DNA of 64,000 nucleotides from a virus. The translations under genes were made by a program, and so were the position numbers. Positions 1 through 64,000 of this stretch are shown here, in pieces (position 1 is the first letter of the stretch; the number at the start of each line of letters is the position of its first letter). The notes under the pieces were generated by a model, which saw only the letters and a program-made list of their open reading frames with translations, did not search any database and was not told where the DNA came from. The DNA is taken from positions 1 to 64,000 of IMG/VR virus record IMGVR_UViG_3300031957_002603; one strand, written 5' to 3'.

Positions 1-129
1 CACGGTGAAATGGGCATCATCCTTCGTAAAAGGTACAAAGAACCCTCACAGTATCAGGTGATGATGCTAGCAGACCACGATTACAAGATGTGGTATCTAA
101 GCAAGCGACTAAGGAAGATCAAGCAATGA
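1..129 (+). CDS. C-terminal end of an unidentified gene (partial)
   Basis: The window opens inside an open frame that ends at TGA 127-129 and gives 42 residues. They are rich in Lys, Arg and Tyr (ends LSKRLRKIKQ) with no recognisable motif. The start lies outside the window. The stop is followed after 31 bases by the -35 box of the next promoter, so this gene probably ends an operon. No function is assigned. Confidence 0.5.
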   Translation, partial: HGEMGIILRKRYKEPSQYQVMMLADHDYKMWYLSKRLRKIKQ

Positions 130-160
130 TCGAGGTTTCAAAAAAAGTTTGTTTTTTTTC

Positions 161-189
161 TTGACAAATAGATAGTAATAGGATACATT
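161..189 (+). promoter_or_regulatory. sigma70-type promoter (TTGACA-17-TACATT)
   Basis: TTGACA at 161-166 and TACATT at 184-189 with a 17-nt spacer. Upstream is an A-tract, GTTTG and a T-tract directly abutting the -35, which could act as an UP element or as a weak terminator of the previous gene. The same block recurs before 1518 and 3641. It drives the VWA/metallopeptidase gene starting at 236. Confidence 0.85.
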
Positions 190-235
190 ATCTACATCAA
201 CGGCAATCACGCCACTCTCACTATGAGGTTTACAC

Positions 236-1465
236 ATGTCAACATTTGATCTTGACCGCTACACTTTCAAACTACTGCAAGGCGAACCCTTCTTTGCAGC
301 ACTATCCCGTCGTATTCAGAAACGACCTACTACCGCCATACCCACTGCCGGTGTCCGCCTCAACCCGAGCACAGCACAGTTCGAAATGGCTTACAATCCC
401 CAGTTCTTCGAGGATCTCACAGAGAAGCAACGCCTTGGTGTCCTTAAACACGAGTTTTATCACATCATCTTCGAGCATGTCACTGGTCGTCTCCCTCCCG
501 AAGGGATGTCCAAGATGTGGAATGTCGCTACGGACTTGGCTATCAACTCCCATCTGATGGGCGAACTACCCGAAGGTGGTTGCTTTCCAACCATCGAACC
601 GTTCCAAGAGTATCCCCTCGGTCTCTCGGCTGAACGCTATTTCAGCATGCTTCAGAACGATGAACAGTTTCAGCCTCAAGATGGCGACGGAGACGGTGAT
701 GGTGAGGGCCAAGGCCAAGGTGGCGAAGGCCAAGCCGGAAATGGCAATGGCTCCTCCGGTGGTGGTGGGGGCCTACCCGATACTCTCGATGACCATGACG
801 GCTGGGGCGAAGCCTCCGAGGAGGTTCGAGACATGGCCAAAGAACGCCTCAAGCAAGCCGTCGAGAAGGCTGCTCAGGAGGCCGCTTCAGGCCGTGGCTG
901 GGGTACGGTATCGGCTGAGATGCGAAAGAAGATTATGGACATGATTAAGCCAAAGGTAAACTGGCGGTCAGTCCTACGCTATTTCATCAAGACCTCTCAA
1001 AGAGCCGACAAACGCTCAACCGTCAAGCGATACAACAAAAAGTATCGTGCTCAACGGTATGCCGGAAAGAAGATCACCCGTCACGCCAAGATTGCCGTGG
1101 CTATCGACCAGTCCGGCTCTGTCGGTGACGAGATGCTCGCTGCCTTCTTTGCAGAACTCAACGGACTGGCCAAGTATGCCGAGTTCACCGTGGTTCCCTT
1201 CGATACTCAAGTCGACGATAGCAAGGTCTATGTATGGAAAAAGGGTCAACGCCATGTCACAGAACGAGTGCTGACCGGTGGAACTTGCTTCGACGCTCCG
1301 ACCCGATGGTGCAACGAACGCCAGTTTGACGGGCTTATCATCCTCACTGACATGGAAGCACCTAAGCCGATCCCGTCACGGTCGCAACGGATGTGGCTCA
1401 CCACACCGGATTGTAAGGAACGGTCGTACTTTCAAACAAACGAGCGGGTTATTGCCATCGAGTAA
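236..1465 (+). CDS. VWA-like / metallopeptidase-like protein (DUF2201 type)
   Basis: A 409-aa protein. The N-terminal half has a putative zinc-metallopeptidase motif HEFYH within LKHEFYHIIFEH at about residues 79-90. The middle is a Gly/Asp-rich low-complexity linker at about 148-185. The C-terminal half is a VWA-like domain with the MIDAS-like DQSGS (about 287-291), a TGGT segment and a later ILTDM. This order matches the DUF2201 family (putative metallopeptidase plus VWA-like domain), whose members are usually encoded next to MoxR ATPases, as here at 1718. Such pairs are thought to act as chaperone or remodelling units; the substrate is unknown. The start follows a TGAGG ribosome site. The gene has its own promoter at 161. 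Confidence 0.85.
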   Translation: MSTFDLDRYTFKLLQGEPFFAALSRRIQKRPTTAIPTAGVRLNPSTAQFEMAYNPQFFEDLTEKQRLGVLKHEFYHIIFEHVTGRLPPEGMSKMWNVATDLAINSHLMGELPEGGCFPTIEPFQEYPLGLSAERYFSMLQNDEQFQPQDGDGDGDGEGQGQGGEGQAGNGNGSSGGGGGLPDTLDDHDGWGEASEEVRDMAKERLKQAVEKAAQEAASGRGWGTVSAEMRKKIMDMIKPKVNWRSVLRYFIKTSQRADKRSTVKRYNKKYRAQRYAGKKITRHAKIAVAIDQSGSVGDEMLAAFFAELNGLAKYAEFTVVPFDTQVDDSKVYVWKKGQRHVTERVLTGGTCFDAPTRWCNERQFDGLIILTDMEAPKPIPSRSQRMWLTTPDCKERSYFQTNERVIAIE

Positions 1466-1517
1466 GATGGCAACTTTCCCGTGTGGGCCGAGGATAAAAA
1501 AAAGTTTATTTTTTTTC

Positions 1518-1546
1518 TTGACAAATCATTGGGAACGGGATACATT
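1518..1546 (+). promoter_or_regulatory. sigma70-type promoter (TTGACA-17-TACATT)
   Basis: TTGACA 1518-1523 and TACATT 1541-1546, spacer 17. It is preceded by the same A-tract/GTTT/T-tract block as the promoters at 161 and 3641. It shares the spacer end GGGAACGGGA with 3641. It lies about 130 bp upstream of a second promoter (1651), so the MoxR gene has tandem promoters and a leader. Confidence 0.85.
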
Positions 1547-1585
1547 ATCTACATCAACGAAACAACCACACACAACGGAGACGCT

Positions 1586-1612
1586 TTGAAGATACAACGA
1601 CCACCTTATTAA
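1586..1612 (+). CDS. possible 8-codon leader peptide
   Basis: TTG at 1586 is preceded by GGAG (1577-1580) at a normal spacing and runs 8 codons (MKIQRPPY if TTG is read as Met) to TAA. It lies in the leader between the tandem promoters at 1518 and 1651. It could be a leader peptide or chance; the Pro-Pro pair is a known stalling context. There is no other support. Confidence 0.2.
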   Translation: MKIQRPPY

Positions 1613-1650
1613 GGCTCAATCGAAACTTTAAACTTTATTTCACTTTTTAC

Positions 1651-1679
1651 TTGACAACTTATTCAAAACTAGTTACATT
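1651..1679 (+). promoter_or_regulatory. sigma70-type promoter (TTGACA-17-TACATT)
   Basis: TTGACA 1651-1656 and TACATT 1674-1679, spacer 17. It lies 39 bp before the MoxR start at 1718. It lacks the full A/T palindrome of its neighbour but has an AT-rich upstream stretch. It is the proximal of two tandem promoters. Confidence 0.8.
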
Positions 1680-1717
1680 ATAAACACAACACAACAATCC
1701 ACTTTGGAGCAAACACT

Positions 1718-2812
1718 ATGTCTATTGACTTTAAAACCTTCCTTTCAGTTGTAACCCACATCACAGATGCTCGCTACCCAGTCCTTATCAGAGGCCGTCA
1801 CGGTATCGGTAAATCCACAGTCGTCTATCAGTACGCCAAAGAACAGGGACTACCTGTTGTCGAGCGTCGTGCCTCACAGATGACCGAAGGCGACTTGCTT
1901 GGTCTGCCTGACCTCGACGATACCACTATCAAAGGTCAGAAGATTACCAAGTTCTGCGCTCCTGACTGGCTCGCTCAGGCTTGTAATGAAGCCGTGGTTC
2001 TATTCCTCGACGAGGTAGATCGTGCGACAATGGAGGTTCGCCAAGGTATCTTCGAACTTTGCGACAGCCGTAAGATTGCGGGTCACACTTTGCATCCTGA
2101 CACCCTTATCTTTGCAGCCGTCAATGGCGGTCAGCACGGTGCTCAGTACCAAGTGGGTGAAATGGACCCCGCAGAACTCGACCGTTACACTGTCTTTGAT
2201 GTCGAACCTACCGTTGAGGACTGGCTTGCTTGGGCTGGTGACCGTGTGGTGAAGCCTATCTTTGATTTCATCAACTCAAACCATCAGCACCTCGAACACA
2301 ACGATGATTTCGAGCCAAACAAGGTTTATCCTTCTCGTCGCTCTTGGGAACGATTGTCTCAAACACTCGATGCTGCCGGTGTCAAGTACGAACAGTCACC
2401 TGTCATCTATCACTTGGCTCAAGGCTTCGTCGGTATGGAGGCCGCTATCGCCTTCAACGATTACCTCAGAGAGTACAAGAATGAACTCACAGTCGAGCAA
2501 CTCTTGAACGATGGCCGTGTAGACGATACCAACGGCTGGGTTATCAATGAGCACACCGCAATGGTCGAGAAGATCAAGCAATCAAAGGTGCTCAATGCTG
2601 AACTGGACAGCAACCAGTTGCAGAACCTCGCTAACTACTTTGTCCGCATCCCTTCAGAGGTTGGAATGCTGCTATGGTCGGCAATGGGTGAGGGTGAACA
2701 AGCCCAAACCAACATCGTACACTTTCACGATGTAAAGGCTACTGATGCCGATGGTAACACTGTTTCCGTTCAACAGCACATCGTGTCTGTTCTAACCGCT
2801 GGCTCTAACTAG
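1718..2812 (+). CDS. MoxR-type AAA+ ATPase
   Basis: A 364-aa AAA+ ATPase. Walker A is GRHGIGKST (about residues 26-34) and Walker B is VVLFLDEVDR (about 92-101), followed by a sensor-like FAAVNGG. The ELDRY segment near 150-154 is typical of MoxR-family members. MoxR ATPases work with VWA-domain partners, and the VWA/metallopeptidase protein lies directly upstream (236-1465), so the two probably form one functional unit, perhaps folding or inserting cofactors into a phage or host complex. The start has a GGAGC ribosome site and follows tandem promoters at 1518 and 1651. The C-terminal 100 residues are not diagnostic. Confidence 0.88.
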   Translation: MSIDFKTFLSVVTHITDARYPVLIRGRHGIGKSTVVYQYAKEQGLPVVERRASQMTEGDLLGLPDLDDTTIKGQKITKFCAPDWLAQACNEAVVLFLDEVDRATMEVRQGIFELCDSRKIAGHTLHPDTLIFAAVNGGQHGAQYQVGEMDPAELDRYTVFDVEPTVEDWLAWAGDRVVKPIFDFINSNHQHLEHNDDFEPNKVYPSRRSWERLSQTLDAAGVKYEQSPVIYHLAQGFVGMEAAIAFNDYLREYKNELTVEQLLNDGRVDDTNGWVINEHTAMVEKIKQSKVLNAELDSNQLQNLANYFVRIPSEVGMLLWSAMGEGEQAQTNIVHFHDVKATDADGNTVSVQQHIVSVLTAGSN

Positions 2813-2847
2813 TCAGCAATCACCGGTGAGTAGGGGATCTACCCTAC

Positions 2848-2864
2848 CACCCCCCTAGGGGGTG
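2848..2864 (+). other. 7-bp GC-rich hairpin after the MoxR gene
   Basis: CACCCCC and GGGGGTG flank a 3-nt loop in perfect inverted repeat, 36 nt after the MoxR stop. There is no T-run behind it, so it is not a classical intrinsic terminator. It may slow exonucleases or separate the ATPase from the small genes downstream. Confidence 0.5.
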
Positions 2865-2943
2865 TCCATGAGGATACTATTAAACATCGCTATGGTGGGC
2901 GTTATGTACGCTTGCTTCATTACACATACGCTAAGGAGGCGTC

Positions 2944-3135
2944 GTGAACACAATCAAAATCGAACTCAAACTAGACAATCAAGGGCTGGCCGACCTTCTC
3001 CAGTCCATGCTGATCAAGGGCTTGCAGCCGCAAGCACAGATGGTAGCATTGGCCGCACTCGAACAGCAGCAATCAGAGGCTGTTCAAGGCACGGTCGATA
3101 AGAAGGCAACCATTGGTTTCAAAACAGGAGAATAG
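2944..3135 (+). CDS. small hypothetical protein (63 aa)
   Basis: A GTG start with a perfect AAGGAGG site 5 nt upstream decides this frame over the overlapping frame from 2868. The product is a soluble-looking 63-aa protein with an N-terminal beta-like NTIKIELKL and a helical centre rich in Leu, Gln and Ala. No family is recognised. It is followed 3 nt later by the gene at 3139, so the two are co-transcribed, probably with the MoxR gene. Confidence 0.7.
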   Translation: MNTIKIELKLDNQGLADLLQSMLIKGLQPQAQMVALAALEQQQSEAVQGTVDKKATIGFKTGE

Positions 3136-3138
3136 AAT

Positions 3139-3501
3139 ATGCGAAAACCCAATAACAATCAATACAATCGGCAGTATCTCACTGACCGCCAGTTTAAGAA
3201 GGCCCTTCAAACCTATGACACAAGGGGCCGCTGGATCACAAACGACCAGTGGAAGGTGGTTCTTCGTGAGGTATGGAAGCGAGGTGGCCAAACCTATGGC
3301 ACGGTCATTGAGAGAGCCGATAACGGCTACCATGTCGATCTGCTCGGAGAGAGAGCGTTTATGTACGCATCGGAGGCTCACCCCGATACCGATGAACACT
3401 TTGGCGAAACCCTTGTGTTTGAAATAAAGCACATGGAAACTACACAAATCCGAGGCAAGGTCAGGACAAACATCATTGTAACGAATAGGATTTATCGATA
3501 A
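3139..3501 (+). CDS. hypothetical protein (120 aa)
   Basis: A 120-aa protein with no recognised domain; basic N-terminus (RKPNNNQYNRQ) and mixed alpha/beta character afterwards. It has an AGGAG site 8-13 nt upstream of ATG. It is the last gene before a long structured intergenic stretch (3502-3640), which probably holds its 3' end. Confidence 0.7.
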   Translation: MRKPNNNQYNRQYLTDRQFKKALQTYDTRGRWITNDQWKVVLREVWKRGGQTYGTVIERADNGYHVDLLGERAFMYASEAHPDTDEHFGETLVFEIKHMETTQIRGKVRTNIIVTNRIYR

Positions 3502-3542
3502 TCCAGTTTGAACCTATGGTTTGCCTTGTTTTAAGCAACTAA

Positions 3543-3607
3543 GGGTCGAGAACTTACCATAATTAAGACAGCCGCAGAGTAGCGGCATCTTGATTTGTTC
3601 TCGGCCC
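3543..3607 (+). ncRNA. long rod-like RNA hairpin in intergenic region
   Basis: Nested complementary arms: 3543-3553 pairs with 3597-3607 (11 bp, one G-U), 3561-3568 with 3588-3595 (8 bp, one G-U), and 3571-3575 with 3582-3586 around a 6-nt loop. An outer GTTTGCC (3519-3525) can pair with GGCAAAC (3613-3619). Immediately after, CAAAC, seven A, GTTTG and eight T (3615-3639) form a weak terminator-like element that also abuts the -35 at 3641. It could be a 3'-end structure of the upstream mRNA or a small RNA. No known RNA family is recognised. Confidence 0.55.
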
Positions 3608-3640
3608 ACAGGGGCAAACAAAAAAAGTTTGTTTTTTTTC

Positions 3641-3669
3641 TTGACAAATGTATGGGAACGGGATACATT
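3641..3669 (+). promoter_or_regulatory. sigma70-type promoter (TTGACA-17-TACATT)
   Basis: TTGACA 3641-3646, TACATT 3664-3669, spacer 17, with the A-tract/GTTTG/T-tract block upstream. The leader that follows (3670-3716) is nearly identical to the leader at 4321-4366, including the CGGAGGCCAA ribosome-site context, so promoter plus 5' UTR have been duplicated as a unit. Confidence 0.85.
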
Positions 3670-3716
3670 ACTAACATCAAGGGGCAATGTCGCTCTCTTG
3701 GTTACTCGGAGGCCAA

Positions 3717-3926
3717 ATGGCTCGCTCAACACTCTGCATCGGAACCCCTGTAACACTCACTCGTCACGGGGCTTCGCTTGAAAGCAACGCACCTTATCTC
3801 GGTATGATCGGCACTCTAGTCGGCTACACAATGTGGATACCCAAAGAGGGATACATGATCCGCTGGCCTGACGGAACCGAAATGGCCGTGTCTCACGCTC
3901 GCAACGAAGTCATGATTGCGCAATAA
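3717..3926 (+). CDS. small hypothetical protein (69 aa)
   Basis: The start at ATG 3717 is chosen because CGGAGG lies 6 nt upstream and because the same leader precedes the ATG at 4367. The product has a short beta-barrel look (GTPVTLTRHG, LGMIGTLVGY, EGYMIRWPDG), as in small SH3/KOW-like folds, but no family is recognised. It heads a three-gene unit with two membrane peptides. Confidence 0.65.
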   Translation: MARSTLCIGTPVTLTRHGASLESNAPYLGMIGTLVGYTMWIPKEGYMIRWPDGTEMAVSHARNEVMIAQ

Positions 3927-3935
3927 GGAGAGCAC

Positions 3936-4097
3936 ATGATTACAGTCACAATCAGCAATCTTCTCGCTTATTACGGCCTTGGCCTTATCGCATGGATGTT
4001 CATATGCGAGGTTATGCCTTTCAAATGGCATGTCCGAGCCTTCTGCCTTGCGCTTGTCTATTGCGGCCTTCCCTTCTTACTCTGCACTTTCGCATAA
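3936..4097 (+). CDS. small membrane protein (53 aa)
   Basis: ATG 3936 lies 5 nt after AAGGAG and gives 53 residues. There are two hydrophobic segments (about 8-25 and 34-52) separated by a short polar stretch with a Lys and a His, so a two-helix hairpin in the inner membrane is likely. Function is unknown. It lies 9 nt after the previous gene. Confidence 0.6.
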   Translation: MITVTISNLLAYYGLGLIAWMFICEVMPFKWHVRAFCLALVYCGLPFLLCTFA

Positions 4098-4111
4098 TCG
4101 AGGTTTTACTT

Positions 4112-4282
4112 ATGTTTATTCAACTTGGCTTTGCAGCCCTTATCACCGTCCTTTCATGGGCAATCATCCTAGGAACCCTGAACATAGCGGGCGTATTCAT
4201 TGCCGCTCTGCTTGGAGCCTCTCCAAACGAGATCGAAAAGTTCGAACAAGCCTGTATTGATCGAGACAATAAAAAAAGTTAA
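4112..4282 (+). CDS. small membrane protein (56 aa)
   Basis: ATG 4112 follows TCGAGG at a normal distance. The product begins with a long hydrophobic stretch (about residues 1-36) and ends in a charged tail (NEIEKFEQACIDRDNKKS). It is probably a membrane-anchored peptide with a cytoplasmic tail. Function is unknown. Its stop overlaps the A-tract of the next promoter module. Confidence 0.6.
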   Translation: MFIQLGFAALITVLSWAIILGTLNIAGVFIAALLGASPNEIEKFEQACIDRDNKKS

Positions 4283-4291
4283 ACTTTTTTC

Positions 4292-4320
4292 TTGACAAAT
4301 CAAACCAACCGTGATACATT
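4292..4320 (+). promoter_or_regulatory. sigma70-type promoter (TTGACA-17-TGA-TACATT)
   Basis: TTGACA 4292-4297 and TACATT 4315-4320, spacer 17, with TG one base upstream of the -10 (extended -10). It is preceded by an A/T palindrome (A-tract, GTTAAAC, T-tract). The leader duplicates that at 3670-3716. Confidence 0.85.
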
Positions 4321-4366
4321 ACTAACATCAAGAGGCAATGACGCTTCTTGAATACTTGGAGGCCAC

Positions 4367-4666
4367 ATGGCTCAATCAAACAACTCAACCGCAATCCCTT
4401 TCGTATTCACTCTAGGCAAAGGCATATTATTCGACACGCTCAACCCGAACGGTGCTGACCCGCTATTCGCTGGTGTGCTCGAACAGCAACCGGATGAAAC
4501 CTTGCCCTATGGAACCAGTCGTCAACGGTTCAACCTTATTGCAGATAAGACCTTCAATGTCTCTGGCTTGCCGCCTAAAGCGATCTACTCATGTGTTGAG
4601 CGCATCGAGATTGCGCTTCAGCAACATCTTCAATCAGAACGAAAGCCACAAATAACCTTGGTCTAA
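4367..4666 (+). CDS. hypothetical protein (99 aa)
   Basis: ATG 4367 follows TTGGAGG at 6 nt. The 99-aa product is soluble, with LTPxx-free mixed alpha/beta sequence and a C-terminal helix (CVERIEIALQQHLQ). No family is recognised. It is a single-gene unit between two early promoters. Confidence 0.6.
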   Translation: MAQSNNSTAIPFVFTLGKGILFDTLNPNGADPLFAGVLEQQPDETLPYGTSRQRFNLIADKTFNVSGLPPKAIYSCVERIEIALQQHLQSERKPQITLV

Positions 4667-4697
4667 CCAAGGTTATAAACTTTCTTCAACTTTCTGC

Positions 4698-4726
4698 TTG
4701 ACAAATCTTATCAACCGTGATACATT
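4698..4726 (+). promoter_or_regulatory. sigma70-type promoter (TTGACA-17-TGA-TACATT)
   Basis: TTGACA 4698-4703, TACATT 4721-4726, spacer 17, extended -10 TG. The upstream T-rich block is weaker than in its neighbours. The leader to the gene at 4749 is about 15 nt. Confidence 0.85.
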
Positions 4727-4748
4727 ATATACATCACAGGGAGACACA

Positions 4749-4910
4749 ATGAAAACAGTGACCATTACGAAACTTGTCCTTACAGGCTGCCTCAAAGGCA
4801 TGACCGTTCAAGACAGTTATCCAACCATCCGCAAAGATAGCCGCATTGTCGGCAATGTTTATCAAGGCTACACACACAAATACAAAGTACTATCAATCGA
4901 GTATAAATAG
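4749..4910 (+). CDS. small hypothetical protein (53 aa)
   Basis: ATG 4749 follows AGGGAGA and starts a 53-aa basic protein with several beta-like stretches and C-terminal HKYKVLSIEYK. An upstream in-frame ATG at 4698 lies inside the -35 box and is rejected. Function is unknown. The last codons contain TATAAATA (4902-4909), which equals the T4 late -10 box but may be chance. Confidence 0.55.
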   Translation: MKTVTITKLVLTGCLKGMTVQDSYPTIRKDSRIVGNVYQGYTHKYKVLSIEYK

Positions 4911-4918
4911 GAGACAGC

Positions 4919-5005
4919 ATGTTTATTGAAATGCTAGCATTCGCCTTGCTTACAGGCACAACCGCAACCCTTACCGCATTGGCCGCTCTGTCGGCCTTCC
5001 AATAG
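4919..5005 (+). CDS. membrane micropeptide (28 aa)
   Basis: ATG 4919 lies 5 nt after AGGAG. It gives 28 residues, almost all hydrophobic or small (Ala, Leu, Thr), enough for one membrane helix. It is tightly spaced between the genes at 4749 and 5014. No function can be inferred. Confidence 0.45.
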   Translation: MFIEMLAFALLTGTTATLTALAALSAFQ

Positions 5006-5013
5006 GAGCCCAA

Positions 5014-5217
5014 ATGACCCGTGTATTCCAACTATTCACAGACCTGAAAGAAGCAAAGCAGTTCTGCTATAACCACGATATGAAGGACATCGAGCGTCTT
5101 GTGCTCGTCAAGTGTGGCGTCCACAAGGGCGATGTGTATTATGTCATGGACGGCATGTCCGAGATTGACCGGTACATAAACAACTGGAAGATGGAAACCC
5201 TCTATGTTTACGAGTAA
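5014..5217 (+). CDS. small hypothetical protein (67 aa)
   Basis: ATG 5014 follows AGGAGC. The 67-aa product is soluble and slightly basic, with beta-like segments (VYYVMDG, METLYVYE) and one central Cys (VKCGVH). No family is recognised. It is third in the unit from the promoter at 4698. Confidence 0.6.
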   Translation: MTRVFQLFTDLKEAKQFCYNHDMKDIERLVLVKCGVHKGDVYYVMDGMSEIDRYINNWKMETLYVYE

Positions 5218-5251
5218 CCATCGAGGTCACAAAAAAACTTAAACTTTTTTC

Positions 5252-5280
5252 TTGACAAACTTAATCAACCATGATACATT
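5252..5280 (+). promoter_or_regulatory. sigma70-type promoter (TTGACA-17-TGA-TACATT)
   Basis: TTGACA 5252-5257 and TACATT 5275-5280, spacer 17, extended -10 TG, with an A-tract/CTTAAAC/T-tract block upstream as at 4271. Confidence 0.85.
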
Positions 5281-5324
5281 ATAAACATCAAACAAACACA
5301 CTACACACAATCGAGGTAAACAAT

Positions 5325-5513
5325 ATGTTTCATCCATCAGAACTCAAAGCAATGAAAGCAGCAAAAGCAACCCGAACCAAGTTCACAATCGTAACAAAGG
5401 CAAAGATCGTCCTTCTTAACAATGCATATGGCGTCTCTTATCCTGACGGTCGCATTGACCGCTGTGTTAACCTTGCAACCGCTCAGTATCTTGTCCGCTC
5501 CTTCAACCGATAA
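5325..5513 (+). CDS. small hypothetical protein (62 aa)
   Basis: ATG 5325 follows TCGAGG, the commonest ribosome site in this region; an earlier in-frame ATG at 5271 lies inside the promoter and is rejected. The product is Lys/Arg-rich (SELKAMKAAKATRTK) with a C-terminal helix. It could bind nucleic acid, but this is only inferred from charge. Confidence 0.55.
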   Translation: MFHPSELKAMKAAKATRTKFTIVTKAKIVLLNNAYGVSYPDGRIDRCVNLATAQYLVRSFNR

Positions 5514-5565
5514 GCGACAAACCTCCGAGACCACAAATAAATAAAAACTGAACAAGGGAAATCAA

Positions 5566-5844
5566 ATGAGAAACGAACAAGTTATTAAAGCATTCACAAT
5601 GGAAAGAGAAGCAAAGGCAAGTAACCTATACACAGATGGAAAGCGCATCTATTCGTATGGCGTAACCATTGGCTTCAATATGGCTGGTAGAACATTCGTT
5701 ATTGACTACACTGCAACAGGTGGTCACTTTATCTCTGCTACAACCTCTCAGCATGTCTGTAAGATAAAGAGAGAAGCCGGTGTTAAGGTCATCTCAGCAG
5801 AGGAATACCAAGAGGGCTTTCACCATCTGGTACGGGATCTCTAA
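5566..5844 (+). CDS. hypothetical protein (92 aa)
   Basis: A 92-aa protein with a helical N-terminus and several beta strands afterwards (TFVIDYTATGG). No family is recognised. It is the last gene before about 340 bp without a convincing gene. Confidence 0.6.
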   Translation: MRNEQVIKAFTMEREAKASNLYTDGKRIYSYGVTIGFNMAGRTFVIDYTATGGHFISATTSQHVCKIKREAGVKVISAEEYQEGFHHLVRDL

Positions 5845-6181
5845 GCCCCTATCCTCTACACTACTACCCCCCTAGTACCCTACCCCCGCTTGCGCTCACA
5901 GCACACAATATGCGTTATATGCGCATTATCCAAGGTGTGTGTAACACATGCCCCTTAAAGGTGAGTATGCTATGATAATCGCAAGGTTTTAGGGTTCTAT
6001 GGGGTCTGCGCTAGTGTCTGCTTGTCTTACTGTAATAGGCACATTCTGAGCCTGTCTAGCGCATGTATAGAGCACACATACATAACTAGCATAGTAACAC
6101 ACGAAACGCCCGATTGTAACGAAACTTTTCGAAACATTCCCGTACACACGAGCACATACGAAACACACGAGGTACACACAC
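5845..6181 (+). other. non-coding stretch with inverted repeat and CGAAAC repeats
   Basis: No gene with a ribosome site is seen. TGCGCTAG (6007-6014) is the exact reverse complement of CTAGCGCA (6056-6063), and the interval holds a smaller hairpin AGGC/GCCT (6037-6040 with 6050-6053). CGAAAC then occurs four times in 63 bp (6102, 6120, 6130, 6159), and the tract 6060-6180 is rich in ACAC. This could be a structured RNA leader or a protein-binding region. Confidence 0.4.
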
Positions 6182-6304
6182 ATGACATATAACGAGCGCA
6201 TGATCGCACACATGGAACGCAAGTTACGCATATTGCTCGCATGCGAGGAAGCACAAAACAAAGCAATGAAACATCGAAACAGGATAAACAACTATGATGT
6301 ATAG
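6182..6304 (+). CDS. possible small protein (40 aa)
   Basis: ATG 6182 follows CGAGG at about 9 nt and gives 40 residues, strongly helical and basic with HMERKLRILLACEEAQNKAMKH in the middle. It is too short to recognise. The ribosome site supports it; the surrounding non-coding sequence makes it uncertain. Confidence 0.4.
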   Translation: MTYNERMIAHMERKLRILLACEEAQNKAMKHRNRINNYDV

Positions 6305-6446
6305 CAGCCGGCTATCTCTCTTAGGGAGGGGGTCTAATAAAACCCCCATAAACACGGGATCTTTAGAAACGCTACGAACGCCACGAGGCCCCCCAAAAGC
6401 GGTCAAATTATGACCGGATTATGAAAGATTTCACGATAATTGGCTT

Positions 6447-6508
6447 ACAACCTACCTTATTTGGAAAAGTAAGCACAAAATGTGGGAAAACTGGACATAA
6501 ATAAGGGG
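6447..6508 (+). repeat. direct repeat copy 1 ending in CATAAATAAGG
   Basis: ACAACCTACCTTAT (6447-6460) is followed 46 bp later by ACATAAATAAGGGG (6495-6508). The second copy at 6551-6612 has the same order and spacing within 1 bp. CATAAATA differs by one base from the T4 late promoter box TATAAATA, and a gp55-like sigma factor is encoded at 53843. Confidence 0.5.
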
Positions 6509-6550
6509 TAGCCCTAGGGAGAGATAAACATTATTCAGCGAAAATGAACC

Positions 6551-6612
6551 TTCAACCTACCATATCGTAAAAGTTAAGCAAGTTAGGCAGCGAGACTTTA
6601 CATAAATAAGGG
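6551..6612 (+). repeat. direct repeat copy 2 ending in CATAAATAAGG
   Basis: TTCAACCTACCATAT (6551-6565) then ACATAAATAAGGG (6600-6612). The interval differs in sequence from copy 1 but keeps AAAGTAAGCA-like bases, so the two outer motifs are the conserved parts. Confidence 0.5.
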
Positions 6613-6727
6613 ACAAGGAAAAAAAGTTAAAAAAACTTTGCCTTCAATAACACAGGTACAACCTTGGCTTTTGGGCATAGGCTCAGGAGATCCAGTCAAA
6701 GAGGGCATAAAAAACTTGTCGATTTAT

Positions 6728-6756
6728 TTGACAACGGGATGGTAACGGGATACATT
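6728..6756 (+). promoter_or_regulatory. sigma70-type promoter (TTGACA-17-TACATT)
   Basis: TTGACA 6728-6733 and TACATT 6751-6756, spacer 17, with the spacer end GGTAACGGGA resembling those at 1518 and 3641. It drives the small genes at 6806 and 6901. Confidence 0.8.
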
Positions 6757-6805
6757 AATAGTATGAAAAGCGATGATGCATTTCACTTTCCCATGGAGGC
6801 TGTCT

Positions 6806-6886
6806 TTGACGCTCTTTGTTATCTTACTTTCAAACTGGGCTTTCGGGCTCTTCTTGCTATCCTTCATCTTCTTCCCATCCAAATAA
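6806..6886 (+). CDS. membrane micropeptide (26 aa, TTG start)
   Basis: GGAGG (6795-6799) stands 6 nt before TTG 6806, and the frame runs 26 codons to TAA 6884. The product is a single hydrophobic helix (LFVILLSNWAFGLFLL) ending FFPSK. The next ribosome site (TCGAGG) overlaps its stop. It resembles the other membrane peptides at 3936, 4112 and 4919. Confidence 0.45.
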   Translation: MTLFVILLSNWAFGLFLLSFIFFPSK

Positions 6887-6900
6887 TCGAGGTTCAACCT

Positions 6901-7209
6901 ATGTCTTTCAAACTCAACATCAACATTCTTGCCGATACCGATAACACCAGCACAGGCCGTGAGACCTTCAACCCGCTTCTGCGTATCACTCCCAACCACA
7001 CAAACCGCCCTCTGCTAGAGGGATATATCGCCGCTATCCGAAAGGGCGAGTATTCATGGGCACGCTTGCGCATCCTCCAAAAGTCCCTTCCTCGCACTGC
7101 TGCTTCAGCCCGTGCCAAAGGGGATGTTTGGACAGCACACTGGGCAGATGCCGCACTGGCCTGTATCGAAGTGCATGGTCACAAGGTGCAACGCAAGTCG
7201 GACAAATAA
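6901..7209 (+). CDS. hypothetical protein (102 aa)
   Basis: ATG 6901 follows TCGAGG. Longer in-frame starts upstream lie before the promoter or inside the overlapping micropeptide and lack a ribosome site. The product is basic and helical in its second half (AIRKGEYSWARLRILQKSL, then Ala-rich). No family is recognised. Confidence 0.6.
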   Translation: MSFKLNINILADTDNTSTGRETFNPLLRITPNHTNRPLLEGYIAAIRKGEYSWARLRILQKSLPRTAASARAKGDVWTAHWADAALACIEVHGHKVQRKSDK

Positions 7210-7244
7210 TGTCCGAGAATAAATAAAATAATTCAACATTTTAC

Positions 7245-7273
7245 TTGACAACCGTATCAGAATATGATACATT
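7245..7273 (+). promoter_or_regulatory. sigma70-type promoter (TTGACA-17-TGA-TACATT)
   Basis: TTGACA 7245-7250 and TACATT 7268-7273, spacer 17, extended -10 TG. The leader to ATG 7330 is about 50 nt. Confidence 0.85.
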
Positions 7274-7329
7274 ATATATATCAACGGAGCACAACGCTCC
7301 ACCCTTTAACCCTCATTGGAGTATCCAAT

Positions 7330-7938
7330 ATGCCTAACACTACTACCTCACGCCAACTCGCTCGCATCCGTGCACAATATGACGCTCAACAAGCAGCCCT
7401 TAACGCTCGTCGTTATGAAGGTTTGAAGCACCTTATCGAGAGCCCTATCGCTCATTTCTCAGGCGTCCGTCAAGATGTCCTCGTTCAGTTGCGTGCTAAC
7501 CGTGATGCGTTCACCGCTCAAGATGCTGGCCTCAACATGCCCGTGACCACCGTGTCTAACTCACAGTTCTTCTTCCCTCGCAATGCCCCACAGGTTGGCT
7601 CTCTCGTAGAGCATGAACTGTTCGGTCTCGGCATGGTCGAAGGTAAGCCGTTCGCTGCTGCTAACGCTGGTATGGCTCTCGCTGTATTCTTCGACGAGGT
7701 CGACCGCACCGCTATCGTCTTTGCTGATGAACTTGAAATGCTCGATGGTGACTTGGTTGGCGACAGTGCCGACCATGACAGCACCGTTGCTTCAAAGGCT
7801 GCCAAGGCCCGTATCGACGAGGGTCGTGCTCAAGCCGCTGCGCCTAAGTATGATACCGATGTAACCGAGGACGAGGAAGATGCCGACGATGCAGCGTTCG
7901 CCGAGTTCCTTGCAAGCGGCGAGTTCGATGTAGACTAG
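7330..7938 (+). CDS. hypothetical protein with Tudor/UvrD-C-like motif (202 aa)
   Basis: ATG 7330 lies 8 nt after TTGGAG. The 202-aa product has a helical Arg-rich N-terminus. Around residues 97-140 it has a GSLVEHELFGLGMVEG ... AVFFDE segment that resembles the small beta-barrel (Gxx VxHxxFGxGxV) at the C-terminus of UvrD/PcrA helicases and CarD-like Tudor folds. It ends in an acidic tail (TEDEEDADDAAF). It could contact RNA polymerase or nucleic acid; this is inferred from the motif. It is a one-gene unit with its own promoter and a strong terminator at 7966. Confidence 0.65.
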   Translation: MPNTTTSRQLARIRAQYDAQQAALNARRYEGLKHLIESPIAHFSGVRQDVLVQLRANRDAFTAQDAGLNMPVTTVSNSQFFFPRNAPQVGSLVEHELFGLGMVEGKPFAAANAGMALAVFFDEVDRTAIVFADELEMLDGDLVGDSADHDSTVASKAAKARIDEGRAQAAAPKYDTDVTEDEEDADDAAFAEFLASGEFDVD

Positions 7939-7965
7939 GTCTACACCCCTTCCCCTTTCATTCAG

Positions 7966-7993
7966 CGGCTGCCTTCGGGTGGCCGTTTGTTTT
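7966..7993 (+). terminator. intrinsic terminator with UUCG tetraloop
   Basis: CGGCTGCC (7966-7973), loop TTCG, GGTGGCCG (7978-7985) and TTTGTTTT. The 8-bp stem has two G-U pairs. It ends the gene at 7330 and closes the GC-richer early region. Confidence 0.85.
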
Positions 7994-8174
7994 ATGCGCT
8001 GTTTGATTTGGCTGTTTGCGTTTGGCTGTTTGGCTGTGGGGGGTGGTCCCCCTCCCCCGGTCCCCCTACTACTCAGGCTAATAGACCGTCGAAATAAGTA
8101 CTTAGAAAGTGCGTTTTCGGCAGGCGGGCCTAATACATTCGCTACACCCCCAGAAAATTTGGGAAATATGACCC

Positions 8175-8204
8175 TTGTCGTAACACAAAGAGTAACGTTA
8201 CACT
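8175..8204 (+). promoter_or_regulatory. weaker sigma70-like promoter
   Basis: TTGTCG 8175-8180 and TACACT 8199-8204 with an 18-nt spacer, 20 bp before the start at 8225. GTAACGTTAC (8192-8201) is a 10-bp palindrome straddling the start of the -10 and could be an operator. The preceding 7994-8170 shows only G/C-tract hairpins and no supported gene. Confidence 0.4.
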
Positions 8205-8224
8205 ATTGTTACGCTAATTATTAT

Positions 8225-8725
8225 ATGAGGCGCACACGATTACTACTTGCTTTTCTGTTGTTTTTAATGGCTTTTGCCCTAAGACCAGCGAATGCAAATA
8301 AAAATAATGAACATTTTGCATGGCGTAAGCCGCCGACGGTTGTTGTGTGCTACCAAGACTTTCCAAATCATTTGTTATATAGAGCAATTGAATTTTGGGA
8401 AATAAGAGGACAGAAAATTGAAGGTATTATTCTTGATGTTCCTAGCGGCATATGTAATGTTGCTCATATTCCGGATACAATCATAATCAGAAGAGCCCCA
8501 AGGGGCAAACTAAATATGGGTCAACTCGCAGTAACCGAAAGGCGTGCCGACACAGAATATAATATGATCAGCAGCGTAATTTGGTTTGATCATCAGCGTT
8601 TAAATGAGCCATGGATTATCGAACATGAAGTTGGCCATGGACTTGGCTTTGCTCATGTAAATAAAAAAAATCATATTATGAATCCGTGGGCACCAAGTAT
8701 GGGTCCAGAATTTTGGATACCCTAA
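8225..8725 (+). CDS. secreted matrixin-like (metzincin) metalloprotease
   Basis: A 166-aa protein. Residues 1-24 (MRRTRLLLAFLLFLMAF...ANA) form a typical Sec signal peptide. The catalytic zinc motif HEVGHGLGFAH fits the metzincin HExxHxxGxxH signature, and HIMNP downstream supplies the Met-turn. The mature domain of about 140 residues is short but adequate for a matrixin core. It is exported, so it would act in the periplasm or outside. A longer in-frame start at 7994 exists but has no good ribosome site and abuts the terminator. Metzincins are rare in phages; acquisition from a bacterium is plausible. Confidence 0.8.
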   Translation: MRRTRLLLAFLLFLMAFALRPANANKNNEHFAWRKPPTVVVCYQDFPNHLLYRAIEFWEIRGQKIEGIILDVPSGICNVAHIPDTIIIRRAPRGKLNMGQLAVTERRADTEYNMISSVIWFDHQRLNEPWIIEHEVGHGLGFAHVNKKNHIMNPWAPSMGPEFWIP

Positions 8726-8788
8726 AAAATTGCCCAGAAAAATTTTCAGATTTAACCTATTTATGGCTCAACGAAAAAGGAGTAAACT

Positions 8789-9193
8789 ATGTATAATTTT
8801 TTGTATTATAACCAAAAGACTTCCCCTAGGGTTCCTTGGTTCTTTGAGAACTCAAAGGTTCCCGTAATCTTATCGTATTTGGCGCCAATTGACATCTATG
8901 CAATTGCCTTCGGACCTTGGGTCTGGTGTCGTGGCGTGATGGATGAAGAAACGCGCAATCACGAGACGATTCATTATCATCAGCAACTTGAACTCCTGTT
9001 CATCGGGCAATGGATTTTGTATGTGTTTTACTGGCTAAAAGGACTAATTATCTATAGAGACGGCGAGATTGCCTACCGGCAATCGCCCTTTGAGCGGGAA
9101 GCATACGATAACGATCAAAATCTTGATTATTTGAAAACTCGCAAGCCCTACGCATGGAGACATTATCGTGAAGTTGACAACAACCACACTTAA
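8789..9193 (+). CDS. membrane protein with HETIH zinc-type motif
   Basis: A 134-aa protein with AAGGAG 7 nt upstream. Two hydrophobic segments (about 28-46 and 69-90) flank or include NHETIHYHQQLE, an HExxH motif followed at 3 residues by another His and a Glu. The C-terminal YRQSPFEREAYDND adds an acidic stretch that could complete zinc binding. Proteins of this architecture are common in marine phages and some bacteria and are unnamed. Membrane peptidase activity is inferred. Confidence 0.6.
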   Translation: MYNFLYYNQKTSPRVPWFFENSKVPVILSYLAPIDIYAIAFGPWVWCRGVMDEETRNHETIHYHQQLELLFIGQWILYVFYWLKGLIIYRDGEIAYRQSPFEREAYDNDQNLDYLKTRKPYAWRHYREVDNNHT

Positions 9194-9635
9194 GCAAATC
9201 ATTAAAGAGGAATTGGCCAAAGTCATGGCCGAGTATAGAACTCTTCCTCAATTTCCCGAAGGCTTTCCGGAAGACTTTCAAGCAAAGATTCATAGCCTTA
9301 TAAATTCTGGTGACGAACAAAACATTGAAATGGCGCGTTCCTTGATGGATTCATTTGGTGAAGCAGATTATGTCGACAGTTATATTGACTATCAAGAGGT
9401 CGGCACGTCCGAAAAGTTTGGCAATAGAGCCAGAGATTTGAATAAGTCAGTAAGTTTTGATGATGAAATGCTAGCAAAGATTAAATATATAAGAAAGAAA
9501 AGAGATTTAGACGCCGAAGTTAAAGAAAAACTTAAAGCAATTGCTGCTCGAACCGGCGAAAATTATGAAGATTTGTATGATCGCTATCTTGACAATCAAT
9601 TTCATAACGTATCGAATAATTTTTCGGAAGAATAA
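9168..9635 (+). CDS. tagged virion-internal candidate (155 aa)
   Basis: It starts inside the end of the preceding gene (26-bp overlap). The first 22 residues are the recurrent helical tag (MKLTTTTLKQIIKEELAKVM then AE) ending in an xAE site. The rest is charged and helical without a recognised domain; a DEMLAKIKYIRKKRDLDAEV segment is coiled-coil-like. The shared tag with genes 9635, 15550, 22245 and 27414 suggests a common destination, probably the phage head. Function is unknown. Confidence 0.65.
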   Translation: MKLTTTTLKQIIKEELAKVMAEYRTLPQFPEGFPEDFQAKIHSLINSGDEQNIEMARSLMDSFGEADYVDSYIDYQEVGTSEKFGNRARDLNKSVSFDDEMLAKIKYIRKKRDLDAEVKEKLKAIAARTGENYEDLYDRYLDNQFHNVSNNFSEE

Positions 9636-10606
9636 TGAAATTATCAACCAATCAACTTAGCCGCATTGTACAAGAAGAAATAGACAAATTTTTGGCGGAA
9701 ATGTCTAAAGAAGAGGAAAAATTTTTTGGTGATGAAATCAAGGCGCTGGTGGATAATCCCGACGAACTGTATTATGTCAAGAATGTTAAACCTCGCAACC
9801 CTTATGTTGATCTCGAAGAGAAACAGTTCCTAAACCGTCGATGGATTGAAGAGAATGTCGGAAAGTATCTGGGAGGTGGCTCGTTCCGTGATGCTTATCA
9901 AATTAAGTCGCATCCCGACAAGATTCTAAAAATCTCAAATCGTTATCTTCAGCATGACCCGCTGGATGGGCAAGAGTATACAACCATTGCTGAAGAAACT
10001 AACATGCTCGAGATTGAAATGTTCAACAAGTATCCGGGTTACTTTCCCAAGGTTTATATCTCTGACAAAGAAAAGCAGGGAATTCCTCGATGGCTTGTTA
10101 TTGAAAAGGTCGAGGTTATTGAATATCAATCTGAATTTATTCGGCAACTTGTTCGCTCATTTAAATCAATTCCAAAATCTTATAATCTTATGAATAACCT
10201 TATCGCCGAGTATTTGCCAAGTACCTCGGCAGACTTTCCTCCTGCTTCTGGGACTGGTCGTGAAATTGATGCTGAGCAATGGGCATATACTTCATGGATT
10301 GCTGTTGGGTATAATGAGCCTGAGAGATTGAAAGACATTCTAAAAGACCTTCCAGTATGGGATGAGAAATATGGCGACGTCCTCAAACGAGATGTTGATC
10401 AGGTTATTGATGAGGAAATTCTTTTGGATGAAGCAGTCAAGCAAGTTTGGAAAGTTTTGACCTCCGACCAATATCTTGTTAAGTTTTGGGACATGGTGAA
10501 TACTCTCAACATTGAATATAACGAACTTCGTGAGGGAAATGTTGGAACAGATATCGAAACTCGCACCAAGTTCCTAATTATTGATATATCGATATTTGAT
10601 GATTAA
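9635..10606 (+). CDS. protein-kinase-like protein with N-terminal tag
   Basis: A 323-aa protein whose start overlaps the previous stop by 1 nt. Residues 1-22 are the recurrent tag (MKLSTNQLSRIVQEEIDKFL, AE). A kinase-like fold follows: a glycine-rich loop LGGGSFRDAY (79-88), a candidate ATP-binding Lys99 in ILKIS, an ETNMLEIEMF helix with a candidate salt-bridge Glu, a hinge WLVIEKVE, then LREGNVG (298-304) in place of the catalytic HRDxxxxN loop and Asp317 in IIDIS in place of DFG. The catalytic Asp is replaced by Glu300 or absent, so it may be a divergent kinase or pseudokinase. Substrate is unknown. Confidence 0.65.
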   Translation: MKLSTNQLSRIVQEEIDKFLAEMSKEEEKFFGDEIKALVDNPDELYYVKNVKPRNPYVDLEEKQFLNRRWIEENVGKYLGGGSFRDAYQIKSHPDKILKISNRYLQHDPLDGQEYTTIAEETNMLEIEMFNKYPGYFPKVYISDKEKQGIPRWLVIEKVEVIEYQSEFIRQLVRSFKSIPKSYNLMNNLIAEYLPSTSADFPPASGTGREIDAEQWAYTSWIAVGYNEPERLKDILKDLPVWDEKYGDVLKRDVDQVIDEEILLDEAVKQVWKVLTSDQYLVKFWDMVNTLNIEYNELREGNVGTDIETRTKFLIIDISIFDD

Positions 10607-10608
10607 CC

Positions 10609-12204
10609 ATGATTAAAGTAAAAATAAAAAAATCTCTTGCGGAAGGCGGAAATGTATTCGCTGGTAAAACTGCTTCTATTCCTCTTGAGTTTATCCAACC
10701 AACGCTTGACAGATATTATGAAGAACTTGATCGTTTGTTCCCACAACACTCGGACAAGTTTAGGAACTTTCAGCCGCTTGGGTCCGTTGGCAAGAAAGCA
10801 AAATCTGGTGACATTGATCTTGCCGTCAATGTTCGTGAAATGTTCCCAGACGGCGAAGTGAACCCAGAGGACCTTGAATCTTGGGGACTTTCTCCAGACA
10901 AGTGGAATGAAAAACTTGAAAAATTAATTAAAAGAGCAAGAACCTCGACCAAAGGAGAACTTGGGTGGAAGGCTTTCTTGCAATTGCTCGCAGAATATAT
11001 AAATGAGAACTCTGACCTTATTGAGGCAGATCTTAAAAAGATTAAGCCCGGTGCAATGTTTTCTTTGTTCCCTCAATTCAACCCCGAAGGTGAACAGCAA
11101 GATGTCGGTGTCCAGATTGACTGGATGGTTGGCAATGTTGATTGGCTTACCTTTTCTTATTTCTCTGATGCTCCATCAGAAGATGAGCCACTTCTCAAAG
11201 GACTTCATCGTACACAATTGATTCATGCTCTTATATTAGCAATGGACCATTCATTCTCTCATACAGCGGGCGTGAAGAATAAAAAGACAGGCGAAACAGT
11301 TGCTTTCTCAAAAGATGAAATTCTTGACCTTTTGTCTCGCCTATATCGTAACACCATAACAATTGATGATACGCAAAACTTCAACACGCTATATGACTGG
11401 ATGAGTAACATCGATGAGGCGGACCGTAACAAAGCGTTACGCGCTTACCTTAAGATTCTCGACACAACCCGAGGCAATAAAGACCTCGATGGTGAACGCT
11501 GTGGATATATACCCAGAGCGCTTGAGGAAATGTACCTCTCTTTGTTGAAAAATGGACAAATGAGCGGAAGATTTTTATGCAAAGAGGCTAACCCTACCCT
11601 ATGGGCTGCTAAGAATGGTTCTCTCCAAGAATCGCCAAATAACAATGAAAAAATTACCGTTGTGATACCCGGTGGTTTTAAACCTCCACATCGAGGTCAT
11701 GTTGAGATGATTAACCACTTTGCGAATCTCCCCAATGTTGATGAGGTTATTGTCTTCACTGGCTCAAAAGAAAGAGAATCAACCGATGGTTCTATCGTTG
11801 TAACTGCTGAGAAAGCAAGAAAATTATTTAATTTGTTTGACCTCGCTTCGAATGTTAGATTTGGCGTTGTTGCTCAGAGACCAAAGAAAGACGGAAGCAC
11901 ATATGAGAATCCATTCATGGATGCTGTTGGTGTTCTGTTTGATGAAAAGTATGCTGGAAAGAATGTTGCGATTGGTCACCCAACAAAAGATCCAACATAT
12001 GGCGATCGATTTGCTAAAATTGCATCCTATTCGAAGAAGCCGATGGCGGCGAATCTTGTCAAGGTAACACCGGCGGATACAACAGATGGCTTGTCTGCTA
12101 CAGATCTTCGCAATGCTGTACAAAGTGGCGATACAGACGAACTAAAAAGGTTCATCCCAGATGCAATTGCGAAAGATTATTTAAATATTTTATTAAAAAA
12201 ATAA
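10609..12204 (+). CDS. nucleotidyltransferase / cytidylyltransferase-like fusion
   Basis: A 531-aa two-domain protein. The N-terminal half has a Pol-beta-type nucleotidyltransferase signature (PLGSVGKKAKSGDIDLAV: GS followed by DxD, about residues 53-70). The C-terminal part from about 347 is a HIGH-superfamily nucleotidyltransferase: IPGGFKPPHRGHVEM, then a late LSATDLRNAV that corresponds to the second signature (ISxTxLR). Both domains transfer nucleotidyl groups; substrates cannot be deduced. N-terminal IKVKIKKSLAE matches the second recurrent tag type. It directly follows the kinase-like gene (2 nt gap), and a strong promoter lies behind it. Confidence 0.75.
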   Translation: MIKVKIKKSLAEGGNVFAGKTASIPLEFIQPTLDRYYEELDRLFPQHSDKFRNFQPLGSVGKKAKSGDIDLAVNVREMFPDGEVNPEDLESWGLSPDKWNEKLEKLIKRARTSTKGELGWKAFLQLLAEYINENSDLIEADLKKIKPGAMFSLFPQFNPEGEQQDVGVQIDWMVGNVDWLTFSYFSDAPSEDEPLLKGLHRTQLIHALILAMDHSFSHTAGVKNKKTGETVAFSKDEILDLLSRLYRNTITIDDTQNFNTLYDWMSNIDEADRNKALRAYLKILDTTRGNKDLDGERCGYIPRALEEMYLSLLKNGQMSGRFLCKEANPTLWAAKNGSLQESPNNNEKITVVIPGGFKPPHRGHVEMINHFANLPNVDEVIVFTGSKERESTDGSIVVTAEKARKLFNLFDLASNVRFGVVAQRPKKDGSTYENPFMDAVGVLFDEKYAGKNVAIGHPTKDPTYGDRFAKIASYSKKPMAANLVKVTPADTTDGLSATDLRNAVQSGDTDELKRFIPDAIAKDYLNILLKK

Positions 12205-12213
12205 CTTTTTTTC

Positions 12214-12242
12214 TTGACAAACGGCATAAAACATGTTATATT
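12214..12242 (+). promoter_or_regulatory. sigma70-type promoter (TTGACA-17-TG-T-TATATT)
   Basis: TTGACA 12214-12219 and TATATT 12237-12242, spacer 17, with the extended -10 TG. Transcription would begin near 12249 and meet a perfect terminator at 12310-12346, giving an RNA of about 100 nt. Confidence 0.85.
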
Positions 12243-12248
12243 ATATAT

Positions 12249-12346
12249 ATAATATGATTTGGTGTTGCGATCTCCTTAATCGCTGTGTTTGTTTGTGTTG
12301 ACCTCCTTGCCCTCCTGCGATCTAGTTATTGCAGGAGGGTTTTTTT
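12249..12346 (+). ncRNA. candidate small RNA / leader with three CCUCC-type motifs
   Basis: The promoter at 12214 and the terminator at 12310-12346 bound an RNA of about 98 nt. It has a 5-bp hairpin GCGAT (12267-12271)/ATCGC (12279-12283) whose loop shows CTCCTT, a linker with ACCTCCTT (12301-12308), and the terminator whose 5' arm is CCCTCCTGC. The first and second motifs resemble the 3' tail of 16S rRNA (CACCTCCTTA), so the RNA could pair with ribosome-binding sites. It may be a free sRNA or the attenuated leader of the gene at 12347. Confidence 0.5.
12310..12346 (+). terminator. strong intrinsic terminator overlapping the next ribosome site
   Basis: CCCTCCTGC (12310-12318) pairs perfectly with GCAGGAGGG (12331-12339) across a 12-nt loop, followed by seven T. 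The 3' arm AGGAGGG is also the only Shine-Dalgarno site of the gene at 12347. Folding therefore both ends transcription and hides the ribosome site. Confidence 0.9.
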
Positions 12347-13318
12347 ATGTTATTCTTTATCCTGTTCTTTTTATCTTGTCTTAGCGACAATTATATCGTT
12401 CACGAAGTTGAGAAAATTAAATACGAAACGATCACGGAAACTGAAGTTGTTTATGTCGAGGACACGGCTCCTCCACCGCAAGATACATCGTTAGATTTAT
12501 TGCCAATCTGGGTTGATTCGTTCACACAACCGAACTCGATGAATGGAATTGACATTCTTTGGGTCATTGATCGTTCTGGTTCAATGCATGATGAGGCACC
12601 TCAGATCCTAACTGGGATTGAAACAATGATAGCAGCACTCCCAGCCTCCGACTGGCGGCTTGTAATGATTAATATTAGTTCAAATGTATCTGCAATTAGT
12701 CAAGTATTTCCACTTATACCGGGTGACGGGCTCACAGAGGCTTGGAATATGTATAATGGTTTGGGTAATTCTTTTAAAGAAGAAGGTTTTAATGCTGTTT
12801 TTTCATATATGGCTGATAATTCCTATTCACAAACTTGGATGAGAGAAGATGCATCTTTATTAATTGTTTTTGTCTCCGATGAAGACGAGCAAAGTACTAA
12901 TAGATACCCAACGACAACAACATTTATCAACTGGATCAGCATGCAGAGGTCAGATTACCATATAACCTCGATTGTTCACTATGAAGTTCCGCTGTCACAA
13001 TGCAATAATAATACAACTGCGGTTGGTGATCGCTATCTCGAGGCGGTTGATTTGACCGGTGGAACTAAAATAGACATTTGTACAGACGATTGGACGGCAG
13101 GAATCAGTGAAGCACTTAATCAAGTTGAGCCATATGAGTACTATGATCTATCAAAGCGAGTTAAATACCCTCAATACTTACAAGTTTTCTACGATGGGAG
13201 ACCTGCACACCCCGACGAATGGCGCTACGATGCAGCAAATAATCGTGTTTACTTTGGACCTTTGCCAGATGGTGGTGTTTTGGTTGAGATTGCCTACTAT
13301 TATCAACCAACTCACTAA
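12347..13318 (+). CDS. VWA-domain lipoprotein candidate (323 aa)
   Basis: ATG 12347 is chosen because AGGAGGG lies 7 nt upstream. The N-terminus is a short signal-like hydrophobic run (MLFFILFFLSCLSD) with a possible lipobox FLSC. A VWA domain follows: MIDAS DRSGSM (about residues 72-77), then a long alpha/beta stretch with VFVSDEDEQS. The C-terminus (YDGRPAHPDEWRYD ... FGPLPDGGVLVEIAYYY) looks like a beta-sandwich seen at the ends of bacterial VWA lipoproteins. It may bind a surface protein via a metal ion. Expression is gated by the terminator/RBS hairpin. Confidence 0.7.
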   Translation: MLFFILFFLSCLSDNYIVHEVEKIKYETITETEVVYVEDTAPPPQDTSLDLLPIWVDSFTQPNSMNGIDILWVIDRSGSMHDEAPQILTGIETMIAALPASDWRLVMINISSNVSAISQVFPLIPGDGLTEAWNMYNGLGNSFKEEGFNAVFSYMADNSYSQTWMREDASLLIVFVSDEDEQSTNRYPTTTTFINWISMQRSDYHITSIVHYEVPLSQCNNNTTAVGDRYLEAVDLTGGTKIDICTDDWTAGISEALNQVEPYEYYDLSKRVKYPQYLQVFYDGRPAHPDEWRYDAANNRVYFGPLPDGGVLVEIAYYYQPTH

Positions 13319-13335
13319 TTATTGGGGAGAAAATC

Positions 13336-13641
13336 ATGGCAAAAAAAATAAAAGTTCGCATTCTCAAACAAATTGACGAAAAAAAGAAAGATTGTTTTAA
13401 AAATAAGACTTTTGATAGCAAAGTAAAATGTATTATAAAACAAAAAAACCTTTCAAAAGAAAAATCTAGTGCTTATGTTGCCTCTGTTTTAAGAGATAAA
13501 GGCGAGTTAGATGAAGAGTGGTCTAAGTCTGAAAGAAATAAAAGAAAATCAAAATGTGATAACCCAAAAGGGTTCACAATGAAGCAATTTTGCAAAAACC
13601 AGCGTACTAAGTCCAAAAAAAATGAAAAGAAAAATGAATAA
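13336..13641 (+). CDS. basic small phage protein (101 aa)
   Basis: ATG 13336 with GGGGAG upstream. The product is strongly basic (Lys-rich) with four Cys and a conserved-looking DSKVKCIIKQKNLSKEKSS AYVASVLRDKGEL segment also known from marine phage proteins. The start IKVRILKQIDE matches the second recurrent tag type (IK-V/I-K/R-I, then xDE). The charge suggests DNA association inside the head. It is in the unit with the HAD-Nudix gene downstream. Confidence 0.6.
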   Translation: MAKKIKVRILKQIDEKKKDCFKNKTFDSKVKCIIKQKNLSKEKSSAYVASVLRDKGELDEEWSKSERNKRKSKCDNPKGFTMKQFCKNQRTKSKKNEKKNE

Positions 13642-13672
13642 TATTGTCTAAAATCGTTACAAAGGAACTAAA

Positions 13673-15403
13673 ATGATTAAAATTCGCATACTCAATGAAA
13701 ATATTGTTACAGAACAGCAAGAAAAAATCACTCTTGATGAAGCAATAGACTTTTATGACAATAATATCAACACATTTGTCGCCATGGCTAATGGTGAACA
13801 GCAAAAAGACCCACAATTGTGGAAGAAATTCGAAAGAATAGCATCAGATTGTTATAATACTCTACAAAAAGGCTATGATGAGATCAAGAAATGGTCAAAT
13901 AATCAAGATCCTCGAGCCATTTCCTATGTAGAAAGGTTAGGTTCATTTTTTAAGAAATTTACATCGTTCTTGAAAGGCGAAGAAGTCAAAAATTCTGAAC
14001 TTGTAAGCGTACCAATTATGCAAAAAAGTTCTTTTATTATTCCAAAAAACGGTGATGGTCTATCAGACGAAGAATTGAAAAAAGTTTTTTATGTACTTGA
14101 GAGTTATACAAAGTGGTATGAGAATCTCAAAGGCAAATTAGGCTCTTGGTCTCAAAGAAATCTCCCAACCATGAGAAAAATGATGGGATTACGAGAAGGG
14201 TTCATTACAGAACAAGAGAAAATCACGCTCAGTCAGATCGTTGGAGAGAATTCAGTCATATCTTTTGACTTTGACAACACATTAGTGAAGTCATATCCTG
14301 ATTTTGACGACGATGGTGAACTAATTTACATCAATGGGGGCTCAAATGCAACCATGATTAACCTTATGAAGCATTTAATTGATGATCCAAGCAAAAAAGT
14401 TTACCTTGTGACCTCAAGAAATGAAGAAATGGAGCAAAAAACACCTGAACAATCAATAAAAGCACAACTTGATAGGCTCGGAGTGCAGCCAGATGGTATA
14501 TATTTCACTAATTCTCAGCCAAAAGTCACAAAATTGAAGGAATTAGGGGTCGAAATACACTTTGATGACGACAGAATGGAGCACGGAGATATTCAAGGCA
14601 GTGGAATTCAATCATTTTACCCTGATGATTTCCTCGAAGACACCAATCAGGTGTCAAAAGTAGTCGCTGTGACGCTTGATAACAAGGTATTGGTATTAAA
14701 AAGAGCAGATACAGGCGAAATTGACATACCGGGTGGTCATGGAAAGAGCGGAGAGACACCTGAATTTACTGCAATTAGAGAAACTTTAGAAGAAACTGGT
14801 CTTGATTTGTTCGGAATTAAAGAAATTATGTCTAAAGAAGTTAATTTTAAAGGTAGAAATGAACAAATTACTTATTTTTATGCTAAATTGAACAACACTT
14901 CAGAGATGCTAATGGACGATGTCGACCTAGATACCCATGAGAACACAGAATTTTACTTCGTTCAGCCTCAAAATATTGATGAATACATGTCAAATGCGAC
15001 AAATAATTTAAAAAATGTCTCAAATGAGATTAAATCATTGACAATTGATGAACATACAGAACCTTTTCAACGAAAAATGGCCGCAAAACACCGAAAATAC
15101 ATGAACCAAATGTTTAAAAGTGGCGGTTTTAAGAAAAAAATGGGTCCATATAACCAAAATCCGCCAATGGGACGCTCAAAATCGGCTCCACCGGGTTTTG
15201 GAGCAATTGGTGAGGCAAAAAAACAAGAAAAAACGTCTATTAAAGTCAAAATTAACCAAAATCTAGACGAAAAACGCAAAAAGAAGCGAAAAAAGCGCAA
15301 AAAACGCAAAAAAACAGCAAAATATGGCGGTTATTACCCCTATTTTGACCTTTATGACGGCTCCGGAGGCGATGCAGGTGGAGATGGAGGCGGCGGTGAG
15401 TGA
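13673..15403 (+). CDS. HAD phosphatase - Nudix hydrolase fusion with basic tail
   Basis: A 576-aa protein. Residues 1-15 are IKIRILNENIVTE, a tag-like start ending in VTE|Q. A helical region follows to about 180 and ends with FITE|Q. A HAD domain starts at ISFDFDNT (Asp199, Asp201) with VTSRN and DDDRMEHGD later. A complete Nudix box GHGKSGE-x7-RETLEETGL lies at about 355-377. The C-terminus has an IKVKINQNLDE segment, a run of about 16 Lys/Arg residues and an acidic Gly tail. HAD and Nudix enzymes clear phosphorylated metabolites; substrates are unknown. The two (V/I)TE|QEKITL repeats look like protease sites dividing the protein. Confidence 0.78.
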   Translation: MIKIRILNENIVTEQQEKITLDEAIDFYDNNINTFVAMANGEQQKDPQLWKKFERIASDCYNTLQKGYDEIKKWSNNQDPRAISYVERLGSFFKKFTSFLKGEEVKNSELVSVPIMQKSSFIIPKNGDGLSDEELKKVFYVLESYTKWYENLKGKLGSWSQRNLPTMRKMMGLREGFITEQEKITLSQIVGENSVISFDFDNTLVKSYPDFDDDGELIYINGGSNATMINLMKHLIDDPSKKVYLVTSRNEEMEQKTPEQSIKAQLDRLGVQPDGIYFTNSQPKVTKLKELGVEIHFDDDRMEHGDIQGSGIQSFYPDDFLEDTNQVSKVVAVTLDNKVLVLKRADTGEIDIPGGHGKSGETPEFTAIRETLEETGLDLFGIKEIMSKEVNFKGRNEQITYFYAKLNNTSEMLMDDVDLDTHENTEFYFVQPQNIDEYMSNATNNLKNVSNEIKSLTIDEHTEPFQRKMAAKHRKYMNQMFKSGGFKKKMGPYNQNPPMGRSKSAPPGFGAIGEAKKQEKTSIKVKINQNLDEKRKKKRKKRKKRKKTAKYGGYYPYFDLYDGSGGDAGGDGGGGE

Positions 15404-15409
15404 TAAATC

Positions 15410-15553
15410 ATGCCGTTTTTAATCAAAAATAGCCTCTATTTAGTCGTTTTTGGACTCCTTTGGCTACTTATCTATGTAACCCTAGGCTTTGAAACGACCT
15501 TAATTTTATTGCTTATTATGGCTAATTTTACCCTTATTTGGAGAAAACAATGA
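15410..15553 (+). CDS. small membrane protein (47 aa)
   Basis: ATG 15410, 6 nt after the previous stop, gives 47 residues with two hydrophobic helices (about 8-27 and 31-43) and a short basic end (WRKQ). Its stop overlaps the next start (ATGA). No clear ribosome site beyond the upstream GGTGAGTGA; translation is probably coupled. Function is unknown; a holin-like role cannot be excluded. Confidence 0.45.
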   Translation: MPFLIKNSLYLVVFGLLWLLIYVTLGFETTLILLLIMANFTLIWRKQ

Positions 15554-15933
15554 AAATCAGCAAAAAAAGAATCCTCGAGATCATTAAAGAAGAACTTCAA
15601 GAAGGTCATATGATGGATTATGGCCCTGAACATGATAAATATTTTGATTATACTGATGATGAAGGCGGAATGGCTAAGAGACAATTGTACAAAACAGCAA
15701 AATATGCTATGATGCTACATGATTCACTTCAAGATGAGGATCAACTTGAAGGTTGGGTGCAATCAAAGATCACAAAAGCAGCAGATTATATGGGAACTGT
15801 TGCTCATTACCTAGAATATGAGATGGGGATGGAAATGTATGATCCAGAAACGGAATCAGAAGAAGAAATGGATTCAGAAGAAGAAATAGAAGTTGTCACT
15901 GGTGACATGATTCCAATGGATGAAGAATACTGA
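15550..15933 (+). CDS. conserved phage virion-type protein with tag (127 aa)
   Basis: ATG 15550 follows TTGGAGAAAACA and is preferred over the earlier in-frame TTG. Residues 1-16 are the tag MKISKKRILEIIKEEL. The centre (TAKYAMMLHDSLQDEDQLEGW VQSKITKAADYMGTVAHYLEYE) matches a small helical protein that I recognise as widespread in marine T4-like phages. It ends in a very acidic tail (EEEMDSEEEIE). It is likely packaged or structural; its precise role is unknown. Confidence 0.72.
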   Translation: MKISKKRILEIIKEELQEGHMMDYGPEHDKYFDYTDDEGGMAKRQLYKTAKYAMMLHDSLQDEDQLEGWVQSKITKAADYMGTVAHYLEYEMGMEMYDPETESEEEMDSEEEIEVVTGDMIPMDEEY

Positions 15934-15960
15934 CCAGAAAGAGGATACTAGCAGGTTGCT

Positions 15961-16317
15961 ATGATTATTGATCACATTGCCATAAGGGCTGATGACATCC
16001 ATAAAGTTTCTAAATGGTACCAAGAAACAATTGGTGCCGAAGTTACTCATACAGATAAACATTATATTAGATTAACAACAGCAAATACAACATTTGCTAT
16101 CATTGATAAAAATAAATACCCAAAAAATCATATTGGGATTCTTGTTGATTCTCTCGATGATTTACCAGACGATGGAACACGAGTAGAACATCGAGATGGA
16201 ACTGTTGGTGTATATTGTGAGGATCCGGAAGGCAACTTTATCGAATTTATTTATTACACAGAAGAACTCAGACCTAAGTTTGTGACATATGGCTACACAA
16301 AAACAGATAGCGAATAA
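15961..16317 (+). CDS. glyoxalase/VOC-superfamily protein (118 aa)
   Basis: Single VOC domain: IDHIAIRADDIHKVSKWYQETIGAE at the start, HIGILVDS in the middle, and a C-terminal CEDPEGNFIEFIYY with the usual metal-ligand Glu. VOC proteins include glyoxalases, dioxygenases and antibiotic-resistance proteins. Metal ligands are plausible at His5 and Glu in FIEF. The substrate is unknown. The next gene overlaps its end. Confidence 0.8.
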   Translation: MIIDHIAIRADDIHKVSKWYQETIGAEVTHTDKHYIRLTTANTTFAIIDKNKYPKNHIGILVDSLDDLPDDGTRVEHRDGTVGVYCEDPEGNFIEFIYYTEELRPKFVTYGYTKTDSE

Positions 16318-16489
16318 AAAAGTAATTTTTTGGAAAGACAAATGGAATTATTATGTCTATTTCCATCAAAATAATAAAACATCAAAATCCGGCCCTTGGT
16401 CAGAAGATATTGCCCTTGCATTGAGAAACGACTTACTAGTTAGTAGTATATGTGCTTGGGTAAAAAAGATAGATGAAAACGAACAATAG
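16289..16489 (+). CDS. small hypothetical protein (66 aa)
   Basis: Overlaps the VOC gene by 29 bp and the next gene by 17 bp. The 66-aa product is Lys/Trp-rich with a KWNYYVYFHQNNKTSKSGPWSED core. No family is recognised. There is no strong ribosome site, so the start could lie a few codons on. Confidence 0.5.
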   Translation: MATQKQIANKKVIFWKDKWNYYVYFHQNNKTSKSGPWSEDIALALRNDLLVSSICAWVKKIDENEQ

Positions 16490-16727
16490 GCCTTTTGGCG
16501 AATCATTCAAAGATTATTTCAAAATTGGAGATTTGGTCACTTGGAGGCTGTATAGTAGTGATGTCGTCACTGGTGAAATTGTCCCAAGACAACTGACCGG
16601 TGTTATAACTGAAATATATGTAAGTCAAATGTCTGGTCGAAAAGTGTGGTATGCTAAAGTTTTTGAGGCGACATCTGGTTCTTTTTATAATATGAGCCTA
16701 ATGACTTTAACTCTATTAAAAGACTAA
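16473..16727 (+). CDS. small conserved phage protein (84 aa)
   Basis: An 84-aa beta-rich protein: FKDYFKIGDLVTWRLYSS, LTGVITEIYV, RKVWYAKVFEATSG. The pattern (DYFKIGDLVxW ... GVITEIY ... AKVF) is one I recognise from many marine T4-like phages, where it has no known function; it suggests a small SH3-like barrel. It overlaps the preceding gene. Confidence 0.6.
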   Translation: MKTNNRPFGESFKDYFKIGDLVTWRLYSSDVVTGEIVPRQLTGVITEIYVSQMSGRKVWYAKVFEATSGSFYNMSLMTLTLLKD

Positions 16728-16734
16728 TTATAGC

Positions 16735-17541
16735 ATGCCTTGTAAGATTATTAATAACTCTGGTCTCGAAATATCAGGCTTTGAAGATATGATTCAATCC
16801 CTTGTTTCATTCTCACAAGATCGTTTTGGTTTTGAAAAGCCGCCATCTTTATTTCTCAATTCAGATTCCGATAATGCTACAAACCTTTTGGGCAAAACTG
16901 CTTATTATGATCCTGAAAATCAAGAGGTTCATGTTTATACAACTGATCGTCATCCAAAAGATATTATGCGATCAATTTCTCATGAACTTGTTCACCATAA
17001 TCAGAACTGCCAAGGGAATCTTGGAGGAGAACATTATTCAGGCGAAGGTTATGCTCAAAAAGACCCTCACATGAGAAAAATGGAACAAGAAGCATATTTA
17101 CAAGGGAATATGTGTTTTCGTGACTGGGAAGACGGTTACAAACAAAAACAACAAGTTTACAATGAATGGAGAACTAAAACAATGTCTTTAAATGAATGGA
17201 AAAACAAAGAACTATTTGATCTTTTGTCTCAAAAATGGGGATTTTCTAAAAATGTAATTACCGAAGCCAAAGGTGAAAAAGGTGATGCTGATCCTCTTGA
17301 TGGAGAAAGAGCAAAATTTGACAAAGACCATGACGGTGTACCCGATGGTGCTGATAAGGATAAAGATGATCCTGAAATTCAAGAAGATCTTAACGAAGGC
17401 GAAGAACAACTTGACGAAGAAGAGATCGAAGAGATTGCTGCCAAAAGATTTGGTAATGAAGACCGCGACGTTGGTCGCAATAGAATGCACGCTGATAGAA
17501 TGCACGAAGTTGTAAAAAGATTTAAAAAACTTATAAAATAA
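16735..17541 (+). CDS. HExxH protein with calcium-type repeat (268 aa)
   Basis: The N-terminal half holds a zinc-peptidase motif SHELVHHNQNCQG (about residues 82-94) and a later EQEAYLQGN whose Glu could be a third ligand. Next comes SLNEWKNKELFDLLSQKWGF, then NVITE|A, a site like those in other tagged proteins. After this is a DKDHDGVPDGADKDKDD stretch typical of calcium-binding EF-hand/thrombospondin-type-3 loops and an acidic region. It overlaps the next gene by 1 nt. A structural or host-acting peptidase in the virion is plausible. Confidence 0.65.
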   Translation: MPCKIINNSGLEISGFEDMIQSLVSFSQDRFGFEKPPSLFLNSDSDNATNLLGKTAYYDPENQEVHVYTTDRHPKDIMRSISHELVHHNQNCQGNLGGEHYSGEGYAQKDPHMRKMEQEAYLQGNMCFRDWEDGYKQKQQVYNEWRTKTMSLNEWKNKELFDLLSQKWGFSKNVITEAKGEKGDADPLDGERAKFDKDHDGVPDGADKDKDDPEIQEDLNEGEEQLDEEEIEEIAAKRFGNEDRDVGRNRMHADRMHEVVKRFKKLIK

Positions 17542-18467
17542 TGAGTAAAATTATTGAAATTAAAACATTAAAACAATTGTTCGAACTTTCTACAATGGCA
17601 GGAGGTTCGGTCGGAGGCTACTCAACACCCGAGGACGACAAGATGAAAAGAGAAGATATCGTAACAGAACAAAAGTTACGCAGTTACATTCGTAACAAAA
17701 TTAATGAGTCCTATAAAAGACAAAGGACCCAACAACTTAACGAAGAAGCAAAACTTCGACAAATTATTAGATCCATTCTTAAAGAGTCTGATATCTCTGA
17801 TATTCATCCTCATCGTTCAACTGGTATTAATGTTCTTGAAGATCTCCTCAAGAAAATGATTCCAACTCTTCGCACTGATTATAAGCGTTTGACTACATCA
17901 AAAGAACAGCGTGACTCTTTTCGTGCTCACATCGTTAATGCAATTAAAAAATCTTTATTGCCCTCGCTTGTTAACGACAAGTATGTTCAAGGTGATAATG
18001 TTGATCCCGGCATGCTTATGGCGGAGCCCGGTGGTGATGCTGAGGTTGATATCCCACCAGATCCAGAACTAGACGCTGAGGTTGATGATGAACTTGATGC
18101 AGAATTAGAGGATGAACTTCTTGAAGTAGACATCGATATTGATATCGAATCAGACCCAGACCCTGACAAGAAAGTTGATGCAGGTCTTGGTGACGAAGAG
18201 CCTAACGAAGAAGAAGAGTTTGGTTCAGGTATCGAAAATCAAGGTTTTGATGAGACCGGTAGAAACATGGCCTTTACCTGTTTCAAAAAAGTTCAGCAAT
18301 ATATTTTAGATTCATATGACCTCCTGCGTGATCCAAAGGATAAAAAAGTGTTTGTTGATTACTTGATAACAAATACCAAGTTGTATCTGGATAAGTTTGA
18401 AGACGAACTTCAGAATACAGTCGAAGAACCAACTACTCCAGAATACGAAAATACTAAGGGTGTATAA
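17541..18467 (+). CDS. acidic phage protein with internal tag-like repeats (308 aa)
   Basis: The start overlaps the previous stop. The N-terminus has LSTMAGGSVGGYSTPEDD, a motif I recognise from marine phage proteins, then EDIVTE|Q, KLRSYIRNKINE and KLRQIIRSILKE, which are degenerate copies of the tag helix followed by an E. The middle (about 155-235) is extremely acidic (Asp/Glu-rich). The C-terminal 75 residues are helical (FKKVQQYILDSYDLLRD). It is likely head-internal or scaffold-like. Followed by an AT-rich gap 18468-18569 with no gene. Confidence 0.6.
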   Translation: MSKIIEIKTLKQLFELSTMAGGSVGGYSTPEDDKMKREDIVTEQKLRSYIRNKINESYKRQRTQQLNEEAKLRQIIRSILKESDISDIHPHRSTGINVLEDLLKKMIPTLRTDYKRLTTSKEQRDSFRAHIVNAIKKSLLPSLVNDKYVQGDNVDPGMLMAEPGGDAEVDIPPDPELDAEVDDELDAELEDELLEVDIDIDIESDPDPDKKVDAGLGDEEPNEEEEFGSGIENQGFDETGRNMAFTCFKKVQQYILDSYDLLRDPKDKKVFVDYLITNTKLYLDKFEDELQNTVEEPTTPEYENTKGV

Positions 18468-18569
18468 TAATATAACATATTATGAATACATTGTCAAGTA
18501 AATAATATTAATATTAATAAGATTATATTATTATAATATATTATATATAAGATTAATAAGATATATAAA

Positions 18570-18950
18570 ATGATATGGAAAAAGAAATTAAGAGAATATA
18601 AAGGAACAAATTATTATTACTCTTTAAGAAATAAATTAAGAGAAGATAGAAAAGTTGATGATCACTTTGAAATGCTCTTAAATAGATTAACGATGGAAGA
18701 ACTCATCGGTCTGAAATTAGAATTAGCCTCATCTCATCTTAATGATAGAATGTATGGTTTTCCTATTCTCTCAGCAATGAGATCTATTTGTGAAGAAGCC
18801 TGTATTCGCTATGCAGCATCAGCATGTAAAACTACAGTTGAAGCAGCATTGTTTTTAGGTATCGATAGAGCGAGATACTTAAACAAAATTAAAAAATTCA
18901 ATATTAGAAAAGATTTAGTAGAGGCAAGAGATGCTAACAGCAATGGGTGA
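18570..18950 (+). CDS. Fis-type helix-turn-helix protein (126 aa)
   Basis: A 126-aa basic protein. The last 45 residues (TTVEAALFLGIDRARYLNKIKKFNI) match the Fis/NtrC C-terminal HTH (TxxEAAxxLGIxRxxLxxKIKK). The N-terminal part is helical. Such proteins bind DNA, often as dimers. It follows an unusually AT-rich intergenic region and may regulate it or the phage late region. It overlaps the aldolase gene by 20 bp. Confidence 0.7.
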   Translation: MIWKKKLREYKGTNYYYSLRNKLREDRKVDDHFEMLLNRLTMEELIGLKLELASSHLNDRMYGFPILSAMRSICEEACIRYAASACKTTVEAALFLGIDRARYLNKIKKFNIRKDLVEARDANSNG

Positions 18951-19521
18951 TGTTATGCGAGAGGCATACAAACGAAATTGGATTACAACTAGAGATGGAA
19001 ATATTTCTTTAAAAAGAAAAAACTCAAATCTTCTTTATATTACTCCCTCCGGCGTAAGAAAGACAATTATACACCCAGAACATATTATCAAAATTCCAAT
19101 TAAAGAAAATAATTTAGATCTTGAAGAAGGAATTAGTCCTTCAGGCGAACTTCATATGCATTGGAATATTCAAAAAAATACCAAAAGAACAAGGGCTGTA
19201 GTACATCTTCATCCTACTTATTGTGTAGCCGCAATGCACGCTGGATTATGTCTTCAAGAAATTGTAAAACCTTTTCCAGAACTATATCGTTATACGAAAG
19301 TAGGTAAAAATGTGTCTTCTCATCCTCCACTAACACTAGAACTTGCGAACGAAACTGCCCTTCGTCTCGCAGTCCAAAGAGACGGGTCCTGTGAGTTTGA
19401 TATCGTTGGCCAGAAAGGTCATGGTGTCTGCTCCGTGGGCCCCGATCCATGGACCGCTTTTGAACATATTGAACGCCTCGAACACATTTGCAAGATCGTT
19501 CTTTTGTCTGGAAATTACTAA
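18931..19521 (+). CDS. class II aldolase/adducin-family protein (196 aa)
   Basis: A full-length class II aldolase fold: TRDGNISLKR near the start, TPSGVRK, PSGELHMHWNIQ (catalytic-type Glu), then VVHLHPTYC with the HxH zinc ligands, and a later GHGVCSVGPDPWTAFEHIERLEH with the third His. L-fuculose-phosphate aldolase, RhaD and MtnB belong here and split sugar phosphates. The zinc ligands seem intact, so it may be active. A sugar-phosphate aldolase would suit the sugar genes elsewhere in the window, but the substrate is not inferable. Confidence 0.82.
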   Translation: MLTAMGDVMREAYKRNWITTRDGNISLKRKNSNLLYITPSGVRKTIIHPEHIIKIPIKENNLDLEEGISPSGELHMHWNIQKNTKRTRAVVHLHPTYCVAAMHAGLCLQEIVKPFPELYRYTKVGKNVSSHPPLTLELANETALRLAVQRDGSCEFDIVGQKGHGVCSVGPDPWTAFEHIERLEHICKIVLLSGNY

Positions 19522-19541
19522 TTAAGCATAGGTACGAGACC

Positions 19542-21683
19542 ATGCTTATATCAGAAATTAAACGAAGAACATTTTGCAAATTGCTTGGAGTCTTAGGACT
19601 CTCCGGGATGGGATGTAATATTGATTATAGCCTTGGCCATCTCAAAGGTGAAAATGAGGCTGGTGAGCCCTTACCAAAATGCATTCAAAATCCGCAGTTT
19701 GAGCCTGCTTTTGATGATCCAATCTGGCGAGAAGGCAATGTCAAACTTGATGATTTTATTCAGAGTATCCCTGATAATGATTTTGTTTTTTCAAAATATG
19801 AAAATGATGAATTGGTCATTTTAATTCAAAATGTTCCAATTGATGCTGACATTTTTAATGCTAGACATGTTGCATCATCTGGTAATAATGTTTTTTCTGA
19901 AGAGCAAATAGCAAATTATTATGATTTAGATTCAGATGATCCAAAAGTTTTAATTTCTGTTGAGATGAAATTACCGCTCCAAATAAAAGACGGCGAATAT
20001 TATGTTAAATCTTTTGTAGATACTGGTGGTAATTTTTATACAATACCACAGAGAAATTCATCAGAATGCTCAGGGGATTATATTGCATGGCTTGAACCTA
20101 AGTTATATGAATCGGTGAGCAATATGATTGACGAAGTTATTGAAGAAAAAAAGAAAAAAAAGAAGAAAAAATCATCTGGTAAAAAAGATGCTTGTTATCA
20201 TAAAGTGAGATCACGCTATGATGTGTGGCCTTCTGCTTATGCTTCTGGCGCTCTCGTAAAATGCCGCAAGGTTGGTGCTAAGAACTGGGGTAATAAATCC
20301 AAGAACGAAGAATTCATACCCGGTGGTGAATCTTCAAAATATGGTGACGTAACAGTCGAAGAAATGATCTCAAAGATAGCCCAAGAGCACGGTGTCCCTG
20401 TTGAGAAGATTCAAGACGAATTCAAGATGGGTGTTGAAGAAGAAATGGAACACGCTGAAGAAGAAATGATTGCTCAAGAAATTACCTTAGATCATCTGGT
20501 TGAAGATCCTGAGTATTATTCTAAACTCGATAAATTACAATTAGAAGAAATTTATATTGTTGAAGAAAAATCTGAACTTACACCTGAAAATCTTGAAAAA
20601 ATCTTGAGAGATGAAGGCGGGGCTTCTGGTATGGACCCTTTCAAAAAAGCAATCGATGCCTCTGAAGAAGAGATCAAAAAGGCTCTCGATAAGATGTCAA
20701 ATGTCGGTATGCACGAAGATGGCGACTATATACTAGAGGATGATAAAGAAATTATTATCAAAGAAGAGGGAGTCATCGATGAAGAACAAGAAGAGACAAC
20801 GCTTGATGAGAAACGCAAAAAGCGAAAGAAAGCCGGAACAGAATCTTCCAAAGAGTCCAATCTTAGAGACTGGTTCAAACGCAAGGGTGCAAAAGGCTCT
20901 AAAGGAGGCTGGGTTGATTGCAACGCTCCCGACGGAAAAGGAGGATACAAGTCCTGCGGTCGAGGAAGCGGAGAAAAAAGAAAAAGATACCCAGCCTGTC
21001 GCCCCACACCTTCGGCTTGTAAAGAGCGTGGAAGAGGCAAATCATGGGGAAAGAAGGGATCAAAACGAAGAAAGTCAAGAAGAAATGAAAACCTTCTCAG
21101 AACGCTGGTTAGAGAAGAAGCAGAAAAGACAATCTTCGGTAAGACAATCTCAGAAGGACTTAGGTTTCACATTACTAATGACATGCCTATTAGGGATAAT
21201 GTTTATCGCCACGGTACTAGCAGATATTTTTCTCTCGTAAACGAAGCACGTGATCTCTGGAAAGAAGGCAAACTGAATCTTGATGAAGAAGATATCGAGA
21301 TCATGGAATCTGATCTCGGACAATTCGGGTCATTTGCAGGGCAACAAGTTCCTCTTGATTTTCCAATGATGATTGACGAGTCTCTTGACGAAGCCAAAAA
21401 GAAAAAGAAGAAAGATCCTCCAATCGGAAAGCCAACTAAGAACACTGGCGGAGGAAAGAAATATAAAGTTTTTGTCCGCAACCCAAAAACGGGCAAGATC
21501 AAGAAAATCACCTATGGTGACTCCAAAGGTGGTCTCAAGGGCAACTGGAACAATGCCGAAGCACGCAAGTCATTTGCTGCTCGTCACAATTGCAAAGACA
21601 AGAAAGACAGAACCAAAGCAGGATACTGGGCTTGTCGAGCACACAAAGATTTTGGAACGAACGTTCCGGGGAGATTTTGGTAA
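19542..21683 (+). CDS. Lys-rich modular protein (713 aa), probable processed polyprotein
   Basis: ATG 19542 is used; longer starts lie inside the aldolase gene. The N-terminus has twin Arg and a short hydrophobic run (KRRTFCKLLGVLGLSGMGC) like a Tat lipoprotein signal. Modules follow: an unknown domain (30-195); IEE then eight Lys (203-210) and a Cys-containing CYHKVRSRYDVWPSAYASG module; an acidic region (275-415); LDE then KRKKRKK (421-430) and a Cys/Gly/Arg-rich module; a tag-like LLRTLVREEAE (518-528); LDE then AKKKKKK (615-624) and a C-terminal module with SFAARHNCKDKKD. These modules occur separately in other phages and giant viruses. Cleavage at the LDE/IEE sites is inferred. Confidence 0.7.
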   Translation: MLISEIKRRTFCKLLGVLGLSGMGCNIDYSLGHLKGENEAGEPLPKCIQNPQFEPAFDDPIWREGNVKLDDFIQSIPDNDFVFSKYENDELVILIQNVPIDADIFNARHVASSGNNVFSEEQIANYYDLDSDDPKVLISVEMKLPLQIKDGEYYVKSFVDTGGNFYTIPQRNSSECSGDYIAWLEPKLYESVSNMIDEVIEEKKKKKKKKSSGKKDACYHKVRSRYDVWPSAYASGALVKCRKVGAKNWGNKSKNEEFIPGGESSKYGDVTVEEMISKIAQEHGVPVEKIQDEFKMGVEEEMEHAEEEMIAQEITLDHLVEDPEYYSKLDKLQLEEIYIVEEKSELTPENLEKILRDEGGASGMDPFKKAIDASEEEIKKALDKMSNVGMHEDGDYILEDDKEIIIKEEGVIDEEQEETTLDEKRKKRKKAGTESSKESNLRDWFKRKGAKGSKGGWVDCNAPDGKGGYKSCGRGSGEKRKRYPACRPTPSACKERGRGKSWGKKGSKRRKSRRNENLLRTLVREEAEKTIFGKTISEGLRFHITNDMPIRDNVYRHGTSRYFSLVNEARDLWKEGKLNLDEEDIEIMESDLGQFGSFAGQQVPLDFPMMIDESLDEAKKKKKKDPPIGKPTKNTGGGKKYKVFVRNPKTGKIKKITYGDSKGGLKGNWNNAEARKSFAARHNCKDKKDRTKAGYWACRAHKDFGTNVPGRFW

Positions 21684-21937
21684 TGGCTGCTATTACGAAA
21701 GATGATCTATGGAAAGCATTTTCCTTGATAATGTCCGCATTGGTTTTGCCTCTTGCTGGTTGGGTTTGGAACACCAATGTGAAAGTTGCTGAACTCCAGA
21801 ACGATCTCGGTGATGCTGAGAAAGAAATCGCTGAGTTGAAAGACGAAGGCTTTGAAGGTCGAATAATCGGCATGGAAAAAGACATGGAATGGATGAAGGG
21901 AACCCTTGGTCGCATTGAACAGGTCGTGACAAAATGA
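21683..21937 (+). CDS. small membrane-anchored coiled-coil protein (84 aa)
   Basis: The start overlaps the previous stop (TAATG). Residues about 10-30 are hydrophobic (AFSLIMSALVLPLAGWVW); the rest is a charged heptad-like helix (VAELQNDLGDAEKEIAELKD). This architecture fits an inner-membrane spanin or holin-like protein; the next gene encodes a small secreted or lipoprotein, as in spanin pairs. Assignment is tentative. Confidence 0.45.
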   Translation: MAAITKDDLWKAFSLIMSALVLPLAGWVWNTNVKVAELQNDLGDAEKEIAELKDEGFEGRIIGMEKDMEWMKGTLGRIEQVVTK

Positions 21938-22248
21938 TTTTGTTTTTTCTTGCCTGTGTCGCTCAAGCCGATGAAATGATTGCTGATGAACCACCATCAG
22001 AAATCATTGAACTTAACGACACAGAGATGCCTGAACATCCAGAAGATCCTGCTAAAGAACAGATTATGATTGATATGTTGTCAATCGAACTTTTCTTGAC
22101 TGATAAGAAGAATTTCGAATTATATTGCAAAGGAATCAAATGGGAACAACCATCGATCAAGATTTATAAAAAAGAATTGGTCTCGCAACTTCCTGCGAAT
22201 TGTGTGGCCAAAGTTCCCGCTCTTGACCCAACTGAGGAAGAAAAATGA
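21934..22248 (+). CDS. small secreted/lipoprotein candidate (104 aa)
   Basis: Overlaps the previous gene by 4 nt (ATGA). The N-terminus MILFFLACVAQADE is a signal-like run with a possible FLAC lipobox. The mature part is acidic, with two Cys. It could be an outer-membrane spanin partner of the coiled-coil protein upstream, or a virion-associated exported protein. No family is recognised. Confidence 0.45.
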   Translation: MILFFLACVAQADEMIADEPPSEIIELNDTEMPEHPEDPAKEQIMIDMLSIELFLTDKKNFELYCKGIKWEQPSIKIYKKELVSQLPANCVAKVPALDPTEEEK

Positions 22249-22547
22249 ATCTCACAAAAGAACAATTGCGTAAAATTATCAACGAAGAAATCAATAATTT
22301 TATTGCAGAGCAAGTGATCGAACCAAATGAAAAATACAACGAAGCAATCAGAGATATTCTTTCTGATATTGAAGATAGCAAGACTTTTCGTCTTAAGAAG
22401 GGTCGCTTCAGCAATTATTTCAAAACCATCAAATATCCGAATCACCCAGCCCGTGATCTTGCAGATGGTTACGAAGTTCAGGAATACAGTCGCCCCGACT
22501 ATGACGAGTACGTAATTAAAAAAGAAGATGAGCGATTTTCCATTTAA
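22245..22547 (+). CDS. tagged small protein (100 aa)
   Basis: It overlaps the previous gene by 4 nt. The first 21 residues are the tag (MNLTKEQLRKIINEEINNF, IAE) followed by Q, giving a good IAE|Q site. The remaining 79 residues have a helix and a Tyr-rich end (GYEVQEYSRPDYDEY). It is the shortest clear tag bearer, so it is useful for defining the tag. Function is unknown. Confidence 0.65.
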   Translation: MNLTKEQLRKIINEEINNFIAEQVIEPNEKYNEAIRDILSDIEDSKTFRLKKGRFSNYFKTIKYPNHPARDLADGYEVQEYSRPDYDEYVIKKEDERFSI

Positions 22548-22803
22548 AGAGAAACAGATAGCCGAGAATGTTTTTCTTCGTTATTTTCATCATAATGTTT
22601 TGTCCGAGGAACTTATCTGGCATCAAGACAGAGAGGACCGAGTATTGGAAGTCATACAATCAGACAATTGGTACTTCCAGAAGGATGATCAAGTCCCTTT
22701 TAAACTAGAAAAGGGTATGAAATTTTCAATAAAAAAGATGGAATACCACCGCCTGCTTCGAGGTAAGGGCGATTTAATAATAAAAGTTACCAAATATACT
22801 TGA
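22528..22803 (+). CDS. conserved cupin-like small phage protein (91 aa)
   Basis: It overlaps its neighbour by 20 bp. The sequence FLRYFHHNVLSEELIWHQDREDR ... PFKLEKGMKFSIKKMEYHRLLRG matches a small family I know from marine T4-like phages, with the spacing of a one-motif cupin barrel (HxD early, late His). Function is unknown. Its stop is inside the next -35 box. Confidence 0.6.
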   Translation: MSDFPFKEKQIAENVFLRYFHHNVLSEELIWHQDREDRVLEVIQSDNWYFQKDDQVPFKLEKGMKFSIKKMEYHRLLRGKGDLIIKVTKYT

Positions 22804-22828
22804 CAAATATGACTCACCGTGATACAAT
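22800..22828 (+). promoter_or_regulatory. sigma70-type promoter (TTGACA-17-TGA-TACAAT)
   Basis: TTGACA 22800-22805 and TACAAT 22823-22828, spacer 17, extended -10 TG; the -35 covers the stop codon of the preceding gene. It drives the UvdE gene. Confidence 0.85.
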
Positions 22829-22850
22829 ATAAACATCACAAGGAGTCACA

Positions 22851-23795
22851 ATGAACTACAATCTAGGATACGCCTGCATCAACATGGCACTTTCTTACCC
22901 AGAAAAAGGCAAGGAACGAATTACCACAAATCGGAGCATGATTAAGCGAACTTTTCAACAGAAAGGTCTTCCCTATGCTTCTGCCCTCACACTTCAAAAC
23001 GCAAAAGATCTTTTGCAAATATTGCAATGGAATGAGCAGCACGGCATCAAATTTTACCGCATGTCCTCCGACCTCATACCTTGGGCTTCGGAGTATGACC
23101 TGAAGGATCTGCCCGACTTTGATGCAATTGAAGAAGCACTATATGAAGCAGGTCTCTATGCTGCCGAGCATAATATGCGAATCACAACACATCCCGGTCA
23201 CTTCAACAAGTTGACCTCGCCAAAAGAAGAGGTCATCCAACGCACCATGCGAGATCTTGAGATTCATGGTGAAATCTTTGATTTGATGTGTCTTCCGAGA
23301 ACACACTTCGCAAAGATAAATATTCATGTTGGTGCTACTTATAACGATCGTCGAATGGCCCTCGATAATTTCTGCAAGAATTTTGAGCGTTTGCCAGAAT
23401 CTGTCCGTTCTCGTTTGACTGTTGAGAACGATGACAAAGCATCACTTTATTCAACAAAGGAGTTGTATGATGAAGTCTATACTCGTATTGGTGTCCCTAT
23501 TGTCTTTGATTATCACCATCATAAGTTCTGCACAGGAGACCAAACTGAACGTGAAGCCGTTCACTTGGCTGCATCAACTTGGGGAACCGTTCGCCCTGTT
23601 GTTCATTATTCTGAATCTCGCGCTGATGAGCACAATGATGATTCTATAAAACCACAAGCACATTCAGACTCCTATGTAAACCCAATTGATTTCCATGGGC
23701 TCGACCTCGATGTAATGCTTGAGGCCAAGCACAAAGAAATTGCTTTATTCAAAATGCGAGAATTGTTGAAAAATAATTTGACAATGGCTGCATAA
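22851..23795 (+). CDS. uvdE: UV damage endonuclease UvdE
   Basis: A 314-aa protein of full family length. It has the UvdE TIM-barrel features: NLGYACIN start, FYRMSSDLIPWAS, ITTHPGHF, the metal-binding NIHVGATYNDR, LTVENDDK, VFDYHHHKF and VHYSESR. UvdE nicks DNA 5' of UV photoproducts and starts excision repair, and would protect phage DNA in sunlit water. AAGGAG lies 7 nt upstream and a strong early promoter drives it. A second promoter lies inside its last codons. Confidence 0.93.
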   Translation: MNYNLGYACINMALSYPEKGKERITTNRSMIKRTFQQKGLPYASALTLQNAKDLLQILQWNEQHGIKFYRMSSDLIPWASEYDLKDLPDFDAIEEALYEAGLYAAEHNMRITTHPGHFNKLTSPKEEVIQRTMRDLEIHGEIFDLMCLPRTHFAKINIHVGATYNDRRMALDNFCKNFERLPESVRSRLTVENDDKASLYSTKELYDEVYTRIGVPIVFDYHHHKFCTGDQTEREAVHLAASTWGTVRPVVHYSESRADEHNDDSIKPQAHSDSYVNPIDFHGLDLDVMLEAKHKEIALFKMRELLKNNLTMAA

Positions 23796-23806
23796 CATGT
23801 TATAAT
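23778..23806 (+). promoter_or_regulatory. sigma70 promoter with perfect -10 (TTGACA-17-TG-T-TATAAT)
   Basis: TTGACA 23778-23783 and TATAAT 23801-23806, spacer 17, extended -10 TG. Both hexamers are consensus. The -35 lies inside the end of uvdE. Confidence 0.9.
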
Positions 23807-23847
23807 ATATACACTAAGGATTAATACAAACAAATATAGGAGACCTT

Positions 23848-24108
23848 ATGAATCAAAAAAAATTAAATCAAATCGCTGAACGTTGGAAAGGCAAGAGCGG
23901 TGGTCCGGAAGCGGAAACTACAATTGCAGACTCAAAAATGGATAAGAATTGTGTCCATGTTTGGTCTTGTACTTCAGATGTTGCAAAGATCATCGATCGT
24001 TGTGGCACCGCTATCAAGAAAATCAAAGAAGACGAAGAAGGTGTCTCCTTTGAGATCGATCGCTCTGCCTTTCGTGGAGCACCTTATGCGTTCAAGGTAT
24101 TGAAATGA
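23848..24108 (+). CDS. small hypothetical protein (86 aa)
   Basis: ATG 23848 after TAGGAGA. The 86-aa product is basic in its first half (KKLNQIAERWKGKSGG) and carries two Cys and a VHVWSCTSDVAKIIDRCG stretch; the C-terminus is beta-like. No family is recognised. It overlaps the PMM-like gene by 4 nt. Confidence 0.6.
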   Translation: MNQKKLNQIAERWKGKSGGPEAETTIADSKMDKNCVHVWSCTSDVAKIIDRCGTAIKKIKEDEEGVSFEIDRSAFRGAPYAFKVLK

Positions 24109-24899
24109 AAAATATTGTCCTGTATGATATGGACGGAACTTTAACTCCTCCTCGTGAATCACTGGAGGAGTCTTTAGTTCCTGTTCTGGAGAATCTGTCT
24201 GAGGTAGCCGAGATTGGAATTGTAACCGGTTCTGATTTTGGTTATCTGAAGCAACAAGTTGGGTTATTGTTTAATAATTCTAAAATAAGAAAGAAGTTAC
24301 ACCTTCTACCTTGTAATGGAACTAAGCATTATTATCCTCCAAAAAACAATGATGATTATCAACTTGTATCGTCGAATGACATGGTCAAAGAACTTGGCCG
24401 TAGAAACTTCCAACAGTTGATGTTAATTTTAATTGAACAACAAGCCAACTTTGCTACAGACAGATTCCCACTTACAGGGCATTTTATAAATTATCGTGGC
24501 TCAATGATTAACTGGTGTCCTATTGGTCGCAATGCATCCACCGAGGATCGCCAGTTTTTTGTTGAGTATGATAAATCTTTCGAGCCTAGTTTACGAGAAA
24601 GATTCTTGGATAGACTAAGACATTATATTAATTTAAAAAGAATTTTAAATGTTGAAGTAAAACTTGGTGGTGACACTTCATTTGATATATTTCCAACCGG
24701 ATGGGATAAAACATATGCCCTCCAACATTTTCCATTTTATAATCATTGGTTCGTTGGTGACCGATGTGGTCCTAATGGTAATGATAAAGAAATTTACGAT
24801 TTTTTAAAACATCAAAATAGAGCATATAAAACTACCTCACCACAGCAAACAGCAGAGATCACAAAGAGAATTATAAATGACATTCAAAAGCCTAACTAA
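24105..24899 (+). CDS. PMM2-like phosphomannomutase (HAD family)
   Basis: A 264-aa protein of the length of eukaryotic-type phosphomannomutases. HAD motif I is DMDGTLTPPR (nucleophile and acid Asp). It also has IVTGSDFGYLKQQVG, LPCNGT, the sugar-binding-type FINYRGSMINWCPIGRNAS, KLGGDTSFDIFPTGWDKT and FVGDRCGPNGND. This set is diagnostic of the PMM2 family, which interconverts mannose-6-phosphate and mannose-1-phosphate and so feeds GDP-mannose. It fits the GDP-sugar genes at 48405-50482. PMM2-type enzymes are mainly eukaryotic, which makes the origin interesting. Confidence 0.85.
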   Translation: MKNIVLYDMDGTLTPPRESLEESLVPVLENLSEVAEIGIVTGSDFGYLKQQVGLLFNNSKIRKKLHLLPCNGTKHYYPPKNNDDYQLVSSNDMVKELGRRNFQQLMLILIEQQANFATDRFPLTGHFINYRGSMINWCPIGRNASTEDRQFFVEYDKSFEPSLRERFLDRLRHYINLKRILNVEVKLGGDTSFDIFPTGWDKTYALQHFPFYNHWFVGDRCGPNGNDKEIYDFLKHQNRAYKTTSPQQTAEITKRIINDIQKPN

Positions 24900-25428
24900 A
24901 GATGAATTGACTGAATATTTAACAAATGGTATTCCTTTGCCCAAGTCTGCAATGACAGATGAGAATACAATTGATTTTTATTTTGAAGAATTGTTACAAT
25001 TTATTAACATAGCAGAGAACAATTACTGGGCCAAATCAAGCGATTACTTGGAATTAACAATAACAGTTGATGATGATGATTTTCTTATTTTAAGATTTGT
25101 TCATGACTGTATCATGATTTATTTGGTTAATTCAAGGCCTGATATTATTGACACAATGACACCAGAAGAAGCCAGCGATGTTGTTGGTATGGTATATGGT
25201 ATCACGGTTTACAATGAGAAATGGGTCCAAGTAAATGAGTTAGTTGAAGAGTTCACAGAGGAACTTGTCAATAAACTTGAATATAATGCGACAAAATCCA
25301 AAGTAAAAATGGATCCAAAATTATTAGCAAAATTAAATAAATCGCCTTTGCAACATCCTGATAAGACTTTAAAAATGAGCGATTATAAAAAATATTTTAA
25401 GAAAGGAAAAAAGAGCGATTATAAATAA
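24877..25428 (+). CDS. hypothetical protein (183 aa)
   Basis: It overlaps the PMM-like gene by 23 bp. The N-terminal two thirds are acidic and helical (NTIDFYFEELLQFINIAENNYW; LTITVDDDDFLIL). The C-terminal 45 residues are Lys-rich with a repeat SDYKKYFKKGKKSDYK. No family is recognised. Its last codons form TATAAATA (25420-25427) and its stop touches the tRNA gene. Confidence 0.6.
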   Translation: MTFKSLTKDELTEYLTNGIPLPKSAMTDENTIDFYFEELLQFINIAENNYWAKSSDYLELTITVDDDDFLILRFVHDCIMIYLVNSRPDIIDTMTPEEASDVVGMVYGITVYNEKWVQVNELVEEFTEELVNKLEYNATKSKVKMDPKLLAKLNKSPLQHPDKTLKMSDYKKYFKKGKKSDYK

Positions 25429-25505
25429 ACACCCATGGCTCAACTGGATAGAGCATCGGCCTTCTAAGCCGAGGGTTGCAGGTTCGAGTCCTGCTGGGTG
25501 TACCA
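25429..25505 (+). tRNA. tRNA-Arg (anticodon UCU), CCA encoded
   Basis: A full cloverleaf: acceptor ACACCCA (25429-25435) with TGGGTGT, D-stem GCTC/GAGC, anticodon stem TCGGC/GCCGA with loop CTTCTAA (anticodon TCT at 25463-25465), T-stem GCAGG/CCTGC with TTCGAGT loop, discriminator A and encoded CCA (25503-25505). It reads AGA, a codon heavily used by the AT-rich genes here. It begins directly after the stop of the preceding gene, so it must be cut from an mRNA. Confidence 0.97.
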
Positions 25506-25544
25506 TTTAAAATCACACTATTTATAACGTGTGAGGATATGAAT

Positions 25545-25868
25545 ATGAAAGTTTTTTATTTAAACAGGGTTGAAGATGAATCTGGTATCTCGGGCACTGG
25601 TCGAGTTGCTCAAGGGTTTATTTTTGACAATGGTAAAGTTGCAGTGACATGGCTTTCGGAACATCCATCTGTTACGGTTTACGATAACATTGGAGAAGTT
25701 CATGCGATTCATGGTCATGGTGGAAAGACTGAGGTCATCATGGAACCAGATTTTAAAAGAGCCTTTGGTGAACTTAAGTCATTTATTGATAACTTTACAT
25801 TAGAAGATATTGTTACTTCCAAGATTGGACCGGAGACTGCTGCGGGTAAACTGCTAACTAAAAACTAG
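25545..25868 (+). CDS. conserved phage protein (107 aa)
   Basis: ATG 25545 is preferred (GAGG 8 nt upstream) over 25539. TCACAC/GTGTGA form a small hairpin just before the ribosome site. The sequence VFYLNRVEDESGISGTGRVAQGFIFDNGKVAVTW belongs to a small family I recognise in actinophages and other tailed phages, often without known role. It is an all-beta domain with a helical C-terminus. Confidence 0.65.
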   Translation: MKVFYLNRVEDESGISGTGRVAQGFIFDNGKVAVTWLSEHPSVTVYDNIGEVHAIHGHGGKTEVIMEPDFKRAFGELKSFIDNFTLEDIVTSKIGPETAAGKLLTKN

Positions 25869-25875
25869 TTACAAT

Positions 25876-26388
25876 ATGAAACTGTATTCTCTTAAACTTG
25901 ATGCTGCTTGGAGACCTATTGAAGTGATTGATTCATTTAAAGCGTTTAGCATGTGTCGAAGTGGAAGAGCGAACGTTGTTGAGGATTATAATGTCAAGGC
26001 GCATGGTAGTAGCATGTTCCCTGCTGTTATAGTCCTCAAGTCGTATGTGCGCAAACATGAATTTATTTTATCTTGCACAAGAAGAAACGTATATGCAAGA
26101 GATAATTATACCTGTCAATATTGCAATAAACAGGCAATTTCTAAAGCGGAACTTACATTAGACCATGTGTACCCTAAATCACGCGGGGGACCAAAAACTT
26201 GGGATAATATAGTAACTTCTTGCCACAAATGCAACATTACAAAGGGAGCCCGAACCCCAAAAGAAGCGGGCATGATTTTACTCAAAGAACCTCGGAGACC
26301 CAAAGCAACATTTATAGATTTTTATTCTCTTAAGAATGTGCCAAAACAATGGTCTCCGTACATTTATTTATATAAGGAGCAGAAATGA
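25876..26388 (+). CDS. HNH endonuclease
   Basis: A 170-aa protein. The catalytic module is at about residues 75-120: RDNYTCQYCNK (first CxxC), LTLDHVYPKSRGG (His-containing strand), NIVTSCHKCNITKG (Asn plus second CxxC). The N-terminal 70 residues resemble the extra region of HNH proteins found near phage and bacterial genes. It could be a homing-type or a host-acting nuclease. It overlaps the next gene by 4 nt. Confidence 0.88.
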   Translation: MKLYSLKLDAAWRPIEVIDSFKAFSMCRSGRANVVEDYNVKAHGSSMFPAVIVLKSYVRKHEFILSCTRRNVYARDNYTCQYCNKQAISKAELTLDHVYPKSRGGPKTWDNIVTSCHKCNITKGARTPKEAGMILLKEPRRPKATFIDFYSLKNVPKQWSPYIYLYKEQK

Positions 26389-26831
26389 GTGAGAAAAGAA
26401 AGGTAATCGCCATCTCGGGCGGTTTTGATCCGGTTCATATCGGTCACGTTCAAATGATCGAAGCCGCTGCTGAACTTGGCGATGTTATGGTTATCGTTAA
26501 TTCAGATGATTGGCTTCTGCGAAAGAAAGGCTATATCTTTATGCCATGGGATGAGAAGGCTTACATTATGTCTCAGTTTAAAGGTGTAACAAAAGTTGTT
26601 TCGGTTGATGATACCGATGGAACGGTTTGTGAGGCTCTACGAACTCATCGTCCTGATGCCTTTGCAAACGGCGGCGACCGAAAGACCAACAATACTCCTG
26701 AGATGGATGTCTGTGAAGAACTTGGCATCGAGATGCTCTGGAATATCGGAGGCGATAAAATTCAATCTTCATCAGATCTTGTCAACAAGGCAAAGTGGGG
26801 AAAGATGGTAATTAACGGTGTTGAAATCTAA
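26385..26831 (+). CDS. RfaE2-like cytidylyltransferase-family protein
   Basis: A 148-aa single-domain HIGH nucleotidyltransferase: SGGFDPVHIGHVQMIEAA at residues 11-28, VIVNSDDWLLRKKG, and a late GGDKIQSSSDL that corresponds to the second signature. Size and motifs match the nucleotidyltransferase domain of heptose-phosphate adenylyltransferase (RfaE2/HldE-C) and glycerol-3-phosphate cytidylyltransferase. It would activate a sugar- or polyol-phosphate with a nucleotide, which fits the glycan cluster. The exact substrate is unclear. Confidence 0.78.
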   Translation: MSEKRKVIAISGGFDPVHIGHVQMIEAAAELGDVMVIVNSDDWLLRKKGYIFMPWDEKAYIMSQFKGVTKVVSVDDTDGTVCEALRTHRPDAFANGGDRKTNNTPEMDVCEELGIEMLWNIGGDKIQSSSDLVNKAKWGKMVINGVEI

Positions 26832-26850
26832 TTAATGCGAGGATCGTTTT

Positions 26851-27417
26851 ATGTCTAAGCAAATGAAAGTTATTATGGAGAACTGGCGAAGCAACTTGCT
26901 TTTAGAGCAAGAGGCGTTGTCTATCCACGAAGAACTTCTAGAACAATTCACAAATGAAATCAAGATCATTAGAGAGTCTTCTAATGATTTAAATGAAGTT
27001 TTATCAAAAGTAGCCGATTTTGCTAAAAGAGCATACAATACTTATAGCGATATTAAGAAGAATGCAATCGAATCAGTGTTGACAAAAGCAATAGATTCGG
27101 CAATCAAGGTTTTAGATTTTTTGGAAGAAAAGTTAAATCAAGAAAGACCCGGATTGATAAATAACATTAAATCTTTTCTTGAGAAACTTAAACAAGAAAG
27201 TAATATGGCAATTGCTGTTTCTATTGTTTCTATTTTGATTGGGCTTTTAACTGGTGAGGCATTTGATGCTGTTGAGAGCGTATTGAATATTTTGGGAGCA
27301 TCCGAGGATATTTTAAACGCATACGAAGCGATTTCACAGATTAGCGACACAGTAGATGTGAAAAACGTTGTTGACAAAACAGGACAACTAACGAGAATAA
27401 CGGAAGTTTTAACATGA
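26851..27417 (+). CDS. helical protein with ENWR-type N-terminus (188 aa)
   Basis: The N-terminus KVIMENWRSNLLLE|Q is a known start of marine phage virion proteins (MENWRxxL) and ends in an LLE|Q protease-like site, a third tag variant. The rest is nearly all helix with a hydrophobic Ala/Ile-rich stretch at 117-135 (MAIAVSIVSILIGLLTGE) that could insert in a membrane. It overlaps the tagged 879-aa gene by 4 nt. A membrane-active internal protein is possible. Confidence 0.55.
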   Translation: MSKQMKVIMENWRSNLLLEQEALSIHEELLEQFTNEIKIIRESSNDLNEVLSKVADFAKRAYNTYSDIKKNAIESVLTKAIDSAIKVLDFLEEKLNQERPGLINNIKSFLEKLKQESNMAIAVSIVSILIGLLTGEAFDAVESVLNILGASEDILNAYEAISQISDTVDVKNVVDKTGQLTRITEVLT

Positions 27418-30053
27418 ATATAACAAAACAAAGAATTCTTGAAATTATCAAAGAAGAAATGGAAGCCGCAAAGCAAGACGGCTCAAACACAAAGCAGAAA
27501 CTTCGCAAAGACTTTTTGACTGTTGCTAAAGAATTCATCCCCGATGCTGATATGGTCTCGACCGAGGTTGAATTGACCTCCGCTCTTATGAATAAGATTT
27601 TAAAGAAAGCAGGAGAGGCCGGAACCTCCGCAACTCAATTGAAAAGATTAAATGATATTGCTGGGAAACTTCTTGCTGAACAAAGAGTTTCTGCCGAACA
27701 AGCAAAACAAACAGTCATACCAAATATTTACCTTCTTTTTACTGATCCTGAGTATAAAACAGCCCCAGCAGACCAAAAGATTGAAACTTTGGGAGAACTA
27801 TTGGCACAAATTAATGCCCCTGAACTTGATGAGCCATCACTTGAAATTATATTGTCGGAACTTTACGATGTTGTAGAGGATTCCGTGATGTCAGATGACG
27901 AAAAAGTACAGAAAGCAGAGGAAATTGTAAAAAGATTTAAAGATTCCGGAGAACCCGAAGCCGAAGTTCCAAGTGAATCAGAGCCCGCACCTGAAGCAGG
28001 AGCCGAAGAACAACCGCAAGGTCCAATGACCAAATACATAGATACAGATTTAATGAAGACAATTCAGAGTCGAAACAAAGAGACATATGATGGTCTAGTA
28101 CTATTTTTACAAAAGTTGTTGGATGGTAATTTAATCAAAGAGTCGCTTGTTGGACTTGTTCGAGGTTTAGACCTTAAAGGTTCTCAAATCACCACTATTT
28201 TAAAAGATATTAAGAACATTGATGAAGAAAAATACAAAGCAATAATCAAGTTCTTCAGTAATGCGGAATATACAGAACAATTTGTTAAAATGATTAATCC
28301 GGATGCAACTATCCCAACTGGAGATCAAGAACAACCAAAAGAAGGCGAGGTTGAAGTTGTTGATGATGGAAGAAAATATACCTACACCGATGAAAACATC
28401 CAAGAACTTAAAAAAGCATACGAAGCATTCGAAGATGGCTTTATGACAGCACCAGATCGTGTTACACAAGAGCAATATTGGATGGGCTTAAGAGATGCTC
28501 TTAATGCAATCGGCCAATTTAGAACATTAACTAGACGACGACAGCAAGCATTTAAAGAACAATTAATCAATATCTTTGAGCAAGAGAATCAAAAGAACTT
28601 CAAAAGAATTGTTGTTGACATCGAGAGACTACGACGTGATCTTAATGACACGGATGACACACTTGTAAAATATCTTGAAGCGGCCAAAGAAGGAAAATAC
28701 GAATCACAAGCCTATCTTGCAAGGTTCTTGGCTGAACTAAAGGACGTTCAAAATTCTGTTAAGAGAACCGTAGAGGATGTTCAAAAGGTTGGCGGTTTTA
28801 AACTAAACGAACAGGAAGAAGAGACTGCTGAACCACAAGAAGAAACCTTTGAACAAAAAGTAGCAAAGGTCCGAGGTGTATACGAAAAAATTAAAAGACA
28901 ATTCTCGGAGACTTTAACACAGTTAGATAAAACAAATGCTCCTGATCTTGAGGAATTCTCCGGAAAAATCAAAGATGCGTATGATCAACTTGACAGCATT
29001 CGCTATTTGTTTTCTAGAGTTGGTGCCTTTGCAAAAACATCAGATAAAGATGTTGAAGAATTACAACAAGATTATAAAATCGCAAAAAAAGTCTTAACGA
29101 AAAGTATGTCTCGAGCACTTTCTGATTTAAGAGCAGGTGAAATTGATCCCACCCGGTTGAGCATATTTTTGAAACAATTGCTTGGCGTAGCAAATTGGAT
29201 CTCAACATATTTTGGTGTTGGGCCCGATGAGCAATACAGAGTTCAAGGTGTGACGGTCCAATCTGATGGAAAAGACAAAAAAGAAACCGCTGAAAATACG
29301 GATGGTTCTGGAGGCACAGCCTTTACACCCGAGGCTGTTGAAAAAGAGGAAACCGAAGAAGCACCTTCTGATGCTGAAGGTGATGAGCAAGACTCTGAAG
29401 CGAGTAAAAAATTATATTCTGATATTAGAAAATTTTTAGCAAATTCACAAACTAAATCTTTCGTAACAATGTCAGATGATATTATAAAGCAATTAAATAT
29501 TGAAGAAATTAATTTTGATGAAATAAAGAAAATTTTACAATCTTATAAAACAAAAATTACTGAACCTCTTGAAGAAAAACTTGATAATGAAACTCTGAAA
29601 AAAAGACTTGAAGGTTTGACCGAAATCTTTGAAATTATTAATACAAAAATTAAACAAACCGAAATAGATGAAATGCTTGAAGAAATAAAGCAAAATACAA
29701 CATTTTATAAAAATACTTTTATAACTATAAAAAAACTATATAGTGAATTAGCAAATGCTGTCAATTTTTTCAAAAGTGGTGTTCTTGATAAAGCAAAAGA
29801 ATTTTTCAATAAATCAAAAGAAACAATAAAAGATTTTGGTAGAAAAGCACTTGACGTTACAACTGGAAAAGTTGGCGACATTATAGTAGCACTAGCCGAT
29901 AAAATATTGCCCGATTTTGATATTGGCAATATTGACATCGATTTCGGCGATATTGACGGCAGAAAGAAAACCGAAAAAAATGAATCTCTATTGGAGAGAT
30001 TAATAAAACAAGAATTGAAGGTGCTAAATGGCAAAAAAATGGTTCGTAATTGA
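27414..30053 (+). CDS. large tagged helical protein (879 aa)
   Basis: Residues 1-16 are the tag MNITKQRILEIIKEEM. The protein is almost entirely helical and coiled-coil-like, interrupted by acidic Pro-rich linkers at about 180-200, 310-325, 463-480 and 620-665 (for example EPEAEVPSESEPAPEAG). The C-terminus has an IDIDFGDIDG stretch and a second tag-like helix SLLERLIKQELKVLN. No catalytic motif is seen. Size, tag and composition suggest a head-packaged or scaffold-like protein. It overlaps the PhoH gene by 26 bp. Confidence 0.6.
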   Translation: MNITKQRILEIIKEEMEAAKQDGSNTKQKLRKDFLTVAKEFIPDADMVSTEVELTSALMNKILKKAGEAGTSATQLKRLNDIAGKLLAEQRVSAEQAKQTVIPNIYLLFTDPEYKTAPADQKIETLGELLAQINAPELDEPSLEIILSELYDVVEDSVMSDDEKVQKAEEIVKRFKDSGEPEAEVPSESEPAPEAGAEEQPQGPMTKYIDTDLMKTIQSRNKETYDGLVLFLQKLLDGNLIKESLVGLVRGLDLKGSQITTILKDIKNIDEEKYKAIIKFFSNAEYTEQFVKMINPDATIPTGDQEQPKEGEVEVVDDGRKYTYTDENIQELKKAYEAFEDGFMTAPDRVTQEQYWMGLRDALNAIGQFRTLTRRRQQAFKEQLINIFEQENQKNFKRIVVDIERLRRDLNDTDDTLVKYLEAAKEGKYESQAYLARFLAELKDVQNSVKRTVEDVQKVGGFKLNEQEEETAEPQEETFEQKVAKVRGVYEKIKRQFSETLTQLDKTNAPDLEEFSGKIKDAYDQLDSIRYLFSRVGAFAKTSDKDVEELQQDYKIAKKVLTKSMSRALSDLRAGEIDPTRLSIFLKQLLGVANWISTYFGVGPDEQYRVQGVTVQSDGKDKKETAENTDGSGGTAFTPEAVEKEETEEAPSDAEGDEQDSEASKKLYSDIRKFLANSQTKSFVTMSDDIIKQLNIEEINFDEIKKILQSYKTKITEPLEEKLDNETLKKRLEGLTEIFEIINTKIKQTEIDEMLEEIKQNTTFYKNTFITIKKLYSELANAVNFFKSGVLDKAKEFFNKSKETIKDFGRKALDVTTGKVGDIIVALADKILPDFDIGNIDIDFGDIDGRKKTEKNESLLERLIKQELKVLNGKKMVRN

Positions 30054-31362
30054 TACCTCTGTGTATCTATCCGATTCGGAATGCCTTACGAGATTTGGAA
30101 ACAATGACATCATTGTTCCCCTCAAGGTTCTGGAAGAAATCGATAAACATAAAAAGCGCCAAGATTCCGTTGGCTTTCATGCAAGACAGATCATAAAAAC
30201 ATTTGATGCATTACGATTGCAAGGAAACCTCAAGAAAGGCGTTCGAATCGAAAAAGGAAAAGGTCTTGTTAAGTTTGTTGGCCTTGATGAAATCAATTTA
30301 AAAGCGCTCCCAAGCGACCTTGACCCAAGAAACTCTGACCATATCATACTCGCAACCGCTCTCACAATCAGAGAACAGAACCCACGCCGCAAGGTCATCC
30401 TTGTATCTCGCGACATCAACCTCCGAGTCATTGCTCAAGGCGTTGAACTTCCAGCCGAGGAATACGAGAACGTAAAAGTTGTTGAGGCCAAAGATAAAAT
30501 ATATGCTGGCTTCGAAGAGATTGTTGTCGATGATGAGATTATTGATCGCTTTTATTCAGATAAGCCAATCTTTCTTGACGAGGAAGACGTATCAATTCTT
30601 TATCCTAATCAATTCTTAATGTTGAAATCCTCAAGTAATCCAAAGAAGACTTGCTTGGCTCGTTTCTGGAACCATGGAACGAGGCTTCAAAAAATTCAAA
30701 ACCACACAGATGATCTCCGCTGGAACATTATCCCAAGAAACAAAGAACAATCATTTGCTTATGATTTACTGTACAATGATGATATTAGTTTTGTCTCTCT
30801 CATTGGTCGCGCTGGGTCTGGAAAGACGCTTCTTGCAATTGCTGCTGGTCTCGAACAAACGGTTGGGAATGGAAAGTCGAGATACAAGAAGATTGTAATC
30901 TCTCGACCTGTGCAACCTCTTGGAAAAGACATTGGGTTCTTGCCCGGAACGCTTGAAGATAAAATGATGCCATGGCTTAAACCAATTGGCGATAACATTG
31001 AACATATTACCTCCGGTGAAGAAGGTAATCTTATGTCTTATTACATGGACCAAGGCAAACTTGAGGTCGAGGCTCTATCGTACATTCGTGGTCGGTCAAT
31101 CTCAAATGCTTACATCATTATTGATGAAGCACAGAATCTCACAGCCCACGAGGTAAAGACAATCCTTACCCGAGTTGGCGAGAACACAAAAATAATTCTT
31201 ACTGGTGATATTGAACAGATTGATAATATTTATACGAACGAGACATCAAATGGCTTAACGTATGCTGTTGAGAAATTCAAACATCATCCAATCGCAGGAC
31301 ATGTGACCTTCAAGAAGGGAGAACGGTCAAAGTTGGCTACCATCGCTTCACAAATCTTATAA
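30028..31362 (+). CDS. phoH: PIN-PhoH fusion (PhoH2-type RNA helicase/RNase)
   Basis: A 444-aa protein. The N-terminal PIN domain has VIDTSVYLSD and later acidic residues (DSDH-type NSDHIILATAL, VSRDINLRVIA), consistent with a Mg-dependent RNase active site. The C-terminal PhoH ATPase has Walker A GRAGSGKT (about 260-267), SRPVQPLGKDIGFLPGTLEDKM, and Walker B AYIIIDEAQN (about 361-370) with ILTGDIEQID. PIN-PhoH (PhoH2) proteins are unwinding RNases; phoH is frequent in marine phages, though usually without PIN. It uses a TATAAATA-containing stop region shared with the next promoter. Confidence 0.92.
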   Translation: MAKKWFVIDTSVYLSDSECLTRFGNNDIIVPLKVLEEIDKHKKRQDSVGFHARQIIKTFDALRLQGNLKKGVRIEKGKGLVKFVGLDEINLKALPSDLDPRNSDHIILATALTIREQNPRRKVILVSRDINLRVIAQGVELPAEEYENVKVVEAKDKIYAGFEEIVVDDEIIDRFYSDKPIFLDEEDVSILYPNQFLMLKSSSNPKKTCLARFWNHGTRLQKIQNHTDDLRWNIIPRNKEQSFAYDLLYNDDISFVSLIGRAGSGKTLLAIAAGLEQTVGNGKSRYKKIVISRPVQPLGKDIGFLPGTLEDKMMPWLKPIGDNIEHITSGEEGNLMSYYMDQGKLEVEALSYIRGRSISNAYIIIDEAQNLTAHEVKTILTRVGENTKIILTGDIEQIDNIYTNETSNGLTYAVEKFKHHPIAGHVTFKKGERSKLATIASQIL

Positions 31363-31397
31363 ATAACGCTTGACAAAAACTTATAATGTGTTATAAT
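31358..31397 (+). promoter_or_regulatory. tandem late-like TATAAATA and sigma70 promoter
   Basis: TATAAATA (31358-31365) equals the T4 late -10 box and covers the stop of the PhoH gene. TTGACA 31370-31375 and TATAAT 31392-31397 (spacer 16, extended TG) form an early promoter directly after. If both work, the HExxH and Cas4-like genes downstream would be read early and late. Confidence 0.75.
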
Positions 31398-31420
31398 ATA
31401 TAAGTAAAAAGGAGACCGTT

Positions 31421-32089
31421 ATGAAATGGATTACGGAAAGTATGAAGCGGTCTCGCAAATTAAAGGATCACTATTCTATGCGAGGCACTCAAATATACAT
31501 AAACAAACAACCACCTGAACATGTCGACGTCGAGTACGTCTTTGATTACATTACAGCACGAGTTCCCAAGCGTTTGCTTGACTCTGTTGATGTGATCTAT
31601 GTTGGTGAGTTTCCTGAGTTCGAAGAAAGAGATATTAATGCTTTCTACGACAGTGGAGCCATCTTTGTCACCAACGAACAAGATGATGAGCAAGATATGA
31701 TTGATGATATCGTTCATGAAATCGCTCATGCTGTCGAGGAAAGATATAATGATTTTATTTATTCTGACTCCTCAATCGAACGAGAGTTCATGGCAAAGCG
31801 CCAAACATTATACAATCTTTTGGATTCATATGATCTTTATCCTCCAAAAGCATTTCTTGTAAACCCAGAATATGATCAACAAATTGATGATTATCTTTAT
31901 CGTGAAGTTGGTTATGATGTAATCAATGATCTTGTGAATGGACTATTCATATCCGCATATGCCGCCACATCATTGAGCGAGTATTATGCAAGATCGTTTG
32001 AGGAATGGGTCTTTGGTCATCGTGCTGAGGTCAAGAAGTTAAGCCCAGCGCTTTACAATGTTTTTGAAGAATTGTTCGAGGAGGAGTAA
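31421..32089 (+). CDS. HExxH putative metallopeptidase (222 aa)
   Basis: AAGGAG lies 6-11 nt upstream. The protein has VHEIAHAVEERYNDF (zinc HExxH, about residues 103-117) in an alpha/beta context, with FYDSGAIFVTNEQ before it as in neutral zinc peptidases. A later SEYYARSFEEW (about residues 188-198) has Glu residues that could be the third ligand. No signal peptide, so it acts in the cytoplasm or in virions. Substrate is unknown. It overlaps the next gene by 1 nt. Confidence 0.7.
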   Translation: MKWITESMKRSRKLKDHYSMRGTQIYINKQPPEHVDVEYVFDYITARVPKRLLDSVDVIYVGEFPEFEERDINAFYDSGAIFVTNEQDDEQDMIDDIVHEIAHAVEERYNDFIYSDSSIEREFMAKRQTLYNLLDSYDLYPPKAFLVNPEYDQQIDDYLYREVGYDVINDLVNGLFISAYAATSLSEYYARSFEEWVFGHRAEVKKLSPALYNVFEELFEEE

Positions 32090-32865
32090 TGAAACATGTA
32101 TCTTATTCAGAAATTAAAATTTGGAACGAGTGTCCATACAAGCACAAACTTATTTACATCGATGGCATCGCTGGCTTCGAGGGTAATGAGTATACATGCT
32201 TCGGAACTGCTCTTCATTCTGTATGTGAGTTTGGAGTAGCCGGAGTTCTCGACAAAGAAGACTTTGGAGAGCATTTCAATGTTATCTTCGAAAATGAACT
32301 TGAAGCCCTTCCTGCAAAGGTTGAGCGACGAGAGAAACTAATTGAAGCCATGCGTGGCCAAGCAGAGCCCATATATACCAAAGTTTTGGGCGAACTGAAG
32401 CGCATGTTCCCTGAGTATGAGGTCCATCAAGCAGAGGAAAAACTCTTTGAACCTATCACAGAATTTACAGCAGATACATGCGAATTCAAAGGGTTTATTG
32501 ACCTCGTTATCAAGACCCCAGACGGCAAGTATCATATCATTGACTGGAAGACTTGCTCTTGGGGCTGGGATCAACAAAAGAAGTCTGATCGTATGACGAC
32601 TTATCAATTGACTCTTTATAAGAAGTTCTGGTGCCAGAAACACAATGTCGATCCTTCAATGGTTGAGACTTACTTTGGTCTTCTCAAGCGTACCGCAAAG
32701 GACAAGAACGTTGAGATCTTCCGTGTGACCTCTGGTCCTCGCAAAACCCAAAATGCAACCGACTTTCTCATCAAAGCAGTAACGGCAATTCACCGAGGAA
32801 TCAAAATTAAAAATCGCATGTCTTGTCGTTATTGCGAATTCAACAAAACAGAAAATTGTCATTAA
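32089..32865 (+). CDS. Cas4/RecB-like PD-(D/E)XK nuclease
   Basis: A 258-aa protein with the full Cas4-like plan: SYSEIKIWNECPYKHKL (first Cys), GTALHS with the catalytic His, GFIDLVI and IIDWKTC (D...DxK active site), Gln motif YQLTLY, and a C-terminal CRYCEF...CH cluster completing four Cys for a 4Fe-4S site. Such nucleases process DNA ends in replication and recombination. No Cas genes are nearby, so a CRISPR role is unlikely. Confidence 0.85.
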   Translation: MKHVSYSEIKIWNECPYKHKLIYIDGIAGFEGNEYTCFGTALHSVCEFGVAGVLDKEDFGEHFNVIFENELEALPAKVERREKLIEAMRGQAEPIYTKVLGELKRMFPEYEVHQAEEKLFEPITEFTADTCEFKGFIDLVIKTPDGKYHIIDWKTCSWGWDQQKKSDRMTTYQLTLYKKFWCQKHNVDPSMVETYFGLLKRTAKDKNVEIFRVTSGPRKTQNATDFLIKAVTAIHRGIKIKNRMSCRYCEFNKTENCH

Positions 32866-32888
32866 TTTAAAAAAAATAAAAAAAATAC

Positions 32889-32917
32889 TTGACAAGTATA
32901 CTTAACCGTGTTATAAT
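32889..32917 (+). promoter_or_regulatory. sigma70 promoter (TTGACA-17-TG-T-TATAAT)
   Basis: TTGACA 32889-32894 and TATAAT 32912-32917, spacer 17, extended -10 TG. It has the best match to consensus in the window and opens the glycan cluster. Confidence 0.92.
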
Positions 32918-32936
32918 ATAAGTAAAAAGGATAAGT

Positions 32937-34202
32937 ATGTCTAAAAAAATTAAAGTTTTGACTATTTCCGATCACCCTTTATCTCCATCGGGGGTCGGTA
33001 CGCAAACCAAATATGTTTGTAAGGCTCTTCTTGAGAGCGGCAAATTCGAAATAATTTCTCTTGGTGGTGCAATTAAGCACCAAGATTATAGGACAATGAA
33101 AGTTGACCCTTATGGCGACGAATGGCGGATCATTCCTGTTGACGGTTATGGAACACAGGAAATGATCCGTTCTATTTTGAGAACAGAAAAACCTGATATT
33201 CTTTGGTTTATGACCGATCCCCGCTTTTATGCGTGGCTATGGGATATGGAAAATGAAATTAGACCACTTATTCCAATGGTGTATTATCATGTTTGGGACA
33301 ATTTCCCTGCTCCTCACTTTAATAGAAAGTTTTATCTGTCAAATGATAGAATTTGTGCAATTTCTAAATTGACAAGAGATATTGTTGCTGAGGTCGCACC
33401 TGAAGTTCAACTAGATTATGTCCCTCATGCTGTTGATTCAGATATATTCCGACCCCTTACAGATGAACAGATAATGAATATCAAAAAAGATTCATTAGAT
33501 AAAGCAGATTTAAATAAAGTTATTTTCTTTTGGAATAACAGAAATGCAAGAAGAAAACAATCAGGTTCACTAATTTTCTGGTTTAAAAAGTTTCTTGATA
33601 AAGTGGGGCACGATAAAGCACAACTAATCATGCATACAAATCCAAAAGATCCTCACGGACAAGATTTGGTTCATATTGTAGGACATCTTGGCCTTGATAC
33701 ACAAAATCAAGTTTTATTTTCTACTAACAAAGTAGATCAGGTTAACCTCGCAGCATTGTATAATATGGTTGATTGCACGATCAACATTTCCGATGCTGAA
33801 GGTTTTGGTCTTGCGACCCTTGAATCGATGTCGTGCGGAACTCCAGTCATAGCGAATATGACCGGAGGCTTACAAGAACAAGTTGTATTGGGCAGTGATG
33901 CAACAGGGATTCCTTTGATCCCGGAGTCAAAGGCGGTGATTGGGTCGCAAGACGTTCCCTATATTTATGAGGATCGATTAAGTGAAGCACAGGTTGTTTC
34001 CGCTCTTGAAAAGATGTATCATATGGGTGCTGAAGAAAGAACCAGATTGGGACAAAATGGTCGGAAACATGTTATGAAAAATTATAACTTTGAGACATTC
34101 AATAAACAATGGGTTGATATCATGACCGAGGTTTATGAACAACATGGGTCTTGGGATGAAAGAACCAATTATCAAGGTATTCGCTTCTTGGAGGTAGCGT
34201 GA
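32937..34202 (+). CDS. GT4-family glycosyltransferase
   Basis: A 421-aa GT-B glycosyltransferase. The N-terminal domain starts SDHPLSPSGVGTQTKY (glycine loop). The C-terminal donor domain has ISDAEGFGLATLESMSCGTPVIA, the GT4 E(x7)E signature (Glu in DAEGFG and LES). It transfers a sugar from a nucleotide donor to a glycan acceptor. It is first in the cluster and overlaps the second GT4 gene by 4 nt. Confidence 0.88.
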   Translation: MSKKIKVLTISDHPLSPSGVGTQTKYVCKALLESGKFEIISLGGAIKHQDYRTMKVDPYGDEWRIIPVDGYGTQEMIRSILRTEKPDILWFMTDPRFYAWLWDMENEIRPLIPMVYYHVWDNFPAPHFNRKFYLSNDRICAISKLTRDIVAEVAPEVQLDYVPHAVDSDIFRPLTDEQIMNIKKDSLDKADLNKVIFFWNNRNARRKQSGSLIFWFKKFLDKVGHDKAQLIMHTNPKDPHGQDLVHIVGHLGLDTQNQVLFSTNKVDQVNLAALYNMVDCTINISDAEGFGLATLESMSCGTPVIANMTGGLQEQVVLGSDATGIPLIPESKAVIGSQDVPYIYEDRLSEAQVVSALEKMYHMGAEERTRLGQNGRKHVMKNYNFETFNKQWVDIMTEVYEQHGSWDERTNYQGIRFLEVA

Positions 34203-35446
34203 AAAAGAAAATCTTTGTAAGAGCCCCTATGCTCTCTCAATCAGGATACGGCGAACAATCAAGATTCGCCCTTCGTGCTCTCAAGAGCCGAGAAGATTTA
34301 TTTGATATATATTTACAACCTATTCCATGGGGAAAAACTGGCTGGATTTGGGAAACATCTGATTTTAGAGATTGGATGGATGAAAAGATTGCTAAAACGC
34401 AAGCCCTTATTCAAGCGAAGCAATTCCAGCCAGACATGTCATTGCAAATTACAATTCCAAATGAATTCAAAAAAATTTGTAACGTTAATATTGGATATAC
34501 TGCTGGAATTGAAACAGATAGAGTTGATCCTGCGTGGCTGCAAAAAGGCAATGAAGAAGTAAACAAGATTCTTGTTGTATCACAACATGCAAAAGATACT
34601 TATGTAAATACTTCTGCTCAAGCGAAAAATAACCAAACCGGAGAGGTTATTGATTATAAATTACAGACTCCTGTTGAGGTTGTATGGGAAAGCACTCCGA
34701 GAGCAGAAGCAGAGGCTATCGAGGGCTTTGATCTTCCTTATGATTTCAATTTCTTAATGGTCTCACAGATCTCTCCTCGCAAGAACTTTGCTAATGCCCT
34801 CAAGTGGTGGGTAGAAGAATTTATTGATCAAGAGGTCGGACTTCTTATTAAGTCAAACATTAAGTGTAATTCTGAAATGGATTTTGAAGTATTTCACAAA
34901 AGTGTTAAAAATATACTCTCCACATATCCAGAGCGTAAATGTAAAGTTCACCTTCTTCATGGAGATCTTACAGCAGGACAAATGACTGGCTTATATACTC
35001 ATCCAAAAATTAAAGCAATTGTTAACATTGCACATGGCGAAGGATTTGGTCTACCACTCTTTGAAGCAGCAAGAGAAGGTCTGCCTGTTGTTAGTATTGG
35101 CTGGTCTGGACAACTAGATTTTCTTACCCATGAAGATGAAGATTATTATCAAAAAGTTGATTTTAATTTGCAACAAGTTCAACCAGAAGTTGTTTGGAAT
35201 GGAGTTATTAGACAAGATTCGCAATGGGCCTATGCTGATCAAGGGTCATACAAGATGACTCTTCGCAAGACCCACAAGACTTGGCATAAAGCAAAAGAAA
35301 CAGCGGAGAAACTGAAAAGAATTAATGAAGAACGTTTTGCTGATTCTAATCTTTATAAACTATTTGTTGATTCAGTTCTAGGTTTTGATAGTGGGCTTAT
35401 TCCTATTGCAGAAGAACAAGAACCTGAAGTAATGGAGTTTGATTAG
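34199..35446 (+). CDS. GT4-family glycosyltransferase
   Basis: GTG start with GAGG 5 nt upstream. A 415-aa GT-B enzyme: N-terminus RAPMLSQSGYGEQSRFALRAL, C-terminal IAHGEGFGLPLFEAAREGLPVVS, which keeps the E(x7)E spacing with GEGFG and FEA. It is distinct in sequence from its neighbour. The gene overlaps both neighbours by a few bases, so translation is coupled. Confidence 0.85.
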   Translation: MKKKIFVRAPMLSQSGYGEQSRFALRALKSREDLFDIYLQPIPWGKTGWIWETSDFRDWMDEKIAKTQALIQAKQFQPDMSLQITIPNEFKKICNVNIGYTAGIETDRVDPAWLQKGNEEVNKILVVSQHAKDTYVNTSAQAKNNQTGEVIDYKLQTPVEVVWESTPRAEAEAIEGFDLPYDFNFLMVSQISPRKNFANALKWWVEEFIDQEVGLLIKSNIKCNSEMDFEVFHKSVKNILSTYPERKCKVHLLHGDLTAGQMTGLYTHPKIKAIVNIAHGEGFGLPLFEAAREGLPVVSIGWSGQLDFLTHEDEDYYQKVDFNLQQVQPEVVWNGVIRQDSQWAYADQGSYKMTLRKTHKTWHKAKETAEKLKRINEERFADSNLYKLFVDSVLGFDSGLIPIAEEQEPEVMEFD

Positions 35447-37062
35447 TGGATAAAATATTATTTGTTTCTGATTTCTTTTCGAATGAAGTTAATGGAGGAG
35501 CGGAGATCTATGACTCTGTCTTAATAGAAGAACTAAAGAAAAGAAATATTAAAGTTGCAAAGTTTAAAAGTCAAGAATTTAATGAGAAGCACATCAACCT
35601 GTACGGTAAGATGGGCTTCATTTTTCTTATATCAAACTTTGTTGGGCTTCAATCAAGAGTCAAGAAGTTCTTGCAATTACCACAGTACAGATATTATATC
35701 CTTGAACACGATCACAAGTATCTTAAGAATAGAAATCCTGCTCTGTTTACGAACTTTACTGCACCGCAGCCCGAGATTGCAAATAAAGAATTTTATGCAT
35801 CTGCAAACGCTGTCTTTTGTCAGTCAGTGAAACACGCCGAGGTCTTGAAAACAAATCTAAAAATAGATAACGTTATCAACCTCGGTTGTTCTTTATGGTC
35901 TCGAGAACAACTTGATTTAATCAAATCTAAAATCACAGAGAAAAATAACAAAGCATTCATATCTGGTGATCCTAATCCTATTAAAGGACTTAATGAGGCG
36001 GTCTCATACTGCAAGAAGAAAGGGGTCGACTACGATGTAATTAATAAATGTGATTATGATACATTTATAACAACTCTCGCACAATACGAAAAGTTTGTAT
36101 TCTTTCCAAAAACATTGGAAAGTTTTTGTCGTGTTATTCTCGAAGCAAGAATGCTTGGTTGCAAATTGTTGACCAACAATCTGAACGGTTGTACATACGA
36201 ACCTTGGTTCAAAGAATATAAGGGCGAAAACCTTATAGAATTTGTTGATAATCAAAGAGATTTGGTTGTCTCGAAGATTATTGATACTATGAGCCATGTC
36301 GAAGAAGTAGAACAAAAAGAAGGCGATATTACGGTAATTTTGAACTGTTATAGACGCCCTTATAATCTTGAGATGCAAATCGAGGCTTTACGAAATCAAT
36401 CTGTAAAACCTGCGCAAATATGGCTGTGGATTAATCATCACGAGGATAATAAAGATTTTGATCCATCTGGTCTTGATGTTGATAGAGTATTTAAGAACGA
36501 CTTTAACTGGAAGTTCTACGGCAGATTTGCTGCTGCGCTTCTGGCTGACACTGAATATGTTGCAATCTATGATGATGATACCATACCCGGATCAAAGTGG
36601 CACGAAAATTGCCTGAATACAATGAAGACTCATGAAGGCATTCTTGGCTCTGCTGGTATCCTTCTAAACGGATCTAGATATGTTCAACATGATCGTTGCG
36701 GATGGCCCACTCAAAACAGAGAAACAACTGAGGTTGACCTTGTTGGTCATGCTTGGTTTTTCAGAAGAGAGTGGTTAAGATACTTGTGGCAAGAGAAACC
36801 AACAACTTGGGACAACGGAGAGGACATACAATTTGCTTTCATGGCAAAGATTCATGGTGGCATACCAACATATTGTCCTCCGCATCCACCTGAAGATAGA
36901 GAACTGCATGGATCTATTCTGGGCAATGAACTTGGAATTGACTCAAAGGCTACTTCAACAAATAGTGCTGTGTCTCATCATCAGTTTTTTAGCGAGCGCG
37001 ATCTATGCGTTCAGACTGGTCTCCAAAAAGGCTGGAATACTGTTCGAGGAGTTAAACTGTGA
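35446..37062 (+). CDS. GT-B / GT-A double glycosyltransferase (538 aa)
   Basis: GTG start sharing bases with the previous stop. The N-terminal half (about 1-280) is GT4-like: FNEVNGGAEIYDSVLIEEL-type start (SNEVNGGAE) and FPKTLESFCRVILEARMLGCKLL donor region. The C-terminal half from about residue 300 is GT2-like: ITVILNCYRRP, then the DxD-type YDDDTIPG and a VGHAWFFRREW acceptor-side motif. A single polypeptide with two different glycosyltransferase folds would make a disaccharide step. Confidence 0.82.
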   Translation: MDKILFVSDFFSNEVNGGAEIYDSVLIEELKKRNIKVAKFKSQEFNEKHINLYGKMGFIFLISNFVGLQSRVKKFLQLPQYRYYILEHDHKYLKNRNPALFTNFTAPQPEIANKEFYASANAVFCQSVKHAEVLKTNLKIDNVINLGCSLWSREQLDLIKSKITEKNNKAFISGDPNPIKGLNEAVSYCKKKGVDYDVINKCDYDTFITTLAQYEKFVFFPKTLESFCRVILEARMLGCKLLTNNLNGCTYEPWFKEYKGENLIEFVDNQRDLVVSKIIDTMSHVEEVEQKEGDITVILNCYRRPYNLEMQIEALRNQSVKPAQIWLWINHHEDNKDFDPSGLDVDRVFKNDFNWKFYGRFAAALLADTEYVAIYDDDTIPGSKWHENCLNTMKTHEGILGSAGILLNGSRYVQHDRCGWPTQNRETTEVDLVGHAWFFRREWLRYLWQEKPTTWDNGEDIQFAFMAKIHGGIPTYCPPHPPEDRELHGSILGNELGIDSKATSTNSAVSHHQFFSERDLCVQTGLQKGWNTVRGVKL

Positions 37063-38051
37063 TTCTAATATGTTTTGGTACAAGGCCTGAGTGGATTAAA
37101 ATTAAGCCTGTTGTTGACGCTATTAGGGGTGAGATCCCATATAAACTGCTCTTTACGGGACAACATCTAGATATTCTAGATAAAGTAAATGAGCCTGTAA
37201 CAACATTGCAAATTTTTGACGGCCCAAACCGCTTAGATTCTATTATTCAAAGTATGATGAATAGAGAAAATGTTTTTGATGGCATTACATCTGTATTGGT
37301 ACAGGGCGACACAACATCTGTTTTTGCTATGGCCCTCGCAGCGTTTCACAGAGGAATCAAGATTATCCATCTTGAAGCCGGCTTGAGAACATACAACAAG
37401 AATCATCCTTACCCGGAAGAATTCAATCGACGATCTGTTTCTTGTATGGCTGATATTCATTTTTGCCCAACACAGAAAGCCGTCGATGCTCTACACGCCG
37501 AGAACATAAAAGAAAATGTTTTTCTTGTCGGAAATACTGTTTTAGACAATCTATCGGGAATTGATACACAGTATGGTGATGAAGTTATCATTACATTGCA
37601 TAGAAGAGAGAATCATCACATTATGGATGAATGGTTTAAGGTATTAAATCTTCTTGCCAAGAATTATCCCGAATATAAATTTACAATCCCTCTACATCCT
37701 AATCCAGCAGTTCAAAAACATAGACATCTATTGACTCACGTAAATGTTGTGGATCCAATTCCATATGATGATTTTATTTTGAGACTGGCAAATGCAAAGT
37801 TGGTTATTACAGACTCCGGTGGTATTCAGGAAGAAACTTCATTTTTTGGTAAGAAGTGCATTGTTTGTCGAGAACACACCGAAAGGTCAGAAGGCCTCAA
37901 TACATTTTCATTCTTAACATCGCCTGATAAGATTGAAGTTCTGTTTCATGAAATACAAAAATATCCCATTCCTTACGGTGATTGTCCTTATGGCGATGGC
38001 ATGGCATCATACAAGATTCTTGATATTCTAAAAGGTTTTTATAATGTTTAA
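37059..38051 (+). CDS. WecB-like UDP-GlcNAc 2-epimerase
   Basis: A 330-aa protein with GTG start. Family motifs are clear: FGTRPEWIKIKPV, LFTGQH, VQGDTTSVFA, HLEAGLRTYNKNHPYPEEFNRR, TLHRREN, PLHPNP, TDSGGIQEE. Family length is about 370, so it is slightly short at the C-terminus. It would convert UDP-GlcNAc to UDP-ManNAc, or a similar sugar, for the surface glycan. Confidence 0.9.
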   Translation: MILICFGTRPEWIKIKPVVDAIRGEIPYKLLFTGQHLDILDKVNEPVTTLQIFDGPNRLDSIIQSMMNRENVFDGITSVLVQGDTTSVFAMALAAFHRGIKIIHLEAGLRTYNKNHPYPEEFNRRSVSCMADIHFCPTQKAVDALHAENIKENVFLVGNTVLDNLSGIDTQYGDEVIITLHRRENHHIMDEWFKVLNLLAKNYPEYKFTIPLHPNPAVQKHRHLLTHVNVVDPIPYDDFILRLANAKLVITDSGGIQEETSFFGKKCIVCREHTERSEGLNTFSFLTSPDKIEVLFHEIQKYPIPYGDCPYGDGMASYKILDILKGFYNV

Positions 38052-38841
38052 AGATTTTCACAAAGATTTTAATGAACTGTTGAGGATGCTAAAAGAGGGC
38101 GAAAACTTTGCTTTTACGCGATTCTCTGACGGAGAGTTATTTATTTTGCAAAATAAAACATTAGTTTTAGCAGACAATCATTATATTACTGGAGATATCA
38201 AAGGTAGAAATATCTATACTAAAGAAGAGCATAAGCATTTTTACCCCGAGCAGCATGCATTTTATAGGGAAAAATTAATTGAAACATACCTTCACAATCA
38301 AGACAATTATTTTAAAGGCATTTGTACATCGACAGACGGTCATGTTGGAAAAGAAAATTTTGATTGGATGATTGATTTTCATGGCGGGGATCATAATAAT
38401 CTTACATTTGCAAACTTGCTTATCAATGCAAATTATAAACACTTTATAGAAAAGATTGTACCTCTTTTGCAAGACCGCCGAGTGTTATATATTGTCAACG
38501 AAAACGCAATCGTTGAAAACTTGCCGTTTACTGTTGAAAAGTCGTTCATAATCGGATCAAATTGTATGATAAATGACTATAATACATCTGAGGTCGTTAA
38601 AGAATATATTGCTAAAAACTCTATTAATAATGCAATTGTTTTGTGCTCTGCTGCATCGCTTTCGAATTATGTAATTTATGAGGCCTTCAAGGACAATAAT
38701 AATAATACTTTTCTTGATATTGGATCTTGCCTAAATCCTTTGCTTGGCTTGGAAGGTTGGAAACATACAAGAGGTTATTTAACATCATATTGGATGAACT
38801 CTAGAAATCCTTTCGGGAATCAGGTGGATATATGGTCTTAA
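38044..38841 (+). CDS. GT-D-like glycosyltransferase candidate (265 aa)
   Basis: A 265-aa protein. RFSDGELFIL at about residues 26-35 fits the (R)xGDGE-type DxE motif of the GT-D glycosyltransferase fold (DUF1792-like) near the N-terminus. The later VLCSAASLSNYVIYEAF and LDIGSCLNPLLG resemble the family's C-terminal pattern with a glycine-rich end. Assignment is by motif only. It lies between an epimerase and an acetyltransferase. Confidence 0.6.
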   Translation: MFKDFHKDFNELLRMLKEGENFAFTRFSDGELFILQNKTLVLADNHYITGDIKGRNIYTKEEHKHFYPEQHAFYREKLIETYLHNQDNYFKGICTSTDGHVGKENFDWMIDFHGGDHNNLTFANLLINANYKHFIEKIVPLLQDRRVLYIVNENAIVENLPFTVEKSFIIGSNCMINDYNTSEVVKEYIAKNSINNAIVLCSAASLSNYVIYEAFKDNNNNTFLDIGSCLNPLLGLEGWKHTRGYLTSYWMNSRNPFGNQVDIWS

Positions 38842-39215
38842 TTAAAAACAGCAAACAATACTGGGAGTTCATAAGAGAACTTAGAAACATGGATGGTGTC
38901 CGGGAAGGATTCGTTCAACAAGAATATATTGAAAAAGAATTTCACCAAGCATATATGCAAGCGTGGGGTGATTGTTTTTTTATCTGTCTATACAAAGACG
39001 AGCCTGCTGGCTATGTTGGAATTATAAATAAAGATATTCGAGTTGCCACTCACCCTAACTTTCAAGGCAAAGGGATTGCTACTTTCATGATTAATACGAT
39101 TATGGATTATTATCCAGATTCTGAAGCCAAAGTTAAAATTGAAAATGAAGCGTCTCTTAAATTATTTGAGAAGTGTGGCTTTAAGAAAAAATATTATATT
39201 TTGGAGAAGGAATAG
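38832..39215 (+). CDS. GNAT acetyltransferase
   Basis: A 127-aa single GNAT domain: EPAGYVGIINKDIRVATHPNFQGKGIATFMIN contains the acetyl-CoA pyrophosphate loop (xQGKGIA) and a C-terminal EASLKLFEKCGFKKKYY strand. It probably acetylates an amino sugar, as GNAT enzymes in O-antigen clusters do. It overlaps both neighbours. Confidence 0.85.
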   Translation: MVLIKNSKQYWEFIRELRNMDGVREGFVQQEYIEKEFHQAYMQAWGDCFFICLYKDEPAGYVGIINKDIRVATHPNFQGKGIATFMINTIMDYYPDSEAKVKIENEASLKLFEKCGFKKKYYILEKE

Positions 39216-40567
39216 TGACTTCTGCTAAAGACTTGAAAGATGTTGATGTTGTATTTTTTAGCGCTTTTGATCACAATGAGGGCAAAGATTCGCACGGTTT
39301 ATTTCAAATGTTTAAATTTTTTAGAAACAAGTTGGAGATAAAATCAATCTTTTTAAACACAAATAATAGTAAGTTTACTAACAATATAGATGTTTTTAAC
39401 ATATCAAAATCAGGTGGTAATCTAAAACTATCCCACCAAATTAGCCCTTCCTTTATTGATGACAATAATGCTGGTACGTGGAGAAATTTTTTTAAAAATA
39501 ATATAGATTTATTTTACAAAATGGCTTCTGATAGTGTAATAAAAGAATTGCCAAAACACAAATTTTTAGTTATAACTGATGTAAACGACATTGATCTTAA
39601 TATTCTAGAAAAAGTTGCAAATCATTTTGAATCTAAAATACTTATTATTTCTGCTGTTAATAATACATGGACTGGTTTGTGCTCTTATCCAAAAGAATAT
39701 AATTGTGAACTTTACAAAAAAGAGGCCGGATGTGATTCTAGTTGTCCGATGTTGCCTGAAAATACCAGAATAGATAAAGATGCACCAAGTTTAAGGTTTA
39801 ATAAAATAAAACGCTTTGTTAAAAACAATATAAATTCTTTGTATCTCAATGTTGGGAATTCTTTTTCTCTTCTAGAATCCAACGAGAGTTATTTATTTAA
39901 AAACGTTAAAAAAATAATGATACCTTTAAAGAATCTCGAAACTGTTGAAGAGTTTGATTCTTTATGGGATATTAAGCAAAGTAATAGAGATTACGTTTGT
40001 AGAGTGTTGAATCATAATCCACAAAAAATTATTATGTGGTCTGCATATTATCTTAATATGAAACGAAAAGGGTTTAATTATTTATTAAAATCATTAGAAA
40101 TAATAAAAAAACAATATAATTTCGATTTAGGAAATATATGCTTAATTATCTGTGCCAAACACAATAATTATCAATTTAAGTCTGAACTTGATGCATTAGG
40201 AATTAAGCATCATTATACTGGCTTACTTGATGAGGAAGAATACAACAAGTTTTTATCATCAGCCGATCTATATTGCTCTACTACGATTAGTGACGCAGGT
40301 CCTCGAACTACTTATGAGAGTGCTGCCTTGGGAACACCAATAATATCATTTGATAATTGCAATGCATCTGACTTTGTAAGCGATATTAACGGTGCCCTAA
40401 TACCAACATATGATACTGCTATATTTGCAGAAAAATTGAATTTATTATTAACTCTAGACAATCTAGAACACAAAAATATGTGCCTCAAGATGCACGAAAC
40501 ATATAAAAGTATTATGGATTCTGATAAATTAGCAAAAAAATGGAATTTGTTTTTTAAAGGTTGTTAG
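39215..40567 (+). CDS. GT4-like glycosyltransferase (450 aa)
   Basis: GTG start. The N-terminal domain is divergent and contains four Cys in NTWTGLCSYPKEYNCELYKKE-like sequence (a possible structural metal site). The C-terminal part LYCSTTISDAGPRTTYESAALGTPIISF replaces the usual EGFG with DAGP but keeps the Glu before the SAALGTP helix, as in GT4. Base composition here is very AT-rich compared with the first cluster genes. Confidence 0.75.
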   Translation: MTSAKDLKDVDVVFFSAFDHNEGKDSHGLFQMFKFFRNKLEIKSIFLNTNNSKFTNNIDVFNISKSGGNLKLSHQISPSFIDDNNAGTWRNFFKNNIDLFYKMASDSVIKELPKHKFLVITDVNDIDLNILEKVANHFESKILIISAVNNTWTGLCSYPKEYNCELYKKEAGCDSSCPMLPENTRIDKDAPSLRFNKIKRFVKNNINSLYLNVGNSFSLLESNESYLFKNVKKIMIPLKNLETVEEFDSLWDIKQSNRDYVCRVLNHNPQKIIMWSAYYLNMKRKGFNYLLKSLEIIKKQYNFDLGNICLIICAKHNNYQFKSELDALGIKHHYTGLLDEEEYNKFLSSADLYCSTTISDAGPRTTYESAALGTPIISFDNCNASDFVSDINGALIPTYDTAIFAEKLNLLLTLDNLEHKNMCLKMHETYKSIMDSDKLAKKWNLFFKGC

Positions 40568-40572
40568 TTATA

Positions 40573-41316
40573 ATGAATTTTAATAAATTTTACAATGATG
40601 GATTTCAAATTATACCAAATGTTCTTCAATTGGACGAGTGCCATTTATTGAAAAAAAAGATACTTGAAATATATGAAAAACAAGTTAATTCTTTTGGCAT
40701 TGAAAATTTGACTTTAATTGGAGAAAACAACACAATAAGATCTCCTTTTTTATATGATTGGTGCTTTAAAGATATATTTTACAATAATTTTGTTATGAAT
40801 ATAGTTTCTTCTATATTGGGAAAACATGCCATTTTAAGTTTACAGAACGCAATTTATATTCCAAAAAATCAGGATCATCATCAATCTTTTTATCACCGTG
40901 ACATCATACATCAAGAATTTGTATCCTCAAGGCCTCTGGCAATCAATTTATATTATTGTTTAGACGACTACAATGAATTTAATGGCGGAACCAGTTTTAT
41001 TCTTGGAAGCCACAAAAAACAAAAATTAGATTTAACAGATCAACACATTGTGCCCAATGTAAAAGCAGGTTCACTTATTATTTTCGATTCTATGGTTTAT
41101 CATAAAGCAGGAATTAATACAACTGGTTTTTCTAGATGTGGTATCAATAATATGTACACTTTACCATTTATCAAACAGCAAATCAATTACCCTAACTATT
41201 TAAACAACAAGCCAAAAGATGCAAAACTGAGTAGACTTTTAGGGTTTGAAAGTAAAGAGTTTTTAAGTGTAGATGATTTTAGAAATTATCGTTTAAATAG
41301 GTTGTTAAATGAATAA
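40573..41316 (+). CDS. phytanoyl-CoA dioxygenase-like Fe(II)/2OG oxygenase
   Basis: ATG 40573 is used; a TTG 12 nt upstream is possible. A 247-aa PhyH-family protein with the iron ligands HRD (FYHRDIIH) and the distal His in VYHKAGINT, followed by an Arg (FSRCGINN) for 2-oxoglutarate. The start NFNKFYNDGFQIIPNVLQLDEC is typical. It could hydroxylate a lipid or sugar in the cluster; the substrate is unknown. Confidence 0.82.
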   Translation: MNFNKFYNDGFQIIPNVLQLDECHLLKKKILEIYEKQVNSFGIENLTLIGENNTIRSPFLYDWCFKDIFYNNFVMNIVSSILGKHAILSLQNAIYIPKNQDHHQSFYHRDIIHQEFVSSRPLAINLYYCLDDYNEFNGGTSFILGSHKKQKLDLTDQHIVPNVKAGSLIIFDSMVYHKAGINTTGFSRCGINNMYTLPFIKQQINYPNYLNNKPKDAKLSRLLGFESKEFLSVDDFRNYRLNRLLNE

Positions 41317-42004
41317 TAAAATAATAATTACTCAATCTAACTATGTCCCATGGAAAGGGTATTTCACCACCATGAAAAAGGCAACTCATATAATATTATA
41401 TGATAACGCTCAATATACTAGAAGAGATTGGAGAAACAGAAATAAAATTATTACTCAAAAGGGCCCAACATGGCTTACAATTCCTATTGATGTTAAGGGA
41501 AAGTTTGACCAAAAAGTCAATGAAGCAAAAGTAAAGAATAACCAATGGCCGATTGATCACTGGAATAAAATCAGAGAAAATTATAAAAAAGCGCCGTGCT
41601 TTAAACAATATTCAAAATATTTTGAGGACATTTATTTAAAACAACTTCCAAAATATGAGTACCTATCTGATATAAATCGTATTATGTTGAAAGAATGTAT
41701 TAATCTTTTAGATATAAAAATAGAAGTTCTAGATTCGCGTGACTTCGATATTCGTGGTGGTAAAACCGGTAAATTAATAAATATCTGTAAAGATTTAGAA
41801 GCAGATGAATATTTTACAGGCCCTGCCGCAAAAGGATATATGGAGGAAAGTTTATTTGATGAAAATAATATCAAATTAACTTATTATGATTTAGAAAATT
41901 TTCCCGAGTACAAGCAAATGTGGAAAGGCTTCAGTCATCACGTCAGTATTTTAGATATGTTTTTTAATCTAGGTGACGAAACAAATAAATATTTTAATTG
42001 GTGA
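41309..42004 (+). CDS. WbqC-family protein
   Basis: A 231-aa protein matching WbqC: ITQSNYVPWKGYFTTMKKA at the start, DNAQYTRRDWRNRNKI, TWLTIPI, then GGKTGKLINIC and a C-terminal HHVSILDMFFNLG. WbqC-like proteins occur in O-antigen and other surface-glycan clusters; the fold suggests a glycan-modifying enzyme, chemistry unproven. It overlaps the PhyH gene. Confidence 0.85.
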   Translation: MNNKIIITQSNYVPWKGYFTTMKKATHIILYDNAQYTRRDWRNRNKIITQKGPTWLTIPIDVKGKFDQKVNEAKVKNNQWPIDHWNKIRENYKKAPCFKQYSKYFEDIYLKQLPKYEYLSDINRIMLKECINLLDIKIEVLDSRDFDIRGGKTGKLINICKDLEADEYFTGPAAKGYMEESLFDENNIKLTYYDLENFPEYKQMWKGFSHHVSILDMFFNLGDETNKYFNW

Positions 42005-42007
42005 TTT

Positions 42008-42634
42008 GTGTCTAACAAATTTATAAATTTTATTAAAGAAAAGAATTTTGATGGAACAAAAGAACTTTATCATAAATATATATCAAACTATTATGCTGAT
42101 GAGTTTTGTGATAAAAGAGAAGAAGAATTAAATTTTGTCGAAATAGGTGTAAGAGATGGGTGTGATTTAGCCATGTTCGCAGATTGGTTTTATAAATCTG
42201 AAGTTTTTGGAATTGATATAGCAGATATTCTAATAAACGGCAGAAATCATGGCCCAGAACTTGGTTGGGGCAGATATGATTTATCGATTGGAGAACTGGA
42301 TAATTGTCACTTTATAAAAGGAAATGGATACGATGATAACATTATAGACTTTTTTAAGGATGAATCAATTGATTACTTGATTGATGATGCATCTCATATT
42401 TTAGAAGATCAGTTAATGTGCATTGAAAAATATTTGTCTAAAATTAAAAAAGGTGGAAAGATTATAATTGAAGATGTTGGTTGCTATGAACAAACAAACA
42501 ATCCTCCTCCCAATAAGTGTATTAAATCAATCGTTAATAAAGCAGAACAATTAGGTTGTGTGGCCAGAGTTTTTAATTTTTCAGAAATAACAAAAATAAA
42601 ATATTCTATAATAATTGAAATAACAAAGAGGTAA
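42008..42634 (+). CDS. class I SAM-dependent methyltransferase (208 aa)
   Basis: GTG start at 42008, 4 nt after the previous stop. A Rossmann methyltransferase: VEIGVRDGCDL (motif I), EVFGIDIADI, YLIDDASHI and IIIEDVGCYE. It resembles the cephalosporin-hydroxylase/CmcI-like group of sugar O-methyltransferases. It probably methylates a sugar in the same glycan. Confidence 0.75.
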   Translation: MSNKFINFIKEKNFDGTKELYHKYISNYYADEFCDKREEELNFVEIGVRDGCDLAMFADWFYKSEVFGIDIADILINGRNHGPELGWGRYDLSIGELDNCHFIKGNGYDDNIIDFFKDESIDYLIDDASHILEDQLMCIEKYLSKIKKGGKIIIEDVGCYEQTNNPPPNKCIKSIVNKAEQLGCVARVFNFSEITKIKYSIIIEITKR

Positions 42635-42638
42635 ATAT

Positions 42639-43304
42639 ATGAAAAATAAAAAATTAATTATTTTTGGCGAAGGTCTTTACACTGAAATAGCATATCAATA
42701 TTTTTCTGACGACTCCGAATACGACGTTGTTTGTTTTACAAAAGATGATAATTATATTAATTCAGACACTTATCTTGGTTTACCAATGGTTCCTTTTTCG
42801 AAAATAGAGGAATTATATAGTCCACATGAATATGACATGCATATTGCAGTTAGTTATACTGATTTAAATCATTTAAGAGAAAGGATTTTTCATGAAGCAA
42901 AAGGCAAAGGATATAAACTTCCGTCATATATTAGTTCCCATTGCAATATTTTGACAAAATACCCTATTGGTGAAAATTGCTTCATTTTTGAAGATAATAC
43001 AATTCAGCCTTTTGTAACCATAGAAGATAATGTTATTTTATGGAGTGGTAATCATATTGGGCATCATAGCACAATAAAATCTCATAACTTCATTAGTTCA
43101 CATGTAGTTGTATCAGGCCAATGCACCATTGAATCCAATTGTTTTATTGGTGTCAATAGTACAATAGGGCACATGGTCAACGTTGGGAAGGAAACATTGA
43201 TAGGCGCTGGTGCTGTAATAACCAAAAATACGGATCCCGGTTCTGTGTATGTTCCTGCAAAAAGTAGAAAACTAGATAGATTAAGCAATACATTTAAATT
43301 GTAA
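42639..43304 (+). CDS. PglD/NeuD-like sugar O- or N-acyltransferase
   Basis: A 221-aa protein. The N-terminal part (KLIIFGEGLYTEIAYQYF) is the PglD-type Rossmann-like domain. The C-terminal half is a left-handed beta-helix with hexapeptide repeats (IGENCFI, IEDNVIL, IGHHSTI, IESNCFIGVNSTIGHMVNVG, LIGAGAVIT) including the acetyl-CoA-binding His. It acetylates an amino sugar such as in bacillosamine or sialic-acid-like synthesis. Confidence 0.85.
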   Translation: MKNKKLIIFGEGLYTEIAYQYFSDDSEYDVVCFTKDDNYINSDTYLGLPMVPFSKIEELYSPHEYDMHIAVSYTDLNHLRERIFHEAKGKGYKLPSYISSHCNILTKYPIGENCFIFEDNTIQPFVTIEDNVILWSGNHIGHHSTIKSHNFISSHVVVSGQCTIESNCFIGVNSTIGHMVNVGKETLIGAGAVITKNTDPGSVYVPAKSRKLDRLSNTFKL

Positions 43305-43305
43305 T

Positions 43306-44193
43306 ATGAAAGAACAAAAATGGCAAAAATTGGGCCTCATTTATTCTGTAAATAATGATAATCAAAATCTTCTTTCGCACGCATCAAACCCTTTGGCAAT
43401 GCATTTAAAAGAAGACATATACAGAATATTCTACTCCGGTCGAGACATAAAAAATAGATCTTCTATTTCTTATGTTGATTATGATATTGTAAGACAAACT
43501 ATTATTAATGATCACAAAAAGCCTATTTTGACTCCAAAAGAAAACACATTCTATTCGCATGGAATAACAATTGGAAACTTTTGGCTTGAAGGAAATCAAA
43601 CATACATTGGCTTTATGGGATGGCAACAGGAAAAAGATAAACACTGGAGAGGAGATATAGGAAAGGTTAATATAGATACAAAAGACGTAACTTTACTACT
43701 TGGAGTAAACGAAGAAGATAAAATAAGTTTGTCATATCCTCATGTAATTTATAAGAACGAAAAGTATCATATGTGGTATGGTTCTACTATTGATTGGTCT
43801 TCTTCTAATGGTGAGATGATACATGTAATCAAAAAAGCAACCTCAAGTGATATGAAAAATTGGACTTTTCATGGGATTGATATTCCTTATGAAATTGGTA
43901 AGGCCCAAGCGTTTTCAAAACCATCTGTTTGTTGTGATGAATCTGGCTACAGAATGTGGTATTCTTATAGAAGCGGTGATGGAACACCATATAGAATCGG
44001 TTATGCTCACAGTGAAGATGGATCAAAATGGAATTGTAAACAAAGTAATTTAACAGTCTCTGATAGTGGTTGGGATTCTGAAATGGTTTGTTATCCATAT
44101 ATTTTTAAGCACAAAGATACCCTATACATGCTCTATAATGGAAACAGATACGGTATTGCTGGTTTTGGTCTCGCAAAAATAAATTTAAAATAA
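43306..44193 (+). CDS. beta-propeller glycosidase-like protein (295 aa)
   Basis: A five-blade propeller pattern: repeated YRIFYSGRD, YIGFMGWQ, YHMWYGS, YRMWYSYR, LYMLYNGNR. It resembles GH43/GH32-like proteins found in O-antigen clusters, which often lack catalysis. Acidic residues in the blades (for example RDIK, DSE) are present but catalytic roles are not clear. It could bind or trim the glycan. Confidence 0.7.
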   Translation: MKEQKWQKLGLIYSVNNDNQNLLSHASNPLAMHLKEDIYRIFYSGRDIKNRSSISYVDYDIVRQTIINDHKKPILTPKENTFYSHGITIGNFWLEGNQTYIGFMGWQQEKDKHWRGDIGKVNIDTKDVTLLLGVNEEDKISLSYPHVIYKNEKYHMWYGSTIDWSSSNGEMIHVIKKATSSDMKNWTFHGIDIPYEIGKAQAFSKPSVCCDESGYRMWYSYRSGDGTPYRIGYAHSEDGSKWNCKQSNLTVSDSGWDSEMVCYPYIFKHKDTLYMLYNGNRYGIAGFGLAKINLK

Positions 44194-44196
44194 AAC

Positions 44197-44225
44197 TTGA
44201 CAAACATATAAAAATGTGTTATATT
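44197..44225 (+). promoter_or_regulatory. sigma70 promoter inside the glycan cluster
   Basis: TTGACA 44197-44202 and TATATT 44220-44225, spacer 17, extended -10 TG. It is the only strong internal promoter of the 20-kb cluster and precedes the second half, which holds the sugar-nucleotide genes. Confidence 0.88.
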
Positions 44226-44242
44226 ATAAAGAAAAGGTAAAT

Positions 44243-45052
44243 ATGAATTATAATCTTATACATGCTAGGTTTCTTATGCCCAATGTTACTGAAGAAGAAC
44301 AAGGGTTTCATTTTAGTAAAACCTATAGTCTTGAAAAGCCTTATGAATACGATCCTAAACATGTTATTAATGAAATCACTAAAATTAAAGAATGTGATTA
44401 TCTTGAATTAGGCGTAGATCAGGGCCACACATTTGATCATATTAAAAATGTAAAATTAAAACATGGAATTGATCCATTCGGTGCATCAGAAAACATAACT
44501 CACAGAATGACATCACAAATGTTTTTTTCAATGAATGAGTATTTTTTTAATAATACATACGATTTAATATTCATTGATGCAATACATCTTTTTCCTGTTG
44601 TGCAGCAAGAAATACATGATAGTTTAAAAATCTTAAATGATAATGGGTTATTGGTGTTACACGATACTTGCCCCAATAAAGAAAGTTCGCAAAAAATATT
44701 ATATAGCGATTTTGAAAAAATTTTAAATGATGTTATTTGTTCTGAAGAAAAAGAACGTTTAAAATGGCATGAGAATACTAAGAAAAATCAACCGGTTGGC
44801 TATAACGGAGATGTATGGAAGAATGTAGCATGGTACAGAAGCAACACAGATTACACAGTTTTCTCTATACCAGATGCATGTATAAGCATTATCTCAAAGA
44901 AAAAAATGAAAAGTTTTGAACATAAATCAAAAATTAAAGATTTAACATTTGAAAAAATGACATGGGGCTTATATTATAATTGTTTTCATCAAATAATGAA
45001 TCCATTTACTTTTGATTATTTTGTAGAAAATATCAGCAAGGAGTTATTATGA
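44243..45052 (+). CDS. class I methyltransferase (269 aa)
   Basis: ATG 44243 is preferred because AAGG lies 6 nt upstream; a longer start is inside the promoter. The fold is shown by LELGVDQGHTFDHI (motif I), GIDPFG, DLIFIDAIHLF and LLVLHDTCP. It resembles Methyltransf_24-type enzymes. It overlaps the next gene by 4 nt and probably acts on the sugar or glycan. Confidence 0.75.
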   Translation: MNYNLIHARFLMPNVTEEEQGFHFSKTYSLEKPYEYDPKHVINEITKIKECDYLELGVDQGHTFDHIKNVKLKHGIDPFGASENITHRMTSQMFFSMNEYFFNNTYDLIFIDAIHLFPVVQQEIHDSLKILNDNGLLVLHDTCPNKESSQKILYSDFEKILNDVICSEEKERLKWHENTKKNQPVGYNGDVWKNVAWYRSNTDYTVFSIPDACISIISKKKMKSFEHKSKIKDLTFEKMTWGLYYNCFHQIMNPFTFDYFVENISKELL

Positions 45053-45663
45053 GGCACAATCCATATAAAATTGTTAAAATGTTTGAAGAGACAGTCGCTG
45101 ATTATTGTGGCGCACCTTATGCTGTATCTGTGGACAATTGCACTGACGCGCTTTTATTGTGCTGTCAATACCACAATGTTGCCGATGTTACTATCCCAGC
45201 GAGGACTTACCTATCTGTACCTCAATCAATTATGCATGCCGGCGGCACTGTTAAGTTTCGAGATTACAGATGGCAGGGAGTTTATCAACTTGAACCATAC
45301 CCAATCTGGGACGCAGCCAAGCGCTTGACTTCAAATATGTACATTCCCGGCTCAATGATGTGTCTTTCATTTCATATTAAAAAGCATCTCAAGATTGGTA
45401 AAGGCGGTATGATTCTGACTGATAACTTAGAAGCAGTAAAGTGGTTTCGCAAGATGCGATACGAAGGCCGTGGTGAAGTAATGTACCATGAAGACAGTAT
45501 TGAACTTAATGGATGGAATGCTTATATGTCGCCAGAACAAGCAGCAAGAGGCTTGATGTTAATGCAGAATTATCCTGATGACATGCCCGATCTACCAGAA
45601 CAACCGTTTTATCGAGACCTTAGAGAATTTCCTTTGTTTAAAGATATTGAGGTAGTAGATTGA
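45049..45663 (+). CDS. short DegT/DnrJ/EryC1-like aminotransferase (204 aa)
   Basis: Only half the usual family length (about 370-400). The first 140 residues match DegT enzymes: CGAPYAVSVDNCTDAL, VTIPARTYLSVPQ, WDAAKRL, and CLSFHIKKHLKIGKGGMI, where a Lys is present at the PLP position. The C-terminal small domain is missing, and the end shows QPFYRDLREFPLF. It is in frame and intact, so it may be a trimmed active enzyme or a partner subunit. Confidence 0.72.
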   Translation: MRHNPYKIVKMFEETVADYCGAPYAVSVDNCTDALLLCCQYHNVADVTIPARTYLSVPQSIMHAGGTVKFRDYRWQGVYQLEPYPIWDAAKRLTSNMYIPGSMMCLSFHIKKHLKIGKGGMILTDNLEAVKWFRKMRYEGRGEVMYHEDSIELNGWNAYMSPEQAARGLMLMQNYPDDMPDLPEQPFYRDLREFPLFKDIEVVD

Positions 45664-46532
45664 TTACATTTAGTCAACTTGGTAAATACGGTAGACTTGG
45701 CAATCAACTTTTTCAATACGCTATGATCAAGTCTGTTGCTATTGAAACAGGGTATGAATTAAAAATACCAAACCCTGAGCAGATTACATTTCAGAACCAA
45801 AAGTGTTATTTAAATAAATTCAATTTAAGTTGCGATTATTTGACCGAAGAAGACATTAAGAATATACGATATAAGTTCGTAGAACCAAATCACACATCAT
45901 TTTGGCCTGAAGTATTTAGCGCAAAAGATAATACAGATTTTCATGGATTTTTTCAAAATTATAATTATTTTGCAAAACATGTTGATGCAATAAGGAACGA
46001 GTTTAAATTAAAAGAATCTATCGTTGAAGAAGCAAAGAATTATATTGAAAGCATCAAAGATGATTCTGAAATAGTTTCTATTCATGTACGTAGAGGAGAT
46101 AACTCAGATGGAACAAATCCTGAGTATGTTAATTTTTACGGACAAGGTGATGTTTTGACCGAAGATAGTGATTATGGTAAATACCTTTATCCTGCATTGG
46201 AACTATTTTCAAATAAAAATGTGAAGTTTTTAGTCTTTTCTGGAGGTAGTCGCAAAGGTGATGCACACAATCAGTCTGATATCGAGTGGTGCAAATCAAA
46301 TTTCAAACAAGATAATATCATTTTTTGTGAAGGAAATACCGATATTGTTGATTTTGAAATCATGAGACAATGTGATCATAACATTACCTGCCACATGACT
46401 TCTTTTGGTTGGTGGGCTGCTCTTTTGAACGATAATCCGGATAAGATTGTTGTAGCCCCAAAGAGTTATACTGTACCACCCGATGGTAGAGAAAGATGGG
46501 GATTCTATCCCAAAACTTGGAGACTTATATGA
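45660..46532 (+). CDS. GT11-type glycosyltransferase (fucosyl/colitosyl)
   Basis: TTG start overlapping the previous stop. A 290-aa GT11 enzyme: GRLGNQLFQYAMIKSVA at the N-terminus, VSIHVRRGDNS (GDP-sugar binding motif), and CHMTSFGWWAALLN near the end. GT11 enzymes transfer fucose in alpha-1,2 linkage; some O-antigen relatives transfer colitose. The neighbouring GDP-fucose/colitose genes fit this donor. Confidence 0.88.
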   Translation: MITFSQLGKYGRLGNQLFQYAMIKSVAIETGYELKIPNPEQITFQNQKCYLNKFNLSCDYLTEEDIKNIRYKFVEPNHTSFWPEVFSAKDNTDFHGFFQNYNYFAKHVDAIRNEFKLKESIVEEAKNYIESIKDDSEIVSIHVRRGDNSDGTNPEYVNFYGQGDVLTEDSDYGKYLYPALELFSNKNVKFLVFSGGSRKGDAHNQSDIEWCKSNFKQDNIIFCEGNTDIVDFEIMRQCDHNITCHMTSFGWWAALLNDNPDKIVVAPKSYTVPPDGRERWGFYPKTWRLI

Positions 46533-47308
46533 ATTTAATAAAAGATGAGATTGTCTCTTGGATCAAGAATTATGCAGACAACAGTGGTCTTAATTGTTTG
46601 GTTGTGGGTGTATCAGGAGGAATTGATTCAGCAGTTGTATCAACTTTGTGCTCTTTGACAGGCCTTAAAACTGTAGTGATAAATATGCCAATCAATTCAA
46701 AAGACGAAAATACTAATTTGTCGAATTTGCAATGTAATTGGCTGACAAATAATTTTTCTAATGTAGAAAAGAGATACATTGAACTTAGTGATGTATACAA
46801 TTTGTTCAAGAACCAGATGACTGATCAGCAATTTGATAGCAAACTTGCTGATGCTAATTGTAAATCTAGGTTGCGAATGGTCACTTTGTACTACATAGCA
46901 GGGTCTAATAATGCTTTGGTAGTTGGGACTGGAAATAAAGTAGAGGATTTTGGTGTCGGGTTTTATACTAAATACGGCGACGGTGGTGTGGACATAAGCC
47001 CTATTGCTGATCTTACAAAAACCCAAGTTCGTAATTTGGCGGTTCATCTGGGAATCCCGAATGAGATTATTGAGGCTCCACCAACTGATGGTTTGTGGGA
47101 AGATTCTAGAACTGATGAAGAACAGATTGGCGCTTCGTATGAAGAATTAGAATGGGCCATGGAGTATTTAGCATCTGAAAAAGATGTCGATCTTTCAGCA
47201 CGAGAACAAGAAGTATTAGATATATATAATAAATTTCACAATAGTAATAAGCACAAAATGGAACCAATACCAGTTTTTAAATTATCTAGCATTGGAGAAC
47301 AGCAATGA
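46529..47308 (+). CDS. nadE: NAD+ synthetase, ammonia-type
   Basis: ATG 46529 is chosen. The 259-aa product has the ATP-PPi loop SGGIDSAV, GTGNKVEDFGVGFYTKYGDGGVDISPIADLTKTQVR, and the NadE signature PPTDGLWEDSRTDEEQIGASYEELE. It lacks the glutaminase domain, so it uses ammonia. NadE makes NAD+ from nicotinate adenine dinucleotide. NAD is used by the sugar dehydrogenases next to it. Confidence 0.9.
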   Translation: MNLIKDEIVSWIKNYADNSGLNCLVVGVSGGIDSAVVSTLCSLTGLKTVVINMPINSKDENTNLSNLQCNWLTNNFSNVEKRYIELSDVYNLFKNQMTDQQFDSKLADANCKSRLRMVTLYYIAGSNNALVVGTGNKVEDFGVGFYTKYGDGGVDISPIADLTKTQVRNLAVHLGIPNEIIEAPPTDGLWEDSRTDEEQIGASYEELEWAMEYLASEKDVDLSAREQEVLDIYNKFHNSNKHKMEPIPVFKLSSIGEQQ

Positions 47309-48405
47309 ATAATATTTCTGTAATTGGAATTGGCAAACTTGGTCTGTGTTTTGCGTTAACACTTGAGCGCGCCGGTTATAATGTCGTAGGACTTGATATT
47401 AATCAAAATTATGTTGATTCAATAAATAATAAGACACTTAAAAGTCCAGAGCAAAATGTAGAAAATTACTTAGCCAAATCTGTCAATTTTAAGGCAACTA
47501 CTGACTTAAAAGAAACTGTTGATCATTCTGATCTTATTTTTGTCGTTGTTGCGACCCCATCATTACAAAATGGAAGATATGATCATACACAAGTTGAGTC
47601 TGTAATAGAAAACATTAAGAAACTTGGTGTACAAAACAACAAGCATTTTGTTGTTTGCTGTACTACTATGCCAACGTATTGTGATACTGTACAGGAAGCG
47701 CTTAAAGATTACGGTTACATTGTAACATACAATCCTGAGTTTATCGCACAGGGAACAATTTTAAGAGACCAGTTAAGCCCAGATATGGTTCTAATTGGCG
47801 AAGGCAATAAAGAAGCAGGAGATCTGCTAGAAGAGGCGTATATTAGAATGACTAATAGTAATCCTAGGATTTGCAGAATGTCTCGGACAGAAGCGGAAAT
47901 ATGTAAAATTTCTTTGAATTGTTTTCTAACTACAAAGATTTCTTTTGCTAATATGATTGGCGATATTGCTGCTGCTAATGATTTGCCTGCACACAATATA
48001 CTTCATGCCATTGGATCTGATTCGCGGGTAGGGCTAAAATATATTAATTATGGTTTTGGATATGGTGGCCCATGCTTTCCAAGAGATAATAGGGCCCTTG
48101 CAATTTTTGCAAATGATGTTGGTAGACCTGCACCTATTAGTGTTGCAACTGACAATATGAATAAAATACATTTGGATTTTCAAGTAGAACAATTTGTTAA
48201 AAATAATTCTATTGATGAAGATGTCATAATTGAAACTGTTACTTATAAGCCCGGCACTGTAATACTTGAAGAATCACAACAATTAGCCTTCGCTGTTGCC
48301 ATAGCAAAAAAAGGCTTCAATGTTGTAATTCGTGAGACAAAACCAGTAATAGATCAATTGCGCTTTGATTATGATGATCTCTTTATGTATGAGGTTAGAG
48401 ACTAA
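47305..48405 (+). CDS. UDP-glucose/GDP-mannose dehydrogenase family
   Basis: A 366-aa protein: VIGIGKLGLCFALTLERAGYNVVGLDIN (NAD site), VVVATPS, YNPEFIAQGTILRD, SLNCFLTTKISFANMIGDI and GFGYGGPCFPRDNRAL with the catalytic Cys. These enzymes oxidise a nucleotide sugar to the uronic acid. It is slightly short at the C-terminus (family about 390-440). It uses NAD+, linking it to the adjacent NadE gene. Confidence 0.88.
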   Translation: MNNISVIGIGKLGLCFALTLERAGYNVVGLDINQNYVDSINNKTLKSPEQNVENYLAKSVNFKATTDLKETVDHSDLIFVVVATPSLQNGRYDHTQVESVIENIKKLGVQNNKHFVVCCTTMPTYCDTVQEALKDYGYIVTYNPEFIAQGTILRDQLSPDMVLIGEGNKEAGDLLEEAYIRMTNSNPRICRMSRTEAEICKISLNCFLTTKISFANMIGDIAAANDLPAHNILHAIGSDSRVGLKYINYGFGYGGPCFPRDNRALAIFANDVGRPAPISVATDNMNKIHLDFQVEQFVKNNSIDEDVIIETVTYKPGTVILEESQQLAFAVAIAKKGFNVVIRETKPVIDQLRFDYDDLFMYEVRD

Positions 48406-49319
48406 TGACTGTACTAGTGACTGGTGGATCTGGAATGGTAGGCAGACATTTACAAGATATCGCCCCGGATTATATTTATTTATCAAGCGCTGATTGTGAT
48501 TTAACATCTTACAAAGAAGTTGATCTATTGATGAAAAAATATCAACCAACAGCAGTTATTCATTTGGCTGCTAAAGTTGGCGGTATTTTGCAAAACATGA
48601 AGTTTCCTGCTGATTTTTATGATCTTAATATAGCAATGAACACAAATGTTTTAAAGGCTGCGAGAGATAATAAAATAAATAAATTTCTTTCAATTTTGTC
48701 AACCTGTATGTATCCAAATGTTGTAGAAACTTACCCTTTAACCGAAGAAGATGTTCATAAAGGTCCACCTGCTCAAGCAAATTTTAGTTATGCATATACT
48801 AAGAGATGTATGGCAGTACAAATTGAGGCTTATAATCAGCAGTTAGGCTGTGATTACAATTATCTAATTCCATGTAACCTATATGGAGAGTATGATAATT
48901 TTGATGATTCTAATAAAATGCATTTTGTCACTGCCTTGATAAATAAAATCATTACAGCAGAAAATAATAATGAAAAAAGTATTACGCTATTCGGCTCAGG
49001 TACACCATTAAGGCAATTTATGTATTCTGGGGACCTAGCCAAAGTAATAAAATTGGTCATGGATAATGATATTAAAGAGTCATTTAATGTTGCACCAACA
49101 AATCAAAATTATTCCATTGATCAAATGGCACGTATGACACTTGATGCGTTAAACAAAAAAGATTGGACCATTGAGTATGATAGCACAAAACCTGATGGGC
49201 AGTTCAGGAAAGATGTAAGTAACTTAAAAATGCTTAATAATATCGCTGATTTTAAATTCACTGAATTTTCAGATGGCGTAGTGAAGGTTTATAACAAAAT
49301 TAAAGAGAGAGGTGTTTAA
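48405..49319 (+). CDS. GDP-fucose/colitose synthase-like reductase-epimerase
   Basis: A 304-aa SDR: VTGGSGMVGRHLQ, HLAAKVGGILQN, LSTCMYP and YAYTKR give the Ser-Tyr-Lys triad. The sequence matches the WcaG/Fcl group, which epimerises and reduces GDP-4-keto-6-deoxymannose to GDP-L-fucose. The colitose enzyme ColC is a close relative that works after ColD. With the ColD-like gene directly downstream, ColC is the more likely role. Confidence 0.82.
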   Translation: MTVLVTGGSGMVGRHLQDIAPDYIYLSSADCDLTSYKEVDLLMKKYQPTAVIHLAAKVGGILQNMKFPADFYDLNIAMNTNVLKAARDNKINKFLSILSTCMYPNVVETYPLTEEDVHKGPPAQANFSYAYTKRCMAVQIEAYNQQLGCDYNYLIPCNLYGEYDNFDDSNKMHFVTALINKIITAENNNEKSITLFGSGTPLRQFMYSGDLAKVIKLVMDNDIKESFNVAPTNQNYSIDQMARMTLDALNKKDWTIEYDSTKPDGQFRKDVSNLKMLNNIADFKFTEFSDGVVKVYNKIKERGV

Positions 49320-50482
49320 TGTTTTGGCCACTTATGAAAGACTGTATTACAGAAAAAGATAAAAAAAGAATGGTTGATTTTATCATGAATACCAATCGTT
49401 TTACAAATGGCCCTCAAGTGAAGGAATTTGAAAGACAATGGAGTGATTGGTTAGGTTGCAAATATTCTTTGTTTGTTTCTTCTGGATCGACAGCGAATCT
49501 ACTTTTAGTTTCAGCAATTAAAGAGAAATATGGTTTAAAAGATGGTGATAAAGTTTTAGTCCCAGCAATGACTTGGGTTACCAATATTTCTCCAATTATT
49601 CAACTAGGAATGCAGCCTATTTTTTGCGATGTTGATAAAAGTAATTTTGGATTTGATCTTAAACACTTAAAGTATTTAAAAGAAAAACATCCGGATATTA
49701 AGATGGCTTTTATTACTCATTTGTTTGGTATCGCAGCCGATATGGATGAATATAGAAAAATATTTCCTGACATTATTTACATAGAAGATGTTTGTGAATC
49801 ACATGGTGCCAAATATAAAGGTAAAACAACTGGAACACTATCAGAGGGTTCTACATTTAGTTTTTATTTTGGTCATCATATGACAACTGTAGAGGGTGGA
49901 TTCGTTTGTACTGACGATCTTGAACTATACAATATATTGAAAATGAAAAGAAGCCATGGAATGGCAAGAGAATCATTGCCTGAAAAATACGAAGAGTATA
50001 AAAAAACATACCCAGATATTCATCCACAATTCTTGTTCATTACTGATGGGTTTAATTTTAGAAGCATGGAACTTAATGCTGTTTTAGGTCAATCTCAATT
50101 AGAAGGGCTCGATGATGCAATTAACAGAAGACAAGAAGTTTATGATCGCTTTCTTAAAATGATTGGTAAATATGATTCATTTCATATTCCGAGTTCAGAT
50201 GGTAATAGTAGTTTTTGTCTTCCGTTCATTTGTAAGACAAAAGAACAAAAAGATTTGTTGGAATCATTTCTAAATGTAAGAGATGTTGAAACTAGACCGC
50301 TATGTAGTGGTAATCTATTAAAGCAACCATTTTTGAAAAATTATTCAATTGAAATTGAATGGCTTCCAAATGTGGATTTTCTTCACAATAATGGATTTTT
50401 TATTGGCAACAATCACCTGATTACTGATGAAGAACTTGATGTTTTAGAAGGATTTATAGATGAGTTTTCAAAAATACTATAA
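49319..50482 (+). CDS. ColD/RfbH-like sugar 3-dehydratase (His in place of PLP Lys)
   Basis: A 387-aa DegT-fold protein: FTNGPQVKEFERQW, VSSGSTANLL, VPAMTWVTN, IEDVCESHGAKYKG and SFYFGHHMTTVEGG. The residue aligned with the PLP Lys is His186. In ColD and RfbH, His at this place turns the aminotransferase into a PLP-dependent C3 dehydratase. ColD makes GDP-4-keto-3,6-dideoxymannose. The neighbouring reductase completes a colitose-like route. Family length is complete. Confidence 0.85.
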   Translation: MFWPLMKDCITEKDKKRMVDFIMNTNRFTNGPQVKEFERQWSDWLGCKYSLFVSSGSTANLLLVSAIKEKYGLKDGDKVLVPAMTWVTNISPIIQLGMQPIFCDVDKSNFGFDLKHLKYLKEKHPDIKMAFITHLFGIAADMDEYRKIFPDIIYIEDVCESHGAKYKGKTTGTLSEGSTFSFYFGHHMTTVEGGFVCTDDLELYNILKMKRSHGMARESLPEKYEEYKKTYPDIHPQFLFITDGFNFRSMELNAVLGQSQLEGLDDAINRRQEVYDRFLKMIGKYDSFHIPSSDGNSSFCLPFICKTKEQKDLLESFLNVRDVETRPLCSGNLLKQPFLKNYSIEIEWLPNVDFLHNNGFFIGNNHLITDEELDVLEGFIDEFSKIL

Positions 50483-50747
50483 GCACTACTTAACATTACA
50501 TCAAAATCTTTGGTGTCGTAGGTTGCATGTCCTAGGACAAATAGCGACAATAATATATATAATTGCTGCTGTAAAAATTAATTTATGGTTATTATTGGGC
50601 TTTCCTTTTGTTGTGTACCCGTTTGCTTGGTCAGGGCACTACTTTTTTGAAAAAAATGAACCAGCAGCATTTAGTGACCCAATAAAAGCAAAGTTAAGCG
50701 ATTGGGTTATGTTTTATCAATGGATTAAAGGAGATATAGAAAGATGA
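50460..50747 (+). CDS. Mpo1-like/DUF962 membrane protein
   Basis: A 95-aa protein with YKHYLTLHQNLWCRRLHVLGQI, two hydrophobic helices, YPFAWSGHYFFEKNEPAAF and a DWVMFYQW end. This is the DUF962/Mpo1 family, whose yeast member is a dioxygenase acting on 2-hydroxy fatty acids through conserved His residues. Overlaps the ColD-like gene by 23 bp. A lipid-modifying role is possible. Confidence 0.82.
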   Translation: MSFQKYYKHYLTLHQNLWCRRLHVLGQIATIIYIIAAVKINLWLLLGFPFVVYPFAWSGHYFFEKNEPAAFSDPIKAKLSDWVMFYQWIKGDIER

Positions 50748-51679
50748 AAATTTTAGTTACAGGTGGCGCAGGCTTTATCGGTACCACATTAATTCCAAAA
50801 TTATTAGAAGAAGGGCATGAAGTTACTGTTTTTGATATTCTGCTTCATGGCGGCAATCCTATTATTCCTTTCTTTAAGAATAAAAATTTTAGTTTTATTA
50901 AGGGCGATATTCGAGATCAAGAAGCCCTAGAACAAGCAGTTAAAGGAAAGGATGTTATTATTCACCTAGCGGCCATTGTTGGCTTTCCGGCGTGCAGACT
51001 TAACCCTCAAGCAGCGAAAGATATCAATGTTCAGGGAACAATTAACCTTATTAATGCATGTACGGATGATCAGATAATCCTTTATGGATCAACAGGAAGT
51101 AATTATGGAACTGTCAAAGACATATGCACTGAAGAAAGTCCGCTTAATCCACTTAGCCTTTATGGTGAAACAAAAACAGAGGCAGAAAGAATTTTGCTAG
51201 AAAGAGGCAATGTGGTTGCTTATCGATTTGCTACTGCATTTGGCACTTCTCCAAGAATGAGAATGGATTTGCTAGTCAACGATTTTTCTAATAAATGTGT
51301 AAAAGATGGTTATATTGTTGTGTATGAAAAGCATTTTATGAGAACTTTTATACATGTATCTGACATTGCAGATTCATTTGTATTTGCAATCAATAATATT
51401 GATAAGATGGTTAACAATGTGTATAATGTTGGTCACGAATCAATGAATCATAGTAAACAAGAAGTTTGCCAAATGATTGTTGATAAAACGGGTGCATTCG
51501 TTCATTTTGAGGAAATTGGAGAGGATGCCGATAAAAGAAACTATATTGTTAGTTACGACAAAATTGGTAAACTCGGTTTTAAAACTAAGATTACCCTAGA
51601 AGAGGGTGTTAATGAGATTGTTGAAGTTCTTAAAATTATGGATTTTCAAAAAGATTATACAAATGCAAAATATATTTAG
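50744..51679 (+). CDS. NAD-dependent epimerase/dehydratase (311 aa)
   Basis: An extended SDR: VTGGAGFIGTTLIPKLLEEGHEV, HLAAIVG, YGSTGSNYG and LYGETKTEAER giving the YxxxK pair. It lacks features that would fix substrate. It belongs to the nucleotide-sugar epimerase group. It overlaps the DUF962 gene by 4 nt. Confidence 0.82.
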   Translation: MKILVTGGAGFIGTTLIPKLLEEGHEVTVFDILLHGGNPIIPFFKNKNFSFIKGDIRDQEALEQAVKGKDVIIHLAAIVGFPACRLNPQAAKDINVQGTINLINACTDDQIILYGSTGSNYGTVKDICTEESPLNPLSLYGETKTEAERILLERGNVVAYRFATAFGTSPRMRMDLLVNDFSNKCVKDGYIVVYEKHFMRTFIHVSDIADSFVFAINNIDKMVNNVYNVGHESMNHSKQEVCQMIVDKTGAFVHFEEIGEDADKRNYIVSYDKIGKLGFKTKITLEEGVNEIVEVLKIMDFQKDYTNAKYI

Positions 51680-51688
51680 GATGAATAA

Positions 51689-52639
51689 ATGAAATTAGTT
51701 GTTATTACAGGATGCCTTGGCCTCATTGGCTCATATGTAACCCGCAAATGTCTTCAAAAAGGTTGGAGAGTCTACGGAATCGATAAATGCACATATGCAG
51801 CCAACATGGATTCTTATTATGAATTTTGTGAATATGAAAACTTTGATTTTCTCGAGGAAGATATTGCAAATGTTTCTTATTTGCCTGATTGTGATTATAT
51901 AATCAACATCGCTGCTGAATCTCACGTCGGCAACAGTATTATCGAATCAGAAGATTTTATTCATTCAAATGTCGTAGGTGTTAAAAATCTATTAGACCTA
52001 ATACGCAAGAAGCCAAAGAATGTTGACAATCAGCCTATTTTCTTCCACTTCAGCACAGATGAAGTTTATGGCGATATCGTAGAAGGCGAACACATTGAGA
52101 CCGATATTTTAAAACCTTCTAACCCTTATTCTGCGTCAAAAGCCGCCGCTGATATGTTTATTCTTGCTTGGGCTAGAACTTATGACATGAAATACATTAT
52201 TCTGCGACCAACTAACAATTATGGCAAAGGCCAATACCCAGAAAAATTGATTCCTATTTCTGTCAAGATGCTTCAGCGTGGAAAGAAAATTAGACTTCAT
52301 GATGAAGGGGAACCTGTAAGAAACTGGCTTCACTCTGATGACACAGCAGAGGCTGTTATCTCGATCATTCAGTCGGGTACTTATAATGAAATTTACAATG
52401 TTGCCGGTGGTTTTGAACAGAAAAATAAAGAAACAGTCAGAAAGATTATTGAGAACTTTTTCGAAGATGGACGTAATTATCTGGACTATGTTGATCTGGG
52501 TTACAAAAGAGTCGGTCAAGATGTCAGATATGCTCTTAATGATGATAAACTTAGAGCACTTGGCTGGGAGCCAAAAAAGAATTTTGATGAGGAAATTGCA
52601 AAACTTGTAAAACATTACAAGAATAATTTCAGATGGTAG
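51689..52639 (+). CDS. RmlB-like nucleotide-sugar 4,6-dehydratase
   Basis: A 316-aa protein: ITGCLGLIGSYVTRKCLQKG, IAAESHVGNSI, FSTDEVYGDI and NPYSASKAAADMFILAW. The TDE triad residues and YxxxK are those of dTDP-glucose 4,6-dehydratase (RmlB), which make the 4-keto-6-deoxy sugar. It could start a deoxysugar route, including the colitose-like one if its substrate is GDP-mannose, which is not the usual RmlB substrate. Last gene of the cluster. Confidence 0.85.
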   Translation: MKLVVITGCLGLIGSYVTRKCLQKGWRVYGIDKCTYAANMDSYYEFCEYENFDFLEEDIANVSYLPDCDYIINIAAESHVGNSIIESEDFIHSNVVGVKNLLDLIRKKPKNVDNQPIFFHFSTDEVYGDIVEGEHIETDILKPSNPYSASKAAADMFILAWARTYDMKYIILRPTNNYGKGQYPEKLIPISVKMLQRGKKIRLHDEGEPVRNWLHSDDTAEAVISIIQSGTYNEIYNVAGGFEQKNKETVRKIIENFFEDGRNYLDYVDLGYKRVGQDVRYALNDDKLRALGWEPKKNFDEEIAKLVKHYKNNFRW

Positions 52640-52640
52640 A

Positions 52641-52877
52641 ATGACAGAATTTGAATTTACGGTTGAGAAAAACAAAGAATTAAGAAACTGGTTGGTAGAA
52701 TTAGAGAAAAAATGCAAAGAGTTAATAAAGAAAATTGACAACGAAGGATTAGGCATTCATCATAATGTAAATTCAGACATTTTTGAAATGAGCACAAGAA
52801 TCTATAAAATATCAGCAGTTTTGGGAATGATCAAAACATTCAATTTAGAATTAGACAAATTAGATGATAATGAGTAA
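52641..52877 (+). CDS. small helical hypothetical protein (78 aa)
   Basis: An acidic/basic coiled-coil-like protein (ELRNWLVELEKKCKELIKKIDNE). No family is recognised. It is next to the last glycan gene but overlaps the next small phage gene by 1 nt, so it belongs with the following phage unit. Confidence 0.55.
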   Translation: MTEFEFTVEKNKELRNWLVELEKKCKELIKKIDNEGLGIHHNVNSDIFEMSTRIYKISAVLGMIKTFNLELDKLDDNE

Positions 52878-53053
52878 TGTACAAAAAAGGACAACTAGTT
52901 CAAATCACGTTCTTATACAGAGAATCGATTGGAGTTTATTTAGGATTTATAACGGTGAATGGAATTGTTCTTAACAGAGTCTACAATTTAAAAAGAAAGA
53001 TGGTCACGTTCTATACATGTGACGAAATTAAACCAATAGGAAGTGAAGAATGA
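52877..53053 (+). CDS. small beta-rich hypothetical protein (58 aa)
   Basis: ATG 52877 overlaps the previous stop and its own stop overlaps the next ATG. The 58 residues read as beta strands (KGQLVQITFLYRESIGVYLGF, MVTFYTCDEIKPIG), typical of small SH3-like proteins. No function is known. The tight overlaps support it as real. Confidence 0.55.
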   Translation: MYKKGQLVQITFLYRESIGVYLGFITVNGIVLNRVYNLKRKMVTFYTCDEIKPIGSEE

Positions 53054-53247
53054 ATTACACTCTATCAAGCCAAGCCATCGGCGCTCTAATGATGGCACTG
53101 CAAAAGTCTCTCCTCGAGCAATCGGATATCGTTCCGGTTCTTCAAGGTTTTGAGATCCAAGTTGATGACACAAATCAACTCGTCGTAATGAATCCTCCGG
53201 TTGTTAAGATGCCGGAAGGCGAAACTATCGAGACATCTGTCCAATAA
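53050..53247 (+). CDS. conserved small phage protein (65 aa)
   Basis: MNYTLSSQAIGALMMALQKSLLEQ is a sequence type I recognise near the sigma/baseplate genes in marine T4-like phages. It is helical in its first half; the rest is beta-like (FEIQVDDTNQLVV). Function is unknown. Confidence 0.6.
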   Translation: MNYTLSSQAIGALMMALQKSLLEQSDIVPVLQGFEIQVDDTNQLVVMNPPVVKMPEGETIETSVQ

Positions 53248-53498
53248 TGCCTCGTTATTATTATCATTGCGATGCCTGCGGAGGCGAATTTGAGGTCCGT
53301 CATGGAATGTCTGAGATACAAGATGAGTGTCTCGAATGCTCTAGTGCTGGGCCTCTTGTTCGTATTCCGCAATTGATTCAAAAACCAGAACAACGAAAAG
53401 ATTCTTCAAATGCAAGATCAAGAGTCGTTGATGCAATTGAAGAGAATAGGCAACTATTAAAGAAAATGAAGAAGGTAAGAATAGATGACCCTAGTTAA
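53247..53498 (+). CDS. FmdB-like zinc-ribbon protein (83 aa)
   Basis: Cys pairs in YYYHCDACGGEFEV and ECLECSSAG form a zinc ribbon near the N-terminus, as in the FmdB/putative regulatory family. A basic helical tail follows. Such proteins may act in transcription. It overlaps neighbours by 1 and 14 nt. Confidence 0.7.
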   Translation: MPRYYYHCDACGGEFEVRHGMSEIQDECLECSSAGPLVRIPQLIQKPEQRKDSSNARSRVVDAIEENRQLLKKMKKVRIDDPS

Positions 53499-53880
53499 TT
53501 GGCTTATTATTGCTTTATTTTTATCGATTATAGGCAACTTTTTGGCTTTGTGGTACATAAGTAGACTACTCGCTAAGGTATTGTTTGTATCTCAAAATCT
53601 TACCGATTTAGTGGATCTTTTGACCACATATCGCAATCACTTGCAACGCTTGTTTAATCTCGAGATGTATTACGGAGATGAGACAATGCAGTTTTTAATC
53701 AAACATACAAAATCATTGCTAGATGTACTGGAGGACTATAGCGATATTTATTTAATGACCGAACCCATTGAGGTCGGTGAAGAGGATGAAGAGTCTTATG
53801 ACGACGAAGAAGAGACGGGGCCGCAGGCGGTCAACGAAGAGAATGTATTTTACGGAGGTACACGAGGCGGCAATAGTTGA
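53485..53880 (+). CDS. membrane protein with acidic tail (131 aa)
   Basis: N-terminal hydrophobic helix (WLIIALFLSIIGNFLALWYI), a helical soluble middle and a very acidic tail (EEDEESYDDEEETG). The last 38 bp overlap the sigma-factor gene. Function is unknown; a membrane anchor for a complex is possible. Confidence 0.6.
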   Translation: MTLVNWLIIALFLSIIGNFLALWYISRLLAKVLFVSQNLTDLVDLLTTYRNHLQRLFNLEMYYGDETMQFLIKHTKSLLDVLEDYSDIYLMTEPIEVGEEDEESYDDEEETGPQAVNEENVFYGGTRGGNS

Positions 53881-54502
53881 ATATTGCTCTAGCAATTGTA
53901 ACGAAAGAAAATCAGAACTCTACGTTAGTTTTATTCAACCAACATTTAACGAGATGGTAGATAAGATTGTTTATTCATATCATTTTACCTCGCTTGCTAA
54001 CATCGATGATTTAAGAGCAGAATGCAAAGCGTGGCTTGTTACCATCTTAGATAAGTTTGATCCAAACAAAGGATCCAAAGCATTTTCGTACTTTAGTGTG
54101 GTAACCAAGAATTGGTTTATTCACAAAGTAAAGAAGCAAACCAAAAGATGTCAGCGAGAGATCGAGTATGACCTTGTGGCAAAAGAAGTCTACGAGCAAG
54201 AAGTTCAGCCAGAGTCGAACTATCTTTCAAAGCGAGAGAAAGAAGATTTTTGGAGAAAACTGTGGGAAGAGATTGAAGCATGGGGTACGGATGACATGCG
54301 AGATAATGAGAAGAAAGTCTACGAGGCTATAAAGATTGTTTTGTCTTCCGCAGATGAAATTGACATTTTAAATAAAAAAGCAGTGTACCTCTATTTAAGA
54401 GAACTCACGGGCTTGAATACAAAGCAGATCGTAACTCAGTTGAACAAGATGCGAGAAAAGTACAGAGACTTCAGAGTCGACTGGGATAACGGTAAAATTT
54501 AA
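53843..54502 (+). CDS. 55: gp55-like late sigma factor
   Basis: A 219-aa protein; ATG 53843 is the best start and the preceding basic stretch is out of the family pattern. VHEAAIVEYCSSN, FNEMVDKIVYSYHF, LDKFDPNKGSKAFSYFSVVTKNWFIHKVKK match T4 gp55 and its cyanophage relatives, with sigma region 2 recognisable in AFSYFSVVTKNWFIHK. It directs RNA polymerase to late promoters (TATAAATA). It explains the CATAAATA/TATAAATA elements seen in the window. Confidence 0.88.
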   Translation: MYFTEVHEAAIVEYCSSNCNERKSELYVSFIQPTFNEMVDKIVYSYHFTSLANIDDLRAECKAWLVTILDKFDPNKGSKAFSYFSVVTKNWFIHKVKKQTKRCQREIEYDLVAKEVYEQEVQPESNYLSKREKEDFWRKLWEEIEAWGTDDMRDNEKKVYEAIKIVLSSADEIDILNKKAVYLYLRELTGLNTKQIVTQLNKMREKYRDFRVDWDNGKI

Positions 54503-54520
54503 AATAAAACTAATTAGGTT

Positions 54521-54814
54521 ATGAGTAAAAAACTTGAAAAATGCATCGATGATGCCCTAAAAAACATTGAAGAAGATCGAAAAGTAACAAAAGAACTTCT
54601 TAATGATGCAATCAAATATGTTGCTGTTGATGAGGCAAGACATAGAGAAGTTGGCATTATTATGTCAAAATATGTTGAGACCCTTCAACGCTCCAACGAA
54701 CAATTGGTTAAAATAGCGGGCCTTATGTCTAAGAATGAAAAGGCTCAGGCTGGACTGACCGATGATGATAAAAAAGATTTATTTGATTTGATCTCCGGCA
54801 AAGACGATGAGTAA
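54521..54814 (+). CDS. conserved helical phage protein (97 aa)
   Basis: A 97-aa all-helical protein with DEARHREVGIIMSKYVETLQRSNEQLVKIAGLM, a sequence type I recognise from the same neighbourhood in marine T4-like phages. Small-terminase-like or baseplate-related roles are possible, none shown. It overlaps the next gene by 8 nt. Confidence 0.55.
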   Translation: MSKKLEKCIDDALKNIEEDRKVTKELLNDAIKYVAVDEARHREVGIIMSKYVETLQRSNEQLVKIAGLMSKNEKAQAGLTDDDKKDLFDLISGKDDE

Positions 54815-55928
54815 TTATTTTGTAAAGTTTTTTGATGCAATTCAGGATAGAATCGCAAGGCATGAACTTGAAGAAGAGATTAAGTTAGAGAAGTTATTCG
54901 GAAGAAATAAACTTGCTGGGAAAACAACATTCGAAGGTATTGTAATGAATGACCCAGCCGGAACATCCGGTGAGACGACTAATGGATCTACCGTTAATCG
55001 TTTTGTTGCAGTTAAGGTTTACATCAAAGATCTTGACGATCACATGTTTGACTTTGATCTTTTAAACAAAGTAACCGACGAGCAACAAAAAATAAACTTG
55101 CTGAATAATTTGATTGGTGGGTGCTACACTGCATATCCCGATTCTGCTTTATATTCTTCCGAACCGGACCCCAAGTTCCAAGCAGGATGCACGGTCGAAC
55201 TAAAGTTTGCAGATCAGGGCCCGCAAACAGCAGACCATGGTAGAATGCGAGGCTTAAGATATACAAAGGTCACCAGATTATCTGACAGTAGGTATTCTAA
55301 TTTTGCAAAATACTTTACAGGACAGGTCTCAAATTTGTTTGAAAACCAATCGATATCTCAAAATGGTGATTTTGAAGATAGAAGCACGAGTGCAATTACA
55401 GATTTGTCAGCACCAGCACAGACAATAATTAATGAATTTATATCAGAATTTAAAAAAAGACAATCAATCGATCTCGTTACAACCAGTACTTTAAGAACAT
55501 ACGGAGCGCAGGTTAGAATTGAACATACAAACGTGCAGAAAAACGGCGGCCAAGATTGGTATAGAAAAACTTATGGAACCAACAAAACAAGAACTGAAAT
55601 GCTAAATAATTATGTAACATACCCAAACGATATTCCGGGTAATATTGAGAGGAATGTACCTAAATTAAAATCTTCCGGTCTTGGAAGCGCCCACCTTAAA
55701 GGATTAGGTATTGATTTTAAAACCAGCAAATTAACTTATGATCAGGGAGTGGCGTTAGAAAATTTAGCCTTGGAATTTAAGAACGCTGGAAAATTCTCTA
55801 ACTTTGAGTGGGAACTGTTGAGCACAAAATATAGCAGCAACAGAGAAGCGAGAAAAACAAAAGGAACCACGTTTTCTGGTGAACATTTCCATATTTCAAT
55901 CAACGCTAAAGCAATAGGACAATACTAA
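54807..55928 (+). CDS. baseplate-type protein with M15-like peptidase domain
   Basis: A 373-aa protein. The N-terminal half (about 1-170) has an oligonucleotide/OB-like, hub-type sequence (TFEGIVMNDPAGTSG ... FQAGCTVELKFAD). The C-terminal half from about 190 resembles M15 DD-peptidases: GSAHLKGLGIDF (His296, Asp303) and EHFHI (His360/His362). These are the zinc ligands of M15 enzymes. It could cut peptidoglycan crosslinks during DNA entry, like the lysozyme of T4 gp5. Confidence 0.72.
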   Translation: MSNYFVKFFDAIQDRIARHELEEEIKLEKLFGRNKLAGKTTFEGIVMNDPAGTSGETTNGSTVNRFVAVKVYIKDLDDHMFDFDLLNKVTDEQQKINLLNNLIGGCYTAYPDSALYSSEPDPKFQAGCTVELKFADQGPQTADHGRMRGLRYTKVTRLSDSRYSNFAKYFTGQVSNLFENQSISQNGDFEDRSTSAITDLSAPAQTIINEFISEFKKRQSIDLVTTSTLRTYGAQVRIEHTNVQKNGGQDWYRKTYGTNKTRTEMLNNYVTYPNDIPGNIERNVPKLKSSGLGSAHLKGLGIDFKTSKLTYDQGVALENLALEFKNAGKFSNFEWELLSTKYSSNREARKTKGTTFSGEHFHISINAKAIGQY

Positions 55929-56884
55929 TGTCAGGAGATCTTAAATCACAAAAGAAACCAATTGATGTTCAATGCCTTTCCTTTACGGATCAAGGCATTA
56001 AAGAAATAATCAGTTCGGGAGAGTTTACTGGACCATTCCACACACCGCTTGCCGAATGTGTTCCAATCTATGAGTCGGCCCCATGTGAAACAGTGATCGC
56101 CGGAGATAACAATGCTTTTGTTATTCTCGGTCGGGACAGACCATATTCGCTAGGTTCTGGTAAAGGTGCATTCGGCGGTAAGTGCGGAAGAATTCATATG
56201 ATTGCAGGTCTTGCCGCTGCGTATGAGAACGCATCTGACGGTCTCGAGACAGGACCGAATTTAATCACAGATGCAGCAACGCTCTACATTACGCAAAGAG
56301 GAAACATTGATGCATACTTTGGATTGCCACCGGGCAAGAATAGAAGCGCTGATGATCGTTCCGCAATCGCTTTGAAAGCAGATCACACAAGAATTATTGC
56401 AAGAGAATCGGTTAAAATTTATGCTGGACCAACGAAAACAAGTTCAATCAAAAAAGAAACCAACTCTGCCACAGGCGAACTTGATATGAGAGGCCGCATT
56501 GATCTCATTGCAGGAGACGAAAACAATCTTCAACCAGCGGTGCTTGGAAATCATCTAGCAGAATATCTCTCTGAGTTAACCACACTCATACAACAAATCT
56601 GCACCGCAGTTGAAGATCTCAATAAAAGAACAAACAGAATTAACAATGCTCTTGCAATTCATAGACATGATCCCCAACCTTTACGTGGAATTACATCTGG
56701 GCCGAAATTTCTTTTAGACACTGCTTTAAAAGTTGATTTGTTAAAAGGCAAAAAGGCAAAATGGAATCACACTTGGACCAATTTAAATCTTACGTTGGCC
56801 GAATTTAATGCATTTGATTTCAATGATTTACTACCAGTTAAGGGCGCTAGAAATTTCCTTTCGGATAATATATACATAACATGA
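55928..56884 (+). CDS. virion structural protein, baseplate region (318 aa)
   Basis: A 318-aa protein overlapping both neighbours. NAFVILGRDRPYSLGSGKGAFGGKCGRIHMIAG resembles a repeat-like motif (VILGRDRP ... IDxVxGR) found in marine T4-like virion proteins. Several Gly/Asp turns suggest a beta-helical fold. It lies between the M15 baseplate protein and the giant protein. Confidence 0.72.
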   Translation: MSGDLKSQKKPIDVQCLSFTDQGIKEIISSGEFTGPFHTPLAECVPIYESAPCETVIAGDNNAFVILGRDRPYSLGSGKGAFGGKCGRIHMIAGLAAAYENASDGLETGPNLITDAATLYITQRGNIDAYFGLPPGKNRSADDRSAIALKADHTRIIARESVKIYAGPTKTSSIKKETNSATGELDMRGRIDLIAGDENNLQPAVLGNHLAEYLSELTTLIQQICTAVEDLNKRTNRINNALAIHRHDPQPLRGITSGPKFLLDTALKVDLLKGKKAKWNHTWTNLNLTLAEFNAFDFNDLLPVKGARNFLSDNIYIT

Positions 56885-59800
56885 CAACACTTAATGAATC
56901 AAAGTTTTTAAACAAACAAAAAGACGTTTGTGAGGATACCGTTGCGGAGAGACCACCTCCGAAGATATGCCCTACTTGCATACCGAATCCCGATGCTATT
57001 GTTCCTACTTGGTATGAAGCCGAGGAACCATTTCTTGACGAACAACGGTGCGAGTATGTTGTTAGAGTCAATGTAAATGACAACGGCGATAGTTACGATG
57101 TATCTCAAATGAGAGAATCGGGCAAATCTCTTCGTGAGGTTTTGAATTCTTATAAGATTGCAGGAATCTATCAATTATTGCGATTTTTTGAAAAAGAAAT
57201 ATCAAACCAAGTAATCTTCGCCTTTGCCGATGATCCTCAAAAACTTAAGAGATTATTAAGAAGAAATAGAGCAAATACAGAACAATTAATCGAGAAGGTG
57301 ACTCAAAGTGTCACTGACGGTGTTTTTGATATTTATTCATTAAGCGAAGGACTTATTGAAGCATATGGGCTAAACGCTGAAGGCTTCAACCCCGAAGCCC
57401 TTGAACTTTATGCTCGTGCCGATGACTATTGGGTTTCTTTGTATCAAACGCCAAAAGGCGGAGAACCAATCTGGGTCAAAGTTGTAATTCCAGCGTTTAT
57501 CTTTGACAGAGTCGCAGAAGGCCTTGCTGGAGACGAAGAAGAATCTGACACATCTGGTGAGAGAGAAGTTATTATTGACGGTACCAAGTTTAAAGGCAAG
57601 ATACGAAGATTAAAGCACGTTCTTGGAGTTTATAGTAAGTATCAAGCATATTGGTGGCAATCCGAGAAAGGAAAATTGGCTTTTCAAAATGATCCAATCA
57701 AGGGGTCTTATAAGAACTCATTCTATTGTAAGATCTATATTGATAAAATTAATGATATTGCTGACGAAATTGAGTCACTAATTGAGTCGCAAACTGATTT
57801 CAAATTGAGAAATCGTAGAACCAACCGCGCTGTTGACAAAATTAAAATAACATTTAAGCAGAGAGGCAATAACCCTTATTATATAAAGAAACTTGAGGTC
57901 ATGGGCTTTAGTTGCCCCGAGTATGAAAGGATAAATTTAAATTCTCTCAAAGCAAACAAGAGAAAATACAAAGCACCGTTTAATAATGAAACTGCGTTGG
58001 GATATATAGCCAATCTAAATCCTATCGACAGTGATCTTAATGCAAGAGAGACGCCTCCTTGGCTTGACTTCTTGGTTAAATACACATATCCAAAACTAAC
58101 TCTTGACTATGGAAATGCTTCACCAGAAACAAGCGTGACCGATGGCACCACTTCTATACTTGGCTGTATTGTTGATAATAACGGCGGGACAGAAGGGCTT
58201 CGTGATTTTTTCTTCGATCAGGTTATTTCAACCTTTGAAGCAATTGAATATAAATGGAACCAGAATGCATGTAAGGTTTTAGCCGGCGCTGCAAATGCTG
58301 CAAGGGCTGCTGGTGATGCAGCGAGATCTGGCTTGTCAGACGAACAAGCAGAGTTCCAACAAGATCAGATCCTTGGAGAACTTCAAGAAGACTTAGACAA
58401 AACAAGTAGTGGCGGCGCTTTCATGTTTGCCGAGGCTGCTATTGAAAGAGGAATTGATGATCTTGAAGAAGAGTTATATAAATTTGAAAAAGAAATAGAG
58501 TTACAAGAAAAAATTGATTTCTGGGTAACTCAAAGAGATAAGGCTGGTGAAGAACTTAATGAAATTGTTGGTTTTTGGACTTTTTTCTTTGAACAAAATA
58601 ATTGGAGACCAACAGATTTTATCATTGGATTAGCAGAACAACAAGCAGCAGAACAGGCCGCAATAGATGCAGATATTGCCGAACAAGAGGCCCAAGCCGC
58701 CGCCGTTGAAGCCGAGCGACTACAAGACCAATACGAAGTTGACGCTTTTGCAGCAGATGTTTTTGGTGGACCGATCCCAACAAAACCAGATTCCGAAATT
58801 GTAGATTTATCTTTTGAGGCCATGAACCTCCCAGAAGACCTAGGAAGTTCATCATTATTGGACGAAGGCACCGGTGCCTTAAGTGAATTAAATATACCAG
58901 AAAGCGTAACTAATGCTGTTGAGAATTTTTTAAGCGGTGACCTAGAACAAAAAATACAATATGCTTTAACTATTGTTTCGCAAGGGAATTCCATTGCAGC
59001 CACCGCTTTCCCTGATACCGGTAAGGCTGATTCGCTACAGAGAAATAAGACATTCTCAATTGAAAATATAGATAAACTCAATAAAGAACTTCAAGAACTT
59101 CAAGAAAGTACGGCTAGGTCTCGAGCACGTGAAGAAAGAAAAGCCGAGAACGAACAAAGAAGAAATAATAAAGACGAAGCAAGATTCAAAAGAAAAGAAA
59201 CAAAACAGGTCAACAAAGAAGCGGATGGCATCCTATCCGGAAGAAAAGCACGAAAGCAAAATCGAGAACAAAGACGAAAAGACAATAAATTTTATAGAGC
59301 AGATGCTAGAGCGGCTAGAACAGAACGACGTCAATCTCGAGGCGCTGAAAGAGGAGAGAACCCCTTCATTGCATACGGTCGAGAAGCAGCACTTAAGGGT
59401 TTCGATTTTGAGAATTCACTTATCTCTTTGTTCTTAAATGAAGAAGAATTTTCAAACTATGGCTTGTCTGGTTTTAATTTATCAAGAATTGGCGGAAAAA
59501 GAAAGAAAGGCGAAGGCGCAAAACAGCGATTAAAGAACTTTTTCGACAACTTTGGTATTTGTGGTTTCAATAAATTGCTCGAAAAAGCAATCAAATGTTT
59601 ATTGTCCGGAATGGATTTAAGGACCGCTCTTAATCAAATCGTTCGTGCCGCAATATCAAATATGTCTCCAGCCGCAATGGAAAAACTCCTTGTTGGTCTT
59701 GATCCAAGAAAGCAAGCCGAGATTCGAGAATATGTCGCTCAACAATTTCAAGACATGCCGGCGCCATGGGAAAGAGATTACCAACCCGGTCGTGTAACAA

Positions 59801-62800
59801 CCGATCAACAAATGGATGCAAAGCAATTGTCGTCTGTGTCTGATAATATTTCTTCAAATGCTGGTAATATTGAAAAATATAAAACACAAGTATCGGCACT
59901 TGATGATTTTGTTTCTGCTTTAAGAGAGTTCCTTGGCGAAATAGAACAACAAGCAAGTTCAACTCAATTGCCAACCGGAATTACATTAAGAGTAGGAGAT
60001 GCTGGTAATAATGTGAAAATATTACAACAACTCCTAATAGCAGAATTCGGACCACCAATACCGAATGAACCCGGTTTAGATCCTCGTTTTTCTGTTGATG
60101 GAAGTTTTGGACCAGTCACCGAATTAGCCGTTGAATATTATCAGACGACAAAAGGTTTAACCGTAGATGGAATAGTTGGGCCTCAAACTATTAATTCATT
60201 AAATGGTCCGAGAAAGCCGGCAACACTTAGTCCCGAGAATATAGATCAAATCTCAATTCAGTTTTCTGCTAATGATGATATCAAACAGTTTTTGGTTTCT
60301 TCGCTGACAGGCAAGACACCAGAGCAAGCACCAACGGTTGCAAATCAAATTAAAGATGATTTGAATAAAAAAATAGAAGAACTTGAGACGAAAGGCAAAG
60401 AACTTCAAGGATCATTGACATCAGAGCAACTTCAGCAATGGCAGAACATGACAGACGAAGAGCGACAGCAGATGATTAATGATGCTCGCATCGAAGCAGG
60501 TATTGTTGTTGATGTCTCTAATCCGGAGCAAGTTCGCCAAGGTTCTATTGGGAAAGCACTTGGAAATGTCCAAGGAGCGATATTTGATGCATATGTTGAG
60601 GCGTTTATGTCTCTAGTTGGAATCGAGGATCTATTCGCTGCCTTGGATAAGATTCCCGGTGCCAAATTGATTGGAAGAATTATTGCATCTTTTGATTGTC
60701 CAAATGTTCATTTTATTTATCCTCCGGTTAGATCATTCTTAAGCACTCTAACTTTTAAACAATGTTTGGACGGAGGTCGCCTTGCATTCCCCAAACTTCC
60801 GAGATTGCCAAATATTAGAAGCCTAGCAGGAATTATATTTAGAAAATTGGTAGATATATTAGTAGATGCTGTCGCAGATTTAATAACTAGAGTGATTACA
60901 GCATTATTATTGAAAGTGTTACTAACAATTGAAAATGCTTTATGTAAAGCACTTGAGGCCGTTGGTAGGTTCGCTGCGGAAGCCGTCAAAGGTCCAGACG
61001 CCAACTTTGGTGGCATGATGCGTGATTTATTTTGTGATGACGGTACAAGTGATTCTGATGTCGACGATTTAACATCAAGTTTATTAACCGATGCCGGAAT
61101 CACAAACACCGATTTGCAGAACTTGGCAAAGAATGCAACGGCAAGTGATCTAAAGAACAAACATAAAGAGATAACAGAAACGATTGCAAGAATTTCTTCT
61201 AGAAGAGAATTGGAACAACTTTTGGTTGCTAATGACGGAGAGCAAGATATAAATACATTAAAAAGAATATCTTCAACAATCTCGCTTAAATTCCCAGAGT
61301 TTGCAATATTTTTTGATGATCCGAGCAAAGTCGCTGCTATATTTAGCAACATTGGTAATAGATTGAGCCCTGAACAACGTGCTAACGTTAGAGATGGACT
61401 GACAAGGCCCGGAGTCAATGTACCAGTTGATGCCTCTGTTTGTTTGACATCAGATCAAATGGACGAATGGAATGACAAAAGAAAAACAATTTTAACCAAT
61501 GCAGGAATGAACCCAGTCGAAGCAGAGGATTATGTAGCGAAACTTAACGATCGTGCCGCTGGTGACTTGCTTGATTTAGCGGATGCACTTGCTAAAGGAC
61601 CAGAACAAGTGCTTGGCGATGCTATTGATAATGCTTTTGGTCCCGGATTTGGTGGCCAAAATCCAAACGATAAAGGTCGTTTGAACGATCCATTTTGCCC
61701 TCCAACCAACGCCTCTTCAATTGTGGCTTTAGATACTGAAGAGTCATTACAAGAAGCAGCAGAACTCGCTGAGGGCACATTTAGATCTTTATCTTTTGCA
61801 TTTTCCAATGATATGATTGGAAAAAGAGACTCATTCTTGGACAATATTCTTGCTGATACATGTAACCTTCCTCTGAAGAGACACGAACAGAGAGCAAACA
61901 ATTTTGTTTTCCAAATCGACTGGGCTAACTCGCAAGAAGATTGGGATGCTAAAAAAGAAAGATTCTCAACAACCAAACTTGGTGAAATATACTTTGAAGC
62001 CCTTTCAAGCGAAGAGCCCATAGGCGTATTTCCAGAGACAGTAGGTATTCTAACAAAAGAAAAGTTGGATGCAAATGATTTTGCAATTAATTTCAAAACA
62101 ACAGAGAAAGTTCGTCCTCAAACAAAAACAAAAACAATAGAGAAAGTAGGCTCATTAAAAAACGTTAATGTTAAGATACGCAGAACATATAGAAAAGAAC
62201 CAGACCTTGTTCTTGATTTCTTCAATGACAAAAATGAGGGCTGTCGATTTGAATATGAACTAATGTTTACAAATTATGAAGATGGAGAAATCAAAATCAA
62301 AAAAGAGTTAGGTTATCGAACATTCATATATTACTATGGAAATGAGTATGAAAAATCATTTTTTGGCAAGGAAGATGAAGATAAAGAGATACCATATGAC
62401 AGATTAGAATATAAAGTTGTTAATACAGTTGGCATCTCGGGTACTGGCTCCGCTTTGGTTGAACAACATGGCTCAATTTCAGAAAAAAACTTACAAGAAC
62501 TTAAAGTCCCATATCAAGGAGTTCTATTCTCAAATTATATTAGTTCTATCCTTTCTGCGTCCGGACACTCCGCTCTCCCGGTTAAACAAATAGCGAAGGA
62601 CTCATATAAAAATTATATGGAGTACCTCTATAAAGGTGTCCTTAAAGGCTTGAATCAAAAGTTAGATGGAACCCAACCGGAAGGCTATGACTTCGGGTAT
62701 GTGGCAAATGACCTGACACCAGATGATGTGTTGTATGTAAACCCTGAAGCAACATCTGACGAAAGCACATGGGAATATACATATGACGAAGAAGAAATGG

Positions 62801-64000
62801 TCCTAGGTAAGTCAGCCACGAATAATGAAAGAGTCCACTTCTTGGATCCTGCAATCTATGGCGGCAGTTATAACAACCCACCATTTTATATTGAGCCGCA
62901 GAAATTCAAAGGCTGGCTTGGAATTGCATCAGCGCTTGTTCCGGAGTTTGATGGGTGCAAACCTAGACGCACTGACTTTATTGGTTTGAAAGAATTAGCC
63001 GATAATGTTACAAAACTCGAACAAGCAATTCCGCCTGATTCAAGATTAAGCGAGGACCCTGATTGTATCAATCACACACCATTTGATAAAATATCAGATC
63101 CTTCAACACTTGCTTATTTGGATACTACAATTGCAGCAACAATTCGAATATATGCAGCGGAAGCAATGGTAAAATCAATGCCTGTACTGTCTCACATGAG
63201 ATATTCTGAAGATAATTATGACACTGGCTTTGCTTCTGTAATTGTTGAAAAGATGGAGCAAGGATTATCTGAAACAGATGCACTTATTCCCATATTCGGA
63301 GGAAGAGTTCAATTTTATAATTATTGGCTTCTTTTCCTAGAGTGTGCAGTTATGGCATTGGTCCGTAAGGTCAATATGGGCGAAATTGAATCCAATTCAG
63401 AAATTGATGAAGCAAGATCAATTATTGATAAAGCACAACGCCGCCACCTGTATCCAAACAGGGATGTTCTCAGAGTGATCAAGGGCTATGGCTCTTCTAT
63501 TGAAAGAATTAAGACCATCAATCCTGCTAAAATTGACGAAGATTATAAGAATCAACCAAGAGTACGACAAATTCTGAAAGGATGCTATATTGCAGGATAT
63601 CCGGGACTTGCTCAGAAAGGTAGATTGATCGATCAGACAATTGATTTTGATCCGCTTTTTCTCTCGTTAAACGGTGCCCGCTTTGCATCACACATAAACA
63701 CGATTTATGATGTGAGAAGGGAATGTAAAATTCTTTTAAAGTATCTCGTTAGCCACGAGATAAGTCAAATGATGTCAAATTTAAATGAAAGATTTGACGG
63801 AAGTCAATATATCTACGATTTTTATCGATATACCTTGGCGTTACCAGACGTTTACGCTAAAACTGGACTGAAATCAGGCCTCACAGAGACTGAAGCACCA
63901 ATTACAGATGGCGAAATATCATATGGATCAGTCCCAGATGTTGGTGATGTTAGTTCTGTTGACCTCACAGCAGCCGGTGGCTTCGGTTTTTACATTGAAA
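56881..64000 (+). CDS. giant virion protein with peptidoglycan-binding domain (3' partial)
   Basis: An open frame from ATG 56881 to the window end (2373 codons, no stop). The start overlaps the previous stop. Early part is alpha/beta with few clear motifs; about 560-850 is rich in coiled-coil and charged helices (Arg/Glu/Lys). Residues about 1036-1107 are a peptidoglycan-binding domain (LRVGDAGNNVKILQQLL ... DGSFGPVTELAVEYYQ ... VDGIVGPQTINSL). The remainder has no recognised catalytic domain. In T4-like marine phages, proteins of this size sit in the baseplate/tail region. Product class is virion structural by size and context. Confidence 0.8.
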   Translation, partial: MTTLNESKFLNKQKDVCEDTVAERPPPKICPTCIPNPDAIVPTWYEAEEPFLDEQRCEYVVRVNVNDNGDSYDVSQMRESGKSLREVLNSYKIAGIYQLLRFFEKEISNQVIFAFADDPQKLKRLLRRNRANTEQLIEKVTQSVTDGVFDIYSLSEGLIEAYGLNAEGFNPEALELYARADDYWVSLYQTPKGGEPIWVKVVIPAFIFDRVAEGLAGDEEESDTSGEREVIIDGTKFKGKIRRLKHVLGVYSKYQAYWWQSEKGKLAFQNDPIKGSYKNSFYCKIYIDKINDIADEIESLIESQTDFKLRNRRTNRAVDKIKITFKQRGNNPYYIKKLEVMGFSCPEYERINLNSLKANKRKYKAPFNNETALGYIANLNPIDSDLNARETPPWLDFLVKYTYPKLTLDYGNASPETSVTDGTTSILGCIVDNNGGTEGLRDFFFDQVISTFEAIEYKWNQNACKVLAGAANAARAAGDAARSGLSDEQAEFQQDQILGELQEDLDKTSSGGAFMFAEAAIERGIDDLEEELYKFEKEIELQEKIDFWVTQRDKAGEELNEIVGFWTFFFEQNNWRPTDFIIGLAEQQAAEQAAIDADIAEQEAQAAAVEAERLQDQYEVDAFAADVFGGPIPTKPDSEIVDLSFEAMNLPEDLGSSSLLDEGTGALSELNIPESVTNAVENFLSGDLEQKIQYALTIVSQGNSIAATAFPDTGKADSLQRNKTFSIENIDKLNKELQELQESTARSRAREERKAENEQRRNNKDEARFKRKETKQVNKEADGILSGRKARKQNREQRRKDNKFYRADARAARTERRQSRGAERGENPFIAYGREAALKGFDFENSLISLFLNEEEFSNYGLSGFNLSRIGGKRKKGEGAKQRLKNFFDNFGICGFNKLLEKAIKCLLSGMDLRTALNQIVRAAISNMSPAAMEKLLVGLDPRKQAEIREYVAQQFQDMPAPWERDYQPGRVTTDQQMDAKQLSSVSDNISSNAGNIEKYKTQVSALDDFVSALREFLGEIEQQASSTQLPTGITLRVGDAGNNVKILQQLLIAEFGPPIPNEPGLDPRFSVDGSFGPVTELAVEYYQTTKGLTVDGIVGPQTINSLNGPRKPATLSPENIDQISIQFSANDDIKQFLVSSLTGKTPEQAPTVANQIKDDLNKKIEELETKGKELQGSLTSEQLQQWQNMTDEERQQMINDARIEAGIVVDVSNPEQVRQGSIGKALGNVQGAIFDAYVEAFMSLVGIEDLFAALDKIPGAKLIGRIIASFDCPNVHFIYPPVRSFLSTLTFKQCLDGGRLAFPKLPRLPNIRSLAGIIFRKLVDILVDAVADLITRVITALLLKVLLTIENALCKALEAVGRFAAEAVKGPDANFGGMMRDLFCDDGTSDSDVDDLTSSLLTDAGITNTDLQNLAKNATASDLKNKHKEITETIARISSRRELEQLLVANDGEQDINTLKRISSTISLKFPEFAIFFDDPSKVAAIFSNIGNRLSPEQRANVRDGLTRPGVNVPVDASVCLTSDQMDEWNDKRKTILTNAGMNPVEAEDYVAKLNDRAAGDLLDLADALAKGPEQVLGDAIDNAFGPGFGGQNPNDKGRLNDPFCPPTNASSIVALDTEESLQEAAELAEGTFRSLSFAFSNDMIGKRDSFLDNILADTCNLPLKRHEQRANNFVFQIDWANSQEDWDAKKERFSTTKLGEIYFEALSSEEPIGVFPETVGILTKEKLDANDFAINFKTTEKVRPQTKTKTIEKVGSLKNVNVKIRRTYRKEPDLVLDFFNDKNEGCRFEYELMFTNYEDGEIKIKKELGYRTFIYYYGNEYEKSFFGKEDEDKEIPYDRLEYKVVNTVGISGTGSALVEQHGSISEKNLQELKVPYQGVLFSNYISSILSASGHSALPVKQIAKDSYKNYMEYLYKGVLKGLNQKLDGTQPEGYDFGYVANDLTPDDVLYVNPEATSDESTWEYTYDEEEMVLGKSATNNERVHFLDPAIYGGSYNNPPFYIEPQKFKGWLGIASALVPEFDGCKPRRTDFIGLKELADNVTKLEQAIPPDSRLSEDPDCINHTPFDKISDPSTLAYLDTTIAATIRIYAAEAMVKSMPVLSHMRYSEDNYDTGFASVIVEKMEQGLSETDALIPIFGGRVQFYNYWLLFLECAVMALVRKVNMGEIESNSEIDEARSIIDKAQRRHLYPNRDVLRVIKGYGSSIERIKTINPAKIDEDYKNQPRVRQILKGCYIAGYPGLAQKGRLIDQTIDFDPLFLSLNGARFASHINTIYDVRRECKILLKYLVSHEISQMMSNLNERFDGSQYIYDFYRYTLALPDVYAKTGLKSGLTETEAPITDGEISYGSVPDVGDVSSVDLTAAGGFGFYIE

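What the first reader, a model, noticed from the sequence alone, without database searches (positions are those of the whole stretch)
9168..30053. A recurrent N-terminal helix tag ending in a prohead-protease-like site on many unrelated proteins
Genes at 9168, 9635, 15550, 22245 and 27414 all begin with one short amphipathic pattern (M-K/N-I/L-T/S-x3-L/I-xx-I/L-I/V-x-EE, then helix to an xAE or similar site such as IAE|Q). Degenerate copies lie inside 17541 (two), 19542 and at the C-terminus of 27414, and 26851 carries an LLE|Q variant. The bearers are otherwise unrelated: kinase-like, small unknowns, an 879-aa helical protein. T4 packages proteins into its head using N-terminal targeting peptides that are removed by gp21 after (L/I)xE. 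The simplest reading is a head-targeting tag that loads a cargo set.
Basis: partly seen in the sequence, partly recalled or inferred. Interest (0 to 1): 0.85.

Follow-up and report, generated by a model that had tools for sequence, protein, structure and literature searches.

The report
Interchangeable head-loading tags on phage proteins
Many unrelated proteins of a large, mostly uncultured group of T4-like phages begin with one of a few short exchangeable leader peptides that end where the phage's own head protease should cut, so the leaders probably load a protein cargo into the virus head and let us predict that cargo from sequence alone.

Summary
Genes at 9168, 9635, 15550, 22245 and 27414 share an N-terminal motif, MK(I/L)(T/S)x3Lx2IIxEE(L/I), then usually LxE; three more lie elsewhere in the 131-kb record. 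Conservation ends at residue 22. The closing (L/I/V)xE behaves as one floating unit (odds ratios 15-33, p<1e-8) followed by A/G/S, like the cleavage site of the phages' own gp23. The record encodes a gp21-family prohead protease (Peptidase_S77, 2e-31), and a core gene just downstream of that protease in relatives begins with the same helix. Decisively, homologous bodies carry different leaders: the window's 10609 protein has MIKVKIKKSLAE|GGNVF, relatives have MKLIMENWRKYLQE|GGNIF, and a cultured Flavobacterium phage has bare M|GGNVF, so homology starts right after the site. Tagged proteins rarely have known domains, and none resembles a replication enzyme. The best reading is T4-like capsid-targeting propeptides, in several classes unlike T4's sequence, cut by the S77 protease. 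Packaging, cleavage and ejection are inferred; no virion proteomics exists for this group here. New variant of a known kind.

The parts
9168..9233 (+). Class 1 leader MKLTTTTLKQIIKEELAKVMAE| on gene 9168-9635 (155 aa, unknown)
   Evidence: (26.7 bits; highest decoy 6.3)
9635..9700 (+). Class 1 leader MKLSTNQLSRIVQEEIDKFLAE| on gene 9635-10606 (323 aa; kinase-like by eye only, no family match)
   Evidence: the ortholog in a relative has 6 of 21 leader residues identical and an almost identical body beginning at MSKEEE
10609..10644 (+). Class 2 leader MIKVKIKKSLAE| on gene 10609-12204 (nucleotidyltransferase-like)
   Evidence: homologs carry class 3 leaders or a bare M in front of GGN(V/I)F
13336..13380 (+). 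Class 2-like leader MAKKIKVRILKQIDE| on gene 13336-13641
   Evidence: by eye
13673..13714 (+). Class 2 leader MIKIRILNENIVTE| on gene 13673-15403 (HAD-like and NUDIX domains)
   Evidence: the NUDIX domain occurs elsewhere as single proteins with class 3-like leaders
15550..15603 (+). Class 1 leader MKISKKRILEIIKEELQE| on gene 15550-15933
   Evidence: its domain is shared with other class 1-tagged proteins
17673..17786 (+). Two degenerate internal tag-like helices ending INE|S and ILKE|S in gene 17541-18467
   Evidence: not above decoys, so weak
21084..21155 (+). Internal tag-like helix NENLLRTLVREEAEKTIFGKTISE| in gene 19542-21683, before a domain that elsewhere is a separately tagged protein
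22245..22310 (+). Class 1 leader MNLTKEQLRKIINEEINNFIAE| on gene 22245-22547
   Evidence: 24.6 bits
26851..26907 (+). Class 3 leader MSKQMKVIMENWRSNLLLE| on gene 26851-27417
27414..27479 (+). Class 1 leader MNITKQRILEIIKEEMEAAKQD on gene 27414-30053 (879 aa); xE site near residue 22 absent
   Evidence: 15.8 bits
29979..30050 (+). Degenerate tag-like C-terminus NESLLERLIKQELKVLNGKKMVRN of the 879-aa protein
   Evidence: not above decoys

Best explanation
The tags are capsid-targeting propeptides of a T4-like phage group. Shown by sequence: each is a 12-22 residue leader; class 1 is an amphipathic helix, class 3 reads MKLIMENWR(K)(F/Y)LxE, class 2 reads MIKVKIKxxLxE; most end in (L/I/V)xE, followed in class 1 by A, G or S more often than expected. 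Inferred: the leader docks the protein onto the prohead core and scaffold during assembly, the phage's own S77 (gp21-family) protease cuts after xE, and the freed protein stays in the head with the DNA and enters the next host. Class 1 probably derives from, or imitates, the N-terminal helix of a conserved core protein encoded just downstream of the protease. Cargo domains are swapped between leader classes, and internal tags are leaders kept when two cargo genes fuse.
For: Peptidase_S77 (2e-31) and gp23-type capsid protein (1.7e-73) in the same record. Tag-bearing contigs of 30 kb or more: 29/49 carry S77 against 4/22 random (p=0.002); at 100 kb or more 15/18 (class 1) and 7/8 (class 3) against 2/6. 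Of 20 tag contigs without S77, only 3 carry a T4 portal gene, two of these at a contig end. LxE unit: hydrophobic@19 with E@21 OR 21, @20 with E@22 OR 15, @17 with E@19 OR 33; off-register pairs are not positively associated apart from a weak 18/21 signal that vanishes with one tag per locus. The residue after E is A/G/S in 46 of 97, background 24%, p=4e-7. gp23 of the phages compared has (L/V/I)xE, mostly before A or S, at the T4 cleavage position. Leader exchange with homology starting at the site: families A, C and D, with B and F similar. Core gene downstream of the protease: MKITKSELKSIVKECLVEILGE|G in some relatives; its model has helix 3-24 at pLDDT about 80. T4 gp21 cuts after (L/I)xE and T4 internal proteins use a 10-residue leader (PMC9026906), which I found twice in T4 as MKTYQEFIAE.
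Against: No virion, proteome or cleavage product of this group was available. About 40% of class 1 tags have no (L/I/V/M/F)xE ending at residue 19, 21 or 22, the long 27414 protein among them. Strict tags are only modestly denser near the protease than elsewhere. One tag contig (G022, a single tag) has an internal T4 portal gene but no S77 match. The cultured relatives immuto, Mel-JY01 and RM378 gave no match to the tag pattern; immuto shows only shorter variants, MKKSQLRQIIKEAL and MKKSELVKLIKEEL.
Confidence: 0.82

Rival explanations
1. The tag is an uncleaved docking helix: it holds proteins on the scaffold, the capsid inner wall or another phage complex, and the LxE is only the acidic end of an amphipathic helix.
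For: Class 1 is predicted helical to its end (weak, 92); some tags lack a clear LxE; tag-like copies occur inside and at the C-terminus of proteins.
Against: LxE moves as a unit between residues 19, 21 and 22, with no matching rise for off-register pairs; the residue after E resembles the gp23 site; a class without the helix also ends in LxE and replaces it at exactly that residue.
Confidence: 0.1
2. The tag is a spreading gene-start module, conserved as DNA (ribosome-binding site plus first codons) because it helps expression or recombination, with no role of the peptide.
For: Tagged genes often sit in runs, up to five in one 15-kb stretch, and many have purine-rich upstream stretches that look like ribosome-binding sites.
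Against: Third codon positions differ freely while residues stay; unrelated leader classes end in the same site; in the ortholog pair of 9635 the leader pattern persists although most of its residues changed.
Confidence: 0.04
3. The tag routes proteins to another place, such as the host membrane, a replication compartment, or a degradation or partner-binding pathway during infection.
For: The helix is amphipathic and most bearers are of unknown function.
Against: Association with the S77 and gp23 head module, the same helix on a core gene beside the protease, and the protease-like site at its end.
Confidence: 0.04

Closest known systems
T4 capsid targeting sequence (CTS) of internal proteins IPI, IPII, IPIII and Alt
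   Same: Short N-terminal leader on unrelated small proteins, ends in (L/I)xE, phage encodes a gp21-type protease, one leader used on several genes (MKTYQEFIAE twice in T4). Class 3...(F/Y)LxE|, resembles the T4 end ...EFIAE|.
   Different: Class 1 and class 2 leaders do not share the T4 sequence; class 1 is twice as long; several leader classes are exchanged on the same cargo; there are more bearers per genome, including multi-domain enzymes and fusions.
T4 gp21 (Peptidase_S77) and gp23 processing
   Same: Same protease family in the record and a gp23-type capsid protein with (L/V/I)xE|(A/S) at the position aligned with T4 FLTE|AEIGG.
   Different: Protease below 60% identical to any cultured phage's (best hits about 43-53%); activity not tested.
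Propeptides of phiKZ and SPN3US-type giant phages
   Same: N-terminal propeptides removed by the prohead protease and thought to send ejection proteins into the head (PMC5694885).
   Different: Those are mostly longer than 100 residues and are not reported there as a shared exchangeable motif.
T4 prohead core protein gp67
   Same: Contains TIDLIKEEKIAIARNFLIE|G, which looks like class 1 and sits in the prohead core; a lead only.
   Different: Internal, single copy, no demonstrated homology.

Membership tests
T4-type capsid targeting sequence | Short N-terminal leader shared by otherwise unrelated proteins | tested here: met
   165 unique tags; conservation ends at residue 22; bodies unrelated
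T4-type capsid targeting sequence | Leader ends in (L/I)xE where the prohead protease can cut | tested here: met
   majority of tags, not all
T4-type capsid targeting sequence | Same genome encodes a gp21-family protease | tested here: met
   for this record; 29/49 tag contigs, most of the rest lack the head module
T4-type capsid targeting sequence | Sequence similarity to MKTYQEFIAE | tested here: inconclusive
   Class 3 shares the (F/Y)(L/I)xE end; classes 1 and 2 do not
T4-type capsid targeting sequence | Leader suffices to bring a protein into the head | not testable with these tools
   Needs packaging experiments
T4-type capsid targeting sequence | Leader absent from the mature virion protein | not testable with these tools
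   No virion proteome of this group; indirect support from the bare M|GGNVF homolog in immuto
Peptidase_S77 (gp21 family) | Match over the Pfam cut-off | tested here: met
   109.5 bits, cut-off 27; record position 105152-105772, outside the window
Peptidase_S77 (gp21 family) | Proteolytic activity after (L/I)xE | not testable with these tools
   Inferred from the gp23 alignment

The most novel reading that the evidence does not exclude
A large, mostly uncultured T4-like group uses a small set of interchangeable address labels, one of them apparently copied from its own prohead core protein, to load a fast-changing collection of enzymes (nucleotidyltransferases, NUDIX and P-loop enzymes, acetyltransferases, pentapeptide-repeat proteins) into its heads for delivery to the next host. 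The label gives a sequence rule to read the virion cargo of uncultured phages.
Probability: 0.6. Interest if true: 0.82.

Novelty: new variant of a known kind. Interest (0 to 1): 0.75.

Why it matters
T4 uses its targeting leader on a handful of internal proteins, some of which act on the host at the first moment of infection. A recognisable, exchangeable leader means that the injected first-strike proteins of very many uncultured phages could be listed from sequence, and that foreign proteins might be loaded into such heads with a choice of leaders. It also gives a function class to many orphan genes that now have only the label hypothetical. I found no paper that describes the motif, within the open-access library searched.

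Tried and rejected
AlphaFold of the 9635 protein with two sequences gave pLDDT 41.7, so the kinase-like reading is not supported and no fold search was made; Pfam gave nothing significant for it. A scan for class 2 with the exact pattern MIKVKIK found mostly chance hits, so class 2 is not shown to be widespread; its support rests on exchange with class 3 in two families. Relatives of 9635 were not found by the peptide-pattern search; one came through the neighbouring gene. Literature searches for the motif letters found nothing relevant. The tag profile was too strict to score internal copies. Tag density next to the protease is only modestly raised under the strict pattern, so I rest on the core gene instead. 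The untagged control set is imperfectly matched in length (median 184 against 159 aa).
Full report
What was checked. The window is bases 1-64000 of a 131,465-base IMG/VR virus record. I read the rest of the record in pieces. The phage is T4-like: it encodes a terminase, a T4-type portal, a Peptidase_S77 prohead protease at record position 105152 (Pfam E = 2e-31) and a gp23-type capsid protein at 113367 (1.7e-73), with sheath-like and tube-like genes recognised by sequence only.

The observation. The five N-termini are present as described and three further genes of the record begin the same way: 90366, 98567 and 104800, the last directly before the protease gene. A DNA pattern of the tag reached the 120-stretch limit in IMG/VR; the reversed pattern of equal degeneracy found none in the whole collection. 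In a 257-billion-base collection of bacterial and archaeal genomes the tag occurred in 25 stretches; in the two such genomes I followed, all hits fell on one contig each, consistent with phage contigs sorted into the bin. Codon third positions vary freely, so the peptide is what is conserved.

Shape of the tag. Among 165 unique tags, conservation falls to background after residue 22. A hydrophobic residue two before E is strongly coupled at three spacings: 19/21 (OR 21, p = 2e-10), 20/22 (OR 15, p = 2e-12) and 17/19 (OR 33, p = 1e-9). Off-register pairs show no comparable coupling, and the effects remain with one tag per locus. A helix face alone would not make LxE move as a unit. The next residue is A, G or S in 46 of 97 cases, against a background of 24% (p = 4e-7). 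The pattern used to collect tags fixed residues up to 15 only, so this test is independent of the collection.

Link to the head protease. In the phages' own gp23 proteins the position of the T4 cleavage (FLTE|AEIGG) is a conserved LLxE|(A/S). T4 gp21 cuts after L/I-x-E and T4 internal proteins enter the head by a 10-residue leader (PMC9026906). Of 49 tag-bearing contigs of at least 30 kb, 29 carry Peptidase_S77 and 30 carry gp23, against 4 of 22 random contigs with S77 (p = 0.002). Most of the others are fragments without the head module: only three have a T4 portal gene, two of them at a contig end. A small gene just downstream of the protease, either next to it or one to two genes further on, is conserved in most relatives; it begins M(K/N)K..LK...KP(L/I)(I/V)KEC(I/L).E(V/I)(L/I)xE(E/D)G, and in two loci MKITKSELKSIVKECLVEILGE|G and MKITKQQLKIIVKECLVEILSE|G, practically the class 1 tag. 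Its predicted helix spans residues 3-24.

More than one leader. Contigs of 100 kb or more with this class carry S77 in 7 of 8 cases. A third, MIKVKIKxxLxE, sits on window gene 10609 and record gene 97119 and, in looser forms, on 13673 and 116771; it is not shown to be widespread.

Leader exchange. The strongest evidence is that homologous bodies carry different leaders with homology starting at the site. Family A, window 10609: MIKVKIKKSLAE|GGNVFAG, MKLIMETWRKFVAE|GGNVFKG, MKLIMENWRKYLQE|GGNIFAG, and in the cultured Flavobacterium phage immuto simply M|GGNVFSS. Family C: MKLSREDLERMIKEETEDLLGE|KANPDEFDPARFP (class 1, beside the protease) and MKTIMEGWRKFESLIE|KADPSKLDLKRFP (class 3), 43% identical over 280 residues. 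Family D: MKITNKQLRQIIKEELNRVLRE|NMGLKMFVLVGPPSVGKST and MSYKLIVERWNRFVNE|AEENKKKIFVLVGPPSVGKST. Family B (record gene 97119) and family F show the same, with a few extra residues after the site in some members. In the ortholog of 9635 the leader keeps only 6 of 21 residues, while the body is nearly identical from MSKEEE on.

Internal copies. In L014 two cargo domains that are separately tagged elsewhere lie in one protein, the second still preceded by a tag-like helix; window gene 19542 has the same second domain after NENLLRTLVREEAEKTIFGKTISE|G. This explains the copy inside 19542 as a leader kept after fusion. The copies in 17541 and at the end of 27414 stay unproven.

Cargo. Of 55 tagged class 1 proteins only two matched any Pfam family (pentapeptide repeats, FliG_C), against about 13 of 54 untagged genes of the same contigs, which include thymidylate kinase, dUTPase and a gp32-like protein (p = 0.002). 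Class 3 bearers include acetyltransferases, an M23 peptidase, P-loop kinase-like proteins and a possible DNA methylase. The window's bearers include a nucleotidyltransferase-like protein and a NUDIX protein. This fits packaged proteins acting early in the host, but that role is inference.

Conclusion. Shown: the motif, its spread, the floating site, the protease family, and leader exchange at the site. Inferred: docking on the core, cleavage, presence in the head, and ejection.

Noticed in passing
record 106194-106400 (outside the window; L005): A small basic bS21-like ribosomal protein gene lies in the head operon right after the core gene; similar genes occupy the same place in most relatives and Mel-JY01 annotates an RpsU gene near its protease.
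   Followed up: no
window 13673-15403 and L340, L355, L367: The NUDIX domain of this multi-domain protein occurs elsewhere as a single protein with a class 3-like leader.
   Followed up: partly
window 19542-21683: Mosaic protein: DUF5661, basic linkers after LDE (TLDE|KRKKRKK, SLDE|AKKKKKK) and domains found separately in other phages; it may be processed at several LxE sites.
   Followed up: partly
window 12329-13318: TTG-start ORF with a lipoprotein-like N-terminus and a von Willebrand-like segment (LWVIDRSGSM), unusual for a phage; judged by eye.
   Followed up: no
window 32937-52639: About 20 kb of glycosyltransferase-like and nucleotide-sugar genes, with a similar cluster in immuto.
   Followed up: no
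window 1-8000: G+C is 0.46-0.49 here and about 0.30-0.40 afterwards.
   Followed up: no
L217 (PBIO01000025.1) and L214 (NHDW01000006.1): Contigs of 101 kb and 306 kb filed under Halobacteriovorax and Methylococcaceae genomes carry ten and twelve tags, all on one contig, so they look like phage contigs binned with the host.
   Followed up: partly
T4 gp67 (L432:7782-8024): T4 core protein gp67 contains TIDLIKEEKIAIARNFLIE|G, similar to the class 1 tag; a possible distant origin of the helix.
   Followed up: no
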